A stretch of 64,000 bases of DNA from Ianthella basta. Lineage: Eukaryota > Porifera > Demospongiae > Verongiida > Ianthellidae. How positions within the stretch are numbered: position 1 is the first letter of the stretch; the number at the start of each line of letters is the position of its first letter. Under the pieces are notes generated by a model. That model had not been told where the DNA came from. It did not search any database and saw only the letters and a program-made list of their open reading frames with translations. Positions 1 through 64,000 of the stretch are shown in pieces. The translations under genes were made by a program, and so were the position numbers. The DNA is taken from the NCBI GenBank assembly GCA_964019415.1, contig OZ025872.1, positions 9,622,678 through 9,686,677 of the forward strand. Direction: 5' to 3'.

Positions 1-399
1 TTGGGCATCTGGTGCCCCAGTGAACTTCATTGGGGAATACAGCATCCCCTACAAACATTGGGCATCTGGTGCCCCAGTGAACTTCACTGGGGAATACAGC
101 ATCCCCTGCAAACATTGGGCATCTGGTTCCCCAGTGAACTTCACTGGGGAATACAGCATCCCCTGCAAACATTGGGCATCTGGCGCCCCAGTGAATTTCA
201 CCGGGGAATACGGCATCCCCTGCAAATATTGGGCATCTGGTGCCCCAGTGAATTTCACCGGGGAATACGGCATCCCCTGCAAATATTGGGCATCTGGTGC
301 CCCAGTGAATTTCCCCGGGGAATACAGCATCCCCTGCAAACATTGGACATCTGGTGCCTCAATGAACTTCACTGGGGAATACGGCATCCCCTGCAACAC
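1..399. repeat. 57-bp minisatellite, seven copies
   Basis: Seven head-to-tail copies of a 57-bp unit start at 1, 58, 115, 172, 229, 286 and 343. Each unit holds two potential hairpins: CCCCAGTGAA-C-TTCACTGGGG, a near-perfect palindrome, and GGGG...CCCC around a 10-nt loop. Because 57 is divisible by 3, several frames stay open through the array on both strands, giving 19-residue protein repeats. Copies 4-6 share changes (AATTTC in place of AACTTC), so they arose by local expansion. The array is cut by the window edge. I read it as a satellite, not a gene. Confidence 0.9.
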
Positions 400-1569
400 A
401 AAGTACCTTATGGTACAATAAAAATGCACAAATGGCATTCTTGGTTTGAGGAGGTCCTCCCGTTGTACACAACATATATACCATCAGGCTTAGCTGTGTC
501 CTGGGTAGCTATGTACTTAGATAGCTTGTATAGGATTCCAAATAAACTCTCTTCATCTTTAATTTGGTTATGAATTACTTCAAAGTCTCTTAATCTATCA
601 GAAATGACATGACAGTGTGGACACTGGTGTCAGTGTGAACATCACACTGAAGTAACGGTGTGACTGATCACACCCTTGGTGTGAGCACTGAGTGGTGTGA
701 TGGCCACACCATATTTTTAACAGTGAACTGATTAGGGATTTGCATACCGTCGATTTCAGGTTGCTTGTCCCATGTGTATACATAAAACAGGATATCAAGC
801 TAAGCAATCAAATCATCTTACCCAGCAATGTCATCGGGTAAGATGTTACTGATTGGTCAGCCTCATATCATGTTTAATGTTAATGGGACAAGGAACCTGA
901 ATTGACTGTACGTACATTATAAGACAAAGCTAAAGTACATAATTTCTGCATTCTGAGGTTACACGACAACGGTAACCACAGTGGGCACCATCACACTAAT
1001 GCTGGAAGCCCAGAACATTGGTGTATCATGTTAAACCTGTAGCTGGAATGTTGGCAGAGCCAATCAGATTGTCACTTTGCAAACTATTGTACAAGGAAAT
1101 TCATGGTTGAAGTGCAAAGTGCCACTTAGACTACCACAGCAGCTTTATATAGCCAGGTCAGAGATGCTACGTAAGTAGGAAATGAAGGAGTTTGTCTGTA
1201 GCACAGACAAATTTTGTCAAGACTAGTTTAGTCAGTTTTGCATTAAGCTGACAAAGGCCTACGTGGCCAAAACATCCTGCATTCAGTTGTTGGCTGATTG
1301 ATTGATTTCTGCTATGAAATTTCTCCTTATCTATTCACTTGTATAAACAGCCCATTCGAATTCACTTTACTTACTACAAGGATAAGTGCTCAAAATAAGG
1401 GAGGATAATGGTACTACATACTTCAGTGGAACGTTACAACTTGATCTACTGACCATGGTAATGTTCAACAACTCAATAGCAGCTTCAACACAAAACGATC
1501 TAACCCTACCATGTAAAAATGCGTGCATCACTGTACCACGTAAGCATAGAAAGACACTGTGATAACACT
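400..1569. other. Spacer without a recognisable gene
   Basis: This stretch holds no frame with convincing coding character. At 601-710 there are short imperfect inverted repeats built from GGTGTGA/TCACACC. Nothing else is recognisable; it is the 3' flank of the TRAF-like gene that ends at 1570. Confidence 0.6.
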
Positions 1570-3057
1570 TCAATCTAGTTTCAGTTCAATACTGTCCACT
1601 CTGAAGTACACAGAGTCATCCTGCAAGTACTGGCAATCATCACCATAGTAGCTGAGGTCTTTGTGGCCCAAGTTAGTACCCTCATCTACACCCTGTTCTT
1701 GTGGTTGAAGCTCCATTGTGTAGTGCTGCTCATCTTTCAGCTGGTTGAGCAAGCTCACTTTGACGGTGCCTTTGAAGGGACGCTCAAGATTCACTTGGTT
1801 ATCTCCTGTCATCAGCTGAACGAACAAAGATAGAAAAGGCATATCTTCCATTGGTGGACTTGGAGCAATGACCACAATACGCATCTTGTACCCTCCAATG
1901 TGAGAGTACACAGGATCACTGTACCACATCTCCTCATATTCCACAGTCTCCCGAAACTCCTCCAATTTGAGAACACAAGGTGGGCGGAGATAGCAAGTGG
2001 GTAAGCTGTGCAGCCATGGACGATAGGCAAGGGGGATGGTGGAGACAGCTTGGGGCATACTACAGAGAATACTTGCGTAGAGTTCCTGCATTGCAGCTGC
2101 ACCGGACTCCATGAGCACATTTAGTTGGCCATTGTCCAGAGTGGGGCTTACACCGCGTTGAATAACTCTATAGAGTTGCTGCATTGCAGCTGAACTTGTC
2201 TCCATCAGCACTGGTAAGCGGTGGTCCTTGCTCAGCATGGGGCTTACACCAAGTGTAATAATCGCATGAAGATGCCGCATTGCAACTGCACATGACTGCA
2301 TTAGCACTTGTAGGTGGCAGTCCTTGTTTGATATATGTCCCTTGAGGTCCTTCCTCTTCACAACAGAGGTACAGCCAGCCATCTTGTGGGGACACTCCAC
2401 CAATTCTTCAGAGCAGGTCTTGGCAAGGTGATCCTTCATTCCTCTCCGTGACAGAGTTCTCTTGCATCCAGCAACACAGGGGAGACGAAATGAGTCACAC
2501 ACCACAAGATGTGCTGTATTGATCTTCCTGAGAGTGTCCTTGTGAGGGCAGTGAGGACACTTGCAGTTGCGAGAAACACATTCGTGTGTTTCATGAGCAT
2601 CGAGTATTCTTCGCTCCATCTCCATCCCACAACCATTTTTGCATTTCATCATCTGGAAGTGACAGACATCACCGGTGTGCTCCTCAGCTTCCCTCAGTTC
2701 TCCCTGCCAGGTGCAACCCTTCTCAGAGTTGGGGCATTTCCCCTTGAAGTCACCAAGCCTTCTGCTGTTGAAGTGATCTGGAGTCTTGGTGAAGTACCTA
2801 CGGTCAACTGGGCAAATTCTTAGTGTCCCAATGCACTTGCCACAGAACAAGTGCCCACAACTTGTCTGTACTGGGTCAGAGACCAGCTCCAGACAGATGG
2901 GACACTTCAGCTCATCCAGAAACTGTCTATACATGTTCAAAAAAGTGTAGTTAACACCTTTGTAACTCCACTGAGGCATGGACTGCTCCGACTTTACTGC
3001 AGTCACAATCTCGCGAGGCCTGAGAATCCCTCCTGGCTCCATTTTGTTTGACGTCAT
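1570..3057 (-). CDS. TRAF-like RING E3 ligase with MATH domain (group I)
   Basis: An intronless frame of 495 residues. A leader with an aromatic motif (SYKGVNYTF, about residues 31-39) precedes a RING at 52-85: [13 protein letters not shown], then CPVD. The eighth zinc ligand is Asp, as in the TRAF6 type. Cys/His-rich TRAF zinc fingers fill about 108-245 ([27 protein letters not shown]). Three repeats of ~31 residues follow at 249-335, where classical TRAFs have a coiled coil. A MATH/TRAF-C domain spans 361-495 ([38 protein letters not shown]). Family knowledge predicts RING-dependent ubiquitin transfer and receptor or adaptor binding through MATH. The first ATG is used; a second lies at residue 6. 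All RING ligands are present, so it looks functional. Its closest relative here is the gene at 3706-5175. Confidence 0.9.
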
Positions 3058-3086
3058 CCGAATTACTCAATAGAAATGGCTGCCAC
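3041..3086 (-). promoter_or_regulatory. Putative core promoter of the 1570-3057 gene
   Basis: Just upstream of the ATG are a full CRE-type palindrome TGACGTCA (3049-3056, overlapping the start codon), a TTACTCAAT box (3063-3071) and AAATGGCTGCC (3074-3084). The same TTACGCAAT plus AAAATGG pair sits before most group I genes. Conservation between paralogues is what supports it; the bound factors are unknown. Confidence 0.45.
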
Positions 3087-3705
3087 GAGGCGCGGGCGGA
3101 CGCCAAACATATCCTACGTGCCCGTAGGCTAAAGTGCCCGTATGGCTATAAGATACTGCGCAGGAATAGCTTTCATGGCCACTCGTTCTCACCAGAAACG
3201 TGCTGAATAGGCGATAGGCATCGATTGGGTGCAGTTTTACCGCTCCAAATACGTATGTACGAGCGCGGTTGGATGGCCACCTCCCATGTTTGCGGGTCGC
3301 GCACGGCTTTTAGTCTAAGCAAGACAGTTAACTACACCACTTGCCAGTTCCATCACGGGACAAGATGACTTCTCTGCGGCAGTTATTCGATACGCTGGCC
3401 TGCCGGGCGAAAATTCTTCGGTTGCTCCGGTCTAGCTATCCCGCTGAGGTAGCTAACGGAAGAATGGTCAACACCCTGCTCAGGTCGCATCTAGCGAACG
3501 AAGTGTATGCTATCCTCCTCTTTCCTCCATTCCTTAGAACTATGTTTCTGTCGGCTAGTATGGTGTTTTGACCTGCAACTAACCGAAGCAGGAGCAGCTA
3601 AAGTTTCGAGCTCGCACGCAATTTCAATGATTACACTTACAGTTGACAAGGTTAAAAAACACATCACTGTAGCACATAACTATGGATACATACTGTGTTA
3701 ACACC
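3087..3705. other. Duplicated 5' flank and spacer
   Basis: The stretch at about 3155-3390 aligns by eye with about 5300-5500, upstream of the next gene (shared GAGCGCGGTT, GGGTGCA and AGATGACTTCT words). The two gene units therefore arose by duplication of gene plus flank. No gene is seen here. Confidence 0.6.
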
Positions 3706-5175
3706 TCAATCTAGTTGCAGTTCAATACTGTCCACTCTGAAGTACATGGAGTCATCCTGCAAGAAACGGCAACCATCACCAACAGACCCGAGATGTTCAA
3801 AGCACATGTCTGGGTCAAATCCATCATTCTCTTGTAGTTCGAGCTCCATCTCATGGTGCTGCCCATCTTTCAGCTGGTTGAGCAAGCTCACTTTGATGGT
3901 GCCTTTGAAGGGACGTTTAAGATATATATGGTTGTCTCCTGGCATCAGCTCGCCGTACACAGATAAGGAAGAAATATCTTCTATTGGTTGCTCGGCAATA
4001 ATGATCACAATACGCATCTTGTACCCTCCAAAGTGAGAGTACACAGGATCACTGTACCATAACTCATCTCGCTCCACCATCTCCCGAAAACCTACCATTT
4101 TGAGAACAGAAGGTGGGCGAGGGTAGCAAGTGGGTGAGCTGTGCAGCCACGGACGGTAGGCAAGGGGAAAGCTGGAGACAGCTTGGGGCATACCAGGCTG
4201 AATACTTGTGTAGAGTTCTTGCATTGCAGCTGTACCTGACTCCATCAACTCCCTTAGTTGGTCATCGTCCAGAGTGGGGCTTACACCACGTTGAATTACC
4301 CCATAGAGTTGCTGCATTGCAGCTGAACTTGTCTCCATCAGCACTGGTAGGTGGTGGTCCTTGCCCGTTGTGGGGTTCACTCCATGTCGAATAATCTGAC
4401 AAAGCTCCTGCAATGCAAGTGAACACGACTGCATCAACACTTTCAGGTGGTGTTCTTTGTCCGATGTGTGTCTCTTGAGATCTTTCCTCTTCACGACAGC
4501 AGCACAGCCGGCCATCTTGTGGGGACACTCCACCAATTCTTCAGAGCAGGTGTTGGCAAGGTGATCTTTCATTCCTCTACGTGTTAGACTCCGCTTGCAT
4601 CCAGCGACACAGGGGAGACGAAATGATTCGCACACCACAAGGTGCGTTGTATTGATCTTCCTGAGAGTGTCTTTGTGAGGGCAGTGAGGACACTTGCAGT
4701 TGAGACAAACACATTCGGTTGTTTCGTGAGCTTCAAGTAGTTTTTGCTCCATCTCCATCCCACAACCATTCCTACATTTAACCATCTTGAAGTGACAGAC
4801 ATCACTGGTGTGCTCCTTAGCTGCCCTCAGTTCTCCCTGCCAGAGGCAACCTTTCTCACAGTTGGGGCATTTCACTTTGAAATCACCAAGTCTTCTGTTG
4901 TTAAAGTGGTCTGGAGTCTTGGTGAAGTGCCTACGGTCAACTGGGCAGGTCCACACTCGTTTGATGCACTCTCCACAAAACAAATGCCCACAACTGGTCT
5001 GAACTGGGTCAGAGACCAGCTCCAGACAGATGGGACACTTGAGTTCCTCCAGCAGCCGCTTTTGTACGTCCACAAAAGTGTAGTTTATGCCTTTGTACCT
5101 AAACTGAGGCAGGGACTGCACCGAATGTACTGCAGCCGCAGTCCTTCGCGCCCTGAGAATCTTTCGCGCCTCCAT
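3706..5175 (-). CDS. TRAF-like RING E3 ligase with MATH domain (group I)
   Basis: An intronless frame of 489 residues from the ATG at 5175 (MEARKILRARR). ATGs at 5205 and 5238 are in frame and could also serve; I chose 5175 because it aligns with the start of the sister gene. RING at about 47-80 (CPIC, CGHLFCGEC, CPVD with Asp as last ligand), TRAF zinc fingers to about 240, three ~31-residue repeats ([25 protein letters not shown]), then a C-terminal MATH domain ([41 protein letters not shown]). No lesion is visible. The expected role is a cytosolic ubiquitin ligase of TRAF type. Highest similarity is to 1570-3057, by tandem duplication. Confidence 0.9.
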   Translation of the reverse strand: MEARKILRARRTAAAVHSVQSLPQFRYKGINYTFVDVQKRLLEELKCPICLELVSDPVQTSCGHLFCGECIKRVWTCPVDRRHFTKTPDHFNNRRLGDFKVKCPNCEKGCLWQGELRAAKEHTSDVCHFKMVKCRNGCGMEMEQKLLEAHETTECVCLNCKCPHCPHKDTLRKINTTHLVVCESFRLPCVAGCKRSLTRRGMKDHLANTCSEELVECPHKMAGCAAVVKRKDLKRHTSDKEHHLKVLMQSCSLALQELCQIIRHGVNPTTGKDHHLPVLMETSSAAMQQLYGVIQRGVSPTLDDDQLRELMESGTAAMQELYTSIQPGMPQAVSSFPLAYRPWLHSSPTCYPRPPSVLKMVGFREMVERDELWYSDPVYSHFGGYKMRIVIIIAEQPIEDISSLSVYGELMPGDNHIYLKRPFKGTIKVSLLNQLKDGQHHEMELELQENDGFDPDMCFEHLGSVGDGCRFLQDDSMYFRVDSIELQLD

Positions 5176-5194
5176 TTTAGTGACGTCTTCGGCA

Positions 5195-5216
5195 TTACGC
5201 AACATAAAATGGTTGG
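5195..5216 (-). promoter_or_regulatory. TTACGCAAT-like / AAAATGG promoter pair
   Basis: TTACGCAAC lies at 5195-5203 and AAAATGG at 5206-5212, only ~20 bp upstream of the chosen ATG. The pair recurs before other group I genes (8506, 11625, 17534, 19769, 27047). TTACGCAAT resembles C/EBP- or PAR-bZIP half sites and AAAATGGC resembles a YY1 core; both matches are by eye only. Confidence 0.45.
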
Positions 5217-5655
5217 CAGGTACGGGCCACACCGTCATAAAGGCTGTCCAACGCAACCATAAGTTACTTAGCGTATACGGGTGGTCAGCCACACCATGGT
5301 ATTGCGCAGGAGCTGGAATTGCTCCTACACCTTTTATACCGGAAAAGCACTGAATCGGCTGGGTGCATTTGCTTTGACGCTCCGCGTTCGAGCGCGGTTA
5401 GTTCCCCCTCCCACATTCGCGGGGCGCACTACTGTTAGACAGTTTACTCCACACCATTGCCAATTACTTGGCAGGAGAAGATGACTTCTAAATTGCACTC
5501 TGTGTTTGGATTCGCCTGTACGCGATAGCACATTGAAGACATTCTGTTCTATGATCTGAAGTAGCGACAAGGCTATGTTGATCTCCTTCCTCCCCTCCAC
5601 AGTTCGATGTTTCGCTCAGTTTAACTAAGCCAGTGTGTTCTTATCCATTCTTTCT

Positions 5656-5666
5656 CTGTGTGTGTG

Positions 5667-5744
<78 letters not shown>
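5656..5744. repeat. (TG)n microsatellite
   Basis: An almost pure GT/TG dinucleotide run of about 85 bp, broken by one CA near its start. The cysteine-valine frames across it are artefacts of the repeat. Confidence 0.97.
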
Positions 5745-5747
<3 letters not shown>

Positions 5748-6128
5748 CATTTCATTCAATGTTTTGGTATTCTTAGCTGCAACTTGCAACTACCTTATAG
5801 TGTGCGTGTGTGTGTCTGTAGTATGCTGCACTGGGCTATAGATAGCCATTAAAATTGAATCCAGATTTGCTCATCAATGTGAACGCCATGTGATATAATT
5901 ATAAGAAGACAGTGGACTTTCTGCCGTTCAGTCTGTGGCATTAGTGCCTTTAGAACCTGTGCCATAAAAGCAGTTTAACGCATCACTTTACTTTTTCGGT
6001 CCAGACTGTCAAGCGATCCTATACCCTCTGCATTCAATCACATTTATACCTTTCAGCATAGCATCATCAGCAATGCAATGCTATTCTCTCATGTGTGATG
6101 ATGTCAGTCATTAATGGAAGTACATGGG

Positions 6129-6320
6129 AATAAACAGAGACAATTATTATGATGTCACTGATTGGCTAAAATGGCAATGGGAATCAATGGCTTTAATACC
6201 TTAATCACACGCTGAAGTGCATAGCCAAACGCTCTGAAATGACCACACCTAAACAGCAAACACTTACAGAAATAGCTTGTGAGTGAGGTCTATGAATATC
6301 TGTCATCACTGAATGCAGTG
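6129..6320. repeat. Dispersed repeat, copy 1 (pair with 8822-9010)
   Basis: The segment starting AGAGACAATTATTATGATGT recurs at 8825 with roughly 90% identity by eye, including AAATGGCAATGGGAATCAATGG and GCATAGCCAAA. One copy lies on each side of the gene at 7000-8478. It is non-coding; origin unknown. Confidence 0.7.
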
Positions 6321-6999
6321 AAATGGTAGATGAAGTCAAATCACACACCCAGATAACAATAACAAAAGAGCTACCTAGCACATAAACTTGATGGTTCACA
6401 GTGGCATGGACGCCTACTACTGAAACACTAGCTAGTTACCATAAAGAAAGCTAGGTACACACACACCTATTGCTGTTAACAGAAATTTAAACCGAGGCAG
6501 GAAAGAAGATGAAAACCAGAGTATGCAAGCATTGCAAATGCGAGCAGCATGAAGGCAATTTCAAAGACACAATTGCAGATTGACTTGAACATAAAGGTGT
6601 ATCATGTTTTGACAGCAATTATTGGCTCTCAGAGGATCTCGGCTCTGTTACATTTTGATTAAGTTAAATCTACTTATCACCTCAACCTGCTTAGCAACTC
6701 AAACACCATATTCTCACACAATGAATTGCAAACGCATGTAAGTAGAAAGAATAGGAATCACAAATACATAAACGGCTACTTCAACTGTCCAACAAAAATG
6801 TCACAGTGGAGAAAACAAGCACACAAACTACACAGCCACTGCCATTATACATGTGCCACCGTGACCCAGAATATTGTTCATTTAATTGACAATCTTGTAC
6901 AGAGTATTGTATTGAGTACGAACATTGCAAAGCAAAATATTTCAAGAATGGCAGGATACATAATTTTTGAACATGCTGTAAAATATGTAGATGTCATGC
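6321..6999. other. Spacer without a recognisable gene
   Basis: An AT-rich non-coding stretch downstream of the 7000-8478 gene. A 102-codon plus-strand frame (6726-7034) runs through it but has no recognisable domain and overlaps the 3' end of the real gene. Confidence 0.5.
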
Positions 7000-8478
7000 T
7001 CAATCTAACTTTGGTTCAAAGCAATCCACCCTAAAGAACAAGGTGTTGTCCCTCAAGAACTGGTACGGGCAATTCGGAACACTGAGATCATGGTGGTAGA
7101 TGAACGGTGTTCGCCAGCCATCTTCCGCCATCGCCCTTCCAGTGACACGCCCACTGCTGTCGTCAGGGATATCGATATCAGGTGACCAAGTCAGTCTGGT
7201 GCAGTGCTGCCCATCATGCAGCTGGTTGAGCAGGCTCACTGTGATGGTGCCTTTGAAGGGCCACTTCAGATTGTCGTCATTGTCTCCTCTCATCAAGTAG
7301 ATGTACACAGACACATGATTGTTTAACACACTAGCATCCACACTAGCATCCACACTCAGACACATCTTGTACCCTCCAAAATGGGAGTACACAGGATCAC
7401 TGAACCAAAAGATGCCAGCCTCCTTCTTCTCCTGAAAACCCTCCATTCTAATAACCCAAGGTGGACAGGGGTAGCACGTGGGTGTGTTCTGGAGCCACGG
7501 ACGGTAGGCAAGGGGGATGCTGGAGATTACTTGCCTGGCACCAAATGGAATACTCCTATAATAGAGGTGTTGCAGTGCAGCTGCATGTGAATTCAACAGG
7601 GCTTGTAGGTGGTGGTCTTTGTCCGATGTGTGCCGCTTCAGATTCTTCCTCTTCACAACAGAGGTACAGCCGGCCATCTTGTGGGGACACTCCACCAATT
7701 CTTCAGAGCAGGTCTTTGCTAGGTGATCCTTCATTTCTTTCCGAGTTAGGGTCCGCTTGCATCCAGCAACACAGGGAAGACGAAGTGATTCACATATTGT
7801 GAGGTGTGAAGTAGTGACAGTGCTGTAAGTGCCATTGAATGGGCAATGAGGACACTTGAAGCTACGATGAAGACATTCAGTTGCCTCGTGAGTTTTAAGA
7901 TACTGTCGTTCCATCTCTCTTCCACAGCCATTTTTACATTTGACAACAGTCTGATAACGGCAGCTCTCACTGGTGTGTTCCTCAGCTTCCCTCAGTTCTC
8001 CCTGCCAGGAACAACCTTTCTCAGAGTTGGGGCACTGCACCTTGAAATCGCCAAGTCTTCTGCTGTTGAAGGGGTCTGGAGTCGAGGTGAAGGACTTACG
8101 GTCAACTGGGCAGGTATCCGTTCCTGTGATGCACTTGCCACAGAACAAGTGCCCACAACTGGTCTGTACTGGGTCAGAGACCAGCTCTAGGCAGATGGGA
8201 CACTTCAGTTCCTCCAGCAACGTGTTCTGGCAATTCAAAAATGTGTAGGTTACACTTCTGTAACTGAACTGGGGTAAGGAATGAACCTGATTCGGAGCGG
8301 CTACAGCTCTACTCTTAAGCTCACGTGCCCGGAGATATCTTCTGGCTTTTATCTTGCATAACGCCCTCATTCGGGTACGACGGTCCACAGATGTGTACTT
8401 TAGTCTTCTGTAACTGATTCGAGATAACGGACGAGCCTGTTTCGCTTTGGGTCTAGTCTTATGTGATCCAAGAGCCAT
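7000..8478 (-). CDS. TRAF-like RING E3 ligase with MATH, duplicated leader (group I)
   Basis: An intronless frame of 492 residues from ATG 8478. The N-terminus is longer than in its sisters and carries the leader twice: residues ~6-33 (KTRPKAKQARPLSRISYRR) repeat the pattern of ~56-83 (RAVAAPNQVHSLPQFSYRS), the copy next to the RING. An ATG at residue 37 would give a protein without the extra copy. RING at about 92-125 ([17 protein letters not shown]), TRAF fingers, a single ~31-residue repeat (QALLNSHAAALQHLYY) and a MATH domain with a duplicated VDAS in a loop (VDASVDASV). The frame is intact. Predicted role: TRAF-type ubiquitin ligase. Confidence 0.88.
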   Translation of the reverse strand: MALGSHKTRPKAKQARPLSRISYRRLKYTSVDRRTRMRALCKIKARRYLRARELKSRAVAAPNQVHSLPQFSYRSVTYTFLNCQNTLLEELKCPICLELVSDPVQTSCGHLFCGKCITGTDTCPVDRKSFTSTPDPFNSRRLGDFKVQCPNSEKGCSWQGELREAEEHTSESCRYQTVVKCKNGCGREMERQYLKTHEATECLHRSFKCPHCPFNGTYSTVTTSHLTICESLRLPCVAGCKRTLTRKEMKDHLAKTCSEELVECPHKMAGCTSVVKRKNLKRHTSDKDHHLQALLNSHAAALQHLYYRSIPFGARQVISSIPLAYRPWLQNTPTCYPCPPWVIRMEGFQEKKEAGIFWFSDPVYSHFGGYKMCLSVDASVDASVLNNHVSVYIYLMRGDNDDNLKWPFKGTITVSLLNQLHDGQHCTRLTWSPDIDIPDDSSGRVTGRAMAEDGWRTPFIYHHDLSVPNCPYQFLRDNTLFFRVDCFEPKLD

Positions 8479-8505
8479 TCTACACCGTCTATTTCCCAGG
8501 CGTTG

Positions 8506-8527
8506 TTACGCAATACCAATAAAATGG
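8506..8527 (-). promoter_or_regulatory. TTACGCAAT / AAAATGG promoter pair
   Basis: TTACGCAAT at 8506-8514 and AAAATGGCTGGC from 8521 lie 28-43 bp upstream of the ATG at 8478, in the same order as at the other group I genes. Confidence 0.5.
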
Positions 8528-8821
8528 CTGGCGAGATCGTAGTCCAGCCAGCTTTGGACCCACTAGTCCAGCCAGCTTTAGATCCACGTATGGCGAACGC
8601 TGGCCGGGCTAGCGAGATCTTTGACCATGCTGACCAACGCAAGCGTTGCCTTGGTTCAAGGTAGTTAGCTATGCGGTCATTAGACTAAAACTAGACTTTG
8701 TTTTAATGGTCTAATGATAACAATAGAAACGGTGTAGCATACATGCACATCGGTCGTATTGTGTAGTTTGTCTATATAGCCATGTACGTATGTAACGACA
8801 GCGCGACGGAGCTCATTCGAG

Positions 8822-9010
8822 AGAACAGAGACAATTATTATGATGTCGCCGATTGGCTAAAATGGCAATGGGAATCAATGGCTTCAATACCTTAACCACG
8901 CGCTGAAGTGCATAGCCAAAAGCTCTGAAATGACCACACCCAATCAGCAAACACTTACAGAGGTTGCTTGTAAGTGAGGTATACGAATATCTGCCATCAC
9001 TGATTACCGA
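8822..9010. repeat. Dispersed repeat, copy 2 (pair with 6129-6320)
   Basis: Near-identical to 6129-6320. Here it lies upstream of the 7000-8478 gene, so the pair flanks the gene as direct repeats. Confidence 0.7.
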
Positions 9011-9147
9011 TGTCAAAATCACACACATCCAAACAATGATCAGAAAAGAGCACACAAACACATGAACTCATTGGGGCAACGGTGGTGTACACTACAGTAC
9101 TCATACACACTACTCAACCACTAGCCAGTTTGGTACATATGTAACTA

Positions 9148-9282
9148 TAGTGGAGCCTGTCTAAAAAGGTCAATGTGTTATGCAGCCACCTCTCTAAAAC
9201 AGTCAGCCTCCCTGGCCCCAAATAGCACTAAAGCATTGTAATCTACCTCTGTAGAGCAGCCACCTCTCCAGTATACAGGTCA
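9148..9282. mobile_element. Decayed pogo-type MITE
   Basis: Begins TAGTGGAGCCTGTCTAA and contains GCAGCCACCTCTCTAAAACAG, matching in inverted order the element at 25252-25406. Ends are eroded and no target duplication is clear. Confidence 0.5.
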
Positions 9283-9422
9283 GTTAGAACTGGCTCACAG
9301 CAAGCACTTTGAGATCCAGCTTGTGAGTGTACAGGGGTCATACGAGGCTCATCATGCAAGGTGTTGAAAACAGTGGATGTGAATCTTGTTTGCTTGAAGA
9401 AGCTTGTCTGGCTAGGTTGCCT

Positions 9423-9557
9423 CACTGGTAGTTCTCTTGGAAGTCACTAGTCAAAGATTTGATTTCTTGACCAAACGTTTCGGCAGCAGTCAGCTACCGA
9501 AACGTTTGGTAAAGAAATCAAATCTTTGGCTAGTGACTTCCAAGAGAAATACCAGTG
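9423..9557. mobile_element. Foldback element, ~60-bp arms
   Basis: The arms are nearly perfect inverted repeats. The left arm starts CACTGGTAGTTCTCTTGG and runs through CAAAGATTTGATTTCTTG to CCAAACGTTTCGG. The right arm is its complement, ending ACCAGTG at 9557, with a loop of about 13 nt. This is typical of a MITE or foldback element. No target-site duplication is evident. Confidence 0.8.
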
Positions 9558-9602
9558 AACCTTGTTTACAGTGTTACAGCATAAGGGCATCACAGCTTGA
9601 AG

Positions 9603-10102
9603 GTTAATGAAGAGAACGATACGTAGTTCATTGGCTTTTCAGCAGTCCAGAAGGGAGCGAAGAATGAAAGCCTAAGCCGTCGTGCATAGGTATACAGAGC
9701 TACTGACTACTTGTAATTCAATTGACGGCACAGAACAGAAATGATATGCCACCACTTTAATCCTCTATCAGACGGCTAGCTTGATTTAGGCTAACACAGG
9801 GCTACAGTGTCACTCTAACGAGCCCCTGATATCCAATCTGATTCGCCTTCCACTGCCAGTGAGTCAACCACCATTTTGCTCAAAAACCATGCAGGATGTG
9901 ACATTTCATGTAATCATGATGACATGAAGAAAAATAAAAAAAATGAATTGCTTTCAAAAATGGTAAGCCTGTACACCTTAACAGAATTTCAAAGAAACGC
10001 AAACTTATAAACTATTCTGGTCACAAAAATACACTTAGGGTCCTGTGAATGCCTCATTGTCCTTTCCAAACATGCTGTATGGCAGCTAAGCTGGTACACA
10101 TC
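9603..10102. repeat. 3' flank of segmental duplication A (pair with 17731-18231)
   Basis: From TTAATGAAGAGAACGA onward the sequence matches 17731-18231 at about 95% by eye, with small indels. The match continues through the gene and its promoter to ~12155 / ~20285. Confidence 0.85.
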
Positions 10103-11614
10103 TCAATCTAACTTTGGTTCAATGCAGTCCACTCTAAAGTACAGAGTGTTGTAACTTAAGTACTGGCAATTCTGGTTACCACGGTAGTTCAGCTCTTGGT
10201 GGTAGATGAACTGAATTAGTCCCCAGCCACTGTTGGCTCTCTCCATACCAGTGACACGTCCACTGAATTCTTCAGGGATGTGGATATCAGGAGACCAAAT
10301 CTGCCTGGTGCAGTGCTGCCCATCCTCCAGCTGGTTGAGCAGGCTCACTTTGATGGTGCCTTTGAAGGGCCACTTCAGATTGTCATCATCATCTCCTCTC
10401 ATCAGGCAGACATACACTCCCACAAAAGTGCCGTTTACATTGTTGCCTCCATAAGCATCCACACTCAGACACATCTTGTATCCTCCAAAATGGGAGTACA
10501 CAGGATCACTGAACCAACAGCTTGTCCCCTTCTTCTCCTGAAATCCCTCCAATTTAAAAACCCATGGCGGGAGAGGATAGCAAGAGGGCTTATTCTGAAG
10601 TCATGGACAGAAAGCAACAGGCATCATACGGACATCATGGAGTTGAACTGCCTCACATAGCTGTTGCTTAGCAATTGTATATACTTCCATGAGTGCTTGC
10701 ACGTCGTCTTCGTCTAATGTAGGGCTTGTACCACATTCAATAATATCACACAACTGCCGCATTGCAGCTGCACATGAGCTCATGAGGTGGCTGTCCTCGT
10801 CTGATGTTGGGCTGAAACGAAGTTGAATAATCGTACAGGAGTATTTCATTGCAGCTGTACATGAACTTACCAGCCCTTTTAGATGGTAGTCCTTGTTTGA
10901 TGTGTGTTCCTTCAGATCTTTCCTCTTTACAGCAGAGGTACAGCCGGCCATCTTGTAAGGACACTCCACCAATTCCTCAGAGCAGGTCTTGGCAAGGTGG
11001 TCCTCCATTGCTCTACGAGTTATAGTCCTCTTGCATCCAGCAACACAGTCGAGACGAACAGATTCACATACCATGGGGTGTACGGTAGTGACTGTACTGC
11101 AAGTACCCCGGTATGGGCAACGAGGACACTTGATTATTCGATGAATGCATTCAGTGGCCTCGTGTGTTTTACGATGCTCTCGTTCTATCTCTGTTCCACA
11201 GCCATTTCTACATTTCACAGTAGTCTGGTGAGGACAGATTTCACTAATGTGGTCTTCAGCTTCCCTCAGTTCTCCCACCCAGTCACAACCCTTCTCAAAG
11301 TTGGGGCACTTCACCTTGAAATTACCAAGTCTTCTGTTGTTAAAGTGGTCTGGAGTTGCAGTGAAGTTAGCACGGTCGACAGGGCAGGTTTCTGTCCTTG
11401 TGATGCACCTACCACAGAACAAGTGCCCACAACTGGTCTGAACTGGCTCAAAAACCAGCTCTAGGCAGACAGGACATTTTAGTTCCTCTAGCAACGTGTT
11501 CTGGCAGTCCACAAATGTGTAGGTCACGCTTCTGTAACTAAACCGGGGTAAAGAGTGAGCCTGTTTCGCTACAGCTCTAGTCTTACGTGGCCGCAAAACC
11601 TTTCCGGTGTCCAT
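10103..11614 (-). pseudogene. Group I TRAF-like gene with one nonsense codon
   Basis: The frame runs from ATG 11614 (MDTGKVLRPRK) to 10103 and matches the intact gene at 18232-19758. One TGA at 10601-10603 replaces the Trp codon TGG in FCPWLQN, between the repeat region and MATH. The frame is open on both sides of the stop, so this is a single substitution and looks recent. The upstream part (337 residues) keeps RING (CPVC, CGHLFCGRC, CPVD), the zinc fingers and three repeats. The downstream part (10103-10600) keeps the whole MATH domain. Alternatives are a truncated MATH-less ligase, readthrough, a sequencing error or a segregating null allele. Confidence 0.85.
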
Positions 11615-11624
11615 TTTGTGCAAA

Positions 11625-11646
11625 TTACGCAATACGTACAAAATGG
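11625..11646 (-). promoter_or_regulatory. TTACGCAAT / AAAATGG promoter pair
   Basis: TTACGCAAT at 11625-11633 and AAAATGG at 11640-11646, 11 bp upstream of the ATG; the same arrangement is found in the duplicate at 19769. Confidence 0.5.
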
Positions 11647-11692
11647 CTTTAATATAGGAGCGCGTGTCAGAGTCAGTCGACCAAGGAGACCG

Positions 11693-11740
11693 TCATTCAG
11701 TTACTGGAATGTAGAACTGGAGAACCCTTCCGGTGTCCAT
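11693..11740 (-). other. Upstream mini-frame from a duplicated start region
   Basis: A 15-residue frame (MDTGRVLQFYIPVTE, then stop) begins with the same context as the main start (MDTGKVL) and lies ~80 bp upstream of it. An identical-length frame is conserved at 19837-19884. It arose by duplication of the start/promoter segment and could act as a uORF if transcription starts upstream. Confidence 0.45.
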
Positions 11741-12155
11741 TTTGTGCGAATTCCTCGTTCAGTGCACATTACGCAAAGTAGGGGGTTTCCGAACAAGATG
11801 CGGTTTCCGAACACGGCACAGCGCTCCGCCTTTATTCAAAGGAACAGCTTCTCACTGTGTCAGTTTATACATTGACTCTTGTGCTAACTGCATACAGAAT
11901 AGGAAGCTGTTCAATTGCGTGTAGGCGAAACGCAGCGCCCTGTTCAGTGACCCAATCTTGTTCGGAAACCCCTTACTTTACCTTATGTACAAATGGCTAT
12001 AATTATAGGAGCGCGTGTCAGAGTCACTCGAGCAAGGAGACTGTCATATTATTCAGTTACTGGAGTATACTGAAGTGCAAGCTTTGCTTCCAGGGCTGAA
12101 TGATAACACTAGAGACGCGTCGTAGGAATGCACATCGGACCTATAGTGTAGTATG

Positions 12156-13935
12156 CCGATGATGCAACAGCCGGTGGGACGCTAGCTGCTCTGCGAGGTT
12201 GGTGGGACAGATTACAGGCAGTGGGCCCATGTTTTGGATACCGCCCAAACCCCAGCAAAACCTGGCTAGTTGTCAAGGCAGATAGTGAACAGAGGGCTGA
12301 AGAGGGTTTCCAACACACTGGAATCCAGATCACCACTCAGGGCTCCAGGATCCTGGGAGCTGCCTTGGGCACACAGCCCTTTGTGGAGCAATTTGTTTGT
12401 GACAAAGTGTCTGAGTGGGTCACTGAAGTGAAGAATCTGTCTGTGGTGGCCAAGACGCATCCACAGGCTGCTTACGCAGTGTTCACCCACGGTCTGTCCA
12501 GTAGGTGGATCTTCCTCATGCGCACAATCCCTGATATAGAGGCTCTATTCCAACCACTGGAGGATGCAATAAGACAGTTCTTCCTTCCAGCAATCACAGG
12601 CAGACAAGCCCTGAGTGACACAGAAAGAGGGCTGGTGGCCCTCCCAGCGAGATTGGGAGGGATGGGGATTGCAATCCCAACAAAGATGGCATCCTCTCAG
12701 TTCAGATCCGTAATAAAGATATCCGAGCCACTTGCCGCCCTAATCCTCAAGCAGAGCCAATCGTATCCAGAGTCTACCATTGCCATCCAAAAAGCAGCCA
12801 AAGCAACAGCGCGATTCAACAACCGAGCTGCAGCTCAGGAAGAGGCTGATGTCCTGAGGCCACGTCTGCCCAGGTCGCAGCAATTTGGAATGGACCAAGC
12901 AAGGGAGAAGGGTGCTTCCTGTTGGCTGACTGCTCTGCTCATTCAAGAATATGGATTCAGTCTCCACAAGCAGGCCTTCAGGGACGCCTTATGTGTGAGG
13001 TACGGGTGGCAGCTCGAGAGACTTCCCTCTCACTGCGCATGCGGGGAGACCCTAAGCCTCAACCACGCACTCAGCTGCTCGAAGGGTGCCATGTCATCTA
13101 TCCGGCACAATCGCATAAGGGATTTGCTCGCACAGTTCCTCACAGAGGTCTGCCCAAATGTGGCCATTGAGCCAGCCCTGCAGCCACTAACAGGAGAGAC
13201 CTTCCCACAGAGTAGCGCCAACATGGATGAAGGAGCAAGACTGGATGTGAAAGCGCAAAACTTTTGGGATAGCAGTAGGAGTAGTGCATACTTCGACGTA
13301 AGAGTGTTTAACTCACACGCACCCTCCAACTGCAAAACGTCTACTGCAGCTTGCTACCGGAAACATGAGCTCGAGAAGAGAAGGGCGTACGAATGGAGGA
13401 TCCTTGAAGTAGAGCATGGCTCTTTCACTCCAATTGTCCCGTCAACAAGGGGTGGATGGGGGCCGTCAGCTACTGTAGCCTTCAGGAGGCTTGCTGGCCT
13501 TCTATCGGTCAAGCACACCCAGCCTTACAGCACAACTCTGGGATTCATGCGGTGCAAGATCGCTTTCTCTCTCCTCGATTCCACTATCATGTGCCTCCGA
13601 GGAGCCAGATCTTCATTCCACAGTCCCGCCCACAACACGATTGGTGGACAGGACCAGCCGTTGGACCTCATTGCGAGTGAGGCCCGGCTGTCTGATTGAC
13701 TTCACCTGACTGACGATTAGCTTGTACTGTCTACTGCCATGAAAAGTGCTTTCATGTAAAAAGTTATTATATTATTGTTTCTCTGTGTGTTTATGTAAAT
13801 ATTGTACCACAGGCAGTGTACATGTGTGCCTGATTTTTATTATTCACTCAATACAGTGCAAGTTACAATATACACCACTAATCTAAAGTAAATAATATAA
13901 TATAAATAAATAAATAAATAAATAATTCCCAGGAG
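12156..13935 (+). mobile_element. 5'-truncated LINE with restriction-like endonuclease
   Basis: The element begins inside the reverse transcriptase at the catalytic YADD motif (TATGCCGATGAT, from 12156). The open part, to 13699, continues through the RT thumb region (LPARLGGMGIAIP), a CAC-type zinc knuckle (CACGETLSLNHALSC) and a restriction-like endonuclease with RLDV, AYFDVRVF, a YRKHE..K..Y motif and VEHGSFTPIV. That order (RT, zinc knuckle, endonuclease) is known from R2/R4/Dong/NeSL-type non-LTR elements. A ~200-bp 3' UTR ends in a TAAA-type repeat (13905-13924). It interrupts the A block just where homology to ~20285 stops, so it inserted after or at that duplication boundary. 5' truncation makes it dead. 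Confidence 0.88.
12221..13699 (+). CDS. LINE polyprotein remnant (RT C-terminus and endonuclease)
   Basis: About 490 residues of open frame inside the truncated LINE; the frame in fact continues 5' to the YADD codons at 12156. There is no stop or frameshift, so insertion is fairly young. The start codon is not meaningful because the 5' end of the element is missing. Residues ~272-290 hold the CxC...H...C knuckle, and ~345-440 the endonuclease core (RLDV, FDVRVF, YRKHE, EHGSFTP). It is not a host gene. Confidence 0.88.
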   Translation: MGPCFGYRPNPSKTWLVVKADSEQRAEEGFQHTGIQITTQGSRILGAALGTQPFVEQFVCDKVSEWVTEVKNLSVVAKTHPQAAYAVFTHGLSSRWIFLMRTIPDIEALFQPLEDAIRQFFLPAITGRQALSDTERGLVALPARLGGMGIAIPTKMASSQFRSVIKISEPLAALILKQSQSYPESTIAIQKAAKATARFNNRAAAQEEADVLRPRLPRSQQFGMDQAREKGASCWLTALLIQEYGFSLHKQAFRDALCVRYGWQLERLPSHCACGETLSLNHALSCSKGAMSSIRHNRIRDLLAQFLTEVCPNVAIEPALQPLTGETFPQSSANMDEGARLDVKAQNFWDSSRSSAYFDVRVFNSHAPSNCKTSTAACYRKHELEKRRAYEWRILEVEHGSFTPIVPSTRGGWGPSATVAFRRLAGLLSVKHTQPYSTTLGFMRCKIAFSLLDSTIMCLRGARSSFHSPAHNTIGGQDQPLDLIASEARLSD

Positions 13936-14743
13936 GGTTGGCGGCCTTCATGAGCATATGCTAATTATGGTTTTGAAGTATGGAAGATTTTAAGACTTTA
14001 AATGAGACGGAATTTTTAATTAAGTCTTCATTCTTCTACAAACAGCCTGCAAAATACTAATATAAATGCACATAGGAGAACACTTAATGTATGGTGCATT
14101 TATATTAATGCATAGTGGTATCTTGTATATTAATGCAACTGGGCTCGTTGAGACATGAAACTTGGTGGATACATGCAAGTGGTCCACCTTCCTATGTTAT
14201 TAGCGGGATTTCTTAATTAGTCTCAAAATGGCCGACATATGTGAGGTGTACGATTTATTTAACCAGCCAGGCCCGCTCAGTCTTGACACTTGGTGGACCT
14301 AGCCAGATAATCCAACTGTTCATGTCATTAGCAGGATTTCTTAATTAGTTGCAAAATGGTCGAGAAAAGTGAGGTTCAATGCATATCCCACCTACCCGGC
14401 CCCGCTAAGTCTTGATACTAAGTGGACATAGTTAGATGGCCCATTTGCTCATGTCATTAGCAGGATTGCTTAATTAGTCACAAAATGGAGGCGATGTTTT
14501 GAACAATCACATTTTGGCACCAATTTGTAGGCATTTGCTGCTATGCTGGAGCAGAGCAGCACCCACATGTACACTTGCTCACAACTATCCAGCCACAATA
14601 TTCAGCTGCTATACCACCAATAAATAAGTACAACCACCATCACCACCACAGTGGAAGTTGCAACGAGTATTATATTATGTGCTACAGCTGAAAGAAAACA
14701 GACCACCATGCACATCAGGTGCTGCTACCATATACTACTAACA
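13936..14743. other. AT-rich spacer with weak internal repeats
   Basis: Three related ~125-bp stretches recur at about 14125-14235, 14255-14365 and 14380-14490 (shared CTTAATTAGT, CAAAATGG and GTCATTAGCAGGAT words). They form a degenerate tandem repeat. No gene is seen. Confidence 0.55.
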
Positions 14744-15125
14744 CCACCACACAGTGCAAGTTACAATATTACGGCCACCACATGCATTTCTAGATGAAAC
14801 GACCGCCACCACCACCACCACACAGTGCAAGTTTCAATGCATGCATTCAGTATATGCGCCATTGCTCTATAAAAAAACACCACCGCCACCACCACCACAC
14901 AGTGCAAGTTACAATATCACAGCCACCACCACCTGTGCCAGTAGAGTATTTGCGCTAGTTGGTCATTGAAAAAGACCACCAGTGCAAGTTACAGTGGCTC
15001 CGGGCCAGCACATGCAAGTTACAGCCGGTCAGAACCTGCACCGCTGCCATTGGAATGCACGCTGCAGCAAGCAATTGTAATTGTGGTGGTGGCTGCAATA
15101 TTGTAACTTGCACTGTGTGGTGGTT
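14744..15125. mobile_element. Foldback element with CACCACACAGTGCAAGTTAC ends
   Basis: The left end has CCACACAGTGCAAGTTACAA, and the right end (15090-15125) carries its reverse complement ending GTGTGGTGGTTT. Further copies of the motif lie inside at 14816, 14884 and 14985 in direct orientation. A related element with AGTACAAGTTAC ends is at 46697-47335. The pattern suggests a family of elements with multiplied subterminal repeats. Confidence 0.6.
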
Positions 15126-15185
15126 TCTTTATATATATAGACCTGTGAGCTAGAGTTTTCAGGATACAAACTCTTCCTGAACGTA

Positions 15186-15371
15186 CAGTGGAATCCCGCT
15201 AAACGGCCACCTCTATAAAACGACCACCTTAGAAATAAGGCCGCTTTGGTTCAGTCCCAAATCCATGTACACATGGTATGATGTATTAGTCAATCGCAGT
15301 ATTAAGACCACCTCGAAAATAAGACCACTTTGTATTGCCTGGATGGTGGTCATATTTCCAAGGTTCCACTG
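15186..15371. mobile_element. Pogo-type MITE, 186 bp
   Basis: Ends are CAGTGGAATCCCGCTAA and the complement of CAGTGGAACCTTGG. The left flank is TA as expected for pogo/Tc1 insertion; the right flank is mutated. It is shared with 20594-20778, so it predates the B duplication. Confidence 0.7.
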
Positions 15372-15890
15372 TCTTATAATGAACTGCTATGATGGGCTGG
15401 CCGCAGTGAACCACAGCAGTCGTCAATCTGAAGGGACTGAATGCTGAAAGCTTAAGCCAACACAAATGGCTGTCTACAGCTAGTGACAACTTGAAATTTG
15501 ATTGAATGCACAGCATCAAATATGCCTCCACATTAATCCTTGATTCAGCAGAACCTAGCCGGGTGTAGGCCTACATAGTGCTACCACACTACCACGCTTC
15601 ACTACTGAGTCACCACTGGCATCCATACCCACTCACACTCCATTGCACTGAATCAACCTCCATTTTGCTCAAATGCCATGTAAGATATATATAACAGTGC
15701 ATGAAATGAGGATCACATGATAAAGAAAAATGGAGGGGTGTGTATAGCAACAAAACAAAACAAGCAAACAAACTGGTTCAATAATGGTTGAATAAAACAC
15801 AAACTTATAAAAACAAAAAAGCAGCCTGATCACAAATTACAAAGAGTTCTTTGTATGTCGAATATTCCTCCGAACATGTTGCATGGTGTA
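15372..15890. repeat. 3' flank of segmental duplication B (pair with 20779-21310)
   Basis: About 95% identical by eye to 20779-21310, including GGCTGGCCGCAGTGAACC and the A-rich tract AAAACAAAACAAGCAAAC. It is non-coding. Confidence 0.8.
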
Positions 15891-17507
15891 CTAAAAGCAG
15901 TCCACTCTAAAGAATAGGGTGTTGTGTTTTAAGTACTGCAATTCGTTGTTAGCACGGCAGGTGAAATCTTGGTGGGAGATCAACTGAGGGTGTCCCCAGC
16001 CACTGTTTGCTCCCTCCTCTCCTGTGACACGCCCGCTGGTGCACTCAGGGATGTCGTCATCTAGTCTTGCGCGCCAGCCCCTATTTCCCTTATTGCGCAA
16101 TCGTGGAGAAAATTCTAAGCGCGATTGTGCAATAATAGGGGCTGGTGCGTGAGACTAGTCGTCATCAGGTGACCAGGGCTGTGTCATGTAGTACTGCCCA
16201 TCCTCCAGCTGGTTGAGCAGGCTCACTTTGATGGTGCCTTTGAAAGGCCACTTTAGATTGTCATCATTGGCTCCTTTCATCAGGTTGAAGACAGACACAT
16301 GACTGCCTTCCACATCTCCATCTCCATTAGCAACCACACTGAGACACCTCTTGTACCCTCCAAAGTGAGAGTACAAAGGATCACTGTACCACCATTCACT
16401 GTTCACCTTCTTCTTAAACCCATCCATCTTGACAACCCATGGTGGGCGAGGGTAGCGGGAGGGTGTGTTTTGAAACCATGGTCGATGGGCAAGGGGGAAG
16501 CTGAAGATAGTAGTACTGAAACCACATTGAATAATCCCACAGAGCTGTGGCATTGCGGCTGCACCTGTTTCCATCATCTCATGCAGGTTATGTTCCAGTG
16601 TGACATTTGCACTATGGTGAATGATCTTGCACATCTCTTGCACTGCAGCTGCACTGGTCCCCAACACCACCCTCCGGTGGTTGTTCTTCTCCAGTGTGGG
16701 GCTATAAACATGCTTGATAATCCCACAGGCGACTGGCACTGCAGATGTACATGACCCAACCAGGGCTTGTAGGTGGTGGCCCTTGTCATATGTGTGTTCC
16801 TTCAGATCCTTCCTCTTCACAACAGAGGTACAGCCGGCCATCTTGTGGGGACACTCCACCAATTCTTCAGAGTAGGTACTGGCAAGGTGATCCTTCATTT
16901 CTCTACGACTTATGCTCCGCTTGCATCCAGCGACACAAGTGAGACGAAATGCTTCATACACCATGAGATGTCCTGTAGTGACCGTGCTGTACGTACCCCA
17001 GTGTGGGCAATGAGGACACTTGAACTTGCGATGAATACATGTAGTTGTCTCGTGAACTTTCAGATCCCTTTGTCCCATTTTTCTTCCGCAACCATTTCCG
17101 CATTTCAGAACTGTCTGAAAACTGCAAGCCTCATCAGTGTGTTCCCCAGCTGCCCTCAGGTCTCCTACCCAGTCACAAACCTCAGAGTTGGGCATTTCAC
17201 CTTGAAATCACCAAGTCTTCTGTTGTTGAAATGGTCTGGAGTTGTAGTGAAGGTATTACGGTCAACTGGGCAAATTTTTTATCCCTTTAATGCACTCCCC
17301 ACAGAACAAGTGCCCACAACTGGTCTGCACTGGGTCAGAGACCAGCTCTAGGCAGATGGTACACTTCAGCTCCTCCAACAGTTTTCTCTGGCAATTCACA
17401 AAAGTGTAGTTAATACCTCTGTAACTGAACTGAGGCGGCGACTGCTCCAACTTTACTGCAGCTCTAGTCTTGTGCGTCCGCAACGAACGATCCCTTCCAA
17501 TCTCCAT
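15891..17507 (-). pseudogene. Group I TRAF-like relic: two frameshifts plus MITE insertion
   Basis: From ATG 17507 (MEIGRDRSLR) the frame encodes leader and RING (CTIC, CGHLFCGEC). A T-rich run near 17275-17280 carries one extra base before the CPVD codons. A compensating one-base loss plus a codon deletion occurs near 17190 (NSEVCDW where sisters have NSEKGCDW). The rest, to about 16158, encodes TRAF fingers, three ~31-residue repeats and most of MATH. A 96-bp hairpin MITE (16062-16157) with a 9-bp target duplication then interrupts the MATH domain, and the final codons are lost (stop after RVDCF). Several independent lesions make it a true pseudogene. Confidence 0.9.
16062..16157. mobile_element. 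TAGTCT hairpin MITE inserted in a TRAF relic
   Basis: 96 bp; ends TAGTCTTGCGCGCCAGCCCC and the complement of TAGTCTCACGCACCAGCCCC. It is flanked by a 9-bp duplication GTCGTCATC (16053-16061 and 16158-16166). The homologous codons at ~21488-21500 form the empty site with a single copy, proving insertion. Confidence 0.93.
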
Positions 17508-17533
17508 TTTTATGACATTTGATGACATCGACA

Positions 17534-17558
17534 TTACGCAATAGTAAAAATGGCTAAC
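17534..17558 (-). promoter_or_regulatory. TTACGCAAT / AAAATGG promoter pair
   Basis: TTACGCAAT at 17534-17542 followed by AAAAATGGC about 6 bp further upstream, 27 bp before the ATG of the relic. The promoter is preserved although the gene is dead. Confidence 0.45.
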
Positions 17559-17730
17559 CATCGGTATGCTGCGGTAGTAGTACGCGAGACTAACTGCGCG
17601 GGAATTCGAGCGAACGAAGGCGGCCACGCTGTTGCACACAATTAATCCGCGATGGTCCGTGATCCAACAATGCTTTCTCATCCGCACGTATTCGATTTGC
17701 ACCACCGATCGAAGTGGGTGCGATCGAATG

Positions 17731-18231
17731 TTAATGAAGAGAACGACACGTAGTTCATTGGCTTTTCAGCAGTCCAGAAGGGAGCGAAGAATGAAAGCCT
17801 AAGCCGTCATGCATGGGTATACAGCGCTACTGACTACTTGTAATTGGATTGACAGCACAGAACAGAAATGATATGCCACCACTTTAATCCTCAATCAGAA
17901 GGCTAGCTCGATTTAGGCTAACACAGGGCTACAGTGTCACTCTAGCGAGTCCCTGATATCCAATCTGATTCGCCTTCCACTCCCATGCAGGGAGTCAACC
18001 ACCATTTTGCTCAAAAACCATGCAGGATGTGACATTTCATGTAATCATGATGACACGAAGAAAAATTAAAAATGAATTGCTTTCAAAAATGGTAATCCTT
18101 TACACCTTAACAGAATTTCAAAGAAACGCAAACTTGTAAACTATTCTGGTCACTAAAATACACTTAGGGTCCTGTGAATGCCTCATTGTCCTTTGCGAAC
18201 ATACTGCACGGCAGCTAAGCTGGTACAAATC
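17731..18231. repeat. 3' flank of segmental duplication A' (pair with 9603-10102)
   Basis: Second copy of the A flank. The duplicated order is A (9.6-12.15), B (15.15-17.5), A' (17.7-20.3), B' (20.55-22.3), so an A-B pair was duplicated as one ~5-kb unit, with the LINE lying between A and B in the first copy only. Confidence 0.85.
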
Positions 18232-19758
18232 TCAATCTAACTTTGGTTCAATGCAGTCCACTCTCAAGAACACGATGTTGTACTTTAAGTACTGGCAATT
18301 CTGGTTACCATGATAGTTGAGCTCTTGGTGGAAGATGAACGGACTTTGTCCCCAGCCACTGTTGGCTCTCTCCATACCAGTGACACGTCCACTGAATACT
18401 TCAGGAATGTGGATATCAGGAGACCAAATCTGCTTAGTGTAATGCTGCCCATCCTCCAGCTGGTTGAGCAGGCTCACTTTGATGGTACCATTGAAGGGCC
18501 ACTTCAGATTGTCATCATTATCTCCTCTCATCAGGCTGATATACACACCCACAAAAGTGCCGTTTGCATTGTTGCCTCCATAAGCATCCACACTCAGACA
18601 CATCTTGTACCCTCCAAAATGGGAGTACACTGGATCACTGAACCAACGGTAGCTTGTCTCCTTCTTCTCCTGAAATCCCTCCAATCTAAAAACCCATGGC
18701 GGGAGAGGATAGCAAGAGGGCTTATTCTGAAGCCAGGGACAGAAAGCAAGAGGCATTCTAAGGCCATCACGACTGAGTTGTATAGCCTCATATAATTGCC
18801 GCTTAGCAACTGTATATGGCTCAGTGAGTGCTTGTATGTGGTGGTCCTCGCCCGATGTAGGGCTTGTGCCATGCTGAATAATAGCACAGAACTGCTGTAT
18901 TGCAGATGTACATGACTGCATGAGATCTTGGTGGCTGTTCTTGTCTGATGCGGGATTAAAACAACGTTGAATAATCCTACAGGAGCCTTGAATTGCAGCT
19001 GTAGACGATCCCACAAGAACTTGCAGATGGTAGTCCTTGTCTGATGTGTGCTGCTTCAGATCCTTCCTTTTCACAACAGAGGTACAGCCGGCCATCTTGT
19101 GGGGACACTCCACCAATTCTTCAGAGCAGATCTTGGCAAGGTGATCCTCCATTGCTCTACGGGTTAGAGTCCGCTTGCATCCAGCGACACAGTCGAGACG
19201 AACAGATTCACATACCATGGGGTGTACGGTAGTGACTGTACTGCAAGTACCCCGGTATGGGCAACGAGGACACTTGATTATTCGATGAATGCATTCAGTG
19301 GCCTCGTGCGTTTTACGATGCTCTCGTTCTATCTCTGTTCCACAGCCATTTCTACATTTCACAGTAGTCTGGTGAGGACAGATTTCACTAATGTGGTCTT
19401 CAGCTTCCCTCAGTTCTCCCACCCAGTCACAACCCTTCTCAGAGTTGGGGCACTTCACCTTGAAATTACCAAGTCTTCTGTTGTTGAAGTTGTCTGGAGT
19501 TGTGGTGAAGTTAGCACGGTCAACAGGGCAGGTTTCTGTCCTTGTGATGCATCTACCACAGAACAAGTGCCCACAACTGGTCTGCACTGGGTCGAAGACC
19601 AGCTCCAGACAGATGGGACACTTTAGTTCCTCAAGCAACGTGTTCTGGCAGTCCAAAAATGTGTAAGTCACGCTTCTGTAACTAAACCGGGGTAAAGAAT
19701 GAGCCTGTTTCACTACAGCTCTAGTCTTACGTGACCGCAAAACCTTTCCGGTGTCCAT
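18232..19758 (-). CDS. TRAF-like RING E3 ligase with MATH domain (group I)
   Basis: An intronless frame of 508 residues from ATG 19758 (MDTGKVLRSRK). The frame is open further upstream only through non-ATG codons. RING at about 47-80 (CPIC, CGHLFCGRC, CPVD), TRAF fingers ([28 protein letters not shown]), three ~31-residue repeats (VLVGSSTAAIQ, LMQSCTSAIQ, LTEPYTVAKRQ) and MATH ([41 protein letters not shown]). It is the intact sister of the 10103-11614 pseudogene. All zinc ligands are kept. Predicted TRAF-type ubiquitin ligase. Confidence 0.9.
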   Translation of the reverse strand: MDTGKVLRSRKTRAVVKQAHSLPRFSYRSVTYTFLDCQNTLLEELKCPICLELVFDPVQTSCGHLFCGRCITRTETCPVDRANFTTTPDNFNNRRLGNFKVKCPNSEKGCDWVGELREAEDHISEICPHQTTVKCRNGCGTEIEREHRKTHEATECIHRIIKCPRCPYRGTCSTVTTVHPMVCESVRLDCVAGCKRTLTRRAMEDHLAKICSEELVECPHKMAGCTSVVKRKDLKQHTSDKDYHLQVLVGSSTAAIQGSCRIIQRCFNPASDKNSHQDLMQSCTSAIQQFCAIIQHGTSPTSGEDHHIQALTEPYTVAKRQLYEAIQLSRDGLRMPLAFCPWLQNKPSCYPLPPWVFRLEGFQEKKETSYRWFSDPVYSHFGGYKMCLSVDAYGGNNANGTFVGVYISLMRGDNDDNLKWPFNGTIKVSLLNQLEDGQHYTKQIWSPDIHIPEVFSGRVTGMERANSGWGQSPFIFHQELNYHGNQNCQYLKYNIVFLRVDCIEPKLD

Positions 19759-19768
19759 TTTGTGCAAC

Positions 19769-19790
19769 TTACGCAATACGTACAAAATGG
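19769..19790 (-). promoter_or_regulatory. TTACGCAAT / AAAATGG promoter pair
   Basis: TTACGCAAT at 19769-19777 and AAAATGGC from 19784; identical layout to 11625-11646, 11 bp upstream of the ATG. Confidence 0.5.
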
Positions 19791-19836
19791 CTTTAATATA
19801 GGAGCGCGCGTCAGAGTCAGTCGACCAAGGAGACCG

Positions 19837-19884
19837 TCATTCAGTTATTGGAATGTAGAACTGGAGAACCCTTCCGGTGTCCAT
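19837..19884 (-). other. Upstream mini-frame from a duplicated start region
   Basis: MDTGRVLQFYIPITE then stop; the second copy of the mini-frame at 11693-11740 with one V-to-I change. It keeps the start context of the main gene ~80 bp downstream on the same strand. Confidence 0.45.
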
Positions 19885-20593
19885 TTTGTGCGAATCCTCG
19901 TTCAGTGCACATTACGCAATAAGGCGAAGTAGGGGGTTTCCGAACACGGCACCGCGCTCCGCCTGCATTAGAAGGAACAGCTTCTCACTTTGTCAGTTTA
20001 TACATTAACTCTTGTGCTAACTGCATACAGAAAATGAAGCTGTTCAATTGTGTGTAGGCGAAACGCGGCGCCCTGTTCAGTGACCCAATCTTGTTCGGAA
20101 ACCCCTTACTTTACCTTATGTACAAATGGCTATAATTATAGGAGCGCGTGTCAGAGTCACCCGAGCAAGGAGACTGTCATATTATTCAGTTGCTGGAGTA
20201 TACTGAAGTGCAAGCTTTGTTTCCAGGGCTGAATGATAACGCTGGAGACGCGTCGTAGGAATGCACACTAGACCCATAGTGTAGTTGTCCTGCGTGTAGC
20301 CGCAACTGCCCGACGGCACCTCGTTTTGAGCGAACGAACCCCTTCAACGAACATGATTCAATGTTGTGTAAGGATAATCGGTGTTCTGCGACTTTCAGCG
20401 GCGCTCCGACGTTGATTCGGGAGACTACTTCAGACGGCCCCGTCGTATCTCCTCAGAATGGAAGCTCGGCGGACAACAGGTCCGCGATGGTTCCTGACCC
20501 AGTGTTGGTATATAACACAAGCGCATACATTACTCCATACCCACCGATCGAAGTGAGCTAGAGTTTTCAGGATACAAACTCTTCCTGAACGTA

Positions 20594-20778
20594 CAGTGGA
20601 ATCCCGCTAACGACCACCTCTATAAAACGGCCACCTTAGAAATAAGGCCGCTTTGGTTCAGTCCCAAATCCATGTACACATGGTATGATGTATTAGTCAA
20701 TCGCAGTATTAAGACCACCTCGAAAATAAGACCACTTTGTATTGCCTGGATGGTGGTCATATTTCCAAGGTTCCACTG
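20594..20778. mobile_element. Pogo-type MITE, second copy
   Basis: Same element and position as 15186-15371, carried along in the B duplication; it begins CAGTGGAATCCCGCTAACGA. Confidence 0.7.
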
Positions 20779-21315
20779 TCTTATCTTGAACCGCTATGAT
20801 GGGCTGGCCGCAGTGAACCACAGCAGTCGTCAATCTGAAGGGACTGAATGCTGAAAGCTTAAGCCAACACAAATGGCTGTCTACAGCTAGAGACAACTTG
20901 AAATTTGATTGAATGCACAGCATCAAATATGCCTCCACATTAATCCTTGATTCAGCAGAACCTAGCCGGGTGTAGGCCTACATAGTGCTACCACACTACC
21001 ACGCTTCACTACTGAGTCACCACTGGCATCCAAACCCACTCACGCTCCATTGCACTGAATCAACCGCTAATTTGTTCAAATGCCATGTAAGATATAACAG
21101 TGCATGAAATGAGAATCCCAAGATAAAGAAAAATGGAAAAATGGAGGGGTGTGTATAGCAGCAAAACAAAACAAGCAAACAAACTGGTTCAATAATGATT
21201 GAATAAAACACAAACTTATAAAAACAAAAAAGCAGCCTGATCACAAATTACAAAGGGTCCTTTGTACGTCGAATATTCCTTCAAACATGTTGCATGGTGT
21301 ACAAGCACATATTCA

Positions 21316-22315
21316 TTAAAAATATGGCTCAAAGCAGTCCACTCTAAAGAATAGGGTGTTGTCTTTTAAGTACTGCAATTTGTTGTTAGCACGGCAGGTG
21401 AGATCTTGGTGGGAGATCAACTGAGGGTGTCCCCAGCCACTGTTTGCTCTCTCCTCTCCTGCAACACTCCCACTGGTACACTCAGGGATGTCGTCATCAG
21501 GCGACCAGGGCTGTGTCATGTAACACTGCCCATCCTCCAGCTGGTTGAGCAGGCTCACTTTGATGGTGCCTTTGAAGGGCCACTTTAGGATGGCGTCATT
21601 GTCTCCTCTCATCAGGCAGATGAACACGGACACATGAGTGCCATTTGCATTGCAGTCTCCAGTAGTGTACACTTTGAGACACGCCTTGTACCCACCAATG
21701 TGGGAGTACACAGGATCACTGTACCACACTTGGATATGGTCCTTCTCCTGAAAACCTTCCATCTTGACAACCCAAGGTGGACAGGGGTAGTAAGTGGGTG
21801 TGGTCTGGAGCCAGGGGCAAAAGGCAGTGGGGATACTGACAACTGCACCTAAATAAACAGCTTTGCCCAATGCTTTGATACAGTTGTTGCATTGTAGCTG
21901 CATATGATTCCATAAGTGCTTGTAGGTGGCGTCCCCTACGTGCAGTGTGTCCTCTGAGGTCCCTTCCTCTTCAGAGGTACAGACGGTCATCTTGTGGGGA
22001 CACTCCACCATTTCTTCAGAGCAGGTGTTAGCAAGGTGATTCTTCATTTCTCTACGGGTTAGAGCCAGTTTGCATCCAAGCAGGACAGGGGAGACAGAAT
22101 GATTCACACACTACGAGGTGTGCAGAAGTAACAGTGCTGTAGGTGCCCCTGAATTGACAGTGAGGACACTTGAAGTCACATCGAAGGCATTCAGTTATTT
22201 CATGACTTCTGAGTTCCTTTCGATCCATCTCTTTCTTGCATCCATGTTTGCATTTCACCGTCTGATAACAACAGATCTCCCTTTCACTCAGCACATTCTG
22301 AGTGAAAGAAGACAA
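21316..22315 (-). pseudogene. Group I TRAF-like relic lacking RING
   Basis: The MATH end is intact (21316-21800: [42 protein letters not shown]). The middle repeat region is shortened and the ECPHKM finger runs into an altered CTSEEEGTSED. Near 22080 an extra base shifts the frame inside what should be CVAGCKR. Further upstream only one finger block (CCYQTVKCKHGCKKEM, FKCPHCQFRG) survives to ~22310. Leader, RING and promoter are gone, replaced by unrelated sequence. The finger part resembles 22989-24281 more than 15891-17507, while the 3' flank matches the latter, so it may be a recombinant. Confidence 0.85.
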
Positions 22316-22615
22316 CTGTATCCCACCAATTGCCTGTTCAACGTTTCATTCGGATTGATGGTGTTCTGCAAAGTCTAGTGACACCAGCTGACTACGATCC
22401 CTACTCCAGAATTCAGTGTAGAGGCCATACACTGGCTTAACTCGTACATTATACCACCCCATTCTCATTGCAGCTACTGCCAGTGGGGTCACTGCCATTG
22501 AACTTTACCACCACCTTAGCACTCAGCTAAATGCAGCACTTTACTTGTAGTCTTTCATGGTACATGCCTTGCCCGACACTGTGTACATCAGTATTGCTGG
22601 CCCATGTTTTGTGGC

Positions 22616-22697
22616 TAGTCTCGCGTAGCCAGACCGCCATTTTGGTCAGGGTGGTGTCTGTGCGTGACCAAAATGGTGGTCTGGCTACGCGAGACTA
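22616..22697. mobile_element. TAGTCT hairpin MITE
   Basis: 82 bp; ends TAGTCTCGCGTAGCCAGACC and its complement, arms rich in CCATTTTGGTCA. Flanks TTTTGTGGC and TTTTGTGCT fit a decayed 9-bp duplication (7 of 9). Confidence 0.85.
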
Positions 22698-22988
22698 TTT
22701 TGTGCTTCTGCTCGAGGATACACTTATGCCATCTACTCTTTCATTACATAATATGTAACATGCTTTATGTTCATCATTGTAAAGTTGAATAAAGAATGTC
22801 ATAGCTACCAATAAGAATAGCTAAACACTACATTAAATGAAAATAGCAAAATAGCATGAATTGTTCCAATAATGGTAGCTAAGGTTCCACCGCTAAACAA
22901 AAATCCGATAGAAAAGTTATATACGCTGCATTTGGTTACCATACTGTCTATACATGTTGAATAGCGAATGCAAAGACACACATCACGC

Positions 22989-24281
22989 TCAATCTAGCAT
23001 TGGTTCAAAGCTGTCCACCCTAAAGAACAGGGTGTTGTCCTTCAAGTACTGCAATTTGTTGTTACCATTGCAGCACAGGTCTTGGTGGGAGATGAAACGG
23101 CGGCGTCCCCAGGACGTACCTGCTCTCTCCCCTCCTGTGACACGACTACTGGCATCTTCGGAGACATCACTACCAGATGACCATGGCTGCCTTGCGTTAT
23201 GCTGCCCATCCTCCAGCTGGTTGAGCAGGCTCACTTTGATGGTGCCTTTGAAGGGCCACTTCAGATTGTCATCATTGTCTCCTCTCATCAGGCTGATGAA
23301 CAAAGATAGGTAAGTGCCTTTTGCATCACTGCTTCCATTTGCATGTACTTTGAGACACATCTTGTACCCTCCAATGTGAGAGTAAACAGGATCGCTGCGC
23401 CACACCTTATTGTTCTTCTTCTTCTCCTGAAATCCCTCCATCTTGAGGACACATGGTGGCTGAGGGTAGCAAGTGGGTTTGTTTTGGAGCCAGGGACGGA
23501 AGGCAAGTGGGAGGATGGAGGCATCTGGGACTAAACCACTTTGGTTGATCATTTCATAGAGATGTTGCATTGTAGCTGCATATGATTTCATGAGTGCTTG
23601 TAGGTGGTGGTCCTTGTCTGATGTGTGCTCCTCCAGATCCTTCCTCTTGACGATGGAGGTACAGCCGGCCATCTTGTGGGGACACTCCACCAATTCTTCA
23701 GAGCAGGTCTTGGCAAGGTGATCCTTCATTCCTCTACGTGTTAGAGTCCGCTTGCATCCAGCGACACAGGGAAGACGAAATGATTCACATACTGTGAGGT
23801 GTGAAGTGGTGACTGTGTTGTAAGGACCCCTGTGTGGGCAGTGAGGGCATTTGAAGTTACGATGAAGACACTTGGTTGTTTCGTGACTTCTAAGTTGCCT
23901 TCGTTCCATCTCTTTCTTACATCCATTTTTGCACTTTACCATCTGGTAACAGCAAATCTCACCGATGTGCTCCTCAGCTTCCCTCAGTTCTCCCTGCCAT
24001 GAACAACCTCTCTCAAAGTTGGGGCACTTCACCTTGAAATCATTGAGTCTTCTGCTATTGAAGTAGTCTGGAGTCGAGGTGAAGGTCTTACGGTCAACAG
24101 GACATGTCTCTGTCTCTTTGATGCACTTTCCACAGAACAAGTGCCCACAACTGGTCTGCACTGGGTCAGAGACCAGCTCCAGACAGATGGGACATTTTAG
24201 TTCCTCTAAAAACTTCCTCTGGCTGTCCACAAAAGTGTAGTTTGCACCTTTGTAACTGAACTGGGGCAGGGACTGCGTCAT
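22989..24281 (-). CDS. TRAF-like RING E3 ligase with MATH domain (group I, short form)
   Basis: An intronless frame of 430 residues from ATG 24281 (MTQSLPQFSYKG). The frame is open upstream only through a GTG. The leader is very short. RING at about 30-63 ([17 protein letters not shown]); TRAF fingers ([28 protein letters not shown]); only one ~31-residue repeat (ALMKSYAATMQHLYEMI); MATH with [29 protein letters not shown] and LFFRVDSFEPMLD. The frame is intact. Closest relative: 25736-27031. Confidence 0.9.
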   Translation of the reverse strand: MTQSLPQFSYKGANYTFVDSQRKFLEELKCPICLELVSDPVQTSCGHLFCGKCIKETETCPVDRKTFTSTPDYFNSRRLNDFKVKCPNFERGCSWQGELREAEEHIGEICCYQMVKCKNGCKKEMERRQLRSHETTKCLHRNFKCPHCPHRGPYNTVTTSHLTVCESFRLPCVAGCKRTLTRRGMKDHLAKTCSEELVECPHKMAGCTSIVKRKDLEEHTSDKDHHLQALMKSYAATMQHLYEMINQSGLVPDASILPLAFRPWLQNKPTCYPQPPCVLKMEGFQEKKKNNKVWRSDPVYSHIGGYKMCLKVHANGSSDAKGTYLSLFISLMRGDNDDNLKWPFKGTIKVSLLNQLEDGQHNARQPWSSGSDVSEDASSRVTGGERAGTSWGRRRFISHQDLCCNGNNKLQYLKDNTLFFRVDSFEPMLD

Positions 24282-24372
24282 TTCGCTGCGTTGGTCTTGC
24301 TCCAGGGCCACGTGTTCATTCTGGATACGTGTTGAGTGCGTAGTAGACGTGCATTGTTCTTCGCGTTGTTTA

Positions 24373-24390
24373 TGACGTCACACAAATGGC
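24373..24390 (-). promoter_or_regulatory. CRE-type palindrome and AAATGGCG
   Basis: TGACGTCA at 24373-24380 followed by CACAAATGGCG, ~92 bp upstream of the ATG. This gene lacks the TTACGCAAT box found at its sister (27047), so the box is replaced or lost here. Confidence 0.35.
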
Positions 24391-25251
24391 GTCTTTAGCG
24401 AAGGGGACCAAGCGCTGATCAGTTTACGTATGGACCAATCCCTCAGCTGCGCATCCAGACCATACATCAGTCTCGCTGATGACGCCGATGTTAGCTCGTT
24501 CGAGCGAGCGAAGGCGACTGCACGCCATCCCATGTCATTTCCTCAACAATTCCGTACGCCGGTTTCGTTCTGATTGTTGGCGTTACGTGAATTCAACGAC
24601 ACTATGAGGGTGACTTTGTGGGGACAGTTGCAACGGCCGTCGTCCCTCAGCACCAAAATGCGGTATACAGACTCTTGTTTTGAAAAGTGGTTCTCTTTTG
24701 GTGAACACCTTCACAAAAACTAAAACCACATTGATAGAAGTCGTGCAGTAGCTTCCTTTACTGTGAATGGTGTATAAAGCTATGGTACTGGTACACTATT
24801 TGTACAGTATTAAGAGGTGTTTGGTACAGTTTGTGACATATACCCCTCCGTTAAAGTGGATAATATAACCTGTGCCGACAGGTGTGTTCACACTTGATGC
24901 AGAGTCGACATGAAATGCAATGCTTGGATTGAAAGCTACTGCGAACATGCCTTTAAAGGTTGTAGTCTGATATGCATAAGCACCGACAAACAGAAAGCGT
25001 TATTTTTCTTATTGCCTGCTGAACACACCACAACACTTATTGAACAATGAATATTGGAAAATAAAAGAGCAAGAAGTGCTTGTTAGAGTCACAGAGTAGC
25101 GTTTTCAAAAATGTTTTATGACACCAACCGTACACTGGCAAAATTCTTACATTGGACCTCCCCATCCTTATTCCAGCTAATATAGCTAAGTACATAGCTA
25201 ATCACTCGCACTTGATCTCAACCACTACCTTTACACTAATGCAGCACATTA
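24391..25251. repeat. 5' flank of duplication C (pair with ~27060-27780)
   Basis: The flank aligns with 27060-27780 at lower identity (shared GCGCTGATCA, ATGGACCAATCC-like, CATGCCTTTAAAGGT and GACAAACAGA words). The 22.7-25.1 and 25.5-27.8 kb units are therefore an older tandem duplication. No gene lies in it. Confidence 0.65.
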
Positions 25252-25406
25252 CAGTGAAACCTGTCTAAGACAGCCACTCGCGGGCCCTTTATAGAGAGGT
25301 GGCTGCTCTACAGAGGTAGATTGCAATGTTTTGGTGCTATTTGGAGCCAGGAAGGCTGGCTGTTTTAGAGAGGTGGCTACCTAACACAGTCTTAGACAGG
25401 TTCCAC
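25252..25406. mobile_element. Pogo-type MITE
   Basis: Ends CAGTGAAACCTGTCTAAGAC and, on the right, GTCTTAGACAGGTTCCAC. The interior (GAGAGGTGGCTGCTCTACAG) matches 9148-9282 in inverted order. Confidence 0.65.
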
Positions 25407-25735
25407 ATTACTTGTAATCCTTTATTGCACAACCTTGCCAGACACATGTATACCTCACCACTGCTGTCCCGTGTATTGTGCCTGCGTCCGAGGTCACATA
25501 CACTATCTTCCATTGCATAGCCATGAAACATAACGCTCATTGCAAAGTTGAAAAACGCAATATCTTACCAAAAAGAATAACATTACACACATGAAAATAA
25601 GGTACATGTAATGAACAAAAACAATGGAGTGAGCTAGCAAAAACATGAATTACTCAAAAAATGGTAGCTAAGATATAACAGCTAAATAGAATGTGTAGCT
25701 AAACTTGTTGCATAGTGCATGGACACATATCACGC

Positions 25736-27031
25736 TCAATCTAGCTCTGGTTCAAAGCTGTCCACTCTGAAGAACAAGGTATCGTCCTTCAAGTACTGCA
25801 ATTTGTTGTCACTATTGCAGCAGAGATCTTGGTGGGAGATGAAACACTTGTAGCCCCAGCCTTCATCTTCTCTCTCCTCTTCTGTGACACGAGTACCGAG
25901 GTCTTCAAGGGCATCATCAGGTGACCACGGTTGCCTTGTGTAGTGCTGCCCGTCCTCCAGCTGGTTGAGCAGGCTCACGTAGATGGCGCCTTTGAAGGGC
26001 CACTTCAGATTGTCATCATTGTCTCCTCTCATCAAGCAGATGTACACAGACACATGAGTGCCTTCACCATCATCATTTCCATTAGCATACACTTTGAGAC
26101 ATATCTTGTACCCTCCAAAGTGAGAGTACACAGGATCACTGTACCAGTCTTTGTCATTCTCCTTCTTCTCCTGAAATCCCTCCATCTTGATAACCCAAGG
26201 CGGATGAGGGTAGCAAGTGGGTGTGTTTTGGAGCCAGGGACGGAAGGCAAGGGGAAGGATGGAGACATCTGGGACTGAACCACTTTGGTTGATCCTTTCA
26301 TAAAGATGCTGCATTGTAGCTGCATATGATTTCATGAGTGCTTGTAGGTGGTGGTCCTTGTCCAGTGTGTGCTCCTCCAGATCCTTCCTCTTGACGATGG
26401 AGGCACAGCCGGCCATCTTGTGGGGACACTCCACCAATTCTTCAGAGCAGGTGTTGGCAAGGTGATCCTTCATTCCTCTACGGGTTAGATTCCTCTTGCA
26501 GCCAGCAACACAGGGGAGATGGAATGATTCACATACTGTGAGGTGTGAAGTAGTGATTGCATTGTAAGGACCCCTGTGTGGGCAGTGAGGGCACTTGAAG
26601 TCACGATGAAGACATTCAGTTGTTTCGTGAATACTGAGTTGCCTTCGTTCCATCTCTTTCTTACATCCATTCTTGCACTTTACCATCTGGTAACAGCAAA
26701 TCTCACTGGTGTGCTCCTCAGCTTCCCTCAGTTCTCCCTGCCAGGAGCAACCCTTCTCAGAGTTGGGGCACTTCACCTTGAAATCACCGAGTCTTCTGTT
26801 ATTGAAGTGATCTGGAGTTGCAGTGAAGCTCTTACGGTCAACTGGACAGGCCTCTGTATCTTTAATGCAGTTTCCACAGAACAAGTGTCCACAACTGGTC
26901 TGCACTGGGTCAGAGACCAAATCCAAACAGATAGGACATTTCAATTCCTCTAGAAACTTTCTCTGAGTCTGACAGTCCACAAATGTGTAGCTAACACCTT
27001 TGTAACTGAACTCAGGAACTAACTGCGCCAT
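25736..27031 (-). CDS. TRAF-like RING E3 ligase with MATH domain (group I, short form)
   Basis: An intronless frame of 431 residues from ATG 27031 (MAQLVPEFSYKG). RING at about 32-65 (CPIC, CGHLFCGNC, CPVD), TRAF fingers, a single ~31-residue repeat (ALMKSYAATMQHLYERI) and MATH ([42 protein letters not shown]). There are no lesions. Together with 22989-24281 it forms a subclade with short leader and one repeat. Predicted TRAF-type ubiquitin ligase. Confidence 0.9.
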   Translation of the reverse strand: MAQLVPEFSYKGVSYTFVDCQTQRKFLEELKCPICLDLVSDPVQTSCGHLFCGNCIKDTEACPVDRKSFTATPDHFNNRRLGDFKVKCPNSEKGCSWQGELREAEEHTSEICCYQMVKCKNGCKKEMERRQLSIHETTECLHRDFKCPHCPHRGPYNAITTSHLTVCESFHLPCVAGCKRNLTRRGMKDHLANTCSEELVECPHKMAGCASIVKRKDLEEHTLDKDHHLQALMKSYAATMQHLYERINQSGSVPDVSILPLAFRPWLQNTPTCYPHPPWVIKMEGFQEKKENDKDWYSDPVYSHFGGYKICLKVYANGNDDGEGTHVSVYICLMRGDNDDNLKWPFKGAIYVSLLNQLEDGQHYTRQPWSPDDALEDLGTRVTEEEREDEGWGYKCFISHQDLCCNSDNKLQYLKDDTLFFRVDSFEPELD

Positions 27032-27046
27032 TTTAGGCCGCGATAG

Positions 27047-27070
27047 TTACGCAATATGAGACAAAATGGC
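27047..27070 (-). promoter_or_regulatory. TTACGCAAT / AAAATGG promoter pair
   Basis: TTACGCAAT at 27047-27055 and CAAAATGGCGTC from 27062, the best match here to a YY1-like core. The distance to the ATG is 16 bp. Confidence 0.5.
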
Positions 27071-27780
27071 GTCTTTTTAGCGAACGCTCTGCCCGTCAGC
27101 AGCGCTGATCACTTTCAGTTTATGTATGGATCAATCCTTCAGCTGCACATCCTGAACTTAGAGCGATGTTACCGATGACACCACTGGTAGTCCCTTTCGA
27201 GTGAGCGTAGGCGACCGTATGCTATGCTCCGTCATATCTTCAACAGTTAGCTACGTAGCTACGTTTCGTTCAGATTGTCGGTGTTTTGTGAGTTCCAGCG
27301 ACGCAGTGATGGTGTCTTTAGGGGACACCTGCAATGGCCATCATACCCCAGTATCGGAAAGCAGTGTACAGGTTCTTGATTTGCAAAGTGCCGGCTCTCT
27401 TTGGGTCCGTGGGTGGCGGCCTTCACAAAGAGTAGCTAAATCCCATTGACGGAAGTCGCGAAGTAACTTCCTTGACTGTGAATGGTGTGTCTAGTATCCT
27501 ACTAGTTTAACCACACAAAGTAATCGGAGCCAAAAGGTATGTTCACATTCTGCACGATTATGAACTGGAATGTATTGCACTGTATGAAAATCACTTTATT
27601 CCAGACTGAAGGCTCAGTGGGTGCGAACATGCCTTTAAAGGTGGCAGTGTGATGTGCATAGGCAATGACAAACAGACATTGTATCAATTTGCCTGTCTGT
27701 TGAATGCACCACAGTACATACCAGACAGTGAGTAGTGGAAGTTAAGGCGTAAGAAGAGCATGTGACAGTTACTGCAGGCC

Positions 27781-28750
27781 CGGAGGAAGCACTTTAAAGG
27801 TGGTCAGGCCAAGTCAGAACAATATTACCTAGACGGCCACTTGCACAGGCCAGGAAGTACCTTAGCTATAGAAAAGCATGGGCAGACCTAAAAATCTGGT
27901 CAGGCCATTGGCTGGGCAGCCTGGTCAGTTCCGCCGGGCATGCACTGAGTACTATTCTTCAATCAGTTATGTACGTACTGGGAAGTAGTAATGTTAATCC
28001 ATTACAGCAATACAATACAGGAGTTGTCAACTTTACCCTCTTGTTGTAGACTATACCTCATCACCTTAGGAACATTCACACTGTAACTAGTTGCAAAGCC
28101 AGTTTAGTGTGAACGCGCATGCTGGTAACTGCTTGACATTTCCTGATAATGTGACATTGTAACATGAAGCAACTACTGTACACACCTCACTGACTCCAAC
28201 TCACATCATAGTGCGACTAGGAGGTGAGTTAGAATGAAGCTGTCTGCACAAATCAGTGTGTGTGTGTGTGCTTGCATCACACAACAGTTTGGCTTTCCCA
28301 ACGCAAACACCCTACTACACATAGGAGCTGTTTGCAGCTCAGTTTAAATTAGCACAGTAAGTACCGCACTACATACATATTAAATGTAACAGAGCAACTG
28401 TGTGTCTGAGAGGCAGTCTGTGATAGCCTACCTGGTCTTCAACCGAGTAATTAGAGAATGTAACACATGAATTCAAAGGCACACACATGCACATACACAC
28501 ACATGCCAGACACTGGAACACGAGCAAAAGTTGTACATGTAAACACACACAATACATGACATCAATACACAAGGAACCGATTTCCACTTCTACACTAAGG
28601 TATACAGCTACTGCGGACGATCTTGAGAGACGAATATATACGATTCTTCTTCCTTGCTTCACGGTAGTCAGAGTTCTACTGCGACAACTTACCGAATGGC
28701 AATACATCAATACGACTACATTCGTGTATACGGCATTGCAATAGACTTAC
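27781..28750. other. Spacer; possible unresolved 3' exons of the spliced gene
   Basis: The splice donor at 28750 shows that the spliced gene continues at lower coordinates, but I could not identify its next exon with confidence. Candidate acceptors on the minus strand (near 28688 and 28523) lead quickly to stops or to cysteine-rich repeat-like frames. Confidence 0.4.
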
Positions 28751-29007
28751 CATAAGTATCCAATAATGCAATGTCTTCCAGATGGAGAACAATTTCCACT
28801 GCCTCCACATATGCTTCATGCCCCTTGCCAGCATCTCGTTCCTCCTTCAGCAAGGGTGAAAGGACGTCAAGACAGCCCAACCAGTAGCGCTCAGATGTGA
28901 AGAGTTGTACGAACATCTTCTTCTGGTGCATCGGGACGGAGAGGGATGCGCGTGTAAGTATCCGCAGGATGGCGTCTTGTTGCCATGGTGACAGATGACC
29001 TCCAGGA
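28751..29007 (-). CDS. Spliced gene, exon e (last recognised)
   Basis: 257 nt. Acceptor CGCAG before TCCTGGAGG, donor TATG|GTAAGT at 28750. Phases 2 in and 1 out join correctly to the exon at 29124-29429. It encodes a helix-rich segment (LSPWQQDAILRILTRASLS, FVQLFTSERYWLGCLDVLSP). A following exon must exist. Confidence 0.75.
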
Positions 29008-29123
29008 CTGCGATGATAGAAAGTGCTTATACTAGACCAATCAGAAACCACACACACCTACAGGCCACACCCACCCACCCCCACCCACAGACGCGTGCAT
29101 ACTGTACGTACACAAACACACAC

Positions 29124-29429
29124 CTTGGTTTACCACCACTCTGTTCACCCTCTCCTGCTAGTACTCTGAGGTAAGCTGCAGTGAGTAGTAACAAGACTTC
29201 TCCGTCCTTAGGCAGGTACTCCTGCACCACGGCCTTCTCTTTACTGGCAAGCTCTCGAACATACTCTGCAAGTGGGTGGAGCTTGGACGACTCGAGAGTG
29301 GACACAACATGGAGGGAGTGGTCCAGTGGGTGGGGTTGAAGGCACAGCACAGTTGGTATCCATGGTGACACGTGGGACACCATTTCACAGCAAAGCGAAA
29401 CAGCTGCAGTTGAATCTGCTTCATATAAC
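29124..29429 (-). CDS. Spliced gene, exon d
   Basis: 306 nt. Acceptor CTGTAG, donor CCAAG|GTGTGT; phases 2 in and 2 out. Encodes LYEADSTAAVSLCCEMVSH and further helical sequence (LHPLAEYVRELASKEKAVV). No known domain recognised. Confidence 0.75.
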
Positions 29430-29519
29430 CTACAGTGGAGGATATAGCCGTATACAGAGAGCACACTACACACACACACACACACACACCACACACACAC
29501 ACACACCACACACACACAC

Positions 29520-29563
<44 letters not shown>

Positions 29564-29575
29564 ACACACACACAC

Positions 29576-29620
<45 letters not shown>

Positions 29621-29636
29621 ACACACACACACACAC
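29430..29636 (-). repeat. Intron with long (CA)n tract
   Basis: The intron between exons c and d is mostly CA/GT dinucleotide repeats (29468-29636), broken by CCA interruptions. The donor GTGTGT is itself the end of the repeat, so repeat length abuts the splice site. Confidence 0.85.
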
Positions 29637-29742
29637 CTGTGCAGATAGAGTGGGAAGTACTGCGCTCCATTCTCCACTGCCCTCTGTACCTGTTCCACAC
29701 ACCGAGCGGGATCCTTGCGAATGGCAGACAGGACGGTATCAT
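29637..29742 (-). CDS. Spliced gene, exon c
   Basis: 106 nt. Acceptor TTCAG before ATGATACCG, donor CACAG|GTGTGT; phases 1 in and 2 out. Encodes DDTVLSAIRKDPARCVEQV and so on to YFPLYLHR across the junction. Confidence 0.7.
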
Positions 29743-29997
29743 CTGAACTCACACAGACTACATAAACAGAGAAAGTAAAGCACATCACAATTTGAAGGAG
29801 TTTCACATTAGCTCATAATGTCATAGAAGGGTTGCTATGCATATTAACAAACACATTCCATAGACGCTGGACTATGGCACACAAAGATGTGCTCATACAC
29901 TGCACACACGTAGGACACATCACATAACACAGTACACAATAAGGCACATACAACACTCTCCACCTCTCTCTCTGCCTCACCCTCACACACACACATG

Positions 29998-30002
29998 GAT
30001 TC

Positions 30003-30073
<71 letters not shown>
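29998..30073 (-). repeat. Intronic (CA)n microsatellite
   Basis: A pure CA run of ~70 bp in the intron between exons b and c (29743-30087), starting ~15 bp from the donor of exon b. Confidence 0.95.
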
Positions 30074-30074
<1 letters not shown>

Positions 30075-30087
30075 ACAGTACACCCAC

Positions 30088-30782
30088 CTTGTTGACTGTT
30101 GACAATAGCCTGCCAGCACTTCCGTCTCATATCGAGCTTCTCAAATGTCAAGTGGTCCAGAAGCAGTGCTGAATCCATCTCAACAGCGAACAGTGACACG
30201 AACACATCCAGTCCAGGAAGAATGTCCTCCGACGTTACTTGGAAGAACTTTACGAAAGGATTCCGCTGATCGGAGAAGTCTGACAGCTGTGCAAATAGCA
30301 AGAGGAGTTCCCTCATATCAGCAAGCAGGTCACTCCCAAAGTGGGTGTGTCTGAACCACTTGTGAACACTCTTAGCATCCAGTGAAGTTGCATCTCCTTT
30401 CTGCTTCCCTTTTGGGGCGTCCACTTCTTCAACTCCTTCATCCTCGATGGATCTTGTCTGCTTCTGAATTCCTATCTCACTAACCAGATCAAAAGTTAAA
30501 ACAGAAGAGGGGCTATCTCCGGACATTGTGTGGCCACCCTCAAGCTGCTGAGACTTAGACGGCAAGTCTGCACCACTAAATTCAGCTAAATTGTCTTCTT
30601 CAGCGTCAAAAGTGCTCTCTCCCACCAAGCCTGGATCGAGGGACCCCCCGTCAGTTGCTTCTCTTCCCTTCCACCTCTTGCGCTGGGAAGAGTATACCTT
30701 GAGCAAATTATCCATCCAGCGGTAGAGAAGCGGCAGGGCAGAGGAGAGGTTGGCAGTGAGGAGGAGCTGAGTCATGGACTCA
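30088..30782 (-). CDS. Spliced gene, exon b
   Basis: 695 nt. Acceptor CCTTGCAG, donor CAACAAG|GTGGGT; phases 2 in and 1 out. It encodes SMTQLLLTANLSSALPLLYR, an acidic linker, then HKWFRHTHFGSDLLADMREL and a helical stretch ending CWQAIVNSQQ. The pattern suggests an alpha-helical scaffold; I do not recognise the family. Confidence 0.75.
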
Positions 30783-31104
30783 CTGCAAGGGGCAGGGATA
30801 GGGAGGAGGGAGGGGACAGGAGGAGGGAGAGAAGGGAAGGGGTGGAGAGGAAGGGGAGGAATGGGAGAGGAAGAGAGGCGGAGGGAGATTGGGAGGAAAG
30901 GGAGGTGGAGGAGGGAGGTTGGGAGGGAAGGGAGGTGGAGGAGAGTAGCGTTAGTAAACATGGAAACACATCCACATTAAAAGATAAGAATATTCATATC
31001 TTCCCACCTTAACAGCAACCCAAAGCTTACAAATTTCCTTTCATGCAGACATACAGCACCTCTCACTTGTATCATAGATAGTCCATGAGTGTCTATGCTC
31101 GTAC
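30783..31104 (-). other. Intron with extreme purine/pyrimidine tract
   Basis: This 322-bp intron has a near-continuous pyrimidine run on the coding strand (30790-30950, GGAGGGAGG-type on the plus strand) directly before the acceptor. It forms an unusually long polypyrimidine tract with mirror symmetry, the kind of sequence that can form triplex DNA. Confidence 0.7.
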
Positions 31105-32900
31105 CTTACAATAGATGTGACCTCCTTCAACTGCTCAAGGTCTGCCTTCTTCCCTCCCGAGCTGTCGGTCTCTTCCACACCTTCCATACCATCTACAGGA
31201 GATTCAGTGGGGAAGTTCCCTTCCAGGGTAGTGATCGCTGCAGTAGTGCCATTGCCAGTCACATGATCATCAGGCTCACTTCTGGTTGGTTCAAGGTGGG
31301 TTGTGGGCGGGGCTGCTAGTGTTGACAGGATTTCCCTCATTTTGGTGACCGGCTTTTCCAGTTTGGCTTCCATTCTCGATCCCAATTCTGAAGATGTGAA
31401 TCGGTCTTTCCCCTTCTCTGCTAAATTCTTAACTTTGGACAAGAGGGTCGTTCCTCCTTGCTTCAACGTACTGAACTGGACACCTAGGGCATCAAATCCT
31501 GGCTCCAACTGACTTTCAGCAAGAAGGATCCCTTCGTCATTTGGTCTTGCTTCGATTCCTGTGTCAATAAACTTTCCCAGAGGAACTTCTTCAGCACTTG
31601 TTTCCTGCCTCTTTTGTGGTTGATCTTTCTCTTCTGTGTGCAGTGGCACAGTGATTGTGCTAGGCTTTTTGAACTGTGTTCGACTGAGTGTGCTCGGGGG
31701 AGGGCTTTCAGATGCGCTTCGCATGAGCGAGGATATGCCACTGGAAGTGGTCTCCTCAAGAGATGTAGCCCCTGCTACTTCCTGTGAGCTTGACATTACT
31801 TCCTGGGAGCTTGACATTACTTCCTGGGAGCTAGATATTACTTCCTGTGAGCCAGAAAGCTCTACCTGTGAGGCACCCTTTGATTCAACAGCTTCGGCCT
31901 GTGAAGAGACAGTTGGCAGCACTTCCTGCAAAATCTCAGCAGGTGCCACTTCCTGAAATGATGGCTGAGTAGTAGTTGTGTCAGGAGCACTAATTATTTC
32001 CTGTGACATAGTTTCCTGTGCAGATGGAAAACTTCCTGGCTTTACAGCAAGCGTGTTGGTGTCCGGTGAGTTAGCTAGTGAAGATGTTTGTGAAGTAGAT
32101 TGCTTTCTCTGCATGCCTTTAGGTTTGGAGCGGACCACTCTAACAGGAGAAAACTCGGAGAATTCAAGCCCTTTCTTGTCTGTCTTCTTGAAGGACCAAG
32201 AGCGAAGCGGAGTGGTCAATTCGGCCATACTCGCTTCCAACTCAGGTAATACGTCTGGCTTCAAGGGAGCAGTGACAGCAGCCTCTGCAGTTTCTTCAGG
32301 TTCCTCCTCTTCAATATCAACAGGGACTGCCTCTCTGGTTTGCAGCTGAACAGGGTCAACAGAAGCTGCTTCATTGGTTAACACAGGAAGAGGAACTTGG
32401 GGCACTCCATCTTCCAATTCATCTGCTCTTTCAAGGATTATGGATACGTCAGGTGTAGGCAAAGTTTCTACTTCCATTTCCACTTTTAGGTCCAAATTCC
32501 CATTCCCACTCTCTTCCAATCCACTGTCATCAACGCGAATTACATCAAGGGATTCTCCTTCACGGGAATCTCCCTCAGGACATGCTTCCAGTACTGCTTC
32601 CAATTGCAAATCAACATCTGCCTCCAATTGGGAATTGATATGGGGATGCTCCTCTGGGGCAAAAATTGATTGCTGATTGACAACTGAAGTTTCCGCGATC
32701 GTCTTGCTGGATTGTGCAACCTCATGCTGTGATGATGCAATTCTCCAGTCCTCTGATTCCAGTAAGGACCTGATGCGACTCAGCTCCTCCTCAGTGACCT
32801 GTCCCGGAGTGACTCCGTCCGTGGCTTGCGAAACGAGAGCCTTCATTGGTCGGTCATTGTAGAAGTGGAGAAGGATTTGGCTGGCATGAGCCGCACATAG
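31105..32900 (-). CDS. Spliced gene, exon a (large low-complexity exon)
   Basis: 1796 nt. Acceptor GCTCCTGCAG at 32901-32910; donor GTAAG|GTACGA after 31105, chosen over the nearby ATT|GTAAGG because only it keeps phase with exon b. The first residues look helical and conserved (LCAAHASQILLHFYNDRPM). The bulk is acidic, Ser/Thr/Pro-rich and probably disordered, with a tandem SSQEVM repeat at ~31795-31855 (minus strand). Upstream exons must exist, because the exon opens at an acceptor; they are not found in 32.9-33.9 kb and may lie beyond the TRAF-like genes. It is the only gene in the window unrelated to TRAF or transposons. Confidence 0.7.
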
Positions 32901-32910
32901 CTGCAGGAGC

Positions 32911-33916
32911 AAGAAGACGAGGGGGGAGGGGGAGGCATAGAGTGGTGAATGCAATACATGACACACAGAAAAAAGACACAGAGTTATACATAGACATAGA
33001 CACTGACACACACATGGTTAGTTGAGCCATTTCATTGTTCCGAACTAGCCTATAAGGCGAGGAAGGGCAAATTGTTCCAGCCTGGTTGGTTAGCTCAAGC
33101 TGCTGAAACCCTGTGCAAGTTAGTAAGTTGTCCAGGGTTCGATACCAGCTGGTGCTAATTTTCCATTCCTCGCCAACGTTTCTTCCAAGTTGTGATTTCC
33201 ATAAGACTCTACACGGTTACAACCAACTCGTTCATCTTACATACAAACAAGCACATCAGTGGGGACCAGACACCCAGAACATACTGCACAGCCTTACTAA
33301 CTTAAATGCATACTAATGCCTCACGTGAAGGCAACAGGAAGCAACAAGCTTATACAGGAGGATTATGCAAGATATACTGCAATGGTTAAGTGTGATGCAG
33401 GTCAATGCATGCAGGGTGGAGCAAATAGCAAGCACAATATATAGTGTAGAAAAGAAGATCTAGAGACTCCCTGAAGTCAAGAGTCTTTGCCTATGCACTC
33501 TTGCTTATTCTATATATACTCAAAGTCAAAAATAACATTTAATTGACAGACACAGCCTTGTGGCACTCAAAAGACATACTGTAAGTTTCATGGAAGTGCA
33601 CAGGATGGTAACGAAAGAGCTGCCAGCTGTGTGTACAGACTTGTCAAGCAAAAGTAACAGAGGCTTCACAGAAGCAATCAGTCACTTAAAAGAATAGAAA
33701 CATGACCATGACTTACTAAAGAAAAGTGACTATAAACATAGAAAGGATTGTAAATACTTATAGTTTGTCACATACTAGGACTAAACAATTGAAACAAGAA
33801 CTTCTGGGAATTCCTTCAGACATTAGAAAACTACTACTGTATACATTTACAATAATTATTATCCAATGGCAAGCTAGTCTCAATTGTGAATCAGTTCTAC
33901 ATCTGTACTGAAGATC
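32911..33916. other. Intron or spacer
   Basis: Presumed intron upstream of exon a. Apart from the tRNA-like element at 33081-33155 nothing is recognisable. Confidence 0.45.
33081..33155 (+). repeat. tRNA-derived SINE candidate
   Basis: A Pol III type 2 promoter pattern: A box TAGCTCAAGCTG (33091-33102) and B box GGTTCGATACC (33136-33146), 33 nt apart. The T-arm and acceptor stem do not fold into a good tRNA, so a tRNA-derived SINE head fits better than a functional tRNA. The 3' limit is unknown. Confidence 0.5.
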
Positions 33917-34801
33917 TTAGTATCCAGAGTTTGCCATTTTCTTCTTCAACGCCGATTTTGTAGCTACATGCACTTTAGGCACACTCCGCTCCTCCTCCAT
34001 GCGAGACACTGTCTCCTGTAACTGTGTCATTTGTATTTGAAGTGCCTTAAACTGAACTGTCATTTCAGCAATCTTCGTCAAGGCCAGATCCAAGTGCTGA
34101 TCCTTCTCTGTCGCCAAGTGCTGTGAAAGTGATCGTCGCTGCACCATCTTGGTGCATCCAATGTCAACAAACTTGCATGGAAGGGGTTCATTCGGGCATT
34201 TGTCCCGATGGTTATCCACATTCGCCCGAGGTATTTCTGTCTCTCCACAACAGTTGGGGCAGGGAACAGGGTAACGTTGACACCCGTTTAAGTGTCTACC
34301 AGTTATAAATGAAAACACATCTTGCCTATGGCAGTACTCGCATTCGTACATGCGTTTGCTGCAGTTTCTCTGAGCATGAATTTGCATCTTGTCTCGTTGC
34401 AGTGTCACAGCACAGCCTTTAGCAGAATTGGGGCAGTGAATAACCTCGTACAAGCACAGATTACAGTGCTGTATTGAGTCTCCCAGTGTTCCCTTCCACT
34501 CACATCCTTCGTTGTGATTGGGGCACTTCACTTTAAGATTCTTCACTCTTCTGGCCTCCTTGGCGTCACTGCTAGACCAGCAACACTGCTTACATACATG
34601 GCACTGTAGTGGAGCAGATGTTTCAGATTGGCCTAAGCACTTGCTACAGAAGGAGTGGCCACATGATGTCTGCACTGGGTCCTGTAAGATTTTATGGCAA
34701 ACTGGACACAGTAGTTCCTCCAGGTAGTGCTTCAGTTCATTGATAAAGGCAAACTCTCTATCTTGGTAGTAGAAGAGAAACACTTCTCTTTCCCCTGCCA
34801 T
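33917..34801 (-). CDS. RING-TRAF zinc finger protein, coiled-coil end (group II)
   Basis: An intronless frame of 294 residues from ATG 34801 (MAGEREVFLFYYQDREF). RING at about 32-70: CPVC, CGHSFCSKC, CHVC, so the last ligand is Cys, unlike the Asp of group I. TRAF-type fingers run from about 93 to 225 (GCEWKGTLGD, CPNSAKGC, CEYCHRQD, CPNEPLPCKFVDIGC). A short coiled coil follows at about 235-272 (LTKIAEMTVQFKALQIQMTQ), then a basic tail. There is no MATH domain. Predicted soluble E3 ligase that oligomerises through its coil; the shared leader and RING place it with group I and III genes. Confidence 0.88.
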   Translation of the reverse strand: MAGEREVFLFYYQDREFAFINELKHYLEELLCPVCHKILQDPVQTSCGHSFCSKCLGQSETSAPLQCHVCKQCCWSSSDAKEARRVKNLKVKCPNHNEGCEWKGTLGDSIQHCNLCLYEVIHCPNSAKGCAVTLQRDKMQIHAQRNCSKRMYECEYCHRQDVFSFITGRHLNGCQRYPVPCPNCCGETEIPRANVDNHRDKCPNEPLPCKFVDIGCTKMVQRRSLSQHLATEKDQHLDLALTKIAEMTVQFKALQIQMTQLQETVSRMEEERSVPKVHVATKSALKKKMANSGY

Positions 34802-34864
34802 TCTTCCTTCCTTGTTTAAATTAACAAAACCAGGCCACCATTTTGCTCAGACTCCGCCTTCCTA

Positions 34865-34936
34865 TGGTCTCGTACCCAGGCCCTATTTCCATTCTCACTT
34901 TCCCTCCAGAAGCTGAAGTGGGAATGGAAATAGGGA
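34865..34936. mobile_element. Decayed TAGTCT-type hairpin MITE
   Basis: The left end TGGTCTCGTACCCAGGCCCT resembles the TAGTCTCGCGCGCCAGCCCC end of the family. The arms CCCTATTTCCATTC and its complement form a hairpin; the right end is eroded. Confidence 0.5.
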
Positions 34937-36741
34937 CTCCGAAAGTTGGACCGGTGCTAATCGGTTAAATCGCGCTTCGCAAGGCTTACCCGCATCGTAC
35001 ATCGATGAAGACGGTCTGATCTGTCACAGTGTTGTACCAACGTTACGAAAGATGTAACTTCAGTCTGAACTTGGGGGAACGCAGCTAGAAGTCGATCCGT
35101 GTGCGCGCGCAGCGAACTAGCTTCGAACGTCTACGCACAGGAGAGTTGAGACGACTGGAGACAACATCCGTGAGGCAGACAGGGCTAGGGAATGCGGATA
35201 AGAAGACGATTCCGTGTGCGCACTGCTTTCTGTGAAAGACGGCGAAGTCGAATCTGAAGACAACAGACTCGAACAGAAAGACGTGGCGATTGATTAACCT
35301 CGCTTCCAAATTTGGGGTATTGATCATCAATGGCCCCAACTTCCGGAGGGACTACCATTCCCTTCTGGCAGAGGAGCTGGCAAAACACAATGTATTAATT
35401 AGTCTGGAGAACTAGTCCCTTCCCCCATTGCCGCTTTGCCGACATTTGGTTCCCAGGATATCATTTTAAGGGAAATGACTTCATTGCTGTGTACTCCTGT
35501 CAGGGAGGGTGTGGGTGACAACCAGGTGTGCAATAATCGTCACCCTGGCACTCTTATGTTGTAATGCAATATAAAAACCTGTGGAATTGTTTCCTATATT
35601 TGTAATTTGCCTGCTCAACCGCATGGCTTTAGGTAGGATGAGATCGAACACTGTTGGAAGGCACACATAACACTGGCCACTACCATAGCAAGTCGGCAAA
35701 GTCGCAAAACCATCCTGCCAGAATGATGCCAGGCACAATCTGAAGTTGCTCTGGCTTCATAGCAGAATAGCCAAGTTGCTGAACAGCTTCCATAGCAGTG
35801 TAGAACTCTCTCTGGTCTGCTGTCACTCATGCATGGACACAATCACGATAAAGATTTCGCACCATTCTTGCAATCTGATTGGCCATGTTGCTATTGTTGC
35901 GAGTTGCACAAGTCAATGTATTGTATTAGATGTAACCTGACCCTTCCGTGTGTGGAGGGGTCACGAGACGCCTGAATAGCTTATCTGCTGAACAGAAAAT
36001 GATGTGAAAATTATTGTTCAGGCCAATTTTGGGGATATTGTAAAAATATTCTCCTGCAAACACTTCCCGCTATACGGTACTCTGTGAAATAGCCAAAAAT
36101 GTGGCAGCAAAAAGTGGATGGAGAAAGAAAATTATACAGTACTTCAAGACCAGCTATAGCCAAAATAAACAGTACGCTATAATATTCTAGAAGCAAAATT
36201 GTGGGTAGCGTGCATGATAATTTGTACAAATAGCAGGCATTGACGTGCAACGTGATGTTGGAGCTTGACGATGCAACTGGTGTGTACATGCACACACAAT
36301 GCAAACAAACTCTATGCACTCTACAGGTAGCTATGTCAGCACTGACAGACGTACGTATGAAGCCGAAATCCAGTGTGTTGGACTCAGTGATGACTAAAAG
36401 AGCTGTTATGAGGAATGAACCACAGACACAGCATTACCGTAACACTCCCCACTGCCTTGTATGCACCCAACAATGATTCTACCAGGTCAGTGCATGTAAA
36501 GATTTTGTGGGCATACAAAACACTATAATACAGTAAAGACTCGTATTATTAGTTGCAAAACAGAAATGTACAGTAATTATAATAGTGTAAGTAGAAATGA
36601 CATAATTATATCTAGACCAATTAATGTTATGTGGCACATATTATACTAAGTAACACTGGAAAACCACATAGTACTTTGGTGCCTTTCATTTACAATATCA
36701 ACTTATACGCAGGGTACTGCCAAGAGCTAAACTACTCCAGA
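34937..36741. other. Spacer without a recognisable gene
   Basis: About 1.8 kb between two group II genes. Several short frames exist on both strands but none has a domain, repeat or paralogue in the window. It could hold distant 5' exons of the spliced gene ending at 28751; I cannot support any. Confidence 0.45.
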
Positions 36742-37812
36742 CTAGTCAGAATCTGACCAGTAGTCTTCCTGTCTTGAGCCATACTGGTATTGTGCACCAG
36801 AGGATAGGTGTTGATCCCATGAGCCTTGGTGTGGATACCTATCTGGATAAGCTGAATGGTATGGCCTTGCTGTTGTTTTGACAGAAGTTGCGCCTGCTTG
36901 CCTTTGAAATGTTCTCTGCTCATTTTGCAACTGAGTTACTGTCTTCTGAAGTTGTGCATTCTTTTTTTCAAGAGCTGCCAATCTGTCTTCATTCTGTAGC
37001 TGTGCCATCTGCATTTGGATTTTCTTAAACTGAACTGTCATTTCTGCAATCTTGGTCAAGGCCTGATCCAAGTGTTGGTCTTTAGCAGTCTCCAAGTGCT
37101 CCTGAAGACGTTGCCTCTGCACCTTTTTGGTGCATCCAATGTCAGCAAACTTACACGGAAGGGCTTCATTTGGGCATTTCTCACGATGGTTGCTCACACT
37201 GTCCCGAGGTATTTTTGTCTCTCCACACCGGTTAGGACAACAAATTGGGTAGCGGGGACATACTTTTAGATGGACTTTGCCAGTCATAAATGCATACACA
37301 CCTCTTTTATGGCAGTATTCACACTCACATTCTCGCTTTGGGCAATCCCTTAAGGTGTGGTCTTGCATCTTGACCCGTTGGAGCTTCACAGTACAACCTT
37401 TACCAGAGTTTGGGCAGCAAATAATCTCGTACAAACACTGATCACCATGCTGTACTACATTTCCCAGTGTTCCCTTCCACTCACAACCATTGCTGTGATT
37501 AGGGCACTTCACCTGAAGGTTCTTCACCCTTCTGGCTTCCTTAGGGTCTATTTTAACAGTGCAGGCCTGTCTACAGACATGGCATTTCAATTGACTAGAC
37601 CACGTAGACTGGCCTAAACACTTGCTAGATGTTTGAGATTGGCGTAAGCACTTGTTACAGAATGAGTGGCCACAGGATGTCTGCATTGGGTCCTGTAAGA
37701 TTTCATGGCAAACCGGACACAGTAGTTCCTCCAGGTAGTGCTTCAGTTCATTGATGAAGGTGAAGTTTCTACCCTGGTAGCAGAAGAGAAACACGTCTTC
37801 TTCTGTTGCCAT
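36742..37812 (-). CDS. RING-TRAF zinc finger protein, coiled-coil end (group II)
   Basis: An intronless frame of 356 residues from ATG 37812 (MATEEDVFLFCYQGRNF). The RING (CPVC, CGHSFCNKC, CHVC) has a longer Cys6-Cys7 gap because a block containing SKCLGQS is duplicated (CLRQSQTSSKCLGQSTWSS), putting an extra Cys in the loop. TRAF fingers as in group II, coiled coil at about 250-300 with several Gln/Leu heptads (LAALEKKNAQLQKTVTQL), then a Tyr/Ser/Gln-rich tail (PYHSAYPDRYPHQGSW). No MATH, no membrane segment. The RING insertion may weaken E2 binding, but all eight ligands remain. Confidence 0.87.
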   Translation of the reverse strand: MATEEDVFLFCYQGRNFTFINELKHYLEELLCPVCHEILQDPMQTSCGHSFCNKCLRQSQTSSKCLGQSTWSSQLKCHVCRQACTVKIDPKEARRVKNLQVKCPNHSNGCEWKGTLGNVVQHGDQCLYEIICCPNSGKGCTVKLQRVKMQDHTLRDCPKRECECEYCHKRGVYAFMTGKVHLKVCPRYPICCPNRCGETKIPRDSVSNHREKCPNEALPCKFADIGCTKKVQRQRLQEHLETAKDQHLDQALTKIAEMTVQFKKIQMQMAQLQNEDRLAALEKKNAQLQKTVTQLQNEQRTFQRQAGATSVKTTARPYHSAYPDRYPHQGSWDQHLSSGAQYQYGSRQEDYWSDSD

Positions 37813-37889
37813 TCTTCTGTACTGTCACTGCTTTGTCACGATTTTTCTATTCCAAATTGACCTTTGGCGTCCACAGACCAATAGCAGTC

Positions 37890-37903
37890 ATGAATATGAT
37901 TTT
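37890..37903 (-). promoter_or_regulatory. Shared upstream ATTCAT element
   Basis: CATGAATATGATT here, and again at 38447 and (CATGAATTTGATT) 41700, lies 45-80 bp upstream of each group II start. Read on the gene strand it is AATCATATTCATG, similar to the ATCAGATTCATAGG core upstream of group III genes. Confidence 0.35.
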
Positions 37904-38077
37904 AGAGCAGTGGGAGATATTTGCGGTTGCACAAGTATGGTAAAGCTATGAATATTGTGGAACAGGCCAGGCCTTAGCATGCCAGAGTTGTACATGCAGT
38001 GATGGCAACTGCAGACGACAATTCAGTCACAGGACATGCAAAGGGAGCTGAAGGGACAGACCAGGACAGAAACAACA

Positions 38078-38262
38078 TACTTGTAAAAACCAGTTAGAGC
38101 GCTATCTGCGAGAGCTGCTGTGCCTCATTTGTCACAATATTGTCAGTGAACCACTCCTAACCAGTTGTGGGCACTTGTTCTGCAAAGGGTGCTACAATGA
38201 ACCATGGGTTGGTCAGTGTTCACTGTGCAGGCAACAACACACTATGTTACCAGAAACGTGAT
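38078..38262 (+). pseudogene. Group III RING fragment
   Basis: About 60 codons of the group III leader and RING ([38 protein letters not shown]) end at a stop after MLPET. The first RING pair has lost a Cys-Pro context (CLIC). No finger or coiled-coil follows: the sequence switches directly to the minus-strand group II fragment. Confidence 0.8.
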
Positions 38263-38265
38263 CCA

Positions 38266-38396
38266 GGGACTGAGTCCTGTAAGAGTTGCTGGCAAACTGG
38301 ACACAGTAGTTCCTCCAGGTAGTGCTTCAGTTCATTGATGAAGGCAAACTCTTTATTCTGGTAGTAGAAGAAAAACACTTCTACTTCTTCTGCCAT
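38266..38396 (-). pseudogene. Group II leader fragment
   Basis: From ATG 38396 (MAEEVEVFFFYYQNKEFAF) the frame reads leader and first RING pair (CPVCQQLLQD), then breaks at ~38268 where it meets the plus-strand group III fragment. Its own upstream flank (to ~38520) matches that of 40682-41653. Confidence 0.8.
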
Positions 38397-39109
38397 TTCT
38401 TCTCGGGGCCTTCTCTTACTAAGAGTTGACGGGCAATGACAAGTCATGAATATGATTTGTACATGAAGGTGTGGATGTGGTTGTACAGATACGTAGGCAC
38501 AGCTCATGAATATAGTTACTCATGAGGCAAAAATGGAGTCCAAGCAAGTGGCATAAAAAACTAACTAAAGGAAAACCAACTTCTGCTTCTCGGTTCAAAC
38601 CAGATACAGACCTTTTTGAATCGCTTGACCACACCGTGCTCCGGTATCCGGGAAACGCTCGCACGATATTATACGGATTCATACACATACTTACAGTATA
38701 ATTGCAAAATCTAGTGTTGACATAGATTGTGAGCTGAAGATTTTATACAGCAATACTGCTTATGTTTATGTATATAATACCATGATTTCGTCCGGTACCC
38801 AGTGCCCGGTGTGGACAACCAACCCGAAAACGTCTGTATGTATCACTACATTAACAACATCATTTACAGTATATAGCTATGCACAAAATTTGCTTTTAAA
38901 TTGGGTAACAAATATTAGAAGCTACTAAGTGTAGCTAGTCCTTTAAAAAGTTAAGGAGCTGGTGGATACTAATTTGAGTGAATTTAGAGTTTATTACGGC
39001 AAAAAAATTTCACCTGACAATCAATATGTGGCACAACCTTTGCACTACTCACTAAATTTGTAAAATTAGAACCCAGCGCACGCTGGCCACTCAGGACAAG
39101 AAGGTACAT

Positions 39110-39855
39110 TTCGAGATCTGCTTCAGTCAATGCAAACATTTTGAACTGAGTTTGATTCGTTAAGCGTGAGTGGATGACATGTTAGGGTGTGGCCTAGTGT
39201 AGCTGCTAGCTCCTACTTCGTCACCTCGCATGCTTTTCTTCCGCCCTGCGCGAGATAACAAAGCAGGGGCTAGCAGCTAGACTAGGTGTCACCAGAAGTG
39301 CAACAGTAATAGTGAGGATGCACTAAAAGGTGGGTTAGGGCAACGAGAAAAGAGGGGTGGTGAGTGAAGACGTGTGCATATATTGAGTGTGAAGTGAAAG
39401 CCACTTAGTGTATGGTTAGGTTTACATTTGGCATGGGGCGGGGGGGGGGGGGCATGTGAAAGCCTGATCATCTTTGAATTCAGGAGGCAGCTGCCTCTTG
39501 CCTCCCTACTCCATTGTGTCTTCGAAAGAGCTTAGTATTGGATGTGTGCTCTATTGCATATATACTGTGCCAACATGTGTGCATATATACTGTGTTGTAT
39601 TGTTAGCCCATGTAGATATGGGCACATGGCAGACAAGCACATCGACAAAGGCTCTCCCCACACAGTAGATATTGGGTTGCCACTTTCTTCAAGACACATA
39701 ATTATCGTTCCTTGAAGAAACCCTATAATTAGCAGATTGCTTTTGTTTGAAGAATTACTCCTTCACGGAACATCAGATTTGCTGTTGTTACGCGTATTTC
39801 CTTAATTTCGTTCATGCTTTGAAGCATTTTTGGGCAGAAATTTCTGTTAGTGCAG
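39110..39855 (+). repeat. ~740-bp dispersed repeat, copy 1
   Basis: Matches 56568-57335 and 61738-62515 (GAGTGGATGACATGT..., GGAGGCAGCTGCCTCTTGCC, GAAGCATT..GGGCAGAAATTTCTGTT). All three carry a hairpin MITE at the same internal position, so the MITE was present before this repeat spread. No coding capacity is seen; function unknown. Confidence 0.75.
39195..39284. mobile_element. TAGTCT hairpin MITE
   Basis: 90 bp; ends TAGTGTAGCTGCTAGCTCCT and the complement of TAGTCTAGCTGCTAGCCCCT. Flanks GGTGTGGCC and GGTGTCACC are a 9-bp duplication with two changes. Confidence 0.85.
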
Positions 39856-40089
39856 CAGCAGAGGACGGTGGCCACATATCATGTGACAGTGGCCGGGAAG
39901 TACGAGTGTAGAGTATTTATACACATACACACTGTAATATTCTGTACTGTAGGGAGACCTTCTCTTTCTCGCTCGAGCTTGCAGGTATCCGCACACATTG
40001 CACACCATTCGAAAGCACTGTTGAAGCTGAACCTAGAATTGATTCTACCCCTCTTACAGCCCTGTCTCTAACAACCGTGCGACAGTGTT

Positions 40090-40365
40090 CTGTTTCTCAA
40101 GAGCTATCACTCTTTCATCAAGTTGTACTTGTGTCATTTATTTACAGTTGGAGTTTCTTAAAATGGCTTGTCACTTCTGTTCAACTTCGTCACTCACGCT
40201 CACTCAAGAGATCATGCTGCACCATTTTGGTGCACCTGATGTCCACAAACTTGCAAGGAAGGCAACATTAAAGCCGGGATTGCACAGTGGATAACCTCAC
40301 ACAGGCACTGATTGCTGTACTGAACTGAAACTCCCAGCAAACACTTCCACTCACACTAAGAGTAT
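40090..40365 (-). pseudogene. Degenerate group II relic
   Basis: Aligns with parts of 40682-41653: the coiled-coil coding stretch (GTTGTACTTGTGTCATTTAT), the CTKMVQ region (CTGCACCATTTTGGTGCACC, then ACAAACTTGCAAGGAAGG), then after a large internal deletion the finger region (GCACTGATTGC... CACTTCCACTCACACT). No frame is open through it. Confidence 0.7.
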
Positions 40366-40681
40366 ACGTAACTGCCACTGCCGGCTCAATCCATCCCCAT
40401 CACGCCAAATTTTCACCACCATGCCATAAGTACCCCTACCATGTGTTGGCAATTTACATAGGGAAGAGTTTGCAGGCAAACATACAGATACGTACCTAAG
40501 AAACTCAAAGACCTAACAAAGAAACTGTGTGAGTATACAGTACACATGCATGTACAGTAACTAGTATGACGTACATTGTACAGTTGCACTGTACAAATAC
40601 TGTAGGTAGCACACTGGAAACTAGAATTGTACAGCATCAGCCTACTGTCTTGGTAAACCAGCTCTAGATTTGCTACAGCAA

Positions 40682-41653
40682 TCACTGCTGGAATCCAAGT
40701 CTGCAGCTAGAAGCAGGTGTGAAGCCGCGGTGGAGCTTCACAGCACTCTTTACTGGGGCACTTATAGCTTGAGCCCGTTGAGCTCTTCTGCTTGGTACAC
40801 CCTGCAACTGAGTCACTGTCTCTTGTAACTTTGCATTCTGCTCCTCCAGAGTTGCCAGCCTTCTTCCAATCTGTAGTTGTGTCACTTGCATTTGGAGCTG
40901 ATGAAACTGAACTGCCATTTTCGCAATCTTTGTCAAGGCCAGATCCAAGTGCTGATCTTTCTCAGTCTCCAAGTGCTCCCGAATTGATCGTCGCTGCACC
41001 ATCTTGGTGCACCCTATGTTGACAAACTTGCAAGGAAGGGGTTCATTTGGGCATTTGTCACAATGGTTATCAATATTTTCACGAGGTATTCTTGTCTCTC
41101 CACAACCGTTGGGGCAGGGAATTGGGAAACGGTAACACGTTTTAAGGTGATTACCAGTTATTTCTGAAATCACACCTCTTCTATGGCAGTATTGGCACTC
41201 GTACATTCGTTTCTTACAATATCTTTCAGCATGATCTTGCATCTGGATCCTTTGCAGTGTCACAAGGCAACCTTCAGCTGAGTTTGGGCAGTGAACAATC
41301 TCATTCAAGCACTCATTGCAGTGTTGAGCTGAATCTCCCAGTGTTCCCTTCCACTCACACCCATCCTTGTGATTGGGGCACTTCACCTGAAGGTTCCTCA
41401 CCCTTCTTGCTTCCTTTTGATCCTTACTAACTGTGCATTCCTGTCTACAGACATGACACTGTAGTCGGCGATATCTTTGGGACTGGCCTAAGCACTTGCT
41501 ACAGAACGAGTGGCCACATGACGTCTGCACCGGGTCCTGTAAGATTTGCTGGCAAACTGGACACAGTAGTTCCTCCAGGTAGTGCTTCAGTTCATTGATG
41601 AAGGCAAACTCCCGATCCTGGTAGTAGAGCAACACTTCTCTTTCCTCTGCCAT
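40682..41653 (-). CDS. RING-TRAF zinc finger protein, coiled-coil end (group II)
   Basis: An intronless frame of 323 residues from ATG 41653 (MAEEREVLLYYQDREFAF). RING at about 31-69 (CPVC, CGHSFCSKC, CHVC), TRAF fingers (GCEWKGTLGD, CPNSAEGC, CQYCHRRG, CPNGCGE, CKFVNIGC), then a coiled coil at about 232-285 (LALTKIAKMAVQFHQLQMQ, LATLEEQNAKLQETVTQL) and a basic C-terminal tail. No MATH. Intact; closest to 33917-34801. It is the last minus-strand gene before the cluster switches orientation. Confidence 0.88.
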   Translation of the reverse strand: MAEEREVLLYYQDREFAFINELKHYLEELLCPVCQQILQDPVQTSCGHSFCSKCLGQSQRYRRLQCHVCRQECTVSKDQKEARRVRNLQVKCPNHKDGCEWKGTLGDSAQHCNECLNEIVHCPNSAEGCLVTLQRIQMQDHAERYCKKRMYECQYCHRRGVISEITGNHLKTCYRFPIPCPNGCGETRIPRENIDNHCDKCPNEPLPCKFVNIGCTKMVQRRSIREHLETEKDQHLDLALTKIAKMAVQFHQLQMQVTQLQIGRRLATLEEQNAKLQETVTQLQGVPSRRAQRAQAISAPVKSAVKLHRGFTPASSCRLGFQQ

Positions 41654-41856
41654 TCTTCAAGGGGCGCTCTCTTACTAAGAAATTGGCGGGCAATGAGAGC
41701 CATGAATTTGATTTACGTGCAAGCTAGGATGTGGTTGTAGAGGTATGGCATGCCAATGAATATCATTAGTTTCATTGCGAAGCATAATTTTATATACACT
41801 AGAGTCCATTGCAAGCCAAAGTGAGTGATACGTTTCTTCTGATGTTTATCTGCATA

Positions 41857-42896
41857 CAGTGGAACCTCACTTATCCGGTCGTCGAAGTTCCGGGCGCCTC
41901 GGTCTACCGGGCAGGTGTAATTAGCAAGCCGGCCATTTTATTACTACGTACGCTGACGTCACGATTTCCTTGCACATAGTGTGAAGATGGCTAGCAGAAA
42001 GCGGCGCGTCATTACGCTCGACCAGAAGCTAAAGATTATTGACGACTTAAAGGAAGGAAAGTCCCAGCGACTCGTTGGTGATATTCATGGAGTTCCGAAG
42101 TCTACCGTTGGCGACATATGGAAGGATCGAGAGAAAATCGAGAAGTACGTGTCTACGAGCGATTGTCCTACCTTTGCTAAGAAGAGATGCATTGTTAGAG
42201 AAGCAAAGTTCGAGGAACTGGAGAAGGCATGCTACACATGGTTCATGCAAATCCTGGAAGAAACTGATTCCTTCCCGTGATGCTGATGACAATTCCGGTG
42301 ATGCTGGCAATGATTCCAGTGATGCCGAGGAAGTTTCTTCAAGCGATGCTTTCGTGGGTCTTTTCCAAGAACTGGGATATTCTACAGATAATGAAAGCTG
42401 GCAAACCCCACAAGATTGGCTGGCTGAAGATTCTACTGATCCTGGCTATCAGCTATTGACAGATTCTGAAATAGTTGCTGAGGTCACAAGAGGTGGAGAC
42501 AGTCTAGACCCCGAATCAGATGATGAAGTGGAACCCCAACCCACAGTGTCACATGCACAAGCTTTTGATGCATTTGAGACTGCTTTGAAGTGGCTGGAAG
42601 GACAGTCTGACACTGACCCATTCCACCTCTTGCTTGTGAGAAAGTGGAGGGATACTGCTGCCCAGAAAAGAGTGCAGACCTTGAAACAAACCACTCTTCT
42701 TTCCTATTTAGCCTAACCAGACTCATAAATGTATCTTTATACCATACATGTATATGTTTTTATGCTTTATGTACTTGTGACCAGTGTTTTTATATAGCCA
42801 TGTACATAGTTCATGAATAAGTTCAGAGTTACGGGCAATTTTAAAGTTACGGGCACCCCTTGGTCCCATACTGCCCGGATAACTGAGGTTCCACTG
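41857..42896 (+). mobile_element. Pogo/Tigger deletion derivative
   Basis: 1040 bp with terminal inverted repeats CAGTGGAACCTCACTTATCC and the complement of CAGTGGAACCTCAGTTATCC, flanked by TA on both sides, the pogo target. It keeps the coding ends of a Tigger-type transposase but lacks the DDE catalytic core, so it is non-autonomous. Confidence 0.92.
41987..42716 (+). pseudogene. Tigger/CENP-B-like transposase remnant
   Basis: From ATG 41987 (MASRKRRVITLDQKLKII) about 90 residues encode the CENP-B-type N-terminal HTH and the start of the second DNA-binding domain (FEELEKACYTWF), ending at a stop at 42280. The acidic C-terminus (DADDNSGDAGNDSSDAEEV ... LLSYLA) continues in another frame to 42716. 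The catalytic region between them is deleted and the junction (~42262-42280) is out of frame. Confidence 0.88.
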
Positions 42897-42983
42897 TATA
42901 CCAACTACAAGCCGCACTGCATGGAAGGTAGCCACACAGGCCAAAGTGAGCCAGACAAACTGTAGGGTGAACCACCACCTAAT

Positions 42984-43064
42984 TAGTCTGGCGCGCTAGC
43001 CCCTACTTCCGGCCCTGCCTACGCGCAATCGGGGGCCGGAAGTAGGGGCTAGCGTGCCAGATTA
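42984..43064. mobile_element. TAGTCT hairpin MITE
   Basis: 81 bp; ends TAGTCTGGCGCGCTAGCCCC and the complement of TAATCTGGCACGCTAGCCCC. Perfect 9-bp duplication CCACCTAAT at 42975-42983 and 43065-43073. In this copy the flanking bases are not complementary, which fixes the element ends at TAGTCT and the duplication at 9 bp. Confidence 0.95.
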
Positions 43065-43752
43065 CCACCTAATGCGTTCAATGTCCAGTCAACCTATATT
43101 AAAAGGGTAAGGTGACGGGGTTACCTGATTTGCGTAATTGTGCAGCAATTTTATCAACTCACTTTTAGTTGCAAGGACTGCCTAGGAAGTTTTGGCTATC
43201 TATTTCACAGGTACAATTGTACTTCTAGAATATACCCAAGTGTCGATGTGATGAAGAAAAGTAGAACATGCCACTGCACACATATATTCGGGACCTAATT
43301 TGGACGCCTCTTACAGCAGTAAAGCAATTACTAACCATCGAGTTCAATAAATAGCGACTTCTGTTCGTATTATATTGGTCTGTGCATCCATTAGTCGTTT
43401 GGCTGTTGCACCACTGTGAACAAGTGTCAAAACAGGTCTTGAAAAGCTGTAAAATTAGCATTTCGCAGTCTCCTGCCATATTGGAAGGCCATGTCTCAAA
43501 CCCATGCATAGGCTGGTGCATATGTGTGTCACGAGTGCCTATGCAAAATTTGGCAGTTGTAGCTCAAAAATCGGCAAAGAGATATGTAAATATGCGAAAC
43601 ACGAACAAATAATGTAATCTGCACGTAGCAGTAACAAGACTGGTGGGTATACGTTTAGCCATAAGAAAATTCAGGCTAGTTAAATAATATTCAGAATAGA
43701 TGACTATCACTAAAAATATTGGCAGATGGCAAGTCCCCCTCCCCCCACCCCC
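43065..43752. other. Spacer without a recognisable gene
   Basis: AT-rich, no gene or repeat recognised between two MITEs. Confidence 0.5.
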
Positions 43753-43860
43753 TAGTCTAGCCGCTAGCCCCTACTTTGTCCTCGCGCACGGGGGCGGAAG
43801 AAAAGTACTTTTCTTCCGCCCCTGCATGCAATGACAAAGTAGGGTCTAGCGGCTAGACTA
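43753..43860. mobile_element. TAGTCT hairpin MITE
   Basis: 108 bp; ends TAGTCTAGCCGCTAGCCCCT and complement, centre with GAAAAGTACTTTTC. Perfect 9-bp duplication CCCACCCCC on both sides, in a C-rich target. Confidence 0.93.
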
Positions 43861-43869
43861 CCCACCCCC

Positions 43870-44731
43870 CCTCCATCGCGCACTTGTCAGGTAATTACCA
43901 CAATGTGATTCATTAACTAGGCAGATGATAGTCATCGTGAGGGTGAGCCTGGGTGAGATGCAGGTGCTCAGTCCAGGCAGTCTGCAGCCGCAGGTGTGCT
44001 GATACTCCTTCATCTTCTGCAGCCTAGCCTGTCTCTCCTCAGCAGTATTACCTGCTAGCCTATCATGGTGATAGCCCCTGATAGCATCTATGATCTGTGA
44101 TCGGTGATAGCATCTGCGGCCTGCGTAGCCTGTCGCGGCTAAGCTACGTATTTCGCCTTAGTGCTGGCAAATAGAACACTCTTCCCTTGTAGTGCAGTAT
44201 CTGTACCTGCGCTGTACAGGGCAGCACGATGAGCCCTGTTTCACTGTCGGCGTAGGAGCAACTGTCCTCCTCCTGACCTGCTCAGTGTGGACTTCAACTG
44301 GGGTGGCAGAGAAGTTCTGGAAACTGTAGGAAGAAAAGTCACTGATCTTTTCCAAAATTCGATTCAGAAAAGGATGTGTGTGGCAAGGGCAGCAGGTCCT
44401 CAGAGTTTCGTTCGCTGAACTTACCATTTGAGGCTTTCCGCGGCGAATATTCAAGGTTGTGCGTGAGCGGCGGCCATTTAAACGGTCACGAAAATCGGCC
44501 CCGGGGGCCAAAACGGCCGTACGATAGACAAACCGCCGTACAACTGACCTATAGTCGTCGTGCCCTAACCTGTCCTCCCGCCGTCACTGACCAGTGTGGG
44601 GCGTCATAGGTGGGCCACAAATAGACTCTTCCAGGAATTCGAGCACACAGTTCTCGGGAAAAAGGACAGGTGAATCGGCTGAAGAAGAAATTCCTCTGAC
44701 AGACTGCCAGAAAGCTTAGCAGCTGAGCAAG
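43870..44731. other. 5' flank of the first plus-strand gene
   Basis: Contains GC-rich sequence (44440-44540) next to the head-to-head turn of the cluster. A minus-strand frame at 44158-44511 begins only at a TTG and matches nothing; I do not call it. Confidence 0.45.
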
Positions 44732-45643
44732 ATGCCAGAACTGACCTACCCCTATAAAGGACAAGATTACACCTTTGTAAACCAGTTGGATCACAATCTG
44801 GAAGAGCTGCTGTGCCCCATTTGTCACAATATCGTCAGTGAACCACTCCAAACCAGTTGTGGGCACTTGTTCTGCAACGGGTGCTACAATGAGCAATGGG
44901 CTGCTCAGTGTCCATCATGCAGGCAACGAAACACAAGAGTACCAGATGAATTCATCAACAGGAAAGTGAGGAATTTGGAAGTGAGGTGTGTCAACCACCA
45001 GTTAGGCTGCAAATGGGTAGGGAACTTGGGTGAAGAAATGCAGCACAGAATGACAGTAGGTTCCTGTCAGTTTGAGGAAATGCCATGTCCGTACAATTGC
45101 GGTGATATTATTCGCAGGCTGACACAGGAAGGTCATTTGAATGAGTGCATAATGCGTCCTTACCACTGTGAATACTGTGGTGAAGAGGGTACATACTATG
45201 CAATTGCAGGTGATCATACAGAAACGTGTACTAAACACCCTGTGCCATGTCCCAACGGCTGCAATACGCAGATGCCCAGAGAAAATACTGTAAGCTACCA
45301 ACTCAAAAAGGAACTAGCCAGAATAGAAAAGCAGTTGCAAGATCATCAGCAGAAAGTACTTGCTCTGGAGAGGGAGACTAAGGCTAAGACAGAGTGCATA
45401 CATGAGTTAAAGAGGAATACCAAGAAACAGGATAAGCGCATTTGTGAACTTGAAGGGAACACCAGAGTAAAGCGCGTCAATCAACTTACAGCAGAAAATT
45501 CTGCGCAGCAGAATAAACTGAAGATTGTGAAAAAGTTCATAATACTCGCACTTGGTATAACAGTACTCTGCAAACTAAATCCCATTTACTTCATTCCGAT
45601 ATTTAGCTTGCTAGCTCTTGTGTCTGATAAGCCTGGTGTATGA
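44732..45643 (+). CDS. RING-TRAF zinc finger protein with C-terminal hydrophobic anchor (group III)
   Basis: An intronless frame of 303 residues from ATG 44732 (MPELTYPYKGQDYTFVN). RING at about 30-68 (CPIC, CGHLFCNGC, CPSC). TRAF-type fingers from about 88 to 180 (GCKWVGNLG, CPYNCGD, CEYCGEEG, CPNGC). A short coiled coil of ~14-residue units (ELKRNTKKQDKRICELEGNT) follows. The last ~40 residues are hydrophobic (KFIILALGITVLCKLNPIYF, IPIFSLLALV) with an NP break, like a membrane hairpin or tail anchor. Group III is predicted to face the cytosol with its RING while bound to a membrane. This is the shortest intact member; the tail ends with an extra SDKPGV. Confidence 0.87.
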   Translation: MPELTYPYKGQDYTFVNQLDHNLEELLCPICHNIVSEPLQTSCGHLFCNGCYNEQWAAQCPSCRQRNTRVPDEFINRKVRNLEVRCVNHQLGCKWVGNLGEEMQHRMTVGSCQFEEMPCPYNCGDIIRRLTQEGHLNECIMRPYHCEYCGEEGTYYAIAGDHTETCTKHPVPCPNGCNTQMPRENTVSYQLKKELARIEKQLQDHQQKVLALERETKAKTECIHELKRNTKKQDKRICELEGNTRVKRVNQLTAENSAQQNKLKIVKKFIILALGITVLCKLNPIYFIPIFSLLALVSDKPGV

Positions 45644-46286
45644 CAGTAGTTTGACCCAGGCCAGACCATGTACCATGTATGTATCAGTTATCTAATGTGT
45701 TGATGTGATCCGGTGTGACAAAATTTCAGTTCCCCCCTACTTCAGTTTCCCCCGGAACTCCAATCCTAGTATACGGGTTCCGACGGACCTGGTCTCCTAG
45801 GATTACGGTTCCCCCCCCGGAACGTGCCTCCTAGGAGATGGGTTCCGCCTTAGGATTACAGTTCCCCCTTGCTGGGGTTTGACGCTTAGGACCATGGTTC
45901 CCCCCTTTAGGATACCAGTTCCCCCCATGTCAGGCGCTGCTAGGGTAGTCATTATGTTCTTTCACAGTGGCTGGCGACTTTGGGATTAAAGTGCCCTAGC
46001 TACTTGGTATGATGACTACCGTTTCTTATCTTTGGGGAATTGGCTTCCAGCCTTCTAATACAATCGCTGCACATGCAAACAGGCTTCCCAGATATTTATG
46101 ACATCGCAATTTTGCTCATTACAGGACAATACATGTAAGTAATAGATTGTAACACACGCAGTATGCTATTAAAGTTTGCTGTTAAAATGTTGCTATTAGC
46201 TAGCTAGCTAGCTAACTTCTGTAAAGTACCAGTTACATTAAGGAAAATTTAATTTATGTTCAAACTAGAGCCTACGGGATAGCTAG

Positions 46287-46604
46287 CTACGTGATTTTAT
46301 GATGTGATGACGTGTTTTTGCATGTTTTACATTGACATTCACATGGTACACTTGCTAGGGGAGGATGAAGGTGTAGCAGTGGTGGGGCAGATGGTGTCTT
46401 GGTGTAGACTAAATTGCTGGGAGTGGATGAAGGTTTGGCAGTGATGGTGGCAGATGTCAGTAGCGTGGTTGATTTGTCTTTACGTTCATAGTACATCTTT
46501 AGTCTGCAGGAGTTTACTGCCGTCTTTAGTGGTTTCCCACTTTTGTTTTCCACCTTGTATAGTCCAGGCTTTGTCACTCTCATTATTTTGTATGGTCCAA
46601 ACAA
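46287..46604 (-). pseudogene. Ty3/Gypsy integrase C-terminal fragment
   Basis: FGPYKIMRVTKPGLYKVENK followed by SCRLKMYYERK is the typical C-terminal tail of Gypsy-type integrases after the catalytic core. Nothing of protease, RT, RNase H or the integrase core is present, and the frame has no ATG at its upstream edge. A relic within the 45710-48678 element. Confidence 0.6.
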
Positions 46605-46696
46605 TCATTCGCCTATCTTGACACCCATTCTATGACTTATACAAAATACAGCCAACATTACCATACACCTATAATGTTACGTGCCCAAATATTCTA

Positions 46697-47335
46697 ACAA
46701 TTATACCACCAGTACAAGTTACACAGGGTCACCCATGGCATGATTGCATACTGCCCTTCAGATGGCCAGATAAATGGGGGTACTATAATTATAGCACCAA
46801 ATCCAGCACCAATTACCCCAGGAATCAACACCCATGCAGTAGCCCAGCCCTTAGCACAGTTGCCTGACAATCCCTATGGTGCAGGGTCCAAATCCTACTT
46901 CACCCATTCCCCCCTCCTTTGTGCTTGACTTGCAGCAAGCAAATGTGACTTGTACCCATTTGCTTGCTGCATGATGCTCTCAAATGGTGCCCAAATACTC
47001 TACTGGAACTTATGGTGGGTATCATCAGCAACATGCACTGGTGGTGGTGGTGGCCTTCCAGCAATGTTCCCAACTACTCTACATGCACTGGTGGTGGTGA
47101 CCCTGTGTAACTTGTACTGGTGGTGTTTTTTTCTAGTATGTTCTGCCGCATATACATGGCTACAGCGATTGTAACCTGGACTGTATGGTGGTGCGTGGTG
47201 GTGACTGTGACAGTGGTGCTGGTGGTGGAGGTGGTGGTTGCACTGGTGGGTGTTGTCCTTGTAGCAGTGGCACATATAGCTACTAGTGAAGGCATTTGTA
47301 ACTTGTACTGTGTGGTGGTAATTATAAATTATATA
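46697..47335. mobile_element. Foldback element with ACCACCAGTACAAGTTACA ends
   Basis: Left end TTATACCACCAGTACAAGTT at ~46700; right end is the complement of ATTACCACCACACAGTACAA at ~47300-47330. Internal copies of the motif occur near 47030 and 47090-47125 in the same orientation as the right end. Related to 14744-15125. It is nested in the 45710-48678 element. Confidence 0.55.
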
Positions 47336-48270
47336 AATGGTGAAGCATTGTAGCTTATGTTAGGAATCTGTTGGTCTAGCAGAAGGGCAGTTGCCATGGC
47401 AATGGGTGGTTGCTATGGCAGTAGTCAATGATCTCACTTTATGGTGTTACTGACTACACTAATATCTGGGAGTCTTCGAAACACGGAATACGAATATTTA
47501 CTGTACTTTGTATTGTTTGCTGAGACATTGTGTACCACTGTGTAAGCCATGAATACCCTCACTGTACCTCCTGACCAAGGTAACAATCCCAACTTGGGAA
47601 TGCTGTTACAAGAAGGCAGCAGCAGTGTGACTGGAGAGGTAAAGTTTACTCTACCTTCCAACATAGTTGGGATGTGCCTCTCCTCATATGGACTCACCTC
47701 TCTCCTAATGCATGTTTAGCCCAAAAATTGCATTAGTAACTAAGAGCCAATCCAAACTACCTCCACAGCCTACACAATCTCATGACCTGCATGCAGCTGG
47801 TGTGGGAGATTGCATGTATGTGAGACAATTCTTTAACACCTGCTTTTACTTTTATGACACTTATTTTACTCTTTATTCTACTTAGTATGAACTTAAAGCC
47901 ATTTTCTGTATTTGTATTGAACCTGATTGAAATTGGAATTAGAATAGATTGCATGGCTATATTTACTGGTGTAGTGTTACCACCACATTTAATTGGTGGC
48001 AATGAACAACCAAACATGGTGTGCCATGGTAATAGACCACCATACATGCGTGGTCAATTAATAACACAGAACTTAGTAGCTTATTTGGGACAACGAAAAT
48101 CCACCAATAACTACTGCATGCATGCATACATTATGATTTTCAGTCAGTGCAGAGCCATGGTCAGCTGAATATGGTGATAACGACCATTCACAATAACGTG
48201 CACTAGCTTGCAGCTGCAGCTGCACTCTACTTTAATTAAAGTTTACTTTAGTTGATACACTTCTACATTC

Positions 48271-48299
48271 CAGCTCTCTCTCTCTCTCTCTCTCTCTCA
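48271..48299. repeat. (CT)n microsatellite
   Basis: A short pure CT run of about 28 bp. Confidence 0.9.
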
Positions 48300-48678
48300 A
48301 GCTGTATTTAGTCATATCAACTCACTATATGCAAGGCTAGAGGAGGAGACAAATACGTCTTCGATCATTATAACACCTGGCGCCTACTATCACGTAATGG
48401 TTCGTATTGTGACACCTACACTTTGTCTCAGCCGGCTGCCCCACGTGTACATGGTCATTGAGGTAGTGATAGCTACATAGGTTTGTGCACATCTGAAACG
48501 CTGCTACGTTCCCAGCACCAACTGACTTCTCACGCGGAACTCCTGTACTATAGGACAGGCGTTCCGCCGCACGGTTTCGCAGGGGGGAACTGAAATCCTA
48601 GAGGGGGACCTCCAGTCCTAGGACTCCAGTTCTGAGAGGAACTAATATCCGGGGGGAACTGATATCCTGTTACACCGG

Positions 48679-50457
48679 CTCATAATTATTCTAAGGTTGT
48701 GTAGTGAGAGTAGCCCAATCAGTATGCAGTCTCACATAAACAGTCAGCCATTTTTAATGCAACTCAACCTCACAAAAGACGGTCTAACACTACGCCTCCA
48801 GTTTAGTGCTAAAGTCAGCATTATAGTATCATTGTGGACTTGTGCCAACCTTGGTACTAAACTGAAGGCCTAGTGTCTCTGGAGCATCTTTTGCAGAGAC
48901 AGAGTAGTAGAAATGGCAGTCAGGCTATGTGAGACCAATTACAAAGTATGATAATCACAGAATAACAGAAAATTATTACAAAACCGACTATTCATTACGG
49001 AAACAACTGTCACTGTCACGTTTAGATGCAGAAATGTTTCAAGGTGAATACAATAATTGCCAAGCCGAAAGGCAAGGCAAGTAATCGTGATGCGTTGTTG
49101 TCCCCCGTTTGTATAAAAATATGTATGTATATATGTATAATCCGTCCCAGTCAACCTGAGACACCTAGATTGTGCAATAGCCCGATGTTCTCCGCAGGCG
49201 CTCACGACAACAAAACGCTCTACTTGGCCACCATCGGCCATGAAACTGCTCAACACTCCACTTTATCGCTGCACCCTGCGTTCAGATTGTTGTTAACGTT
49301 GCCCATTGCTCCTGTTGGCGCTTCCGCTTGGCTGACGTCATTTGTCCCACGTGGCCGGGAACACTTCCACTGTTCCCTCGGGTGAAGCACACAACGTGCA
49401 CTGTGTTAGCTCAGCACGGGCAGGCTTCCCTGCGCAGCTCCAAATATGTAGGTGTCGATTGCCCAGCTGCCATCCAGTGCTTCGTCTGGCTTGCTATCCC
49501 TTCTTTCTGACAGCCAGTGAAAGCAGATTACAGTTCTATTGCCCAAAATGTACTTGCCCAGGCCGAGTTAGGCTCATACACTGTTCTTTACTGAAATAGC
49601 TAGCTATATACATTTAAGCGAGGCTGGTTGCATTTTAATGTATGCCCTAGCAAAATAGTAAGTGAAACATGTGTCCTTCTACAATTCTTTTCAGGCCCTT
49701 TGGAGGCACTCAATGACAGTCACAACGGTAAGTTGTTCCTTAACGTACAGGCAGAAGGCAGCGCCATGTTCAGAATCCCCTATACTTTACCTGTATTAAT
49801 TTTGTTCTCTCGAGTATTCGTACGCCATGTTTCGGTGGCACGTGACTTATTAGGCAATCAGTCTATTATTTGTGATTCGCTATAGTTTGAGTTGTGCTTG
49901 CATCAGTATGACACGCGTATCTATGAATGTCGTTACTCATACATGAACTGAAGTGTAGCCACAGTGCAAAGGTGCCAAGTTGTACTGTAATACATGCAGT
50001 GCTGTGTGGCTGAGGCAGACAATGACTGACAGCAACAAGATGATGATATGAGCCACCAATTACATTCAAGGTCCAGGTAGAGTTATAAATCCAGATTATC
50101 TAACGTACACGCTACATGGTAATTGCAGTGCATTCCATATAATTTTAGGCGCTTATCACAATGAGTGTATCATATTTCAGCTATAATCAGATTCATAGGT
50201 GGGCTACAACTAGAGTTGAAGTATTACAGTACATACCTACGCTAGTTTCCACAGATGGGTGAATCACACACAGAGTGCACCAACTACAGGACCTAGATCG
50301 CTTCCCACACCCCCACCTGTTCAGCCTGCTAAAATTTACAAAGAGTAATCTCTAAATTTCTGATTGTCACACTTCATAGTGGGTGCGGAAAGTGAGAATG
50401 GATTCTGAATATTGATGAGCTCTGCTAACCAATTTCTTCAGTTGCCTGATATATATA
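48679..50457. repeat. Duplicated flank of group III genes
   Basis: Parts of 48690-49040 match 52860-53000 and parts of 49690-50230 match 53005-53420 (GTAGTGAGAGTA, CAGATTCATAGGTGGGC, TTTCCACAGATGGGTGAATC). This is old duplicated spacer. No gene is recognised; frames around 49026-49600 have no domain. Confidence 0.55.
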
Positions 50458-50991
50458 CAGTGGAACCCCGCCTTGCGGCCACCCCTGAAAAGCGGACACT
50501 TTCTAAAGTCCCAACGATTGGCCCTATTCTACCTGTATAAATTTCCCCTTGAAGTGCGGACACCCCGTTATTCCATATTCCGGACAGCGCCCTGTGTACC
50601 CCACCCGATAATCCGGACATTTCAATCAGCTGTCAGAAAATGGCCGCTCCCTGATTTGCACCGCTACCTCTGGCAAGTGACAGGAGCAGCACAGAAGTTG
50701 GCGAGTGCTGCAAATCGTCTATACTATGAGTTTTGAAAGTGCCTTTAACACAGTAAAGTTCAGCATGAACAGCTACCCTTTAGAATCGTTGACAGAAATG
50801 GTGCGTGAGTCAAGTACTCGAGCGAACCACCTCTACCTTTACAAATTCGTATTATTTTGATACTCTTCATGCATACTAGATGATTGTTTTAATGTATGGG
50901 CTTATAAGCCGTACCTCTGAAATGCGGACACCCCTATAATCAGGACACTTCTCTTGTTCAGAAGGGTGTCCGCATTATAGGGGTTCCACTG
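50458..50991. mobile_element. Pogo-type MITE, 534 bp
   Basis: Ends CAGTGGAACCCCGCCTTGCG and the complement of CAGTGGAACCCCTATAATGC, flanked by TA on both sides. The interior has no transposase frame. Confidence 0.88.
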
Positions 50992-51339
50992 TATATATAT
51001 AATAGCTAACACAAAGGAATTTTCTAGCTCAACAGACTGCCAACCTATAATTTAATATACATCAACATTAATGAGATTCATATTATATGCTAGTCTAGTC
51101 ATGTGGTTACCACAACAAGATTCATTTCAGCTATAGATTCATAGCTTGGCCATAACTAGACTTGATTCTGCCACAAGGCCCCCACACACAGATTTCTAAG
51201 TAGAGTCTCCATTACAGTTAGCCCCCCAGCACCTAGCTAGCTAGATACTACAGTGATTCCTTCAATCACACAAAGTGGAACAACAAAAGAAGAGCTACCT
51301 CTGATGGAGTCAAACCGTACCCTTTATGGTAACCTACAA

Positions 51340-52768
51340 ATGGCTTTCTCCAGAATCAAAGACCTGACCCGTACCTACGAAGGACAAAGCTACACCTTTG
51401 TAGACCAGATACAAGTCTTGTTGAAGGACCTAGAATGCCGCATTTGTCACAAATATCGTCAGTGAGCCACTGCAAACCAGCTGTGGACACTTATTCTGCA
51501 CAGGGTGCTACAACAAACTATGGAGTCTTCGTCAGTGCCCAGTGTGCAGGCAACAATACACCACAACTGTAGACAACTACAATGTCAGGAGAGTGAAGAC
51601 TCTTAAAGTGAGGTGCGTCAATCACCAGTATGGGTGCAAATGGGTTGGGAATTTGGGGGATGAAAAGCAACACAGAATGCGTGGTTCTTGCCAGTTTGAA
51701 ACACTCAAATGCCCACATGGATGTGGTATGACTATTCGGAGGATGACACAGTCAAGTCATGTGAACATGTGCCCAAGACGTCCACACAAATGTAGGTACT
51801 GTAATAAATTGGGCCCATGTCAGGACATTGAAGGTGACCATCGAAAAAGTTGTCCCAGATATCCTGTGAAGTGCCCAAATGGCTATGATGAACGTATACC
51901 CAGAGAAGAAACAGCTAGTTACAGACTGAAGAAAGAAATGTCTACAATGAAAGAAAAGTTGCAAGTAGAGACACAACGCACACGTGATCTTGAGAGGGAT
52001 GCCGAAGCTAAGGCAAAGTGCATACGCCAGCTGGACAGGGACATTGGAACTAAAACACACCACATCCAAGTCCTAGAGAGGGATGCTGGAGCTAGGACAC
52101 AGCGCATACACATTCTGGAGAGGGATAGTCAAGCAATGACAATACGCACACAGCAGCTACAGAGGGATACTGAAGAAAAGGCAATGCAGATACAAGACCT
52201 CGAGAGAGACACTGCAGCTAAAAGAGAACGAATACTTTACCTTGAGAGGACTAACCAATCTATGACCAATCGCACACACAATCTTGAGAGGGATGTAAGG
52301 GAAAAGACAGAGCACATAAGTGGTCTGCAGAGAGACAATGCTGCAAAAAACGAGCATATACATGACCTTTAGGTGGATTGTGAGGATAAAGAAGAGCGCA
52401 TATCCTATCTTGAGGGGGAACTCAATGCAATGACAGAGTGCACATGCGCCCTTGAGAGGAATGCCAAAGATATGACTGAACAGCTACATCTACTTCAGAA
52501 GGAATGCGAAACGAAGACGGAGCACATACGCGAAGTTGAAAGGGCTACCAAAGCAAAGGCACAGCAAATATGCCATTTTGAGGGGGTCACCAACAGCAAG
52601 ACACAGCAAATAACTCGGCTTACAGCAGAAAATTCTGACAGGCAGAGGAAACTACAATATGTAAAAAGGTTTATTGTGTTTGCACTCAGTGTAGTTGTAC
52701 TCTGTCCATTAAATCCCATTTACTTCCTTCCACTCTTACTCTTACTACTAATTGTTGTCTATGCCTAG
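51340..52768 (+). pseudogene. Group III gene with one frameshift and one nonsense codon
   Basis: ATG 51340 (MAFSRIKDLTRTYEGQSYTF). One extra A in the run at 51450-51453 (CACAAAT; sisters have CACAAT) shifts the frame inside the RING, after the first Cys pair. Removing it in analysis restores RING and TRAF-finger alignment with 53553-54932. The coiled-coil frame then runs to a TAG at 52370-52372, where sisters have GAG, and continues in frame to 52768 with the C-terminal hydrophobic anchor. The double lesion suggests a true null, though the long 14-residue-period coil is otherwise well kept. Confidence 0.88.
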
Positions 52769-53372
52769 CACTAGAGTGTATGACAGTGGTACGGTCGTAG
52801 TCAGACCCCACACCATGTAACAGTTAGCTAACTAATGTGATGATGTAGTCGTGTTCATGTTATGAAGTTATGTAGTGAGAGTATCCCTATCAGTGAGTGG
52901 AACAAACACAGAATAGCAGAATAAGGTTACAAAGGCTGATCACATCCTGTAAACAACTGTCACTGAGCTGCCTGTACATGCAGAAATGCTATGAATACTA
53001 TGTACTAGTCCCTGGGGACCTTTGGGGACTCAGCGACACACATGAATATGATTCACTTTAGTTGTGGTGTGGTTGATCAAGTAAGACACACCTATGAATA
53101 TTGTTATGCACAGGATGAACTAAATTGGATTGAAGTACCCTACTACAGTATAGGTGGCAAAGGTGACCCGTGTACAAGCTGTAAGGCAGCACATGTGGTG
53201 CTGAGTGGTGAGACAGACAATGACCAACGGCAACAAGATGACAAGCCTTCCATTACATTCGATGTCTGGGCCAAATAATAAATACAGATTACCTACCTCA
53301 TGCACTAATAGTATTCACATTCTAGTCCCTTCCTTATCACAATGAGTGTATTCATATTTCAGCCATAATCAG

Positions 53373-53396
53373 ATTCATAGGTGGGCTACAACTAGA
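53373..53396 (+). promoter_or_regulatory. Conserved ATTCATAGGTGGGC upstream element
   Basis: ATTCATAGGTGGGC followed by TACAACTAGA, ~157 bp before the ATG of 53553-54932. The same element lies at 55263 (110 bp), 57636 (89 bp), 60141 (127 bp), and more diverged at 51137 (180 bp) before each other group III start, with an extra copy at 50191. Confidence 0.5.
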
Positions 53397-53552
53397 GTTG
53401 AAGTTATTACAGTGCATACCAATGCTAGTTTCCACAGATGGGTGAATCACGTATGCGAGTGTACGTATCATACGTAAGTAGCTACCAACTACAGGAGAAG
53501 TTCATCTGATGTAGCTATAGAGTAGTCCAACAGGGCTCTTGACAGCAGTCAA

Positions 53553-54932
53553 ATGGCTCAATCCAAGATCAAAGCCCAGACTCACAGCTACAAGGAACAA
53601 GATTACATCTTTGTAGACCAGCCAGAAGAGAACCTAAAGGACTTGGAATGCCCAATCTGCCAAGATATTGTCAGTGAACCATTACTAACCAGTTGTGGGC
53701 ACTTGTTCTGTAGAGAGTGCTACAACAACAAAGGGAGGGATCCTCAGTGTCCTGTGTGCAGGCAAACACACACCACTGTGCCAGACAACCGCACCAACAG
53801 GCTGGTTAAGAGCCTCAGAGTGAGGTGCGTCAACCACCAGTATGGGTGCAAATGGGTGGGGGATTTGAGTGATGAAGTACAACACAGAACGACACAAGGT
53901 TCCTGTCAGTTTGAAGAAATCCCATGTCCATACAACTGTGGTAATACTATACACAGAATGACACAGGCGTGTCATTTACAAGAGTGTCCAAAGCGTCCTC
54001 ACAGATGTAGACACTGTAATAAAGTTGGCCCACATCAGTATGTTGAAGGTGACCATCGAAAAAGCTGTCTCAGGTATCCCGTGAGATGTCCAAATGGCTG
54101 TGATAAACGAATACCCAGAGAAGAGACAGCAAGTTACAGACTGAAGAAAGAATTATTTTCAATGAAAGAAAGGTTGCGATTGGAGGAGCACTGTACACGT
54201 GAGCTTGAGGAGGATGCCAAAGCTAAGGCAGAGTGTATTCGTCAGCTGGAGTGGAACATTACAACTATGACACGTCACATAAGCGACCTGGAAAGGGATA
54301 ATCAAGCAATGAAGAAACGCACACGCCAGCTTAAGAGGGACACTGAAGTAAAGACAGAGCAAATACATGAACTCCAGAGGGACACTGCAGCTAAAAGCGA
54401 ATGGATACTTGAATTTGAGAGGGCTACAGAAACTAGGGCAGATCACACAAACAGTCTTGAGAGAGAAGTCAATAGTATGACAGAGCAGATATGTGGTCTC
54501 CAGAGTGACAACGAATCTAAGAAAGAGCGTATACATGACCTAGAGCTGGATGGTGAGGATAAAGAAGAGCGAATACACCATCTTGAAGGGCAAGTCAAAG
54601 CTATGACACAGCACATATGCGACTTTGAGAGAAATGCCAAGGATATGACTGAACAGCTTCAGAAGGAAAGCGAAGCTAACACTGAGTGCATACGTGAACA
54701 TGAGAAAGCTGCTAAAGCAAAGGATCAGCAAATATGCCATCTTGAGGGGATTGCCAAAAGTAGGGCACAACGAATAACTCGGCTTACAGCAGAAAATTCT
54801 GAAAGGCAGAGGAAACTACAATATGTAAAGAAGTTGATAGTGTTTGCACTGGGTGTAGTTATACTCTTTCATCTCAATCCACTTTACTTCATTCCACTCT
54901 TAGTCTTACTACTAACTGTTGTGTATGCTTAG
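53553..54932 (+). CDS. RING-TRAF zinc finger protein with long coiled coil and membrane anchor (group III)
   Basis: An intronless frame of 459 residues from ATG 53553. Leader (YKEQDYIFVD), RING at about 32-70 (CPIC, CGHLFCREC, CPVC), TRAF fingers to about 190 (GCKWVGDLSD, CPYNCGN, CRHCNKVG, CPNGCDKRI). A coiled coil of about 215 residues follows, built of ~15 units of 14 residues (two heptads) with consensus like LERDTEAKTEHIHE. The C-terminus is hydrophobic in two parts around an NP turn (LIVFALGVVILFHLNPLYF, then PLLVLLLTVVYA). Predicted membrane-anchored, self-associating E3 ligase. Longest intact member of group III. Confidence 0.9.
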   Translation: MAQSKIKAQTHSYKEQDYIFVDQPEENLKDLECPICQDIVSEPLLTSCGHLFCRECYNNKGRDPQCPVCRQTHTTVPDNRTNRLVKSLRVRCVNHQYGCKWVGDLSDEVQHRTTQGSCQFEEIPCPYNCGNTIHRMTQACHLQECPKRPHRCRHCNKVGPHQYVEGDHRKSCLRYPVRCPNGCDKRIPREETASYRLKKELFSMKERLRLEEHCTRELEEDAKAKAECIRQLEWNITTMTRHISDLERDNQAMKKRTRQLKRDTEVKTEQIHELQRDTAAKSEWILEFERATETRADHTNSLEREVNSMTEQICGLQSDNESKKERIHDLELDGEDKEERIHHLEGQVKAMTQHICDFERNAKDMTEQLQKESEANTECIREHEKAAKAKDQQICHLEGIAKSRAQRITRLTAENSERQRKLQYVKKLIVFALGVVILFHLNPLYFIPLLVLLLTVVYA

Positions 54933-55124
54933 TACTAGTGTGTATGACAGTGGTATGCTCAGAGTCATACTACCATGCACTGTATCAGTGTGGCAAAGTG
55001 GTACAAGATGTAAGTGCTGAGTGGCTGAGGCAAACATTGTCTGGCAGTAACAAGATGATGAACCTCCCACTACCAAGGTCCAGGCAGCCTTGTATTCAGA
55101 TTAAACACACAAATAGTATTCACC

Positions 55125-55209
55125 TAGTCTCGCGCGCCAGCCCCTACTATTGCGCAATCGCGCATAGAATAGGCGCAATAAGGGAAATAGGGGCTGGCCC
55201 GCGAGACTA
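55125..55209. mobile_element. TAGTCT hairpin MITE
   Basis: 85 bp; ends TAGTCTCGCGCGCCAGCCCC and complement. Perfect 9-bp duplication GTATTCACC at 55116-55124 and 55210-55218. The related flanks at ~53309-53330 and ~60088-60105 show the same spacer without an insertion. Confidence 0.95.
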
Positions 55210-55262
55210 GTATTCACCTTCTACTCTTACCGTCACAACAATATTCATTCTGTTATAAACAT

Positions 55263-55286
55263 ATTCATAGGTGGGCCACAACTAGA
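55263..55286 (+). promoter_or_regulatory. Conserved ATTCATAGGTGGGC upstream element
   Basis: ATTCATAGGTGGGC plus CACAACTAGA, 110 bp upstream of the ATG at 55396. Confidence 0.5.
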
Positions 55287-55395
55287 GCTACAAATGTTTA
55301 TTTTAAGTAGCTAGATACCAACGTACGGTGGAACAGATACAGAAGACAGAGTGATAGACAGTTCAACCAGTTGTTCCATTTACAACAGTATGTAA

Positions 55396-56418
55396 ATGGC
55401 TCTTACCAAGATCCCAGATCTGACTCATAGTTACAGAGGTCAAGACTACCTTTTTGTAGACCAGTTAGAAGAGAATCTCAAGGAACTGGAGTGTCCCATC
55501 TGTCAAAGTATTGTCAGTGAACCACTATTAACCACTTGTGGGCACTTGTTCTGTAGAGAGTGCTACAAGAAAAAGAAGTTTGCTCACTGCCCTATTTGCA
55601 GACAAGAACACACCACTGTGCCAGACAACCGCACCAATAGGATAGTTAAGAACCTCAGAGTGAGGTGCGTCAACCACCAGTATGGGTGCAAATGGGTGGG
55701 GGATTTGAGTGCTGAAGTACAACACAGAACAACACAAGGTTCCTGTCAGTTTGAAGAAATCCCATGTCCATACAACTGTGGTAATACTATACATAGAATG
55801 ACAAAGGCGTGCCATTTACAAGAGTGTCCAAGGCGTCCTCACAGATGTAGACATTGCAATAAAGAGGGCCCATATCAGTATGTTGAAGGTGACCATCGAA
55901 AAAGCTGTCTCAGGTATCCTGTGAGATGTCCAAATGGCTGTGATGCACGAATACCCAGAGAAGAGACAGCAAGTTACACACTGAAGAAGGAATTATCTTC
56001 AATGAAAGAAAGGTTGCGATTGGAGGAGTACCGTACACATGAGCTTGAGGAGGATGCCAAAGCTAAGGCAGAGTCTATATATCAGCTGGAGTGGGATGTT
56101 GAAGCAATGAACCAGCACATAGATGTCTTAGAAAAAGACACTGAAGCTAAGACCTTTCATTTACACAATGTGGAGAGGGATAATGAAGCAATGACAAAAC
56201 GCGTACATCAGCTTGAGAGGGACATTGGAGAAAAGGCAGAACAAATAAAAGTACTCCAGAGGAATAACCCAGCACTGGGTGCAATCACACTGGGTGCAAT
56301 CACACTGGGTGCAATCGCACTGGGTGCAATCGCACTGGGTGCAATCGCACTCCTTCACCTAAATCCCCTTTACTTCCTTCCACCCTTAGTCTTACTACTA
56401 ACTGTTGTGTATGCTTAG
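55396..56418 (+). CDS. Group III RING protein with in-frame coil deletion and expanded anchor
   Basis: An intronless frame of 340 residues from ATG 55396. RING at about 32-70 (CPIC, CGHLFCREC, CPIC) and TRAF fingers are complete. Compared with 60291-61595 about 113 residues of coiled coil are missing between NPA and LGAI, yet the frame is kept. Right after the junction a 15-bp unit (CTGGGTGCAATCACA-type) is repeated five times, so LGAI(T/A) occurs five times where the sister has it once, lengthening the first hydrophobic segment by 20 residues. The C-terminal anchor is otherwise normal (LLHLNPLYFLPPLVLLL). It may be functional with a short stalk. Confidence 0.88.
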   Translation: MALTKIPDLTHSYRGQDYLFVDQLEENLKELECPICQSIVSEPLLTTCGHLFCRECYKKKKFAHCPICRQEHTTVPDNRTNRIVKNLRVRCVNHQYGCKWVGDLSAEVQHRTTQGSCQFEEIPCPYNCGNTIHRMTKACHLQECPRRPHRCRHCNKEGPYQYVEGDHRKSCLRYPVRCPNGCDARIPREETASYTLKKELSSMKERLRLEEYRTHELEEDAKAKAESIYQLEWDVEAMNQHIDVLEKDTEAKTFHLHNVERDNEAMTKRVHQLERDIGEKAEQIKVLQRNNPALGAITLGAITLGAIALGAIALGAIALLHLNPLYFLPPLVLLLTVVYA

Positions 56419-56567
56419 TACTATGTCTAGTGTGTATAGTAGCAATATGCAGTGAACCACACCATCATGTTCATATGAGTGAAACAAGAAATAGCATGTC
56501 CATTTAATGGCAATTAATGAGTGCTAACATGGCATATAGCTTTTCCATAGTCAGAATATTTTGAGAT

Positions 56568-57335
56568 TTGCTTCAGATGGTGCAAACGCTGAGAATTAAG
56601 TTTGACTCGTTAAGTGTGGGTGGATGACATGTCAGGGTGTCACCTAGTCAAGCTGCTAGCCCCTATTTTGTCATCTTGTGCGCTTTTCTTCCGCCCTGCG
56701 TGAGGTGAAAAAGTAGGAGCTATCAGCTAGACTAGGTGCCACCAGAAGTGTAACAGTAATGGTGAGGATGCATGTACTATAAGGTGGGTTAGGGTAAGGG
56801 GGAAAGAGGCGTGGTGTGTGGTGAGGCATGCGGTTATTGAGTGTGCAGTGCAAGCTGCTTAGTGTAGGGTGAGGGTTACATTTGGTGGGGGGGAGGGGCA
56901 TGTAAAATGTCTGATATCTTTGAATTGAGGAGGCAGCTGCCTCTTGCCTCCTTGCTCCACTGTGTCTTCAAAATAGCTTAGTACTGGATGTCTGCTCTAT
57001 TGGATTTGTATTGTGTGGACACGGAGGCATGATGTACTTCATACACAGGAACCCAGTGTTCACAAAGCTGTCTCTATGTTAGCCCATATAGGTATGGGTG
57101 CATGGCAGACAAGCACAAAGGCGACGTCAGACGAAGGCTCTCTCCACACAGCGGGTATTGGATTTCAACTGTCTTTGCGATTAATATCATTCCTTGAGGA
57201 AAACCTGTAATTAGCCGATTGCTTTCGTTCGAAGATTTATTCATTCGAAACATCACATTTAGCTGTTGTTATGCGCATTTCCTTAATTTCGTTCGCACTT
57301 CGAAGCATTCCTGGGCAGAAATTTCTGTTGGTGCA
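56568..57335 (+). repeat. ~740-bp dispersed repeat, copy 2
   Basis: See 39110-39855. Within this unit the MITE at 56645-56734 occupies the same site. Downstream it runs into CACTTGCGCAAAAT, shared with 62523. Confidence 0.75.
56645..56734. mobile_element. TAGTCT hairpin MITE
   Basis: 90 bp; begins TAGTCAAGCTGCTAGCCCCT, ends AGCTAGACTA; flanks GGTGTCACC and GGTGCCACC, a 9-bp duplication with one change. Confidence 0.85.
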
Positions 57336-57510
57336 GCACGATAGTCACTTGCGCAAAATAGTCCGCCATTTTAATGCTTGCATTTCCATAATACTCCGGA
57401 CTCCGTATTTCCGTGTTTGAAGACACCCCTCCCAGTTTCCTTCCATGCAGATCTACTGCGATTCTTTCTACCGCAGCTGCAGAACACACAGCTGAAGCAC
57501 ACCATAGATA

Positions 57511-57603
57511 ATGGCCCTTTCCAAGACCCAAAAACTGACTCACACCTACAAAGGACTGAACTACATCTTTGTAGACCAGGACACAACTAGTGGTGGACCA
57601 TAA
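57511..57603 (+). pseudogene. Group III leader fragment
   Basis: Thirty codons from ATG 57511 (MALSKTQKLTHTYKGLNYIF, then VDQD) match the group III leader, but the sequence leaves homology before the RING and stops. It sits between the repeat and the 57748 gene, a second broken start in tandem. Confidence 0.75.
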
Positions 57604-57635
57604 CTAGATTCATACTGTATGCATACAATAATTAG

Positions 57636-57659
57636 ATTCATAGGTGGGCAGCAACTAGA
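57636..57659 (+). promoter_or_regulatory. Conserved ATTCATAGGTGGGC upstream element
   Basis: ATTCATAGGTGGGC plus AGCAACTAGA, 89 bp upstream of the ATG at 57748. Confidence 0.45.
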
Positions 57660-57747
57660 TTCAGGCTGACACACAACGTGGCAGGTTTCAAGACCATCAC
57701 TTGTGACAGAGATCTCAACTGGTACTGTTGGCACATTGGCTTATGAA

Positions 57748-58761
57748 ATGGCTGATCCCAAGTTTAAAGACCTGGCTCATAGCTACAAAGACAAAGACTA
57801 CATCTTTACAGGCCAGCTGGAAGTCTCACTCAGGGAGTTGGAGTGTCCTGTTTGCAGACAGATCCTCTGTGAGCCTTTACAAACAAGTTGTGGTCACCTC
57901 CTTTCTAAAGGATGTCATGGAGCGTTGCAAGGTGATGTGAGGTCACCACGGCATCTCTACTTCACAGGAGGTGACCCAGCAACACAGTGGGGAAGCGACA
58001 GGACAAGACGTGGTGTTCAGTGCCCGGTTTGCAGACAAGAACACACCACTGGGCCAGACAGGTTCAATGAGAGGAGAGTGAGGAATCTTCAAGTGAGGTG
58101 CATGAACTACACAGAGGGGTGCAGCTGGGTTGGGAATTTGGGGGATGAGGAGCATCGTAGGAAGAAACAAGATGGTTGTCAATATGAAGAAATCAAATGT
58201 CCACAGAGATGTGGTAGTATTATGCGCAGGGTAGGACTGTCATGCCATATGGATGACTGTCCAAGGCGTTCCTACGATTGTGAATACTGCAGTGAAGAGG
58301 GCCCATATCAGTACATTGTGGGAGATCATCTAGAAACATGTTGCAAATATCCCGTGCAATGTCCTAATGGCTGCAAAGAGAAACTCCCCAGAGAAGAAGT
58401 TTTACATGAAATCAAGCTGAATAGAGATCTGTATATAATGCAAGGGAGGTTGGAGGCTACAGAGGAGCATGTAAGCGAACTGAAGGCTGAAGTCGAAACT
58501 AAGGAACAGCTCATTTATGCTCTGGAAGTAGAAGCACAGTCTTTATGGGATCTTCAAAGCAACAACAAAACTAAGACAGCACGCAATCACGAACTTGAGG
58601 AGGATGCCAGAGCTACAGCAACGCAAATACGTGAGCTGGTAGCGGCAAAGACTAGCATGAATAATGAAAGTTCTCACTTGCGGGAGCAACTAGAATCAAT
58701 TACAACAAGAGACAGATATCTGGTCTACATAATTACACTAATTCCAATAACGGGGTGTTAG
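57748..58761 (+). CDS. Group III protein with degenerate, interrupted RING
   Basis: An intronless frame of 337 residues from ATG 57748 (MADPKFKDLAHSYKDKDYIF); an upstream extension has only a GTG. The RING region starts normally (CPVCRQILCEPLQTSCGH) but the next Cys is Ser (LLSKGC where sisters have LFCxxC), and ~35 residues rich in Gly/Arg separate it from the last pair (CPVC). Zinc binding is probably impaired, so E3 activity is doubtful. TRAF fingers are good (GCSWVGNLGD, CEYCSEEG, CPNGCKE). The coiled coil is different from other group III members (LKAEVETKEQLIYALEVEA) and the C-terminus is only a short hydrophobic stretch (YLVYIITLIPITGC). It may be a RING-dead regulator or a gene in decay. 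Confidence 0.8.
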   Translation: MADPKFKDLAHSYKDKDYIFTGQLEVSLRELECPVCRQILCEPLQTSCGHLLSKGCHGALQGDVRSPRHLYFTGGDPATQWGSDRTRRGVQCPVCRQEHTTGPDRFNERRVRNLQVRCMNYTEGCSWVGNLGDEEHRRKKQDGCQYEEIKCPQRCGSIMRRVGLSCHMDDCPRRSYDCEYCSEEGPYQYIVGDHLETCCKYPVQCPNGCKEKLPREEVLHEIKLNRDLYIMQGRLEATEEHVSELKAEVETKEQLIYALEVEAQSLWDLQSNNKTKTARNHELEEDARATATQIRELVAAKTSMNNESSHLREQLESITTRDRYLVYIITLIPITGC

Positions 58762-60140
58762 CTCTTAAATGTTTCACCTAAGCACTGTAATGTGTATGAC
58801 AATTTCTTGTGCATTAAAATGATACAATACATGAGTAAAGTGCTTGCCACCAACACAGTAATGTGTACAGTACGTACGTATCTGTACGGGATGGTGTACG
58901 CACAGTACATACATATGAGGATCAAAGACAAAAAGTAGCACTATCTATTCCAACACACACAGACACACAAGTGAATGAAGTTGTATGACACCTGAGCATG
59001 CATGCACCCCATCTTGACACAACTATGTACGTCCATACACACTCCAACAAACATTTCAATGGGACCTACACCTACAGCTATGGAGATGTCTAACAAGGGT
59101 AAAGAGCACCATAGCTACATGTCTGCTGCCAGGTAATTCACTCCTTAATTCAATCTCTGCTGTGCACTTTCTATCACAGTCAGTAAAACCTCTGAGCAAC
59201 CTAACCAGTTAAAGCATACTAATGAGATTCATACTATATCATGTGACACAATGCCACAATGAGAGCCAGTCCTACTAAAATCAGATTCATAGGTATGCCG
59301 CACTGGCTGCAGCACCTGTACATCTAAATCAGGTTTGAACTTGGATTCAAACTGAGGTGAACTTTGGCTATGCAGTCACATGTGTCAATATACACAGGAA
59401 TGAACACAGGTTACGGTGTGAGAAACCAGCATGACAGCTTGAGAGAAACAGAGTGATAATGAAGTTCATTCTCTGCTTGTTGCTTGGCTGACACTACAGA
59501 GTGAATTGGCACTGCTAAGTGCAAATACATACTGTACATGCGTAGATATCACATTGTTACTTAATGTTGATCATGTGACCTCCAGCTAATAGGATCTTTT
59601 ATAATGGGTCACATGACTGAGGGTTAAATCGCTTAATGCACACTAAATTAAATAGCTAATGCGCAACTTTCAACTTGATAATCCTGGCCTTAATGTGCGC
59701 AGCTTGCTAGCCTAAAACAATAAGTTTGACTCGGTTCAGACTACATGCCGCCCTCTCAAATAGCAAGCCAGTCAGCAACATAGTCTTGGATGAACATTTG
59801 GACTTTCCGCATCCGTACCGGGCAACAGAAGTCGGCCGCCGGCTTTTCCGCATTCGCGGCCAAAGAGCTGAAGTTGACCATATGGGATAGGCATATGGAG
59901 TGAGTGGCAGTGCCTTCATTGTGTCCAGAACTGTGAAACTGCTCACTGCATGAAACAAGTTGTAATGCAATGTTTACAATGCTGAGTAGCTGAGACGGAC
60001 ACTGTCTAACAGTAAAAAGATGATGAACCTCCTATTACATCATTCCAATGTCCAAGCTGCATAGTATCCAGATTAAACACACAAATAGTATTCATCCTCT
60101 AGTCATACCATCACAATGATATTCATTCTATAATAAACAT
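58762..60140. repeat. 3' flank of the 57748 gene, duplicated at 63381-64000
   Basis: 58762-59400 is nearly identical to 63381-64000, the end of the window. A partial ATTCATAGGTATGCCGC word at ~59286 is not followed by a gene. The rest to 60140 contains no recognised gene. Confidence 0.75.
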
Positions 60141-60164
60141 ATTCATAGGTGGGCCACAACTAGC
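60141..60164 (+). promoter_or_regulatory. Conserved ATTCATAGGTGGGC upstream element
   Basis: ATTCATAGGTGGGC plus CACAACTAGC, 127 bp upstream of the ATG at 60291. Confidence 0.5.
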
Positions 60165-60290
60165 GTGGTAGTCATTTTTGTTAGTCACAAGTACCAACGT
60201 ATCTAGACTTTACAGTGATTCTGTGAAGGGAACACAAGGTGGAAGAGTGATATTCAGCTCAACCAGTTGTTCCTTTACAGCAGTATGTAA

Positions 60291-61595
60291 ATGGCTCTTG
60301 CCAAGATCCCAGATCTGACTCATAGTTACAGAGGCCAAGACTACATCTTTGTAGACCAGTTAGAAGAGAATCTCAAGGAACTGGAGTGTCCCATCTGTCA
60401 AAGTATTGTCAGTGAACCACTATTAACCACTTGTGGGCACTTGTTTTGTAAAGAGTGCTACCACACAGGGAGGAATACTCAGTGCCCACTTTGCAGGCAA
60501 GAACACGCCACTGTGCCAGACAAGCGTACCGATAGGATAGTTAAAAGCCTTCAAGTGAGGTGTGTCAACCACCAGTATGGGTGCAAATGGGTGGGGGATT
60601 TGAGTGGTGAAGAACGACACAGAACAGCACAAGGTTCCTGTCAGTTTGTTGAAATCCCATGTCCATACAAATGTGGTAACACTATACGCAAGGTGACACA
60701 GACACATCATTTACAACAAGAGTGTCCAAAGCGTCCTCACAGATGTAGACACTGTAATAAAGTTGGCCCACATCAGTACGTTGAAGGTGACCATCGAAAA
60801 AGCTGTCTCAGGTATCCTGTGAGATGTCCAAATGGCTGTGATGCACTAATACCCAGAGAAGAGACAGCAAGTTACAGACTGAAGAAAGAAGTATCTTCAA
60901 TGAAAGAAAGGTTGCGATTGGAAGAGCACCGTACACGTGAGCTTGAGGAGGATGCCAAAGCTAAGGCAGAGTCTATACGTCAGCTGGAGTGGGATGCCGA
61001 AGCAATGAACCAGCACATAGATGCCTTAGAAAGGGACACTGAAGCTAAGACCTTTCATTTACACAATGTGGAGAGGGATAAGGAAGCAATGACAAAACGC
61101 GTACATCAGCTTGAGAGGGACATTAGAGCAAAGGCAGAACAAATAGAAGTACTCCAGAGGGATAACCCAGCCGGGAAAGAGCATATACTTGACCTTAAGT
61201 TGGATATTGAAGCTAAAAACGAGCGCATACACATTTTGGAGGATGAAAGGAGAGCTATGGCAAAGCGTATATGTGATCTTGAGAGGAAGGCCAACGATAA
61301 GACAGAACAGTTACGCCAGCTTCAGAAGGAAAATAAAGCAAAGACAGAGAACATACGTGAAATCGAGAGGACTGCTAAAGCTAAAGCAAAACACATACAT
61401 TATTTTGAGAGGGTTACCAAAAGTAAAACACAACAAATAACTCAGCTTACAGCAGAAAATTCTGAAAGGCAGAGGAAACTACAATATGTAAAGAAGTTGA
61501 TAGTGTTTGCACTGGGTGCAATCGCACTCCTTCACCTAAATCCTCTTTACTTCCTTCCACTCTTAGTCTTACTACTAACTGTTGTGTATGCTTAG
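60291..61595 (+). CDS. RING-TRAF zinc finger protein with long coiled coil and membrane anchor (group III)
   Basis: An intronless frame of 434 residues from ATG 60291 (MALAKIPDLTHSYRGQDYIF). RING at about 32-68 (CPIC, CGHLFCKEC, CPLC), TRAF fingers to ~190, a coiled coil of ~13 units of 14 residues (LERDTEAKTFHLHNVERDKE), and a C-terminal hydrophobic hairpin (LIVFALGAIALLHLNPLYF, then LLVLLLTVVYA). It is the full-length sister of 55396-56418 and shows what that copy lost. Predicted membrane-anchored E3 ligase. Confidence 0.9.
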   Translation: MALAKIPDLTHSYRGQDYIFVDQLEENLKELECPICQSIVSEPLLTTCGHLFCKECYHTGRNTQCPLCRQEHATVPDKRTDRIVKSLQVRCVNHQYGCKWVGDLSGEERHRTAQGSCQFVEIPCPYKCGNTIRKVTQTHHLQQECPKRPHRCRHCNKVGPHQYVEGDHRKSCLRYPVRCPNGCDALIPREETASYRLKKEVSSMKERLRLEEHRTRELEEDAKAKAESIRQLEWDAEAMNQHIDALERDTEAKTFHLHNVERDKEAMTKRVHQLERDIRAKAEQIEVLQRDNPAGKEHILDLKLDIEAKNERIHILEDERRAMAKRICDLERKANDKTEQLRQLQKENKAKTENIREIERTAKAKAKHIHYFERVTKSKTQQITQLTAENSERQRKLQYVKKLIVFALGAIALLHLNPLYFLPLLVLLLTVVYA

Positions 61596-61737
61596 TACTA
61601 TGTCTAGTGTGTATAGTAGCAATATGCAGTGAACCACACCATCATGTACATATGAGTGAAACAAGAAATAGCATGCCCATTTAATGGCAATTAATGAGTG
61701 CTAACATGGCATATAGCTTTTCCATAGTCAGAATATT

Positions 61738-62515
61738 TTGAGATTTGCTTCAGATGGTGCAAACGTTGAGAATTGAGTTTGACTCGTTAAGTGTGGGTGG
61801 ATGACATGTCAGGGTGTCACCTAGTCAAGCTGCTAGCCCCTATTTTGTCATCTCGTGCGCTTTTCTTCCACCCTGTGTGAGGTGAAAAAGTAGGAGCTAT
61901 CAGCTAGACTAGGTGCCACCAGAAGTGTAACAGTAATGGTGAGGATGCATGTACTATAAGGTGGGTTAGGGTAAGGGGGAAAGAGGCGTGGTGTGTGGTG
62001 AGGCATGCGGTTATTGAGTGTGCAGTGCAAGCTGCTTAGTGTAGGGTGAGGGTTACATTTGGTGGGGGGGAGGGGCATGTGAAATGTCTGATATCTTGGA
62101 ATTGAGGAGGCAGCTGCCTCTTGCCTCCTTGCTCTACTGTGTCTTCAAAATAGCTTAGTACTGAATGTGTGCTCTATTGGATTTGTATTGTGTGGACACG
62201 AAGGCATGATGTACTTCATACACAGGAACCCAGTGTTCACAAAGCTGTCTCTATGTTAGCCCATACAGGTATGGGTGCATGGCAGACAAGCACAAAGGCG
62301 ACGTCAGATGAAGGCTCTCTCCACACAGTGGGTATTGGATTTCAACTGTCTTCGCAATTAATATCATTCCTTGAGGAAAACCTGTAATTAGCCGATTGCT
62401 TTCGTTCGAAGATTTATTCATTCGAAACATCACATTTAGCTGTTGTTATACATATTTCCTTAATTTCGGTCGCACTTCGAAGCATTCCTGGGCAGAAATT
62501 TCTGTTGGTGCAGCA
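61738..62515 (+). repeat. ~740-bp dispersed repeat, copy 3
   Basis: Nearly identical to 56568-57335 as part of the ~4.9-kb tandem duplication of 55.3-59.4 kb to 60.1-64.0 kb. Confidence 0.85.
61822..61911. mobile_element. TAGTCT hairpin MITE
   Basis: Passive copy of 56645-56734 carried by segmental duplication; same flanks GGTGTCACC and GGTGCCACC. Confidence 0.85.
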
Positions 62516-62637
62516 CAATAGTCACTTGCGCAAAACAGTCTGCCATTTTAATGCTTGCAATTCCGTAATACTCCGTACTCTGTATTTCCGTGTTTGAAGA
62601 CACCCCTCCCAGTTTCCTGCCCTTTGCGCAATATGAA

Positions 62638-63380
62638 ATGGCTGGAAGTGGGTCTGGGCTACGTCAAACTAGGCCAGACAGGTTCAATGAGAGGAGAGTG
62701 AGGAGTCTTCAAGTGAGGTGCATGAACTACGCAGAGGGGTGCAGTTGGGTTGGGAATTTGGGGGATGAGGAGCATCATAGGAAGAAACAAGATGGTTGCC
62801 AATATGAAGAAATCAAATGTCCACATGGATGTGGTAGTATTATGCGCAGGGTAGGACTGTCATGCCATATGGATGACTGTCCAAGGCGTTCCTACGATTG
62901 TGAATACTGCGGTGAAGAGGGCCCATATCAGTACATTGTGGGAGATCATCTTGAGACATGTTGCAAATATCCCGTGCAATGTCCTAATGGCTGCAAAGAG
63001 AAACTCCCCAGAGAAGAAGTTTTACATGAAATCAAGCTGAAAAGAGATCTGTATATAATGCAAGGGAGGTTGGAGGCTGCAGAGGAGCGTGTGAGCGAAC
63101 TGAAGGCTGAAGTCGAAACTAAGGAACAGCTCATTTATGCTCTGGAAGTGGATACACAGTCTTTACGGGATCTTCAAAGCAACAACAAAACTAAGACAGC
63201 ACGCAATCACGAACTTGAGTAGGATGCCAAAGCTACGGCAACGCAAATACGTGAGCTGGTAGCGGCAAAGACTAGCCTGAATAATGAAAGTTCTCACTTG
63301 CAGGAGAAACTAGAATCAATTACAACAAGAGACAGATATCTGGTCTACATAATCACACTAATTCCAATAACGGGGTGTTA
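62638..63380 (+). pseudogene. Group III relic lacking RING, with nonsense codon
   Basis: Second copy of 57748-58761. The leader and RING are deleted: sequence jumps from the shared upstream flank (to ~62618) through ~45 bp of foreign sequence into RPDRFNERRVRSLQ at ~62672. An ATG at 62638 (MAGSGSGLRQT) could start a RING-less protein of ~194 residues with complete TRAF fingers. A TAG at 63220-63222 replaces GAG in ELEED; the frame stays open after it to 63380 (…ITTRDRYLVYIITLIPITGC). The ~45-bp joint (GCGCAATATGAAATGGCTGG) resembles the group I promoter pair, here on the plus strand. Confidence 0.85.
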
Positions 63381-64000
63381 GCTCTTAAATGTTTCACCTA
63401 AGCACTGTAATGTGTATGACAATTTCTTGTGCATTAAAATGATACAATACATGAGTAAAGTGCTTGCCACCAACACAGTAATGTGTACAGTATCTGTACG
63501 GGATGGTGTACGCACAGTACATATATATGAGGATCAAAGGCAAAAAGTAGCACTATCTATTCCAACACACACAGACACACAAGTGAATGAAGTTGTATGA
63601 CACCTGAGCATGCATGCACCCCATCTTGACACAACTATGTACGTCCATACACACTCCAACAAACATTTCAATGGGACCTACACCTACAGCTATGGAGATG
63701 TCTAACAAGGGTAAAGAGCACCATAGCTACATGTCTGCTGCCAGGTAATTCACTCCTTAATTCAATCTCTGCTGTGCACTTTCTATCACAGTCAGTAAAA
63801 CCTCTGAGCAACCTAACCAGTTAAAGCATACTAATGAGATTCATACTATATCATGTGACACAATGCCACAATGAGAGCCAGTCCTACTAAAATCAGATTC
63901 ATAGGTATGCCGCACTGGCTGCAGCACCTGTACATCTAAATCAGGTTTGAACTTGGATTCAAACTGAGGTGAACTTTGGCTATGCAGTCACATGTGTCAA
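63381..64000. repeat. 3' flank, duplicate of 58762-59400
   Basis: Near-identical continuation of the ~4.9-kb tandem duplication, cut by the window edge. The next unit, if any, lies beyond. Confidence 0.85.

Follow-up and report, generated by a model that had tools for sequence, protein, structure and literature searches.

A bipolar array of single-exon TRAF-like RING genes in the sponge Ianthella basta, with evidence that older heads were re-paired with younger MATH domains

Results

The array and its pivot

The 64,000 nucleotides of DNA analysed here (the window) come from Ianthella basta, a non-bilaterian animal, and lie at the middle of a bipolar array whose single-exon genes encode putative TRAF-like E3 ubiquitin ligases of the RING type. 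Within the MATH-bearing genes of this array (group I) sequence comparisons support a history in which old, diverse heads were re-paired by recombination with more recently shared MATH domains. When RING, zf-TRAF and MATH matches were merged, the array comprised at least 117 loci over 1.23 Mb of the contig carrying the window (C5:9.10-10.33 Mb, relics included); 102 of these loci, again with relics, have a RING match and 17 start inside the window. The size of ~62 kb given in a preliminary description of this DNA was thus set only by the window edge. The head-to-head strand switch that the same description placed at 41.7-44.7 kb was located between the genes g10 and g11, and it proved to be the pivot of the whole array: to its left 34 of 35 listed loci are on the minus strand, and from the pivot to 10.306 Mb 74 of 75 are on the plus strand, with seven further loci of mixed strand beyond. 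The array has 10 strand runs versus 54.7 when shuffled (from an earlier count of 118 loci, in which one gene was split in two). The only clusters that pair across the pivot are B with H and, less closely, C/D with E/F; a search for mirror pairing between A and I, the outermost clusters, found none. A search of positions 33-50 kb of the window for inverted repeats of at least 60 bases found none, and an Rfam search of the window gave zero matches.

Within the window there are 13 apparently intact single-exon RING/TRAF-finger genes (six ending in MATH, group I; three in a short coiled coil, group II; four in a long coiled coil with a hydrophobic end, group III), where ten had been counted before, together with the open but doubtful g14. 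Relics and fragments are present as had been described, the corrected list holding five and two, respectively:

1570-3057 (-): g1, RING, TRAF zinc fingers and MATH, intact, group I (ORF, Pfam); divergent MATH, 51% to g7
3706-5238 (-): g2, RING-TRAF-MATH, intact, group I (ORF, Pfam)
7000-8478 (-): g3, RING-TRAF-MATH, intact, group I (ORF, Pfam)
10106-11614 (-): g4, relic; open frame across the head (10601-11614), MATH beyond a stop and with 1 TGA
15894-17507 (-): group I relic with several lesions (2 TGA, 1 TAA in the head)
18232-19758 (-): g5, RING-TRAF-MATH, intact, group I (ORF, Pfam)
21325-22155 (-): group I relic, 5' part gone
22989-24281 (-): g6, RING-TRAF-MATH, intact, group I (ORF, Pfam)
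25736-27031 (-): g7, RING-TRAF-MATH, intact, group I, the reference gene (ORF, Pfam, PDB matches)
33917-34801 (-): g8, RING-TRAF fingers and short coiled coil, intact, group II (ORF); 75% to g10
36742-37812 (-): g9, intact, group II (ORF, Pfam)
38070-38255 (+): group III 5' fragment (RING), adjoining an inverted group II fragment
38259-38396 (-): that group II 5' fragment, inverted relative to the group III fragment
40682-41653 (-): g10, intact, group II (ORF, Pfam)
41654-44731 (no strand): pivot, the head-to-head strand switch of the whole 1.23-Mb array, between the 5' end of g10 (41653, -) and the start of g11 (44732, +)
44732-45643 (+): g11, RING, TRAF fingers, coiled coil and hydrophobic C-terminus, intact, group III (ORF, Pfam)
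51340-52765 (+): group III relic whose frame is broken near residue 37, with a TAG in its tail
53553-54932 (+): g12, intact, group III (ORF, Pfam)
55396-56418 (+): g13, intact, group III; hydrophobic end with a 15-bp repeat (56272-56351)
57748-58761 (+): g14, group III-like, open frame, doubtful; RING with an insertion and a lost Cys, hydrophobic end absent
60291-61595 (+): g15, intact, group III (ORF, Pfam); 4.6-kb tandem copy just beyond the window (C5:9687580-9688881)
62674-63336 (+): group III relic resembling g14

Three ORFs of the neighbour at ~29-33 kb had no match in Pfam.

Domain plan

A Pfam scan covered 12 of the 15 family ORFs of the window (all except g4, g8 and g13). RING models passed their cut-off in 11 of these 12 proteins, g14 alone scoring below it; the TRAF-type zinc finger (PF02176) was above cut-off in all 12, and the last TRAF finger is missing in group III. 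MATH/TRAF-C (PF21355/PF22486) was found in all six scanned group I proteins and in none of those scanned from groups II and III. A PDB search with g7 matched structures of TRAF4, TRAF5, TRAF6, TRAF3 and TRAF2, and a hydrophobic anchor is present in seven of eight group III genes. We also surveyed the frames of 45 fetched ORFs of at least 290 aa with a head score and a RING motif; in 29 of them head and MATH lie within one open frame. The common N-terminal plan, the three tail classes and the single-exon frames of the preliminary description were all borne out. Other TRAF genes of this genome have a MATH frame without fingers, in contrast to the one exon of each array gene. The survey left out ORFs below 290 aa, those on C20 and C3, and five without the RING pattern (two window relics, one C18 gene and two C4 genes, of which the latter three were restored for the tail-type tree).

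In the Pfam tables of the scanned family proteins there was no match to B-box, B30.2 or BTB up to an E-value of 0.01, and the SIAH/Sina model PF21361 reached its 32-bit cut-off in one of 26 scanned proteins (g3, 34.4 bits), the others having weaker matches or none. By eye the C4 genes were suspected of carrying an A20 zinc finger, and a Pfam scan of two of them found none; PF01754 had four matches, on C21, C12 and C17. A search of the genome for silicatein gave a best identity of 49% among the longer matches, and so none is claimed.

Origin of the copies

Young copies in the array arose by tandem duplication at the DNA level. The 1-kb flanks of g15 and its tandem copy are 98.7% and 97.8% identical, and together with the relics of the window this pair upholds the earlier view of frequent birth and death. 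Some copies are chimeric: g13 and g15 are nearly identical in their 3' part and 3' flank and far less so in the 5' flank, and in both C5:9.4517 and g13 the whole 3' half was exchanged along with ~1 kb of flank. Processed retrocopies without expression had been named as the finding that would overturn the preliminary description, and neutral retrocopies in decay, largely devoid of function, would account for the single exons and for five relics and two fragments in one window. The young copies examined have non-coding DNA in common on their upstream or downstream side, and for them processed retroposition is ruled out; older pairs mostly offer no flank to judge by, since 240 of the 253 group I pairs (from 23 of 30 group I rows) have no recognisable shared flank. 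In addition, median dN/dS over 31 close pairs was 0.31 for heads and 0.35 for MATH, which indicates purifying selection, and many loci of the array sit within open frames 400-500 aa long. We therefore consider neutral retrocopies very improbable, although the family may go back to an intronless founder produced by an ancient retroposition event.

Heads and MATH domains have different histories

The main head lineages of group I are near saturation when compared at synonymous sites (0.74-0.78), whereas their MATH domains differ by 0.43-0.60. The mean difference in pS (head minus MATH) was 0.304 [0.194, 0.418] for clusters B and D (63/63 pairs), 0.347 for B-F (21/21), 0.304 for B-C (28/28), 0.259 for D-F (27/27) and 0.234 for C-F (12/12); the control pairs C-D (0.034), A-D (0.021) and D-I (0.015), and the control clusters A and I generally, showed little or no gap, with a small one also for B-I (0.866 versus 0.758). 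At fourfold sites B and D differ by 0.603 in the head and 0.320 in MATH, and in sliding windows divergence drops where MATH begins. The head had been described as fixed, and this did not hold: head lineages exceed their MATH domains in both age and divergence, with 39-86% identity to the head of g7 among 66 near-complete group I heads of C5. These were picked by hand from 165 matches as near-complete heads with MATH in the C5 array, excluding g7 itself, partial heads (including cluster G, 10.12-10.16 Mb), relics (9639444, for example), family members from elsewhere in the genome, and groups II and III.

Plain tandem duplication along a single gene tree, with MATH merely evolving more slowly than the head, would fit some features of the trees: the seven B genes form one MATH-tree clade (92/93) and, together with H, one head clade, and AU tests on MATH did not reject F (p = 0.073) or B+H (p = 0.327) as clades and rejected C+D only modestly (p = 0.0185). 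Yet the gap is present at synonymous and fourfold sites alike, and A-D and D-I saturate equally in both halves; within D, pS in the heads (0.42) is close to that in MATH (0.50). Mantel tests within D correlated RING with fingers (r = 0.56) and the two MATH halves with each other (0.58), and RING with MATH hardly at all (-0.04 and 0.02); within B no gene regions correlated significantly, two head regions included. Array-wide, identity to g7 in MATH and in the head were also uncorrelated (Spearman rho = -0.07, 55 genes, among them g4 and C5:9.4558). As chimeras are visible in the flanks as well, the single-tree account is already contradicted, and we regard it as scarcely credible. C5:9.4558, with its MATH outside the head frame and an ORF below 290 aa, is absent from the trees and from the pS, Mantel and nearest-neighbour sets, and C5:10.3014 was omitted from both trees because of a head deletion.

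The preferred history of re-paired heads and MATH domains does not imply free mixing: the nearest neighbour lies in a gene's own head lineage for 24 of 24 genes by head and for 19 of 24 by MATH, so that with five exceptions MATH neighbours stay within the head lineage, and B remains one MATH clade. Individual placements include g4 as sister to g5 in the head tree (100/100) and the MATH of g1 and g2 grouping with that of C5:9.972 Mb (96/90). The mechanism of the old B/D/F exchange is not directly visible because its 3' flanks have decayed.

Exchange between tail types is a separate matter, and the data did not support it. The head tree requires five changes of tail type, the minimum for six labels, and all 12 genome matches to the coil-and-anchor tail of group III lie within C5:9.668-9.701 Mb, near the pivot only. 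Of the earlier proposal of three interchangeable modules, to be recognised by discordant head and tail trees, exchange within the MATH group thus stands (on the pS gap, the Mantel tests and the flanks), and exchange between the three tail types was not seen.

Variation at the predicted peptide groove

On average, variability in our alignment is higher at MATH positions equivalent to the TRAF2 peptide groove than elsewhere in the domain, with an entropy of 1.95 versus 0.98 (p = 0.0012; p = 0.0059 for four literature-confirmed groove residues alone). The groove positions include the most variable MATH sites of the array, although five of the 12 contact positions fall outside the 30 most variable and Gly468 is invariant. 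Arg393, Tyr395 and Ser454/455 of TRAF2 are listed as peptide contacts (PMC12457700); their equivalents vary among 29 array MATH domains, whereas across four further TRAF genes of this genome those of Arg393, Tyr395 and Ser455 are invariant and that of Ser454 is kept in three. The groove-site pN/pS of 0.67 (95% 0.43-1.19) did not show positive selection, and relaxed constraint is therefore possible.

A groove pN/pS not above 1 is also what might be seen under concerted evolution, in which repeated short gene conversion homogenises MATH with neither functional re-pairing nor selection for diversity. Identity is indeed patchy, as in the D fingers (pS 0.20 at residues 181-210) and at the 5' end of I-I pairs (pS 0.06). 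However, exchanges such as those of C5:9.4517 and g13 are far from short, and conversion should have homogenised the groove too, yet several groove positions are the most variable of the domain. We consider this explanation somewhat unlikely.

Discussion

The reading we favour, and think fairly probable, is that of E3 ligases reshuffled in the germline, their peptide readers diversified, in a bipolar single-exon array. In the MATH group the data show that recombination within uninterrupted coding sequence has re-paired 5' halves (promoter, RING, TRAF fingers) with 3' halves (MATH, 3' flank), and near-saturated head lineages thereby came to carry MATH from a younger common stock. The RING/finger head would be expected to recruit an E2 and to oligomerise, and MATH to read a short peptide in a receptor, an adaptor or a foreign protein, such that reshuffling may yield new ligase-reader pairs. 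Group II would retain head and coil alone, and in group III the same kind of head would be attached to a membrane through the C-terminal anchor.

The most likely use of such a set would be innate immune or stress signalling. In 41 upstream regions we counted 3 kB-like sites (0.8 expected), 15 looser kB half-sites in 7 genes (7.4 expected), 8 AP-1 sites (6.7 expected) and 6 CRE counts in 3 genes (0.4 expected; the motif is a palindrome and each site is counted twice), with no ISRE or HSE, which amounts to a weak immune promoter motif signal. TRAFs are active in many pathways, and with no clear immune signature in the promoters the genes might instead serve developmental or cell-death signalling, their number set by dosage rather than by recognition of variable targets; as ~100 copies, a variable groove, relics and young copies appear to fit recognition families better, we judge this unlikely.

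More speculatively, the single-exon structure could allow recombination to join heads with their promoter, RING and fingers to the MATH of other genes across the 1.2 Mb of the bipolar array, fast enough to create new ligase-target pairings within populations and with diversity centred on the groove, amounting to germline combinatorial recognition. We offer this tentatively and think it rather unlikely; if true, the array would parallel NLR/finTRIM repertoires in an invertebrate, and its enzyme half would be a shuffled variable as well. Non-bilaterian animals have large receptor-like gene families, and to our knowledge few ways in which they generate recognition diversity have been described. 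One compact locus in which old heads and younger readers are joined anew within single exons, and in which the readers vary more at their expected peptide groove, offers a testable route to such diversity. Whole-gene trees of such families mislead, because head and tail histories differ.

Comparison with known systems

Metazoan TRAFs (TRAF2/3/4/5/6) have RING, TRAF-type zinc fingers and TRAF-C/MATH in the same order as group I; the array differs in its single exons, its ~100 copies, several changed peptide-contact residues, and the lack of MATH in groups II and III. Group III recalls TRIM13 and TRIM59, membrane-anchored RBCC ligases with a cytosolic RING and coiled coil and a C-terminal anchor, although TRAF fingers replace the B-box and the predicted group III anchor is often two short hydrophobic stretches. 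The finTRIMs of teleosts are described as lineage-specific clustered RING ligases with C-termini of varying length, recombination break points, intronless copies (47/55 in one species) and a variable ligand-binding domain (PMC2657112). By that account the array shares with them lineage-specific, clustered RING ligases, variable C-termini, intronless copies, a variable ligand-binding domain and recombination, but has TRAF fingers and MATH in place of B-box and B30.2, and heads older than their MATH where finTRIM RING/B-box regions are nearly identical. The MATH-BTB expansions of nematodes and grasses likewise use MATH as the substrate reader of a ubiquitin ligase, with rapid birth and death and a diversified substrate-binding part for which positive selection was reported (PMC4334554, PMC6883508); in those families BTB brings in a CUL3 ligase in trans, whereas the array has the RING in the same protein. 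Among sponges, TRAF domain-like domains were found to be enriched in two (SC and AQ; PMC4772301), in a passage that gives domain counts and does not mention an array, single-exon structure or head/tail exchange.

Gene content of the window

The preliminary description held that the genes combine a RING and TRAF-type fingers (the head) with one of three tails, a MATH domain (group I), a short coiled coil (group II) or a long coiled coil with a hydrophobic end (group III), and ORF and Pfam scans bore this out. The ORF scan gave 13 intact-looking genes, accompanied by five relics and two fragments:

Group I, intact: g1, g2, g3, g5, g6 and g7 (g7, the reference gene, 25736..27031, minus)
Group II, intact: g8, g9, g10
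Group III, intact: g11, g12, g13, g15
12518-13699, plus: 393-aa ORF with no Pfam match
29027-32846, minus: three long ORFs with no Pfam match, two with CA-repeat stretches
38070-38396: group III RING fragment a few bases from a group II RING fragment in opposite orientation
51988-52126: 42-bp (14-residue) tandem repeat in the coiled-coil part of one group III relic
56272-56351: 15-bp unit repeated 5.3 times, lengthening the hydrophobic end of g13

g14 has an open frame, but its RING contains an insertion and is one cysteine short, and the protein has no hydrophobic end. The abutting RING fragments resemble an inversion scar close to the strand switch, and the 42-bp repeat suggests that coil length could vary through repeat slippage. 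The 393-aa ORF may correspond to the C-terminal portion of a retrotransposon protein; the three minus-strand ORFs, one of which found no credible match in a PDB comparison, are perhaps an unrelated spliced gene.

Extent and polarity of the array

We searched the genome (209 Mb in 96 contigs, C-numbers below) and merged RING, zf-TRAF and MATH matches, counting relics; about 150 candidates were scored per search, and array members can be missing. The window occupies C5:9622678-9686677. Between C5:9.100 and 10.329 Mb the array comprises at least 117 loci, at least 102 with a RING match and 15 of those listed with MATH or zf-TRAF only. Among listed loci, one on the plus strand at 9.100 Mb is followed by 34 minus to 9.664 Mb, 74 plus and one minus to 10.306 Mb, and seven mixed, giving 10 strand runs against a shuffled mean of 54.7 (minimum 37; computed on a count of 118 loci). 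The head-to-head switch first described at 41.7-44.7 kb of the window is thus confirmed, and is the pivot of the entire array.

Head lineages are partly mirrored across this pivot. A cluster B head (9.45 Mb, minus) matches its own seven neighbours at 73-88% and then five plus-strand genes of cluster H (10.21 Mb) at 64-70%, with no near-complete head beyond B and H above 52%; a sixth H head, which is broken, aligns with 72% identity across 112 residues. Genes of groups II and III lie close to the pivot, and genome-wide the 12 pieces that match the coil-and-anchor tail of group III all fall within C5:9.668-9.701 Mb. At C5:10206779 a group I gene lies within a 1371-aa open frame, perhaps a fusion of neighbours.

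Different histories of head and MATH

The sequences indicate that head and MATH of group I have different histories. Across 66 picked near-complete heads, each paired with its MATH, identity to g7 was uncorrelated between the two in clusters B-H (Spearman -0.07, 55 genes, p 0.59).

Table. Clusters of array genes along C5: position (Mb); rows in the pS comparison; mean identity to g7, head / MATH (genes)
A; 9.10-9.12; 2; 41.7 / 35.7 (3)
B; 9.45; 7; 46.5 / 69.9 (8)
C; 9.556; 4; 71.5 / 69.0 (4)
D; 9.613-9.648, window included; 9; 76.2 / 64.0 (9)
F; 9.97-10.03; 3; 54.2 / 70.0 (29, E/F)
H; 10.21; 1; 44.0 / 67.4 (5)
I; 10.30; 3; 44.6 / 43.4 (8)

Synonymous divergence (pS) was higher in the head than in MATH for eight cluster pairs; C-D and B-H had no such gap, and pairs with A and I served as controls.

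Table. Median pS, head / MATH (gene pairs); head-minus-MATH gap bootstrapped over genes and codons (of H pairs only B-H was included, and B-I was left out)
B-D; 0.775 / 0.474 (63); 0.304 (0.194 to 0.418)
B-C; 0.769 / 0.483 (28); 0.304 (0.193 to 0.414)
B-F; 0.778 / 0.431 (21); 0.347 (0.211 to 0.493)
D-F; 0.743 / 0.491 (27); 0.259 (0.122 to 0.398)
C-F; 0.752 / 0.516 (12); 0.234 (0.085 to 0.381)
D-H; 0.751 / 0.537 (9)
F-H; 0.764 / 0.541 (3)
C-H; 0.758 / 0.598 (4)
C-D; 0.508 / 0.521; interval contains zero
B-H; 0.523 / 0.594; interval contains zero
D-I; 0.774 / 0.757; interval contains zero
C-I; 0.772 / 0.781
F-I; 0.791 / 0.736
H-I; 0.817 / 0.801
B-I; 0.866 / 0.758
Pairs with A; 0.829-0.894 / 0.795-0.822; A-D interval contains zero
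D-D; interval contains zero

Fourfold sites agree (head vs MATH, B-D 0.603 vs 0.320; A-D 0.604 vs 0.666), GC3 is similar in both halves, and sliding windows place the drop at g7 residues 256-285, the start of MATH. C5:10.3134 in cluster I (genes are named by Mb position) is the opposite case: it has the 5' end of the genes beside it (a median pS of 0.06 over the first windows), but its MATH stands at pS 0.75-0.78. Within cluster D, distances correlate between RING and fingers (r 0.56, p 0.017) and between the two MATH halves (r 0.58, p 0.0006); RING is uncorrelated with the MATH halves (-0.04, 0.02), and fingers only weakly and not significantly correlated (0.27, 0.31). With C and D combined, fingers and MATH halves correlate (0.34, 0.57; p 0.029, 0.006), and in cluster B no region pair does so significantly.

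The head tree supports B+H (100/100), F (100/99) and C+D (97/98), and the MATH tree is star-like for clusters B, C, D, F and H except that B forms one clade (92/93); it also groups C5:9.972 of cluster F with g1 and g2 (96/90), a clade that the AU test rejects on head data (3e-65). Head data also reject B+F (0.0004) and H+C+D (6e-21) and do not reject B without H (0.297), and MATH data reject C+D (p 0.0185) and do not reject F (0.073) or B+H (0.327). The nearest neighbour falls within the gene's own head lineage in 24/24 cases by head and 19/24 by MATH (9.5 expected by chance).

Tail types appear to stay with their heads, with no movement between head groups. A tree of 48 heads (30 from group I, 6 II, 8 III, 4 others) accounts for the six tail labels with five changes, the minimum; groups I (86/88) and III (99/95) each lie on one side of a branch, and in group II four rows form a core and two are loose.

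Chimeric flanks

Upstream over 850 bases, C5:9.4517 is 72-97% identical in windows to 9.4699, and to 9.4657 only 34-43% (unrelated) beyond the last 100 bases; over 1 kb downstream, identity is 68-97% with 9.4657 vs 27-59% with 9.4699. In the window, g13 matches g15 at 91-99% from CDS base 951 through 1 kb downstream, and its middle resembles g12 (head 93-94%), whose tail and flanks differ. The g13 and g15 5' flanks align globally at only 37-62% beyond 100 bases; BLAST shows about 320 bases of older homology in this part, at 73-80%, so we scored this pair as sharing both flanks. A common flank was found in 13 of 253 group I pairs examined, 12 of them sharing one flank only (g4/g5 among these is a truncation artefact) and 10.2992/10.3014 being the sole exception, in 6 of 28 group III pairs (both flanks in three) and in 1 of 10 group II pairs.

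In the model that we infer, unequal crossover or conversion would begin in the conserved coding core because this is the longest homology between neighbouring genes, and would re-pair promoter and head with another tail and 3' flank; the lack of introns would keep that homology long.

Single-exon structure and origin of copies

Head and MATH share a single frame in 29 of the 45 fetched ORFs kept (each at least 290 aa with a RING motif). In TRAF genes outside the array (on C6, C2, C19 and two on C13) the MATH frame lacked RING and fingers in 5/5 by eye, so the single-exon state of the array is probably derived; finger-like pieces lie upstream in a different frame in 3/5, also by eye. The array may descend from a founder retroposed long ago. 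Young copies arose by duplication at the DNA level, since g15 and the copy at C5:9.6876 have common non-coding flanks (98.7% identity over 1 kb upstream, 97.8% over 1 kb downstream).

Variation in the MATH groove

Equivalents of Arg393, Tyr395, Asp399, Gly400, Ser453 and Ser455 are common to four other TRAF genes (C6, C2, C19, C13) and vary among 29 array MATH domains. Using what we take to be the 12 peptide-contact sites, entropy in 24 genes of clusters B-H was 1.95 at contacts vs 0.98 at 134 other positions (p 0.0012) and 2.85 at the four strand positions (p 0.0009); seven of the 12 ranked within the top 30 of 146 positions by variability. Among the contacts, Gly468 does not vary, whereas Ala466 and Ser467 have given way to mostly Gly and Trp. 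Loop positions 453-469 are difficult to align. For Arg393, Tyr395, Ser454 and Ser455 alone, named as peptide contacts in an excerpt of PMC12457700, the excess persists (p 0.0059). When 52 close pairs were compared, 0/1000 random sets of 12 columns reached the pN of the contacts, but pN/pS there was 0.67 (0.43 to 1.19), with 1.09 for the subset of 15 closer pairs and 2.14 for the closest three; diversifying selection may therefore have acted but is unproven.

Elsewhere in the genome

Further zf-TRAF clusters, many of whose members are in single open frames, are among the matches listed:

C18:0.22-0.95 Mb
C4:1.22-1.31 Mb; the two proteins inspected have a Cys-rich C-terminal motif matching no Pfam model
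C3:12.87-12.93 Mb
C17:3.49-3.51 Mb
C7:3.31-3.34 Mb

A separate cluster at C13:5.57-6.19 Mb has about 20 MATH genes among the matches listed; in the one gene aligned the TRAF groove residues are retained, and its finger-like piece is in another frame than MATH. Locus L013 (C3:12743359-12746538, partly N) has an open frame of 2045 aa with a RING-TRAF head preceded by what looks by eye like an SH3 domain. COX1 on the 21.2-kb contig C96 reads through with TGA as Trp and has six AGA codons at what we take to be conserved arginines; this is mitochondrial code 4, which is used in sponges and cnidarians. Code and contig size together would make a sponge the most probable source. No silicatein was evident in our search of the genome.

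Function and precedents

Among known structures, g7 aligns with the RING-finger part of TRAF6 and the TRAF-C of TRAF4/5/3/2, and g15 with the RING-finger part of TRAF6. Of eight group III proteins, five of them from the window, seven end in a hydrophobic stretch (KD17 2.0-3.4, vs a maximum of 1.82 among 40 other family proteins), and one, C5:9.6998, has what resembles a classical tail anchor at its C-terminus. In the portions available, sponge TRAF genes are described as responding to microbial patterns (PMC8242945) and TRAF-like domains as enriched in two sponges (PMC4772301); we infer an immune use of the array genes. Titles and abstract openings among the matches listed, with subscription journals outside the search, described no TRAF array with head/tail exchange. 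As far as the accessible text of each source extends, the finTRIMs (PMC2657112) and the MATH-BTB families (PMC4334554) are among the closest precedents of the array.
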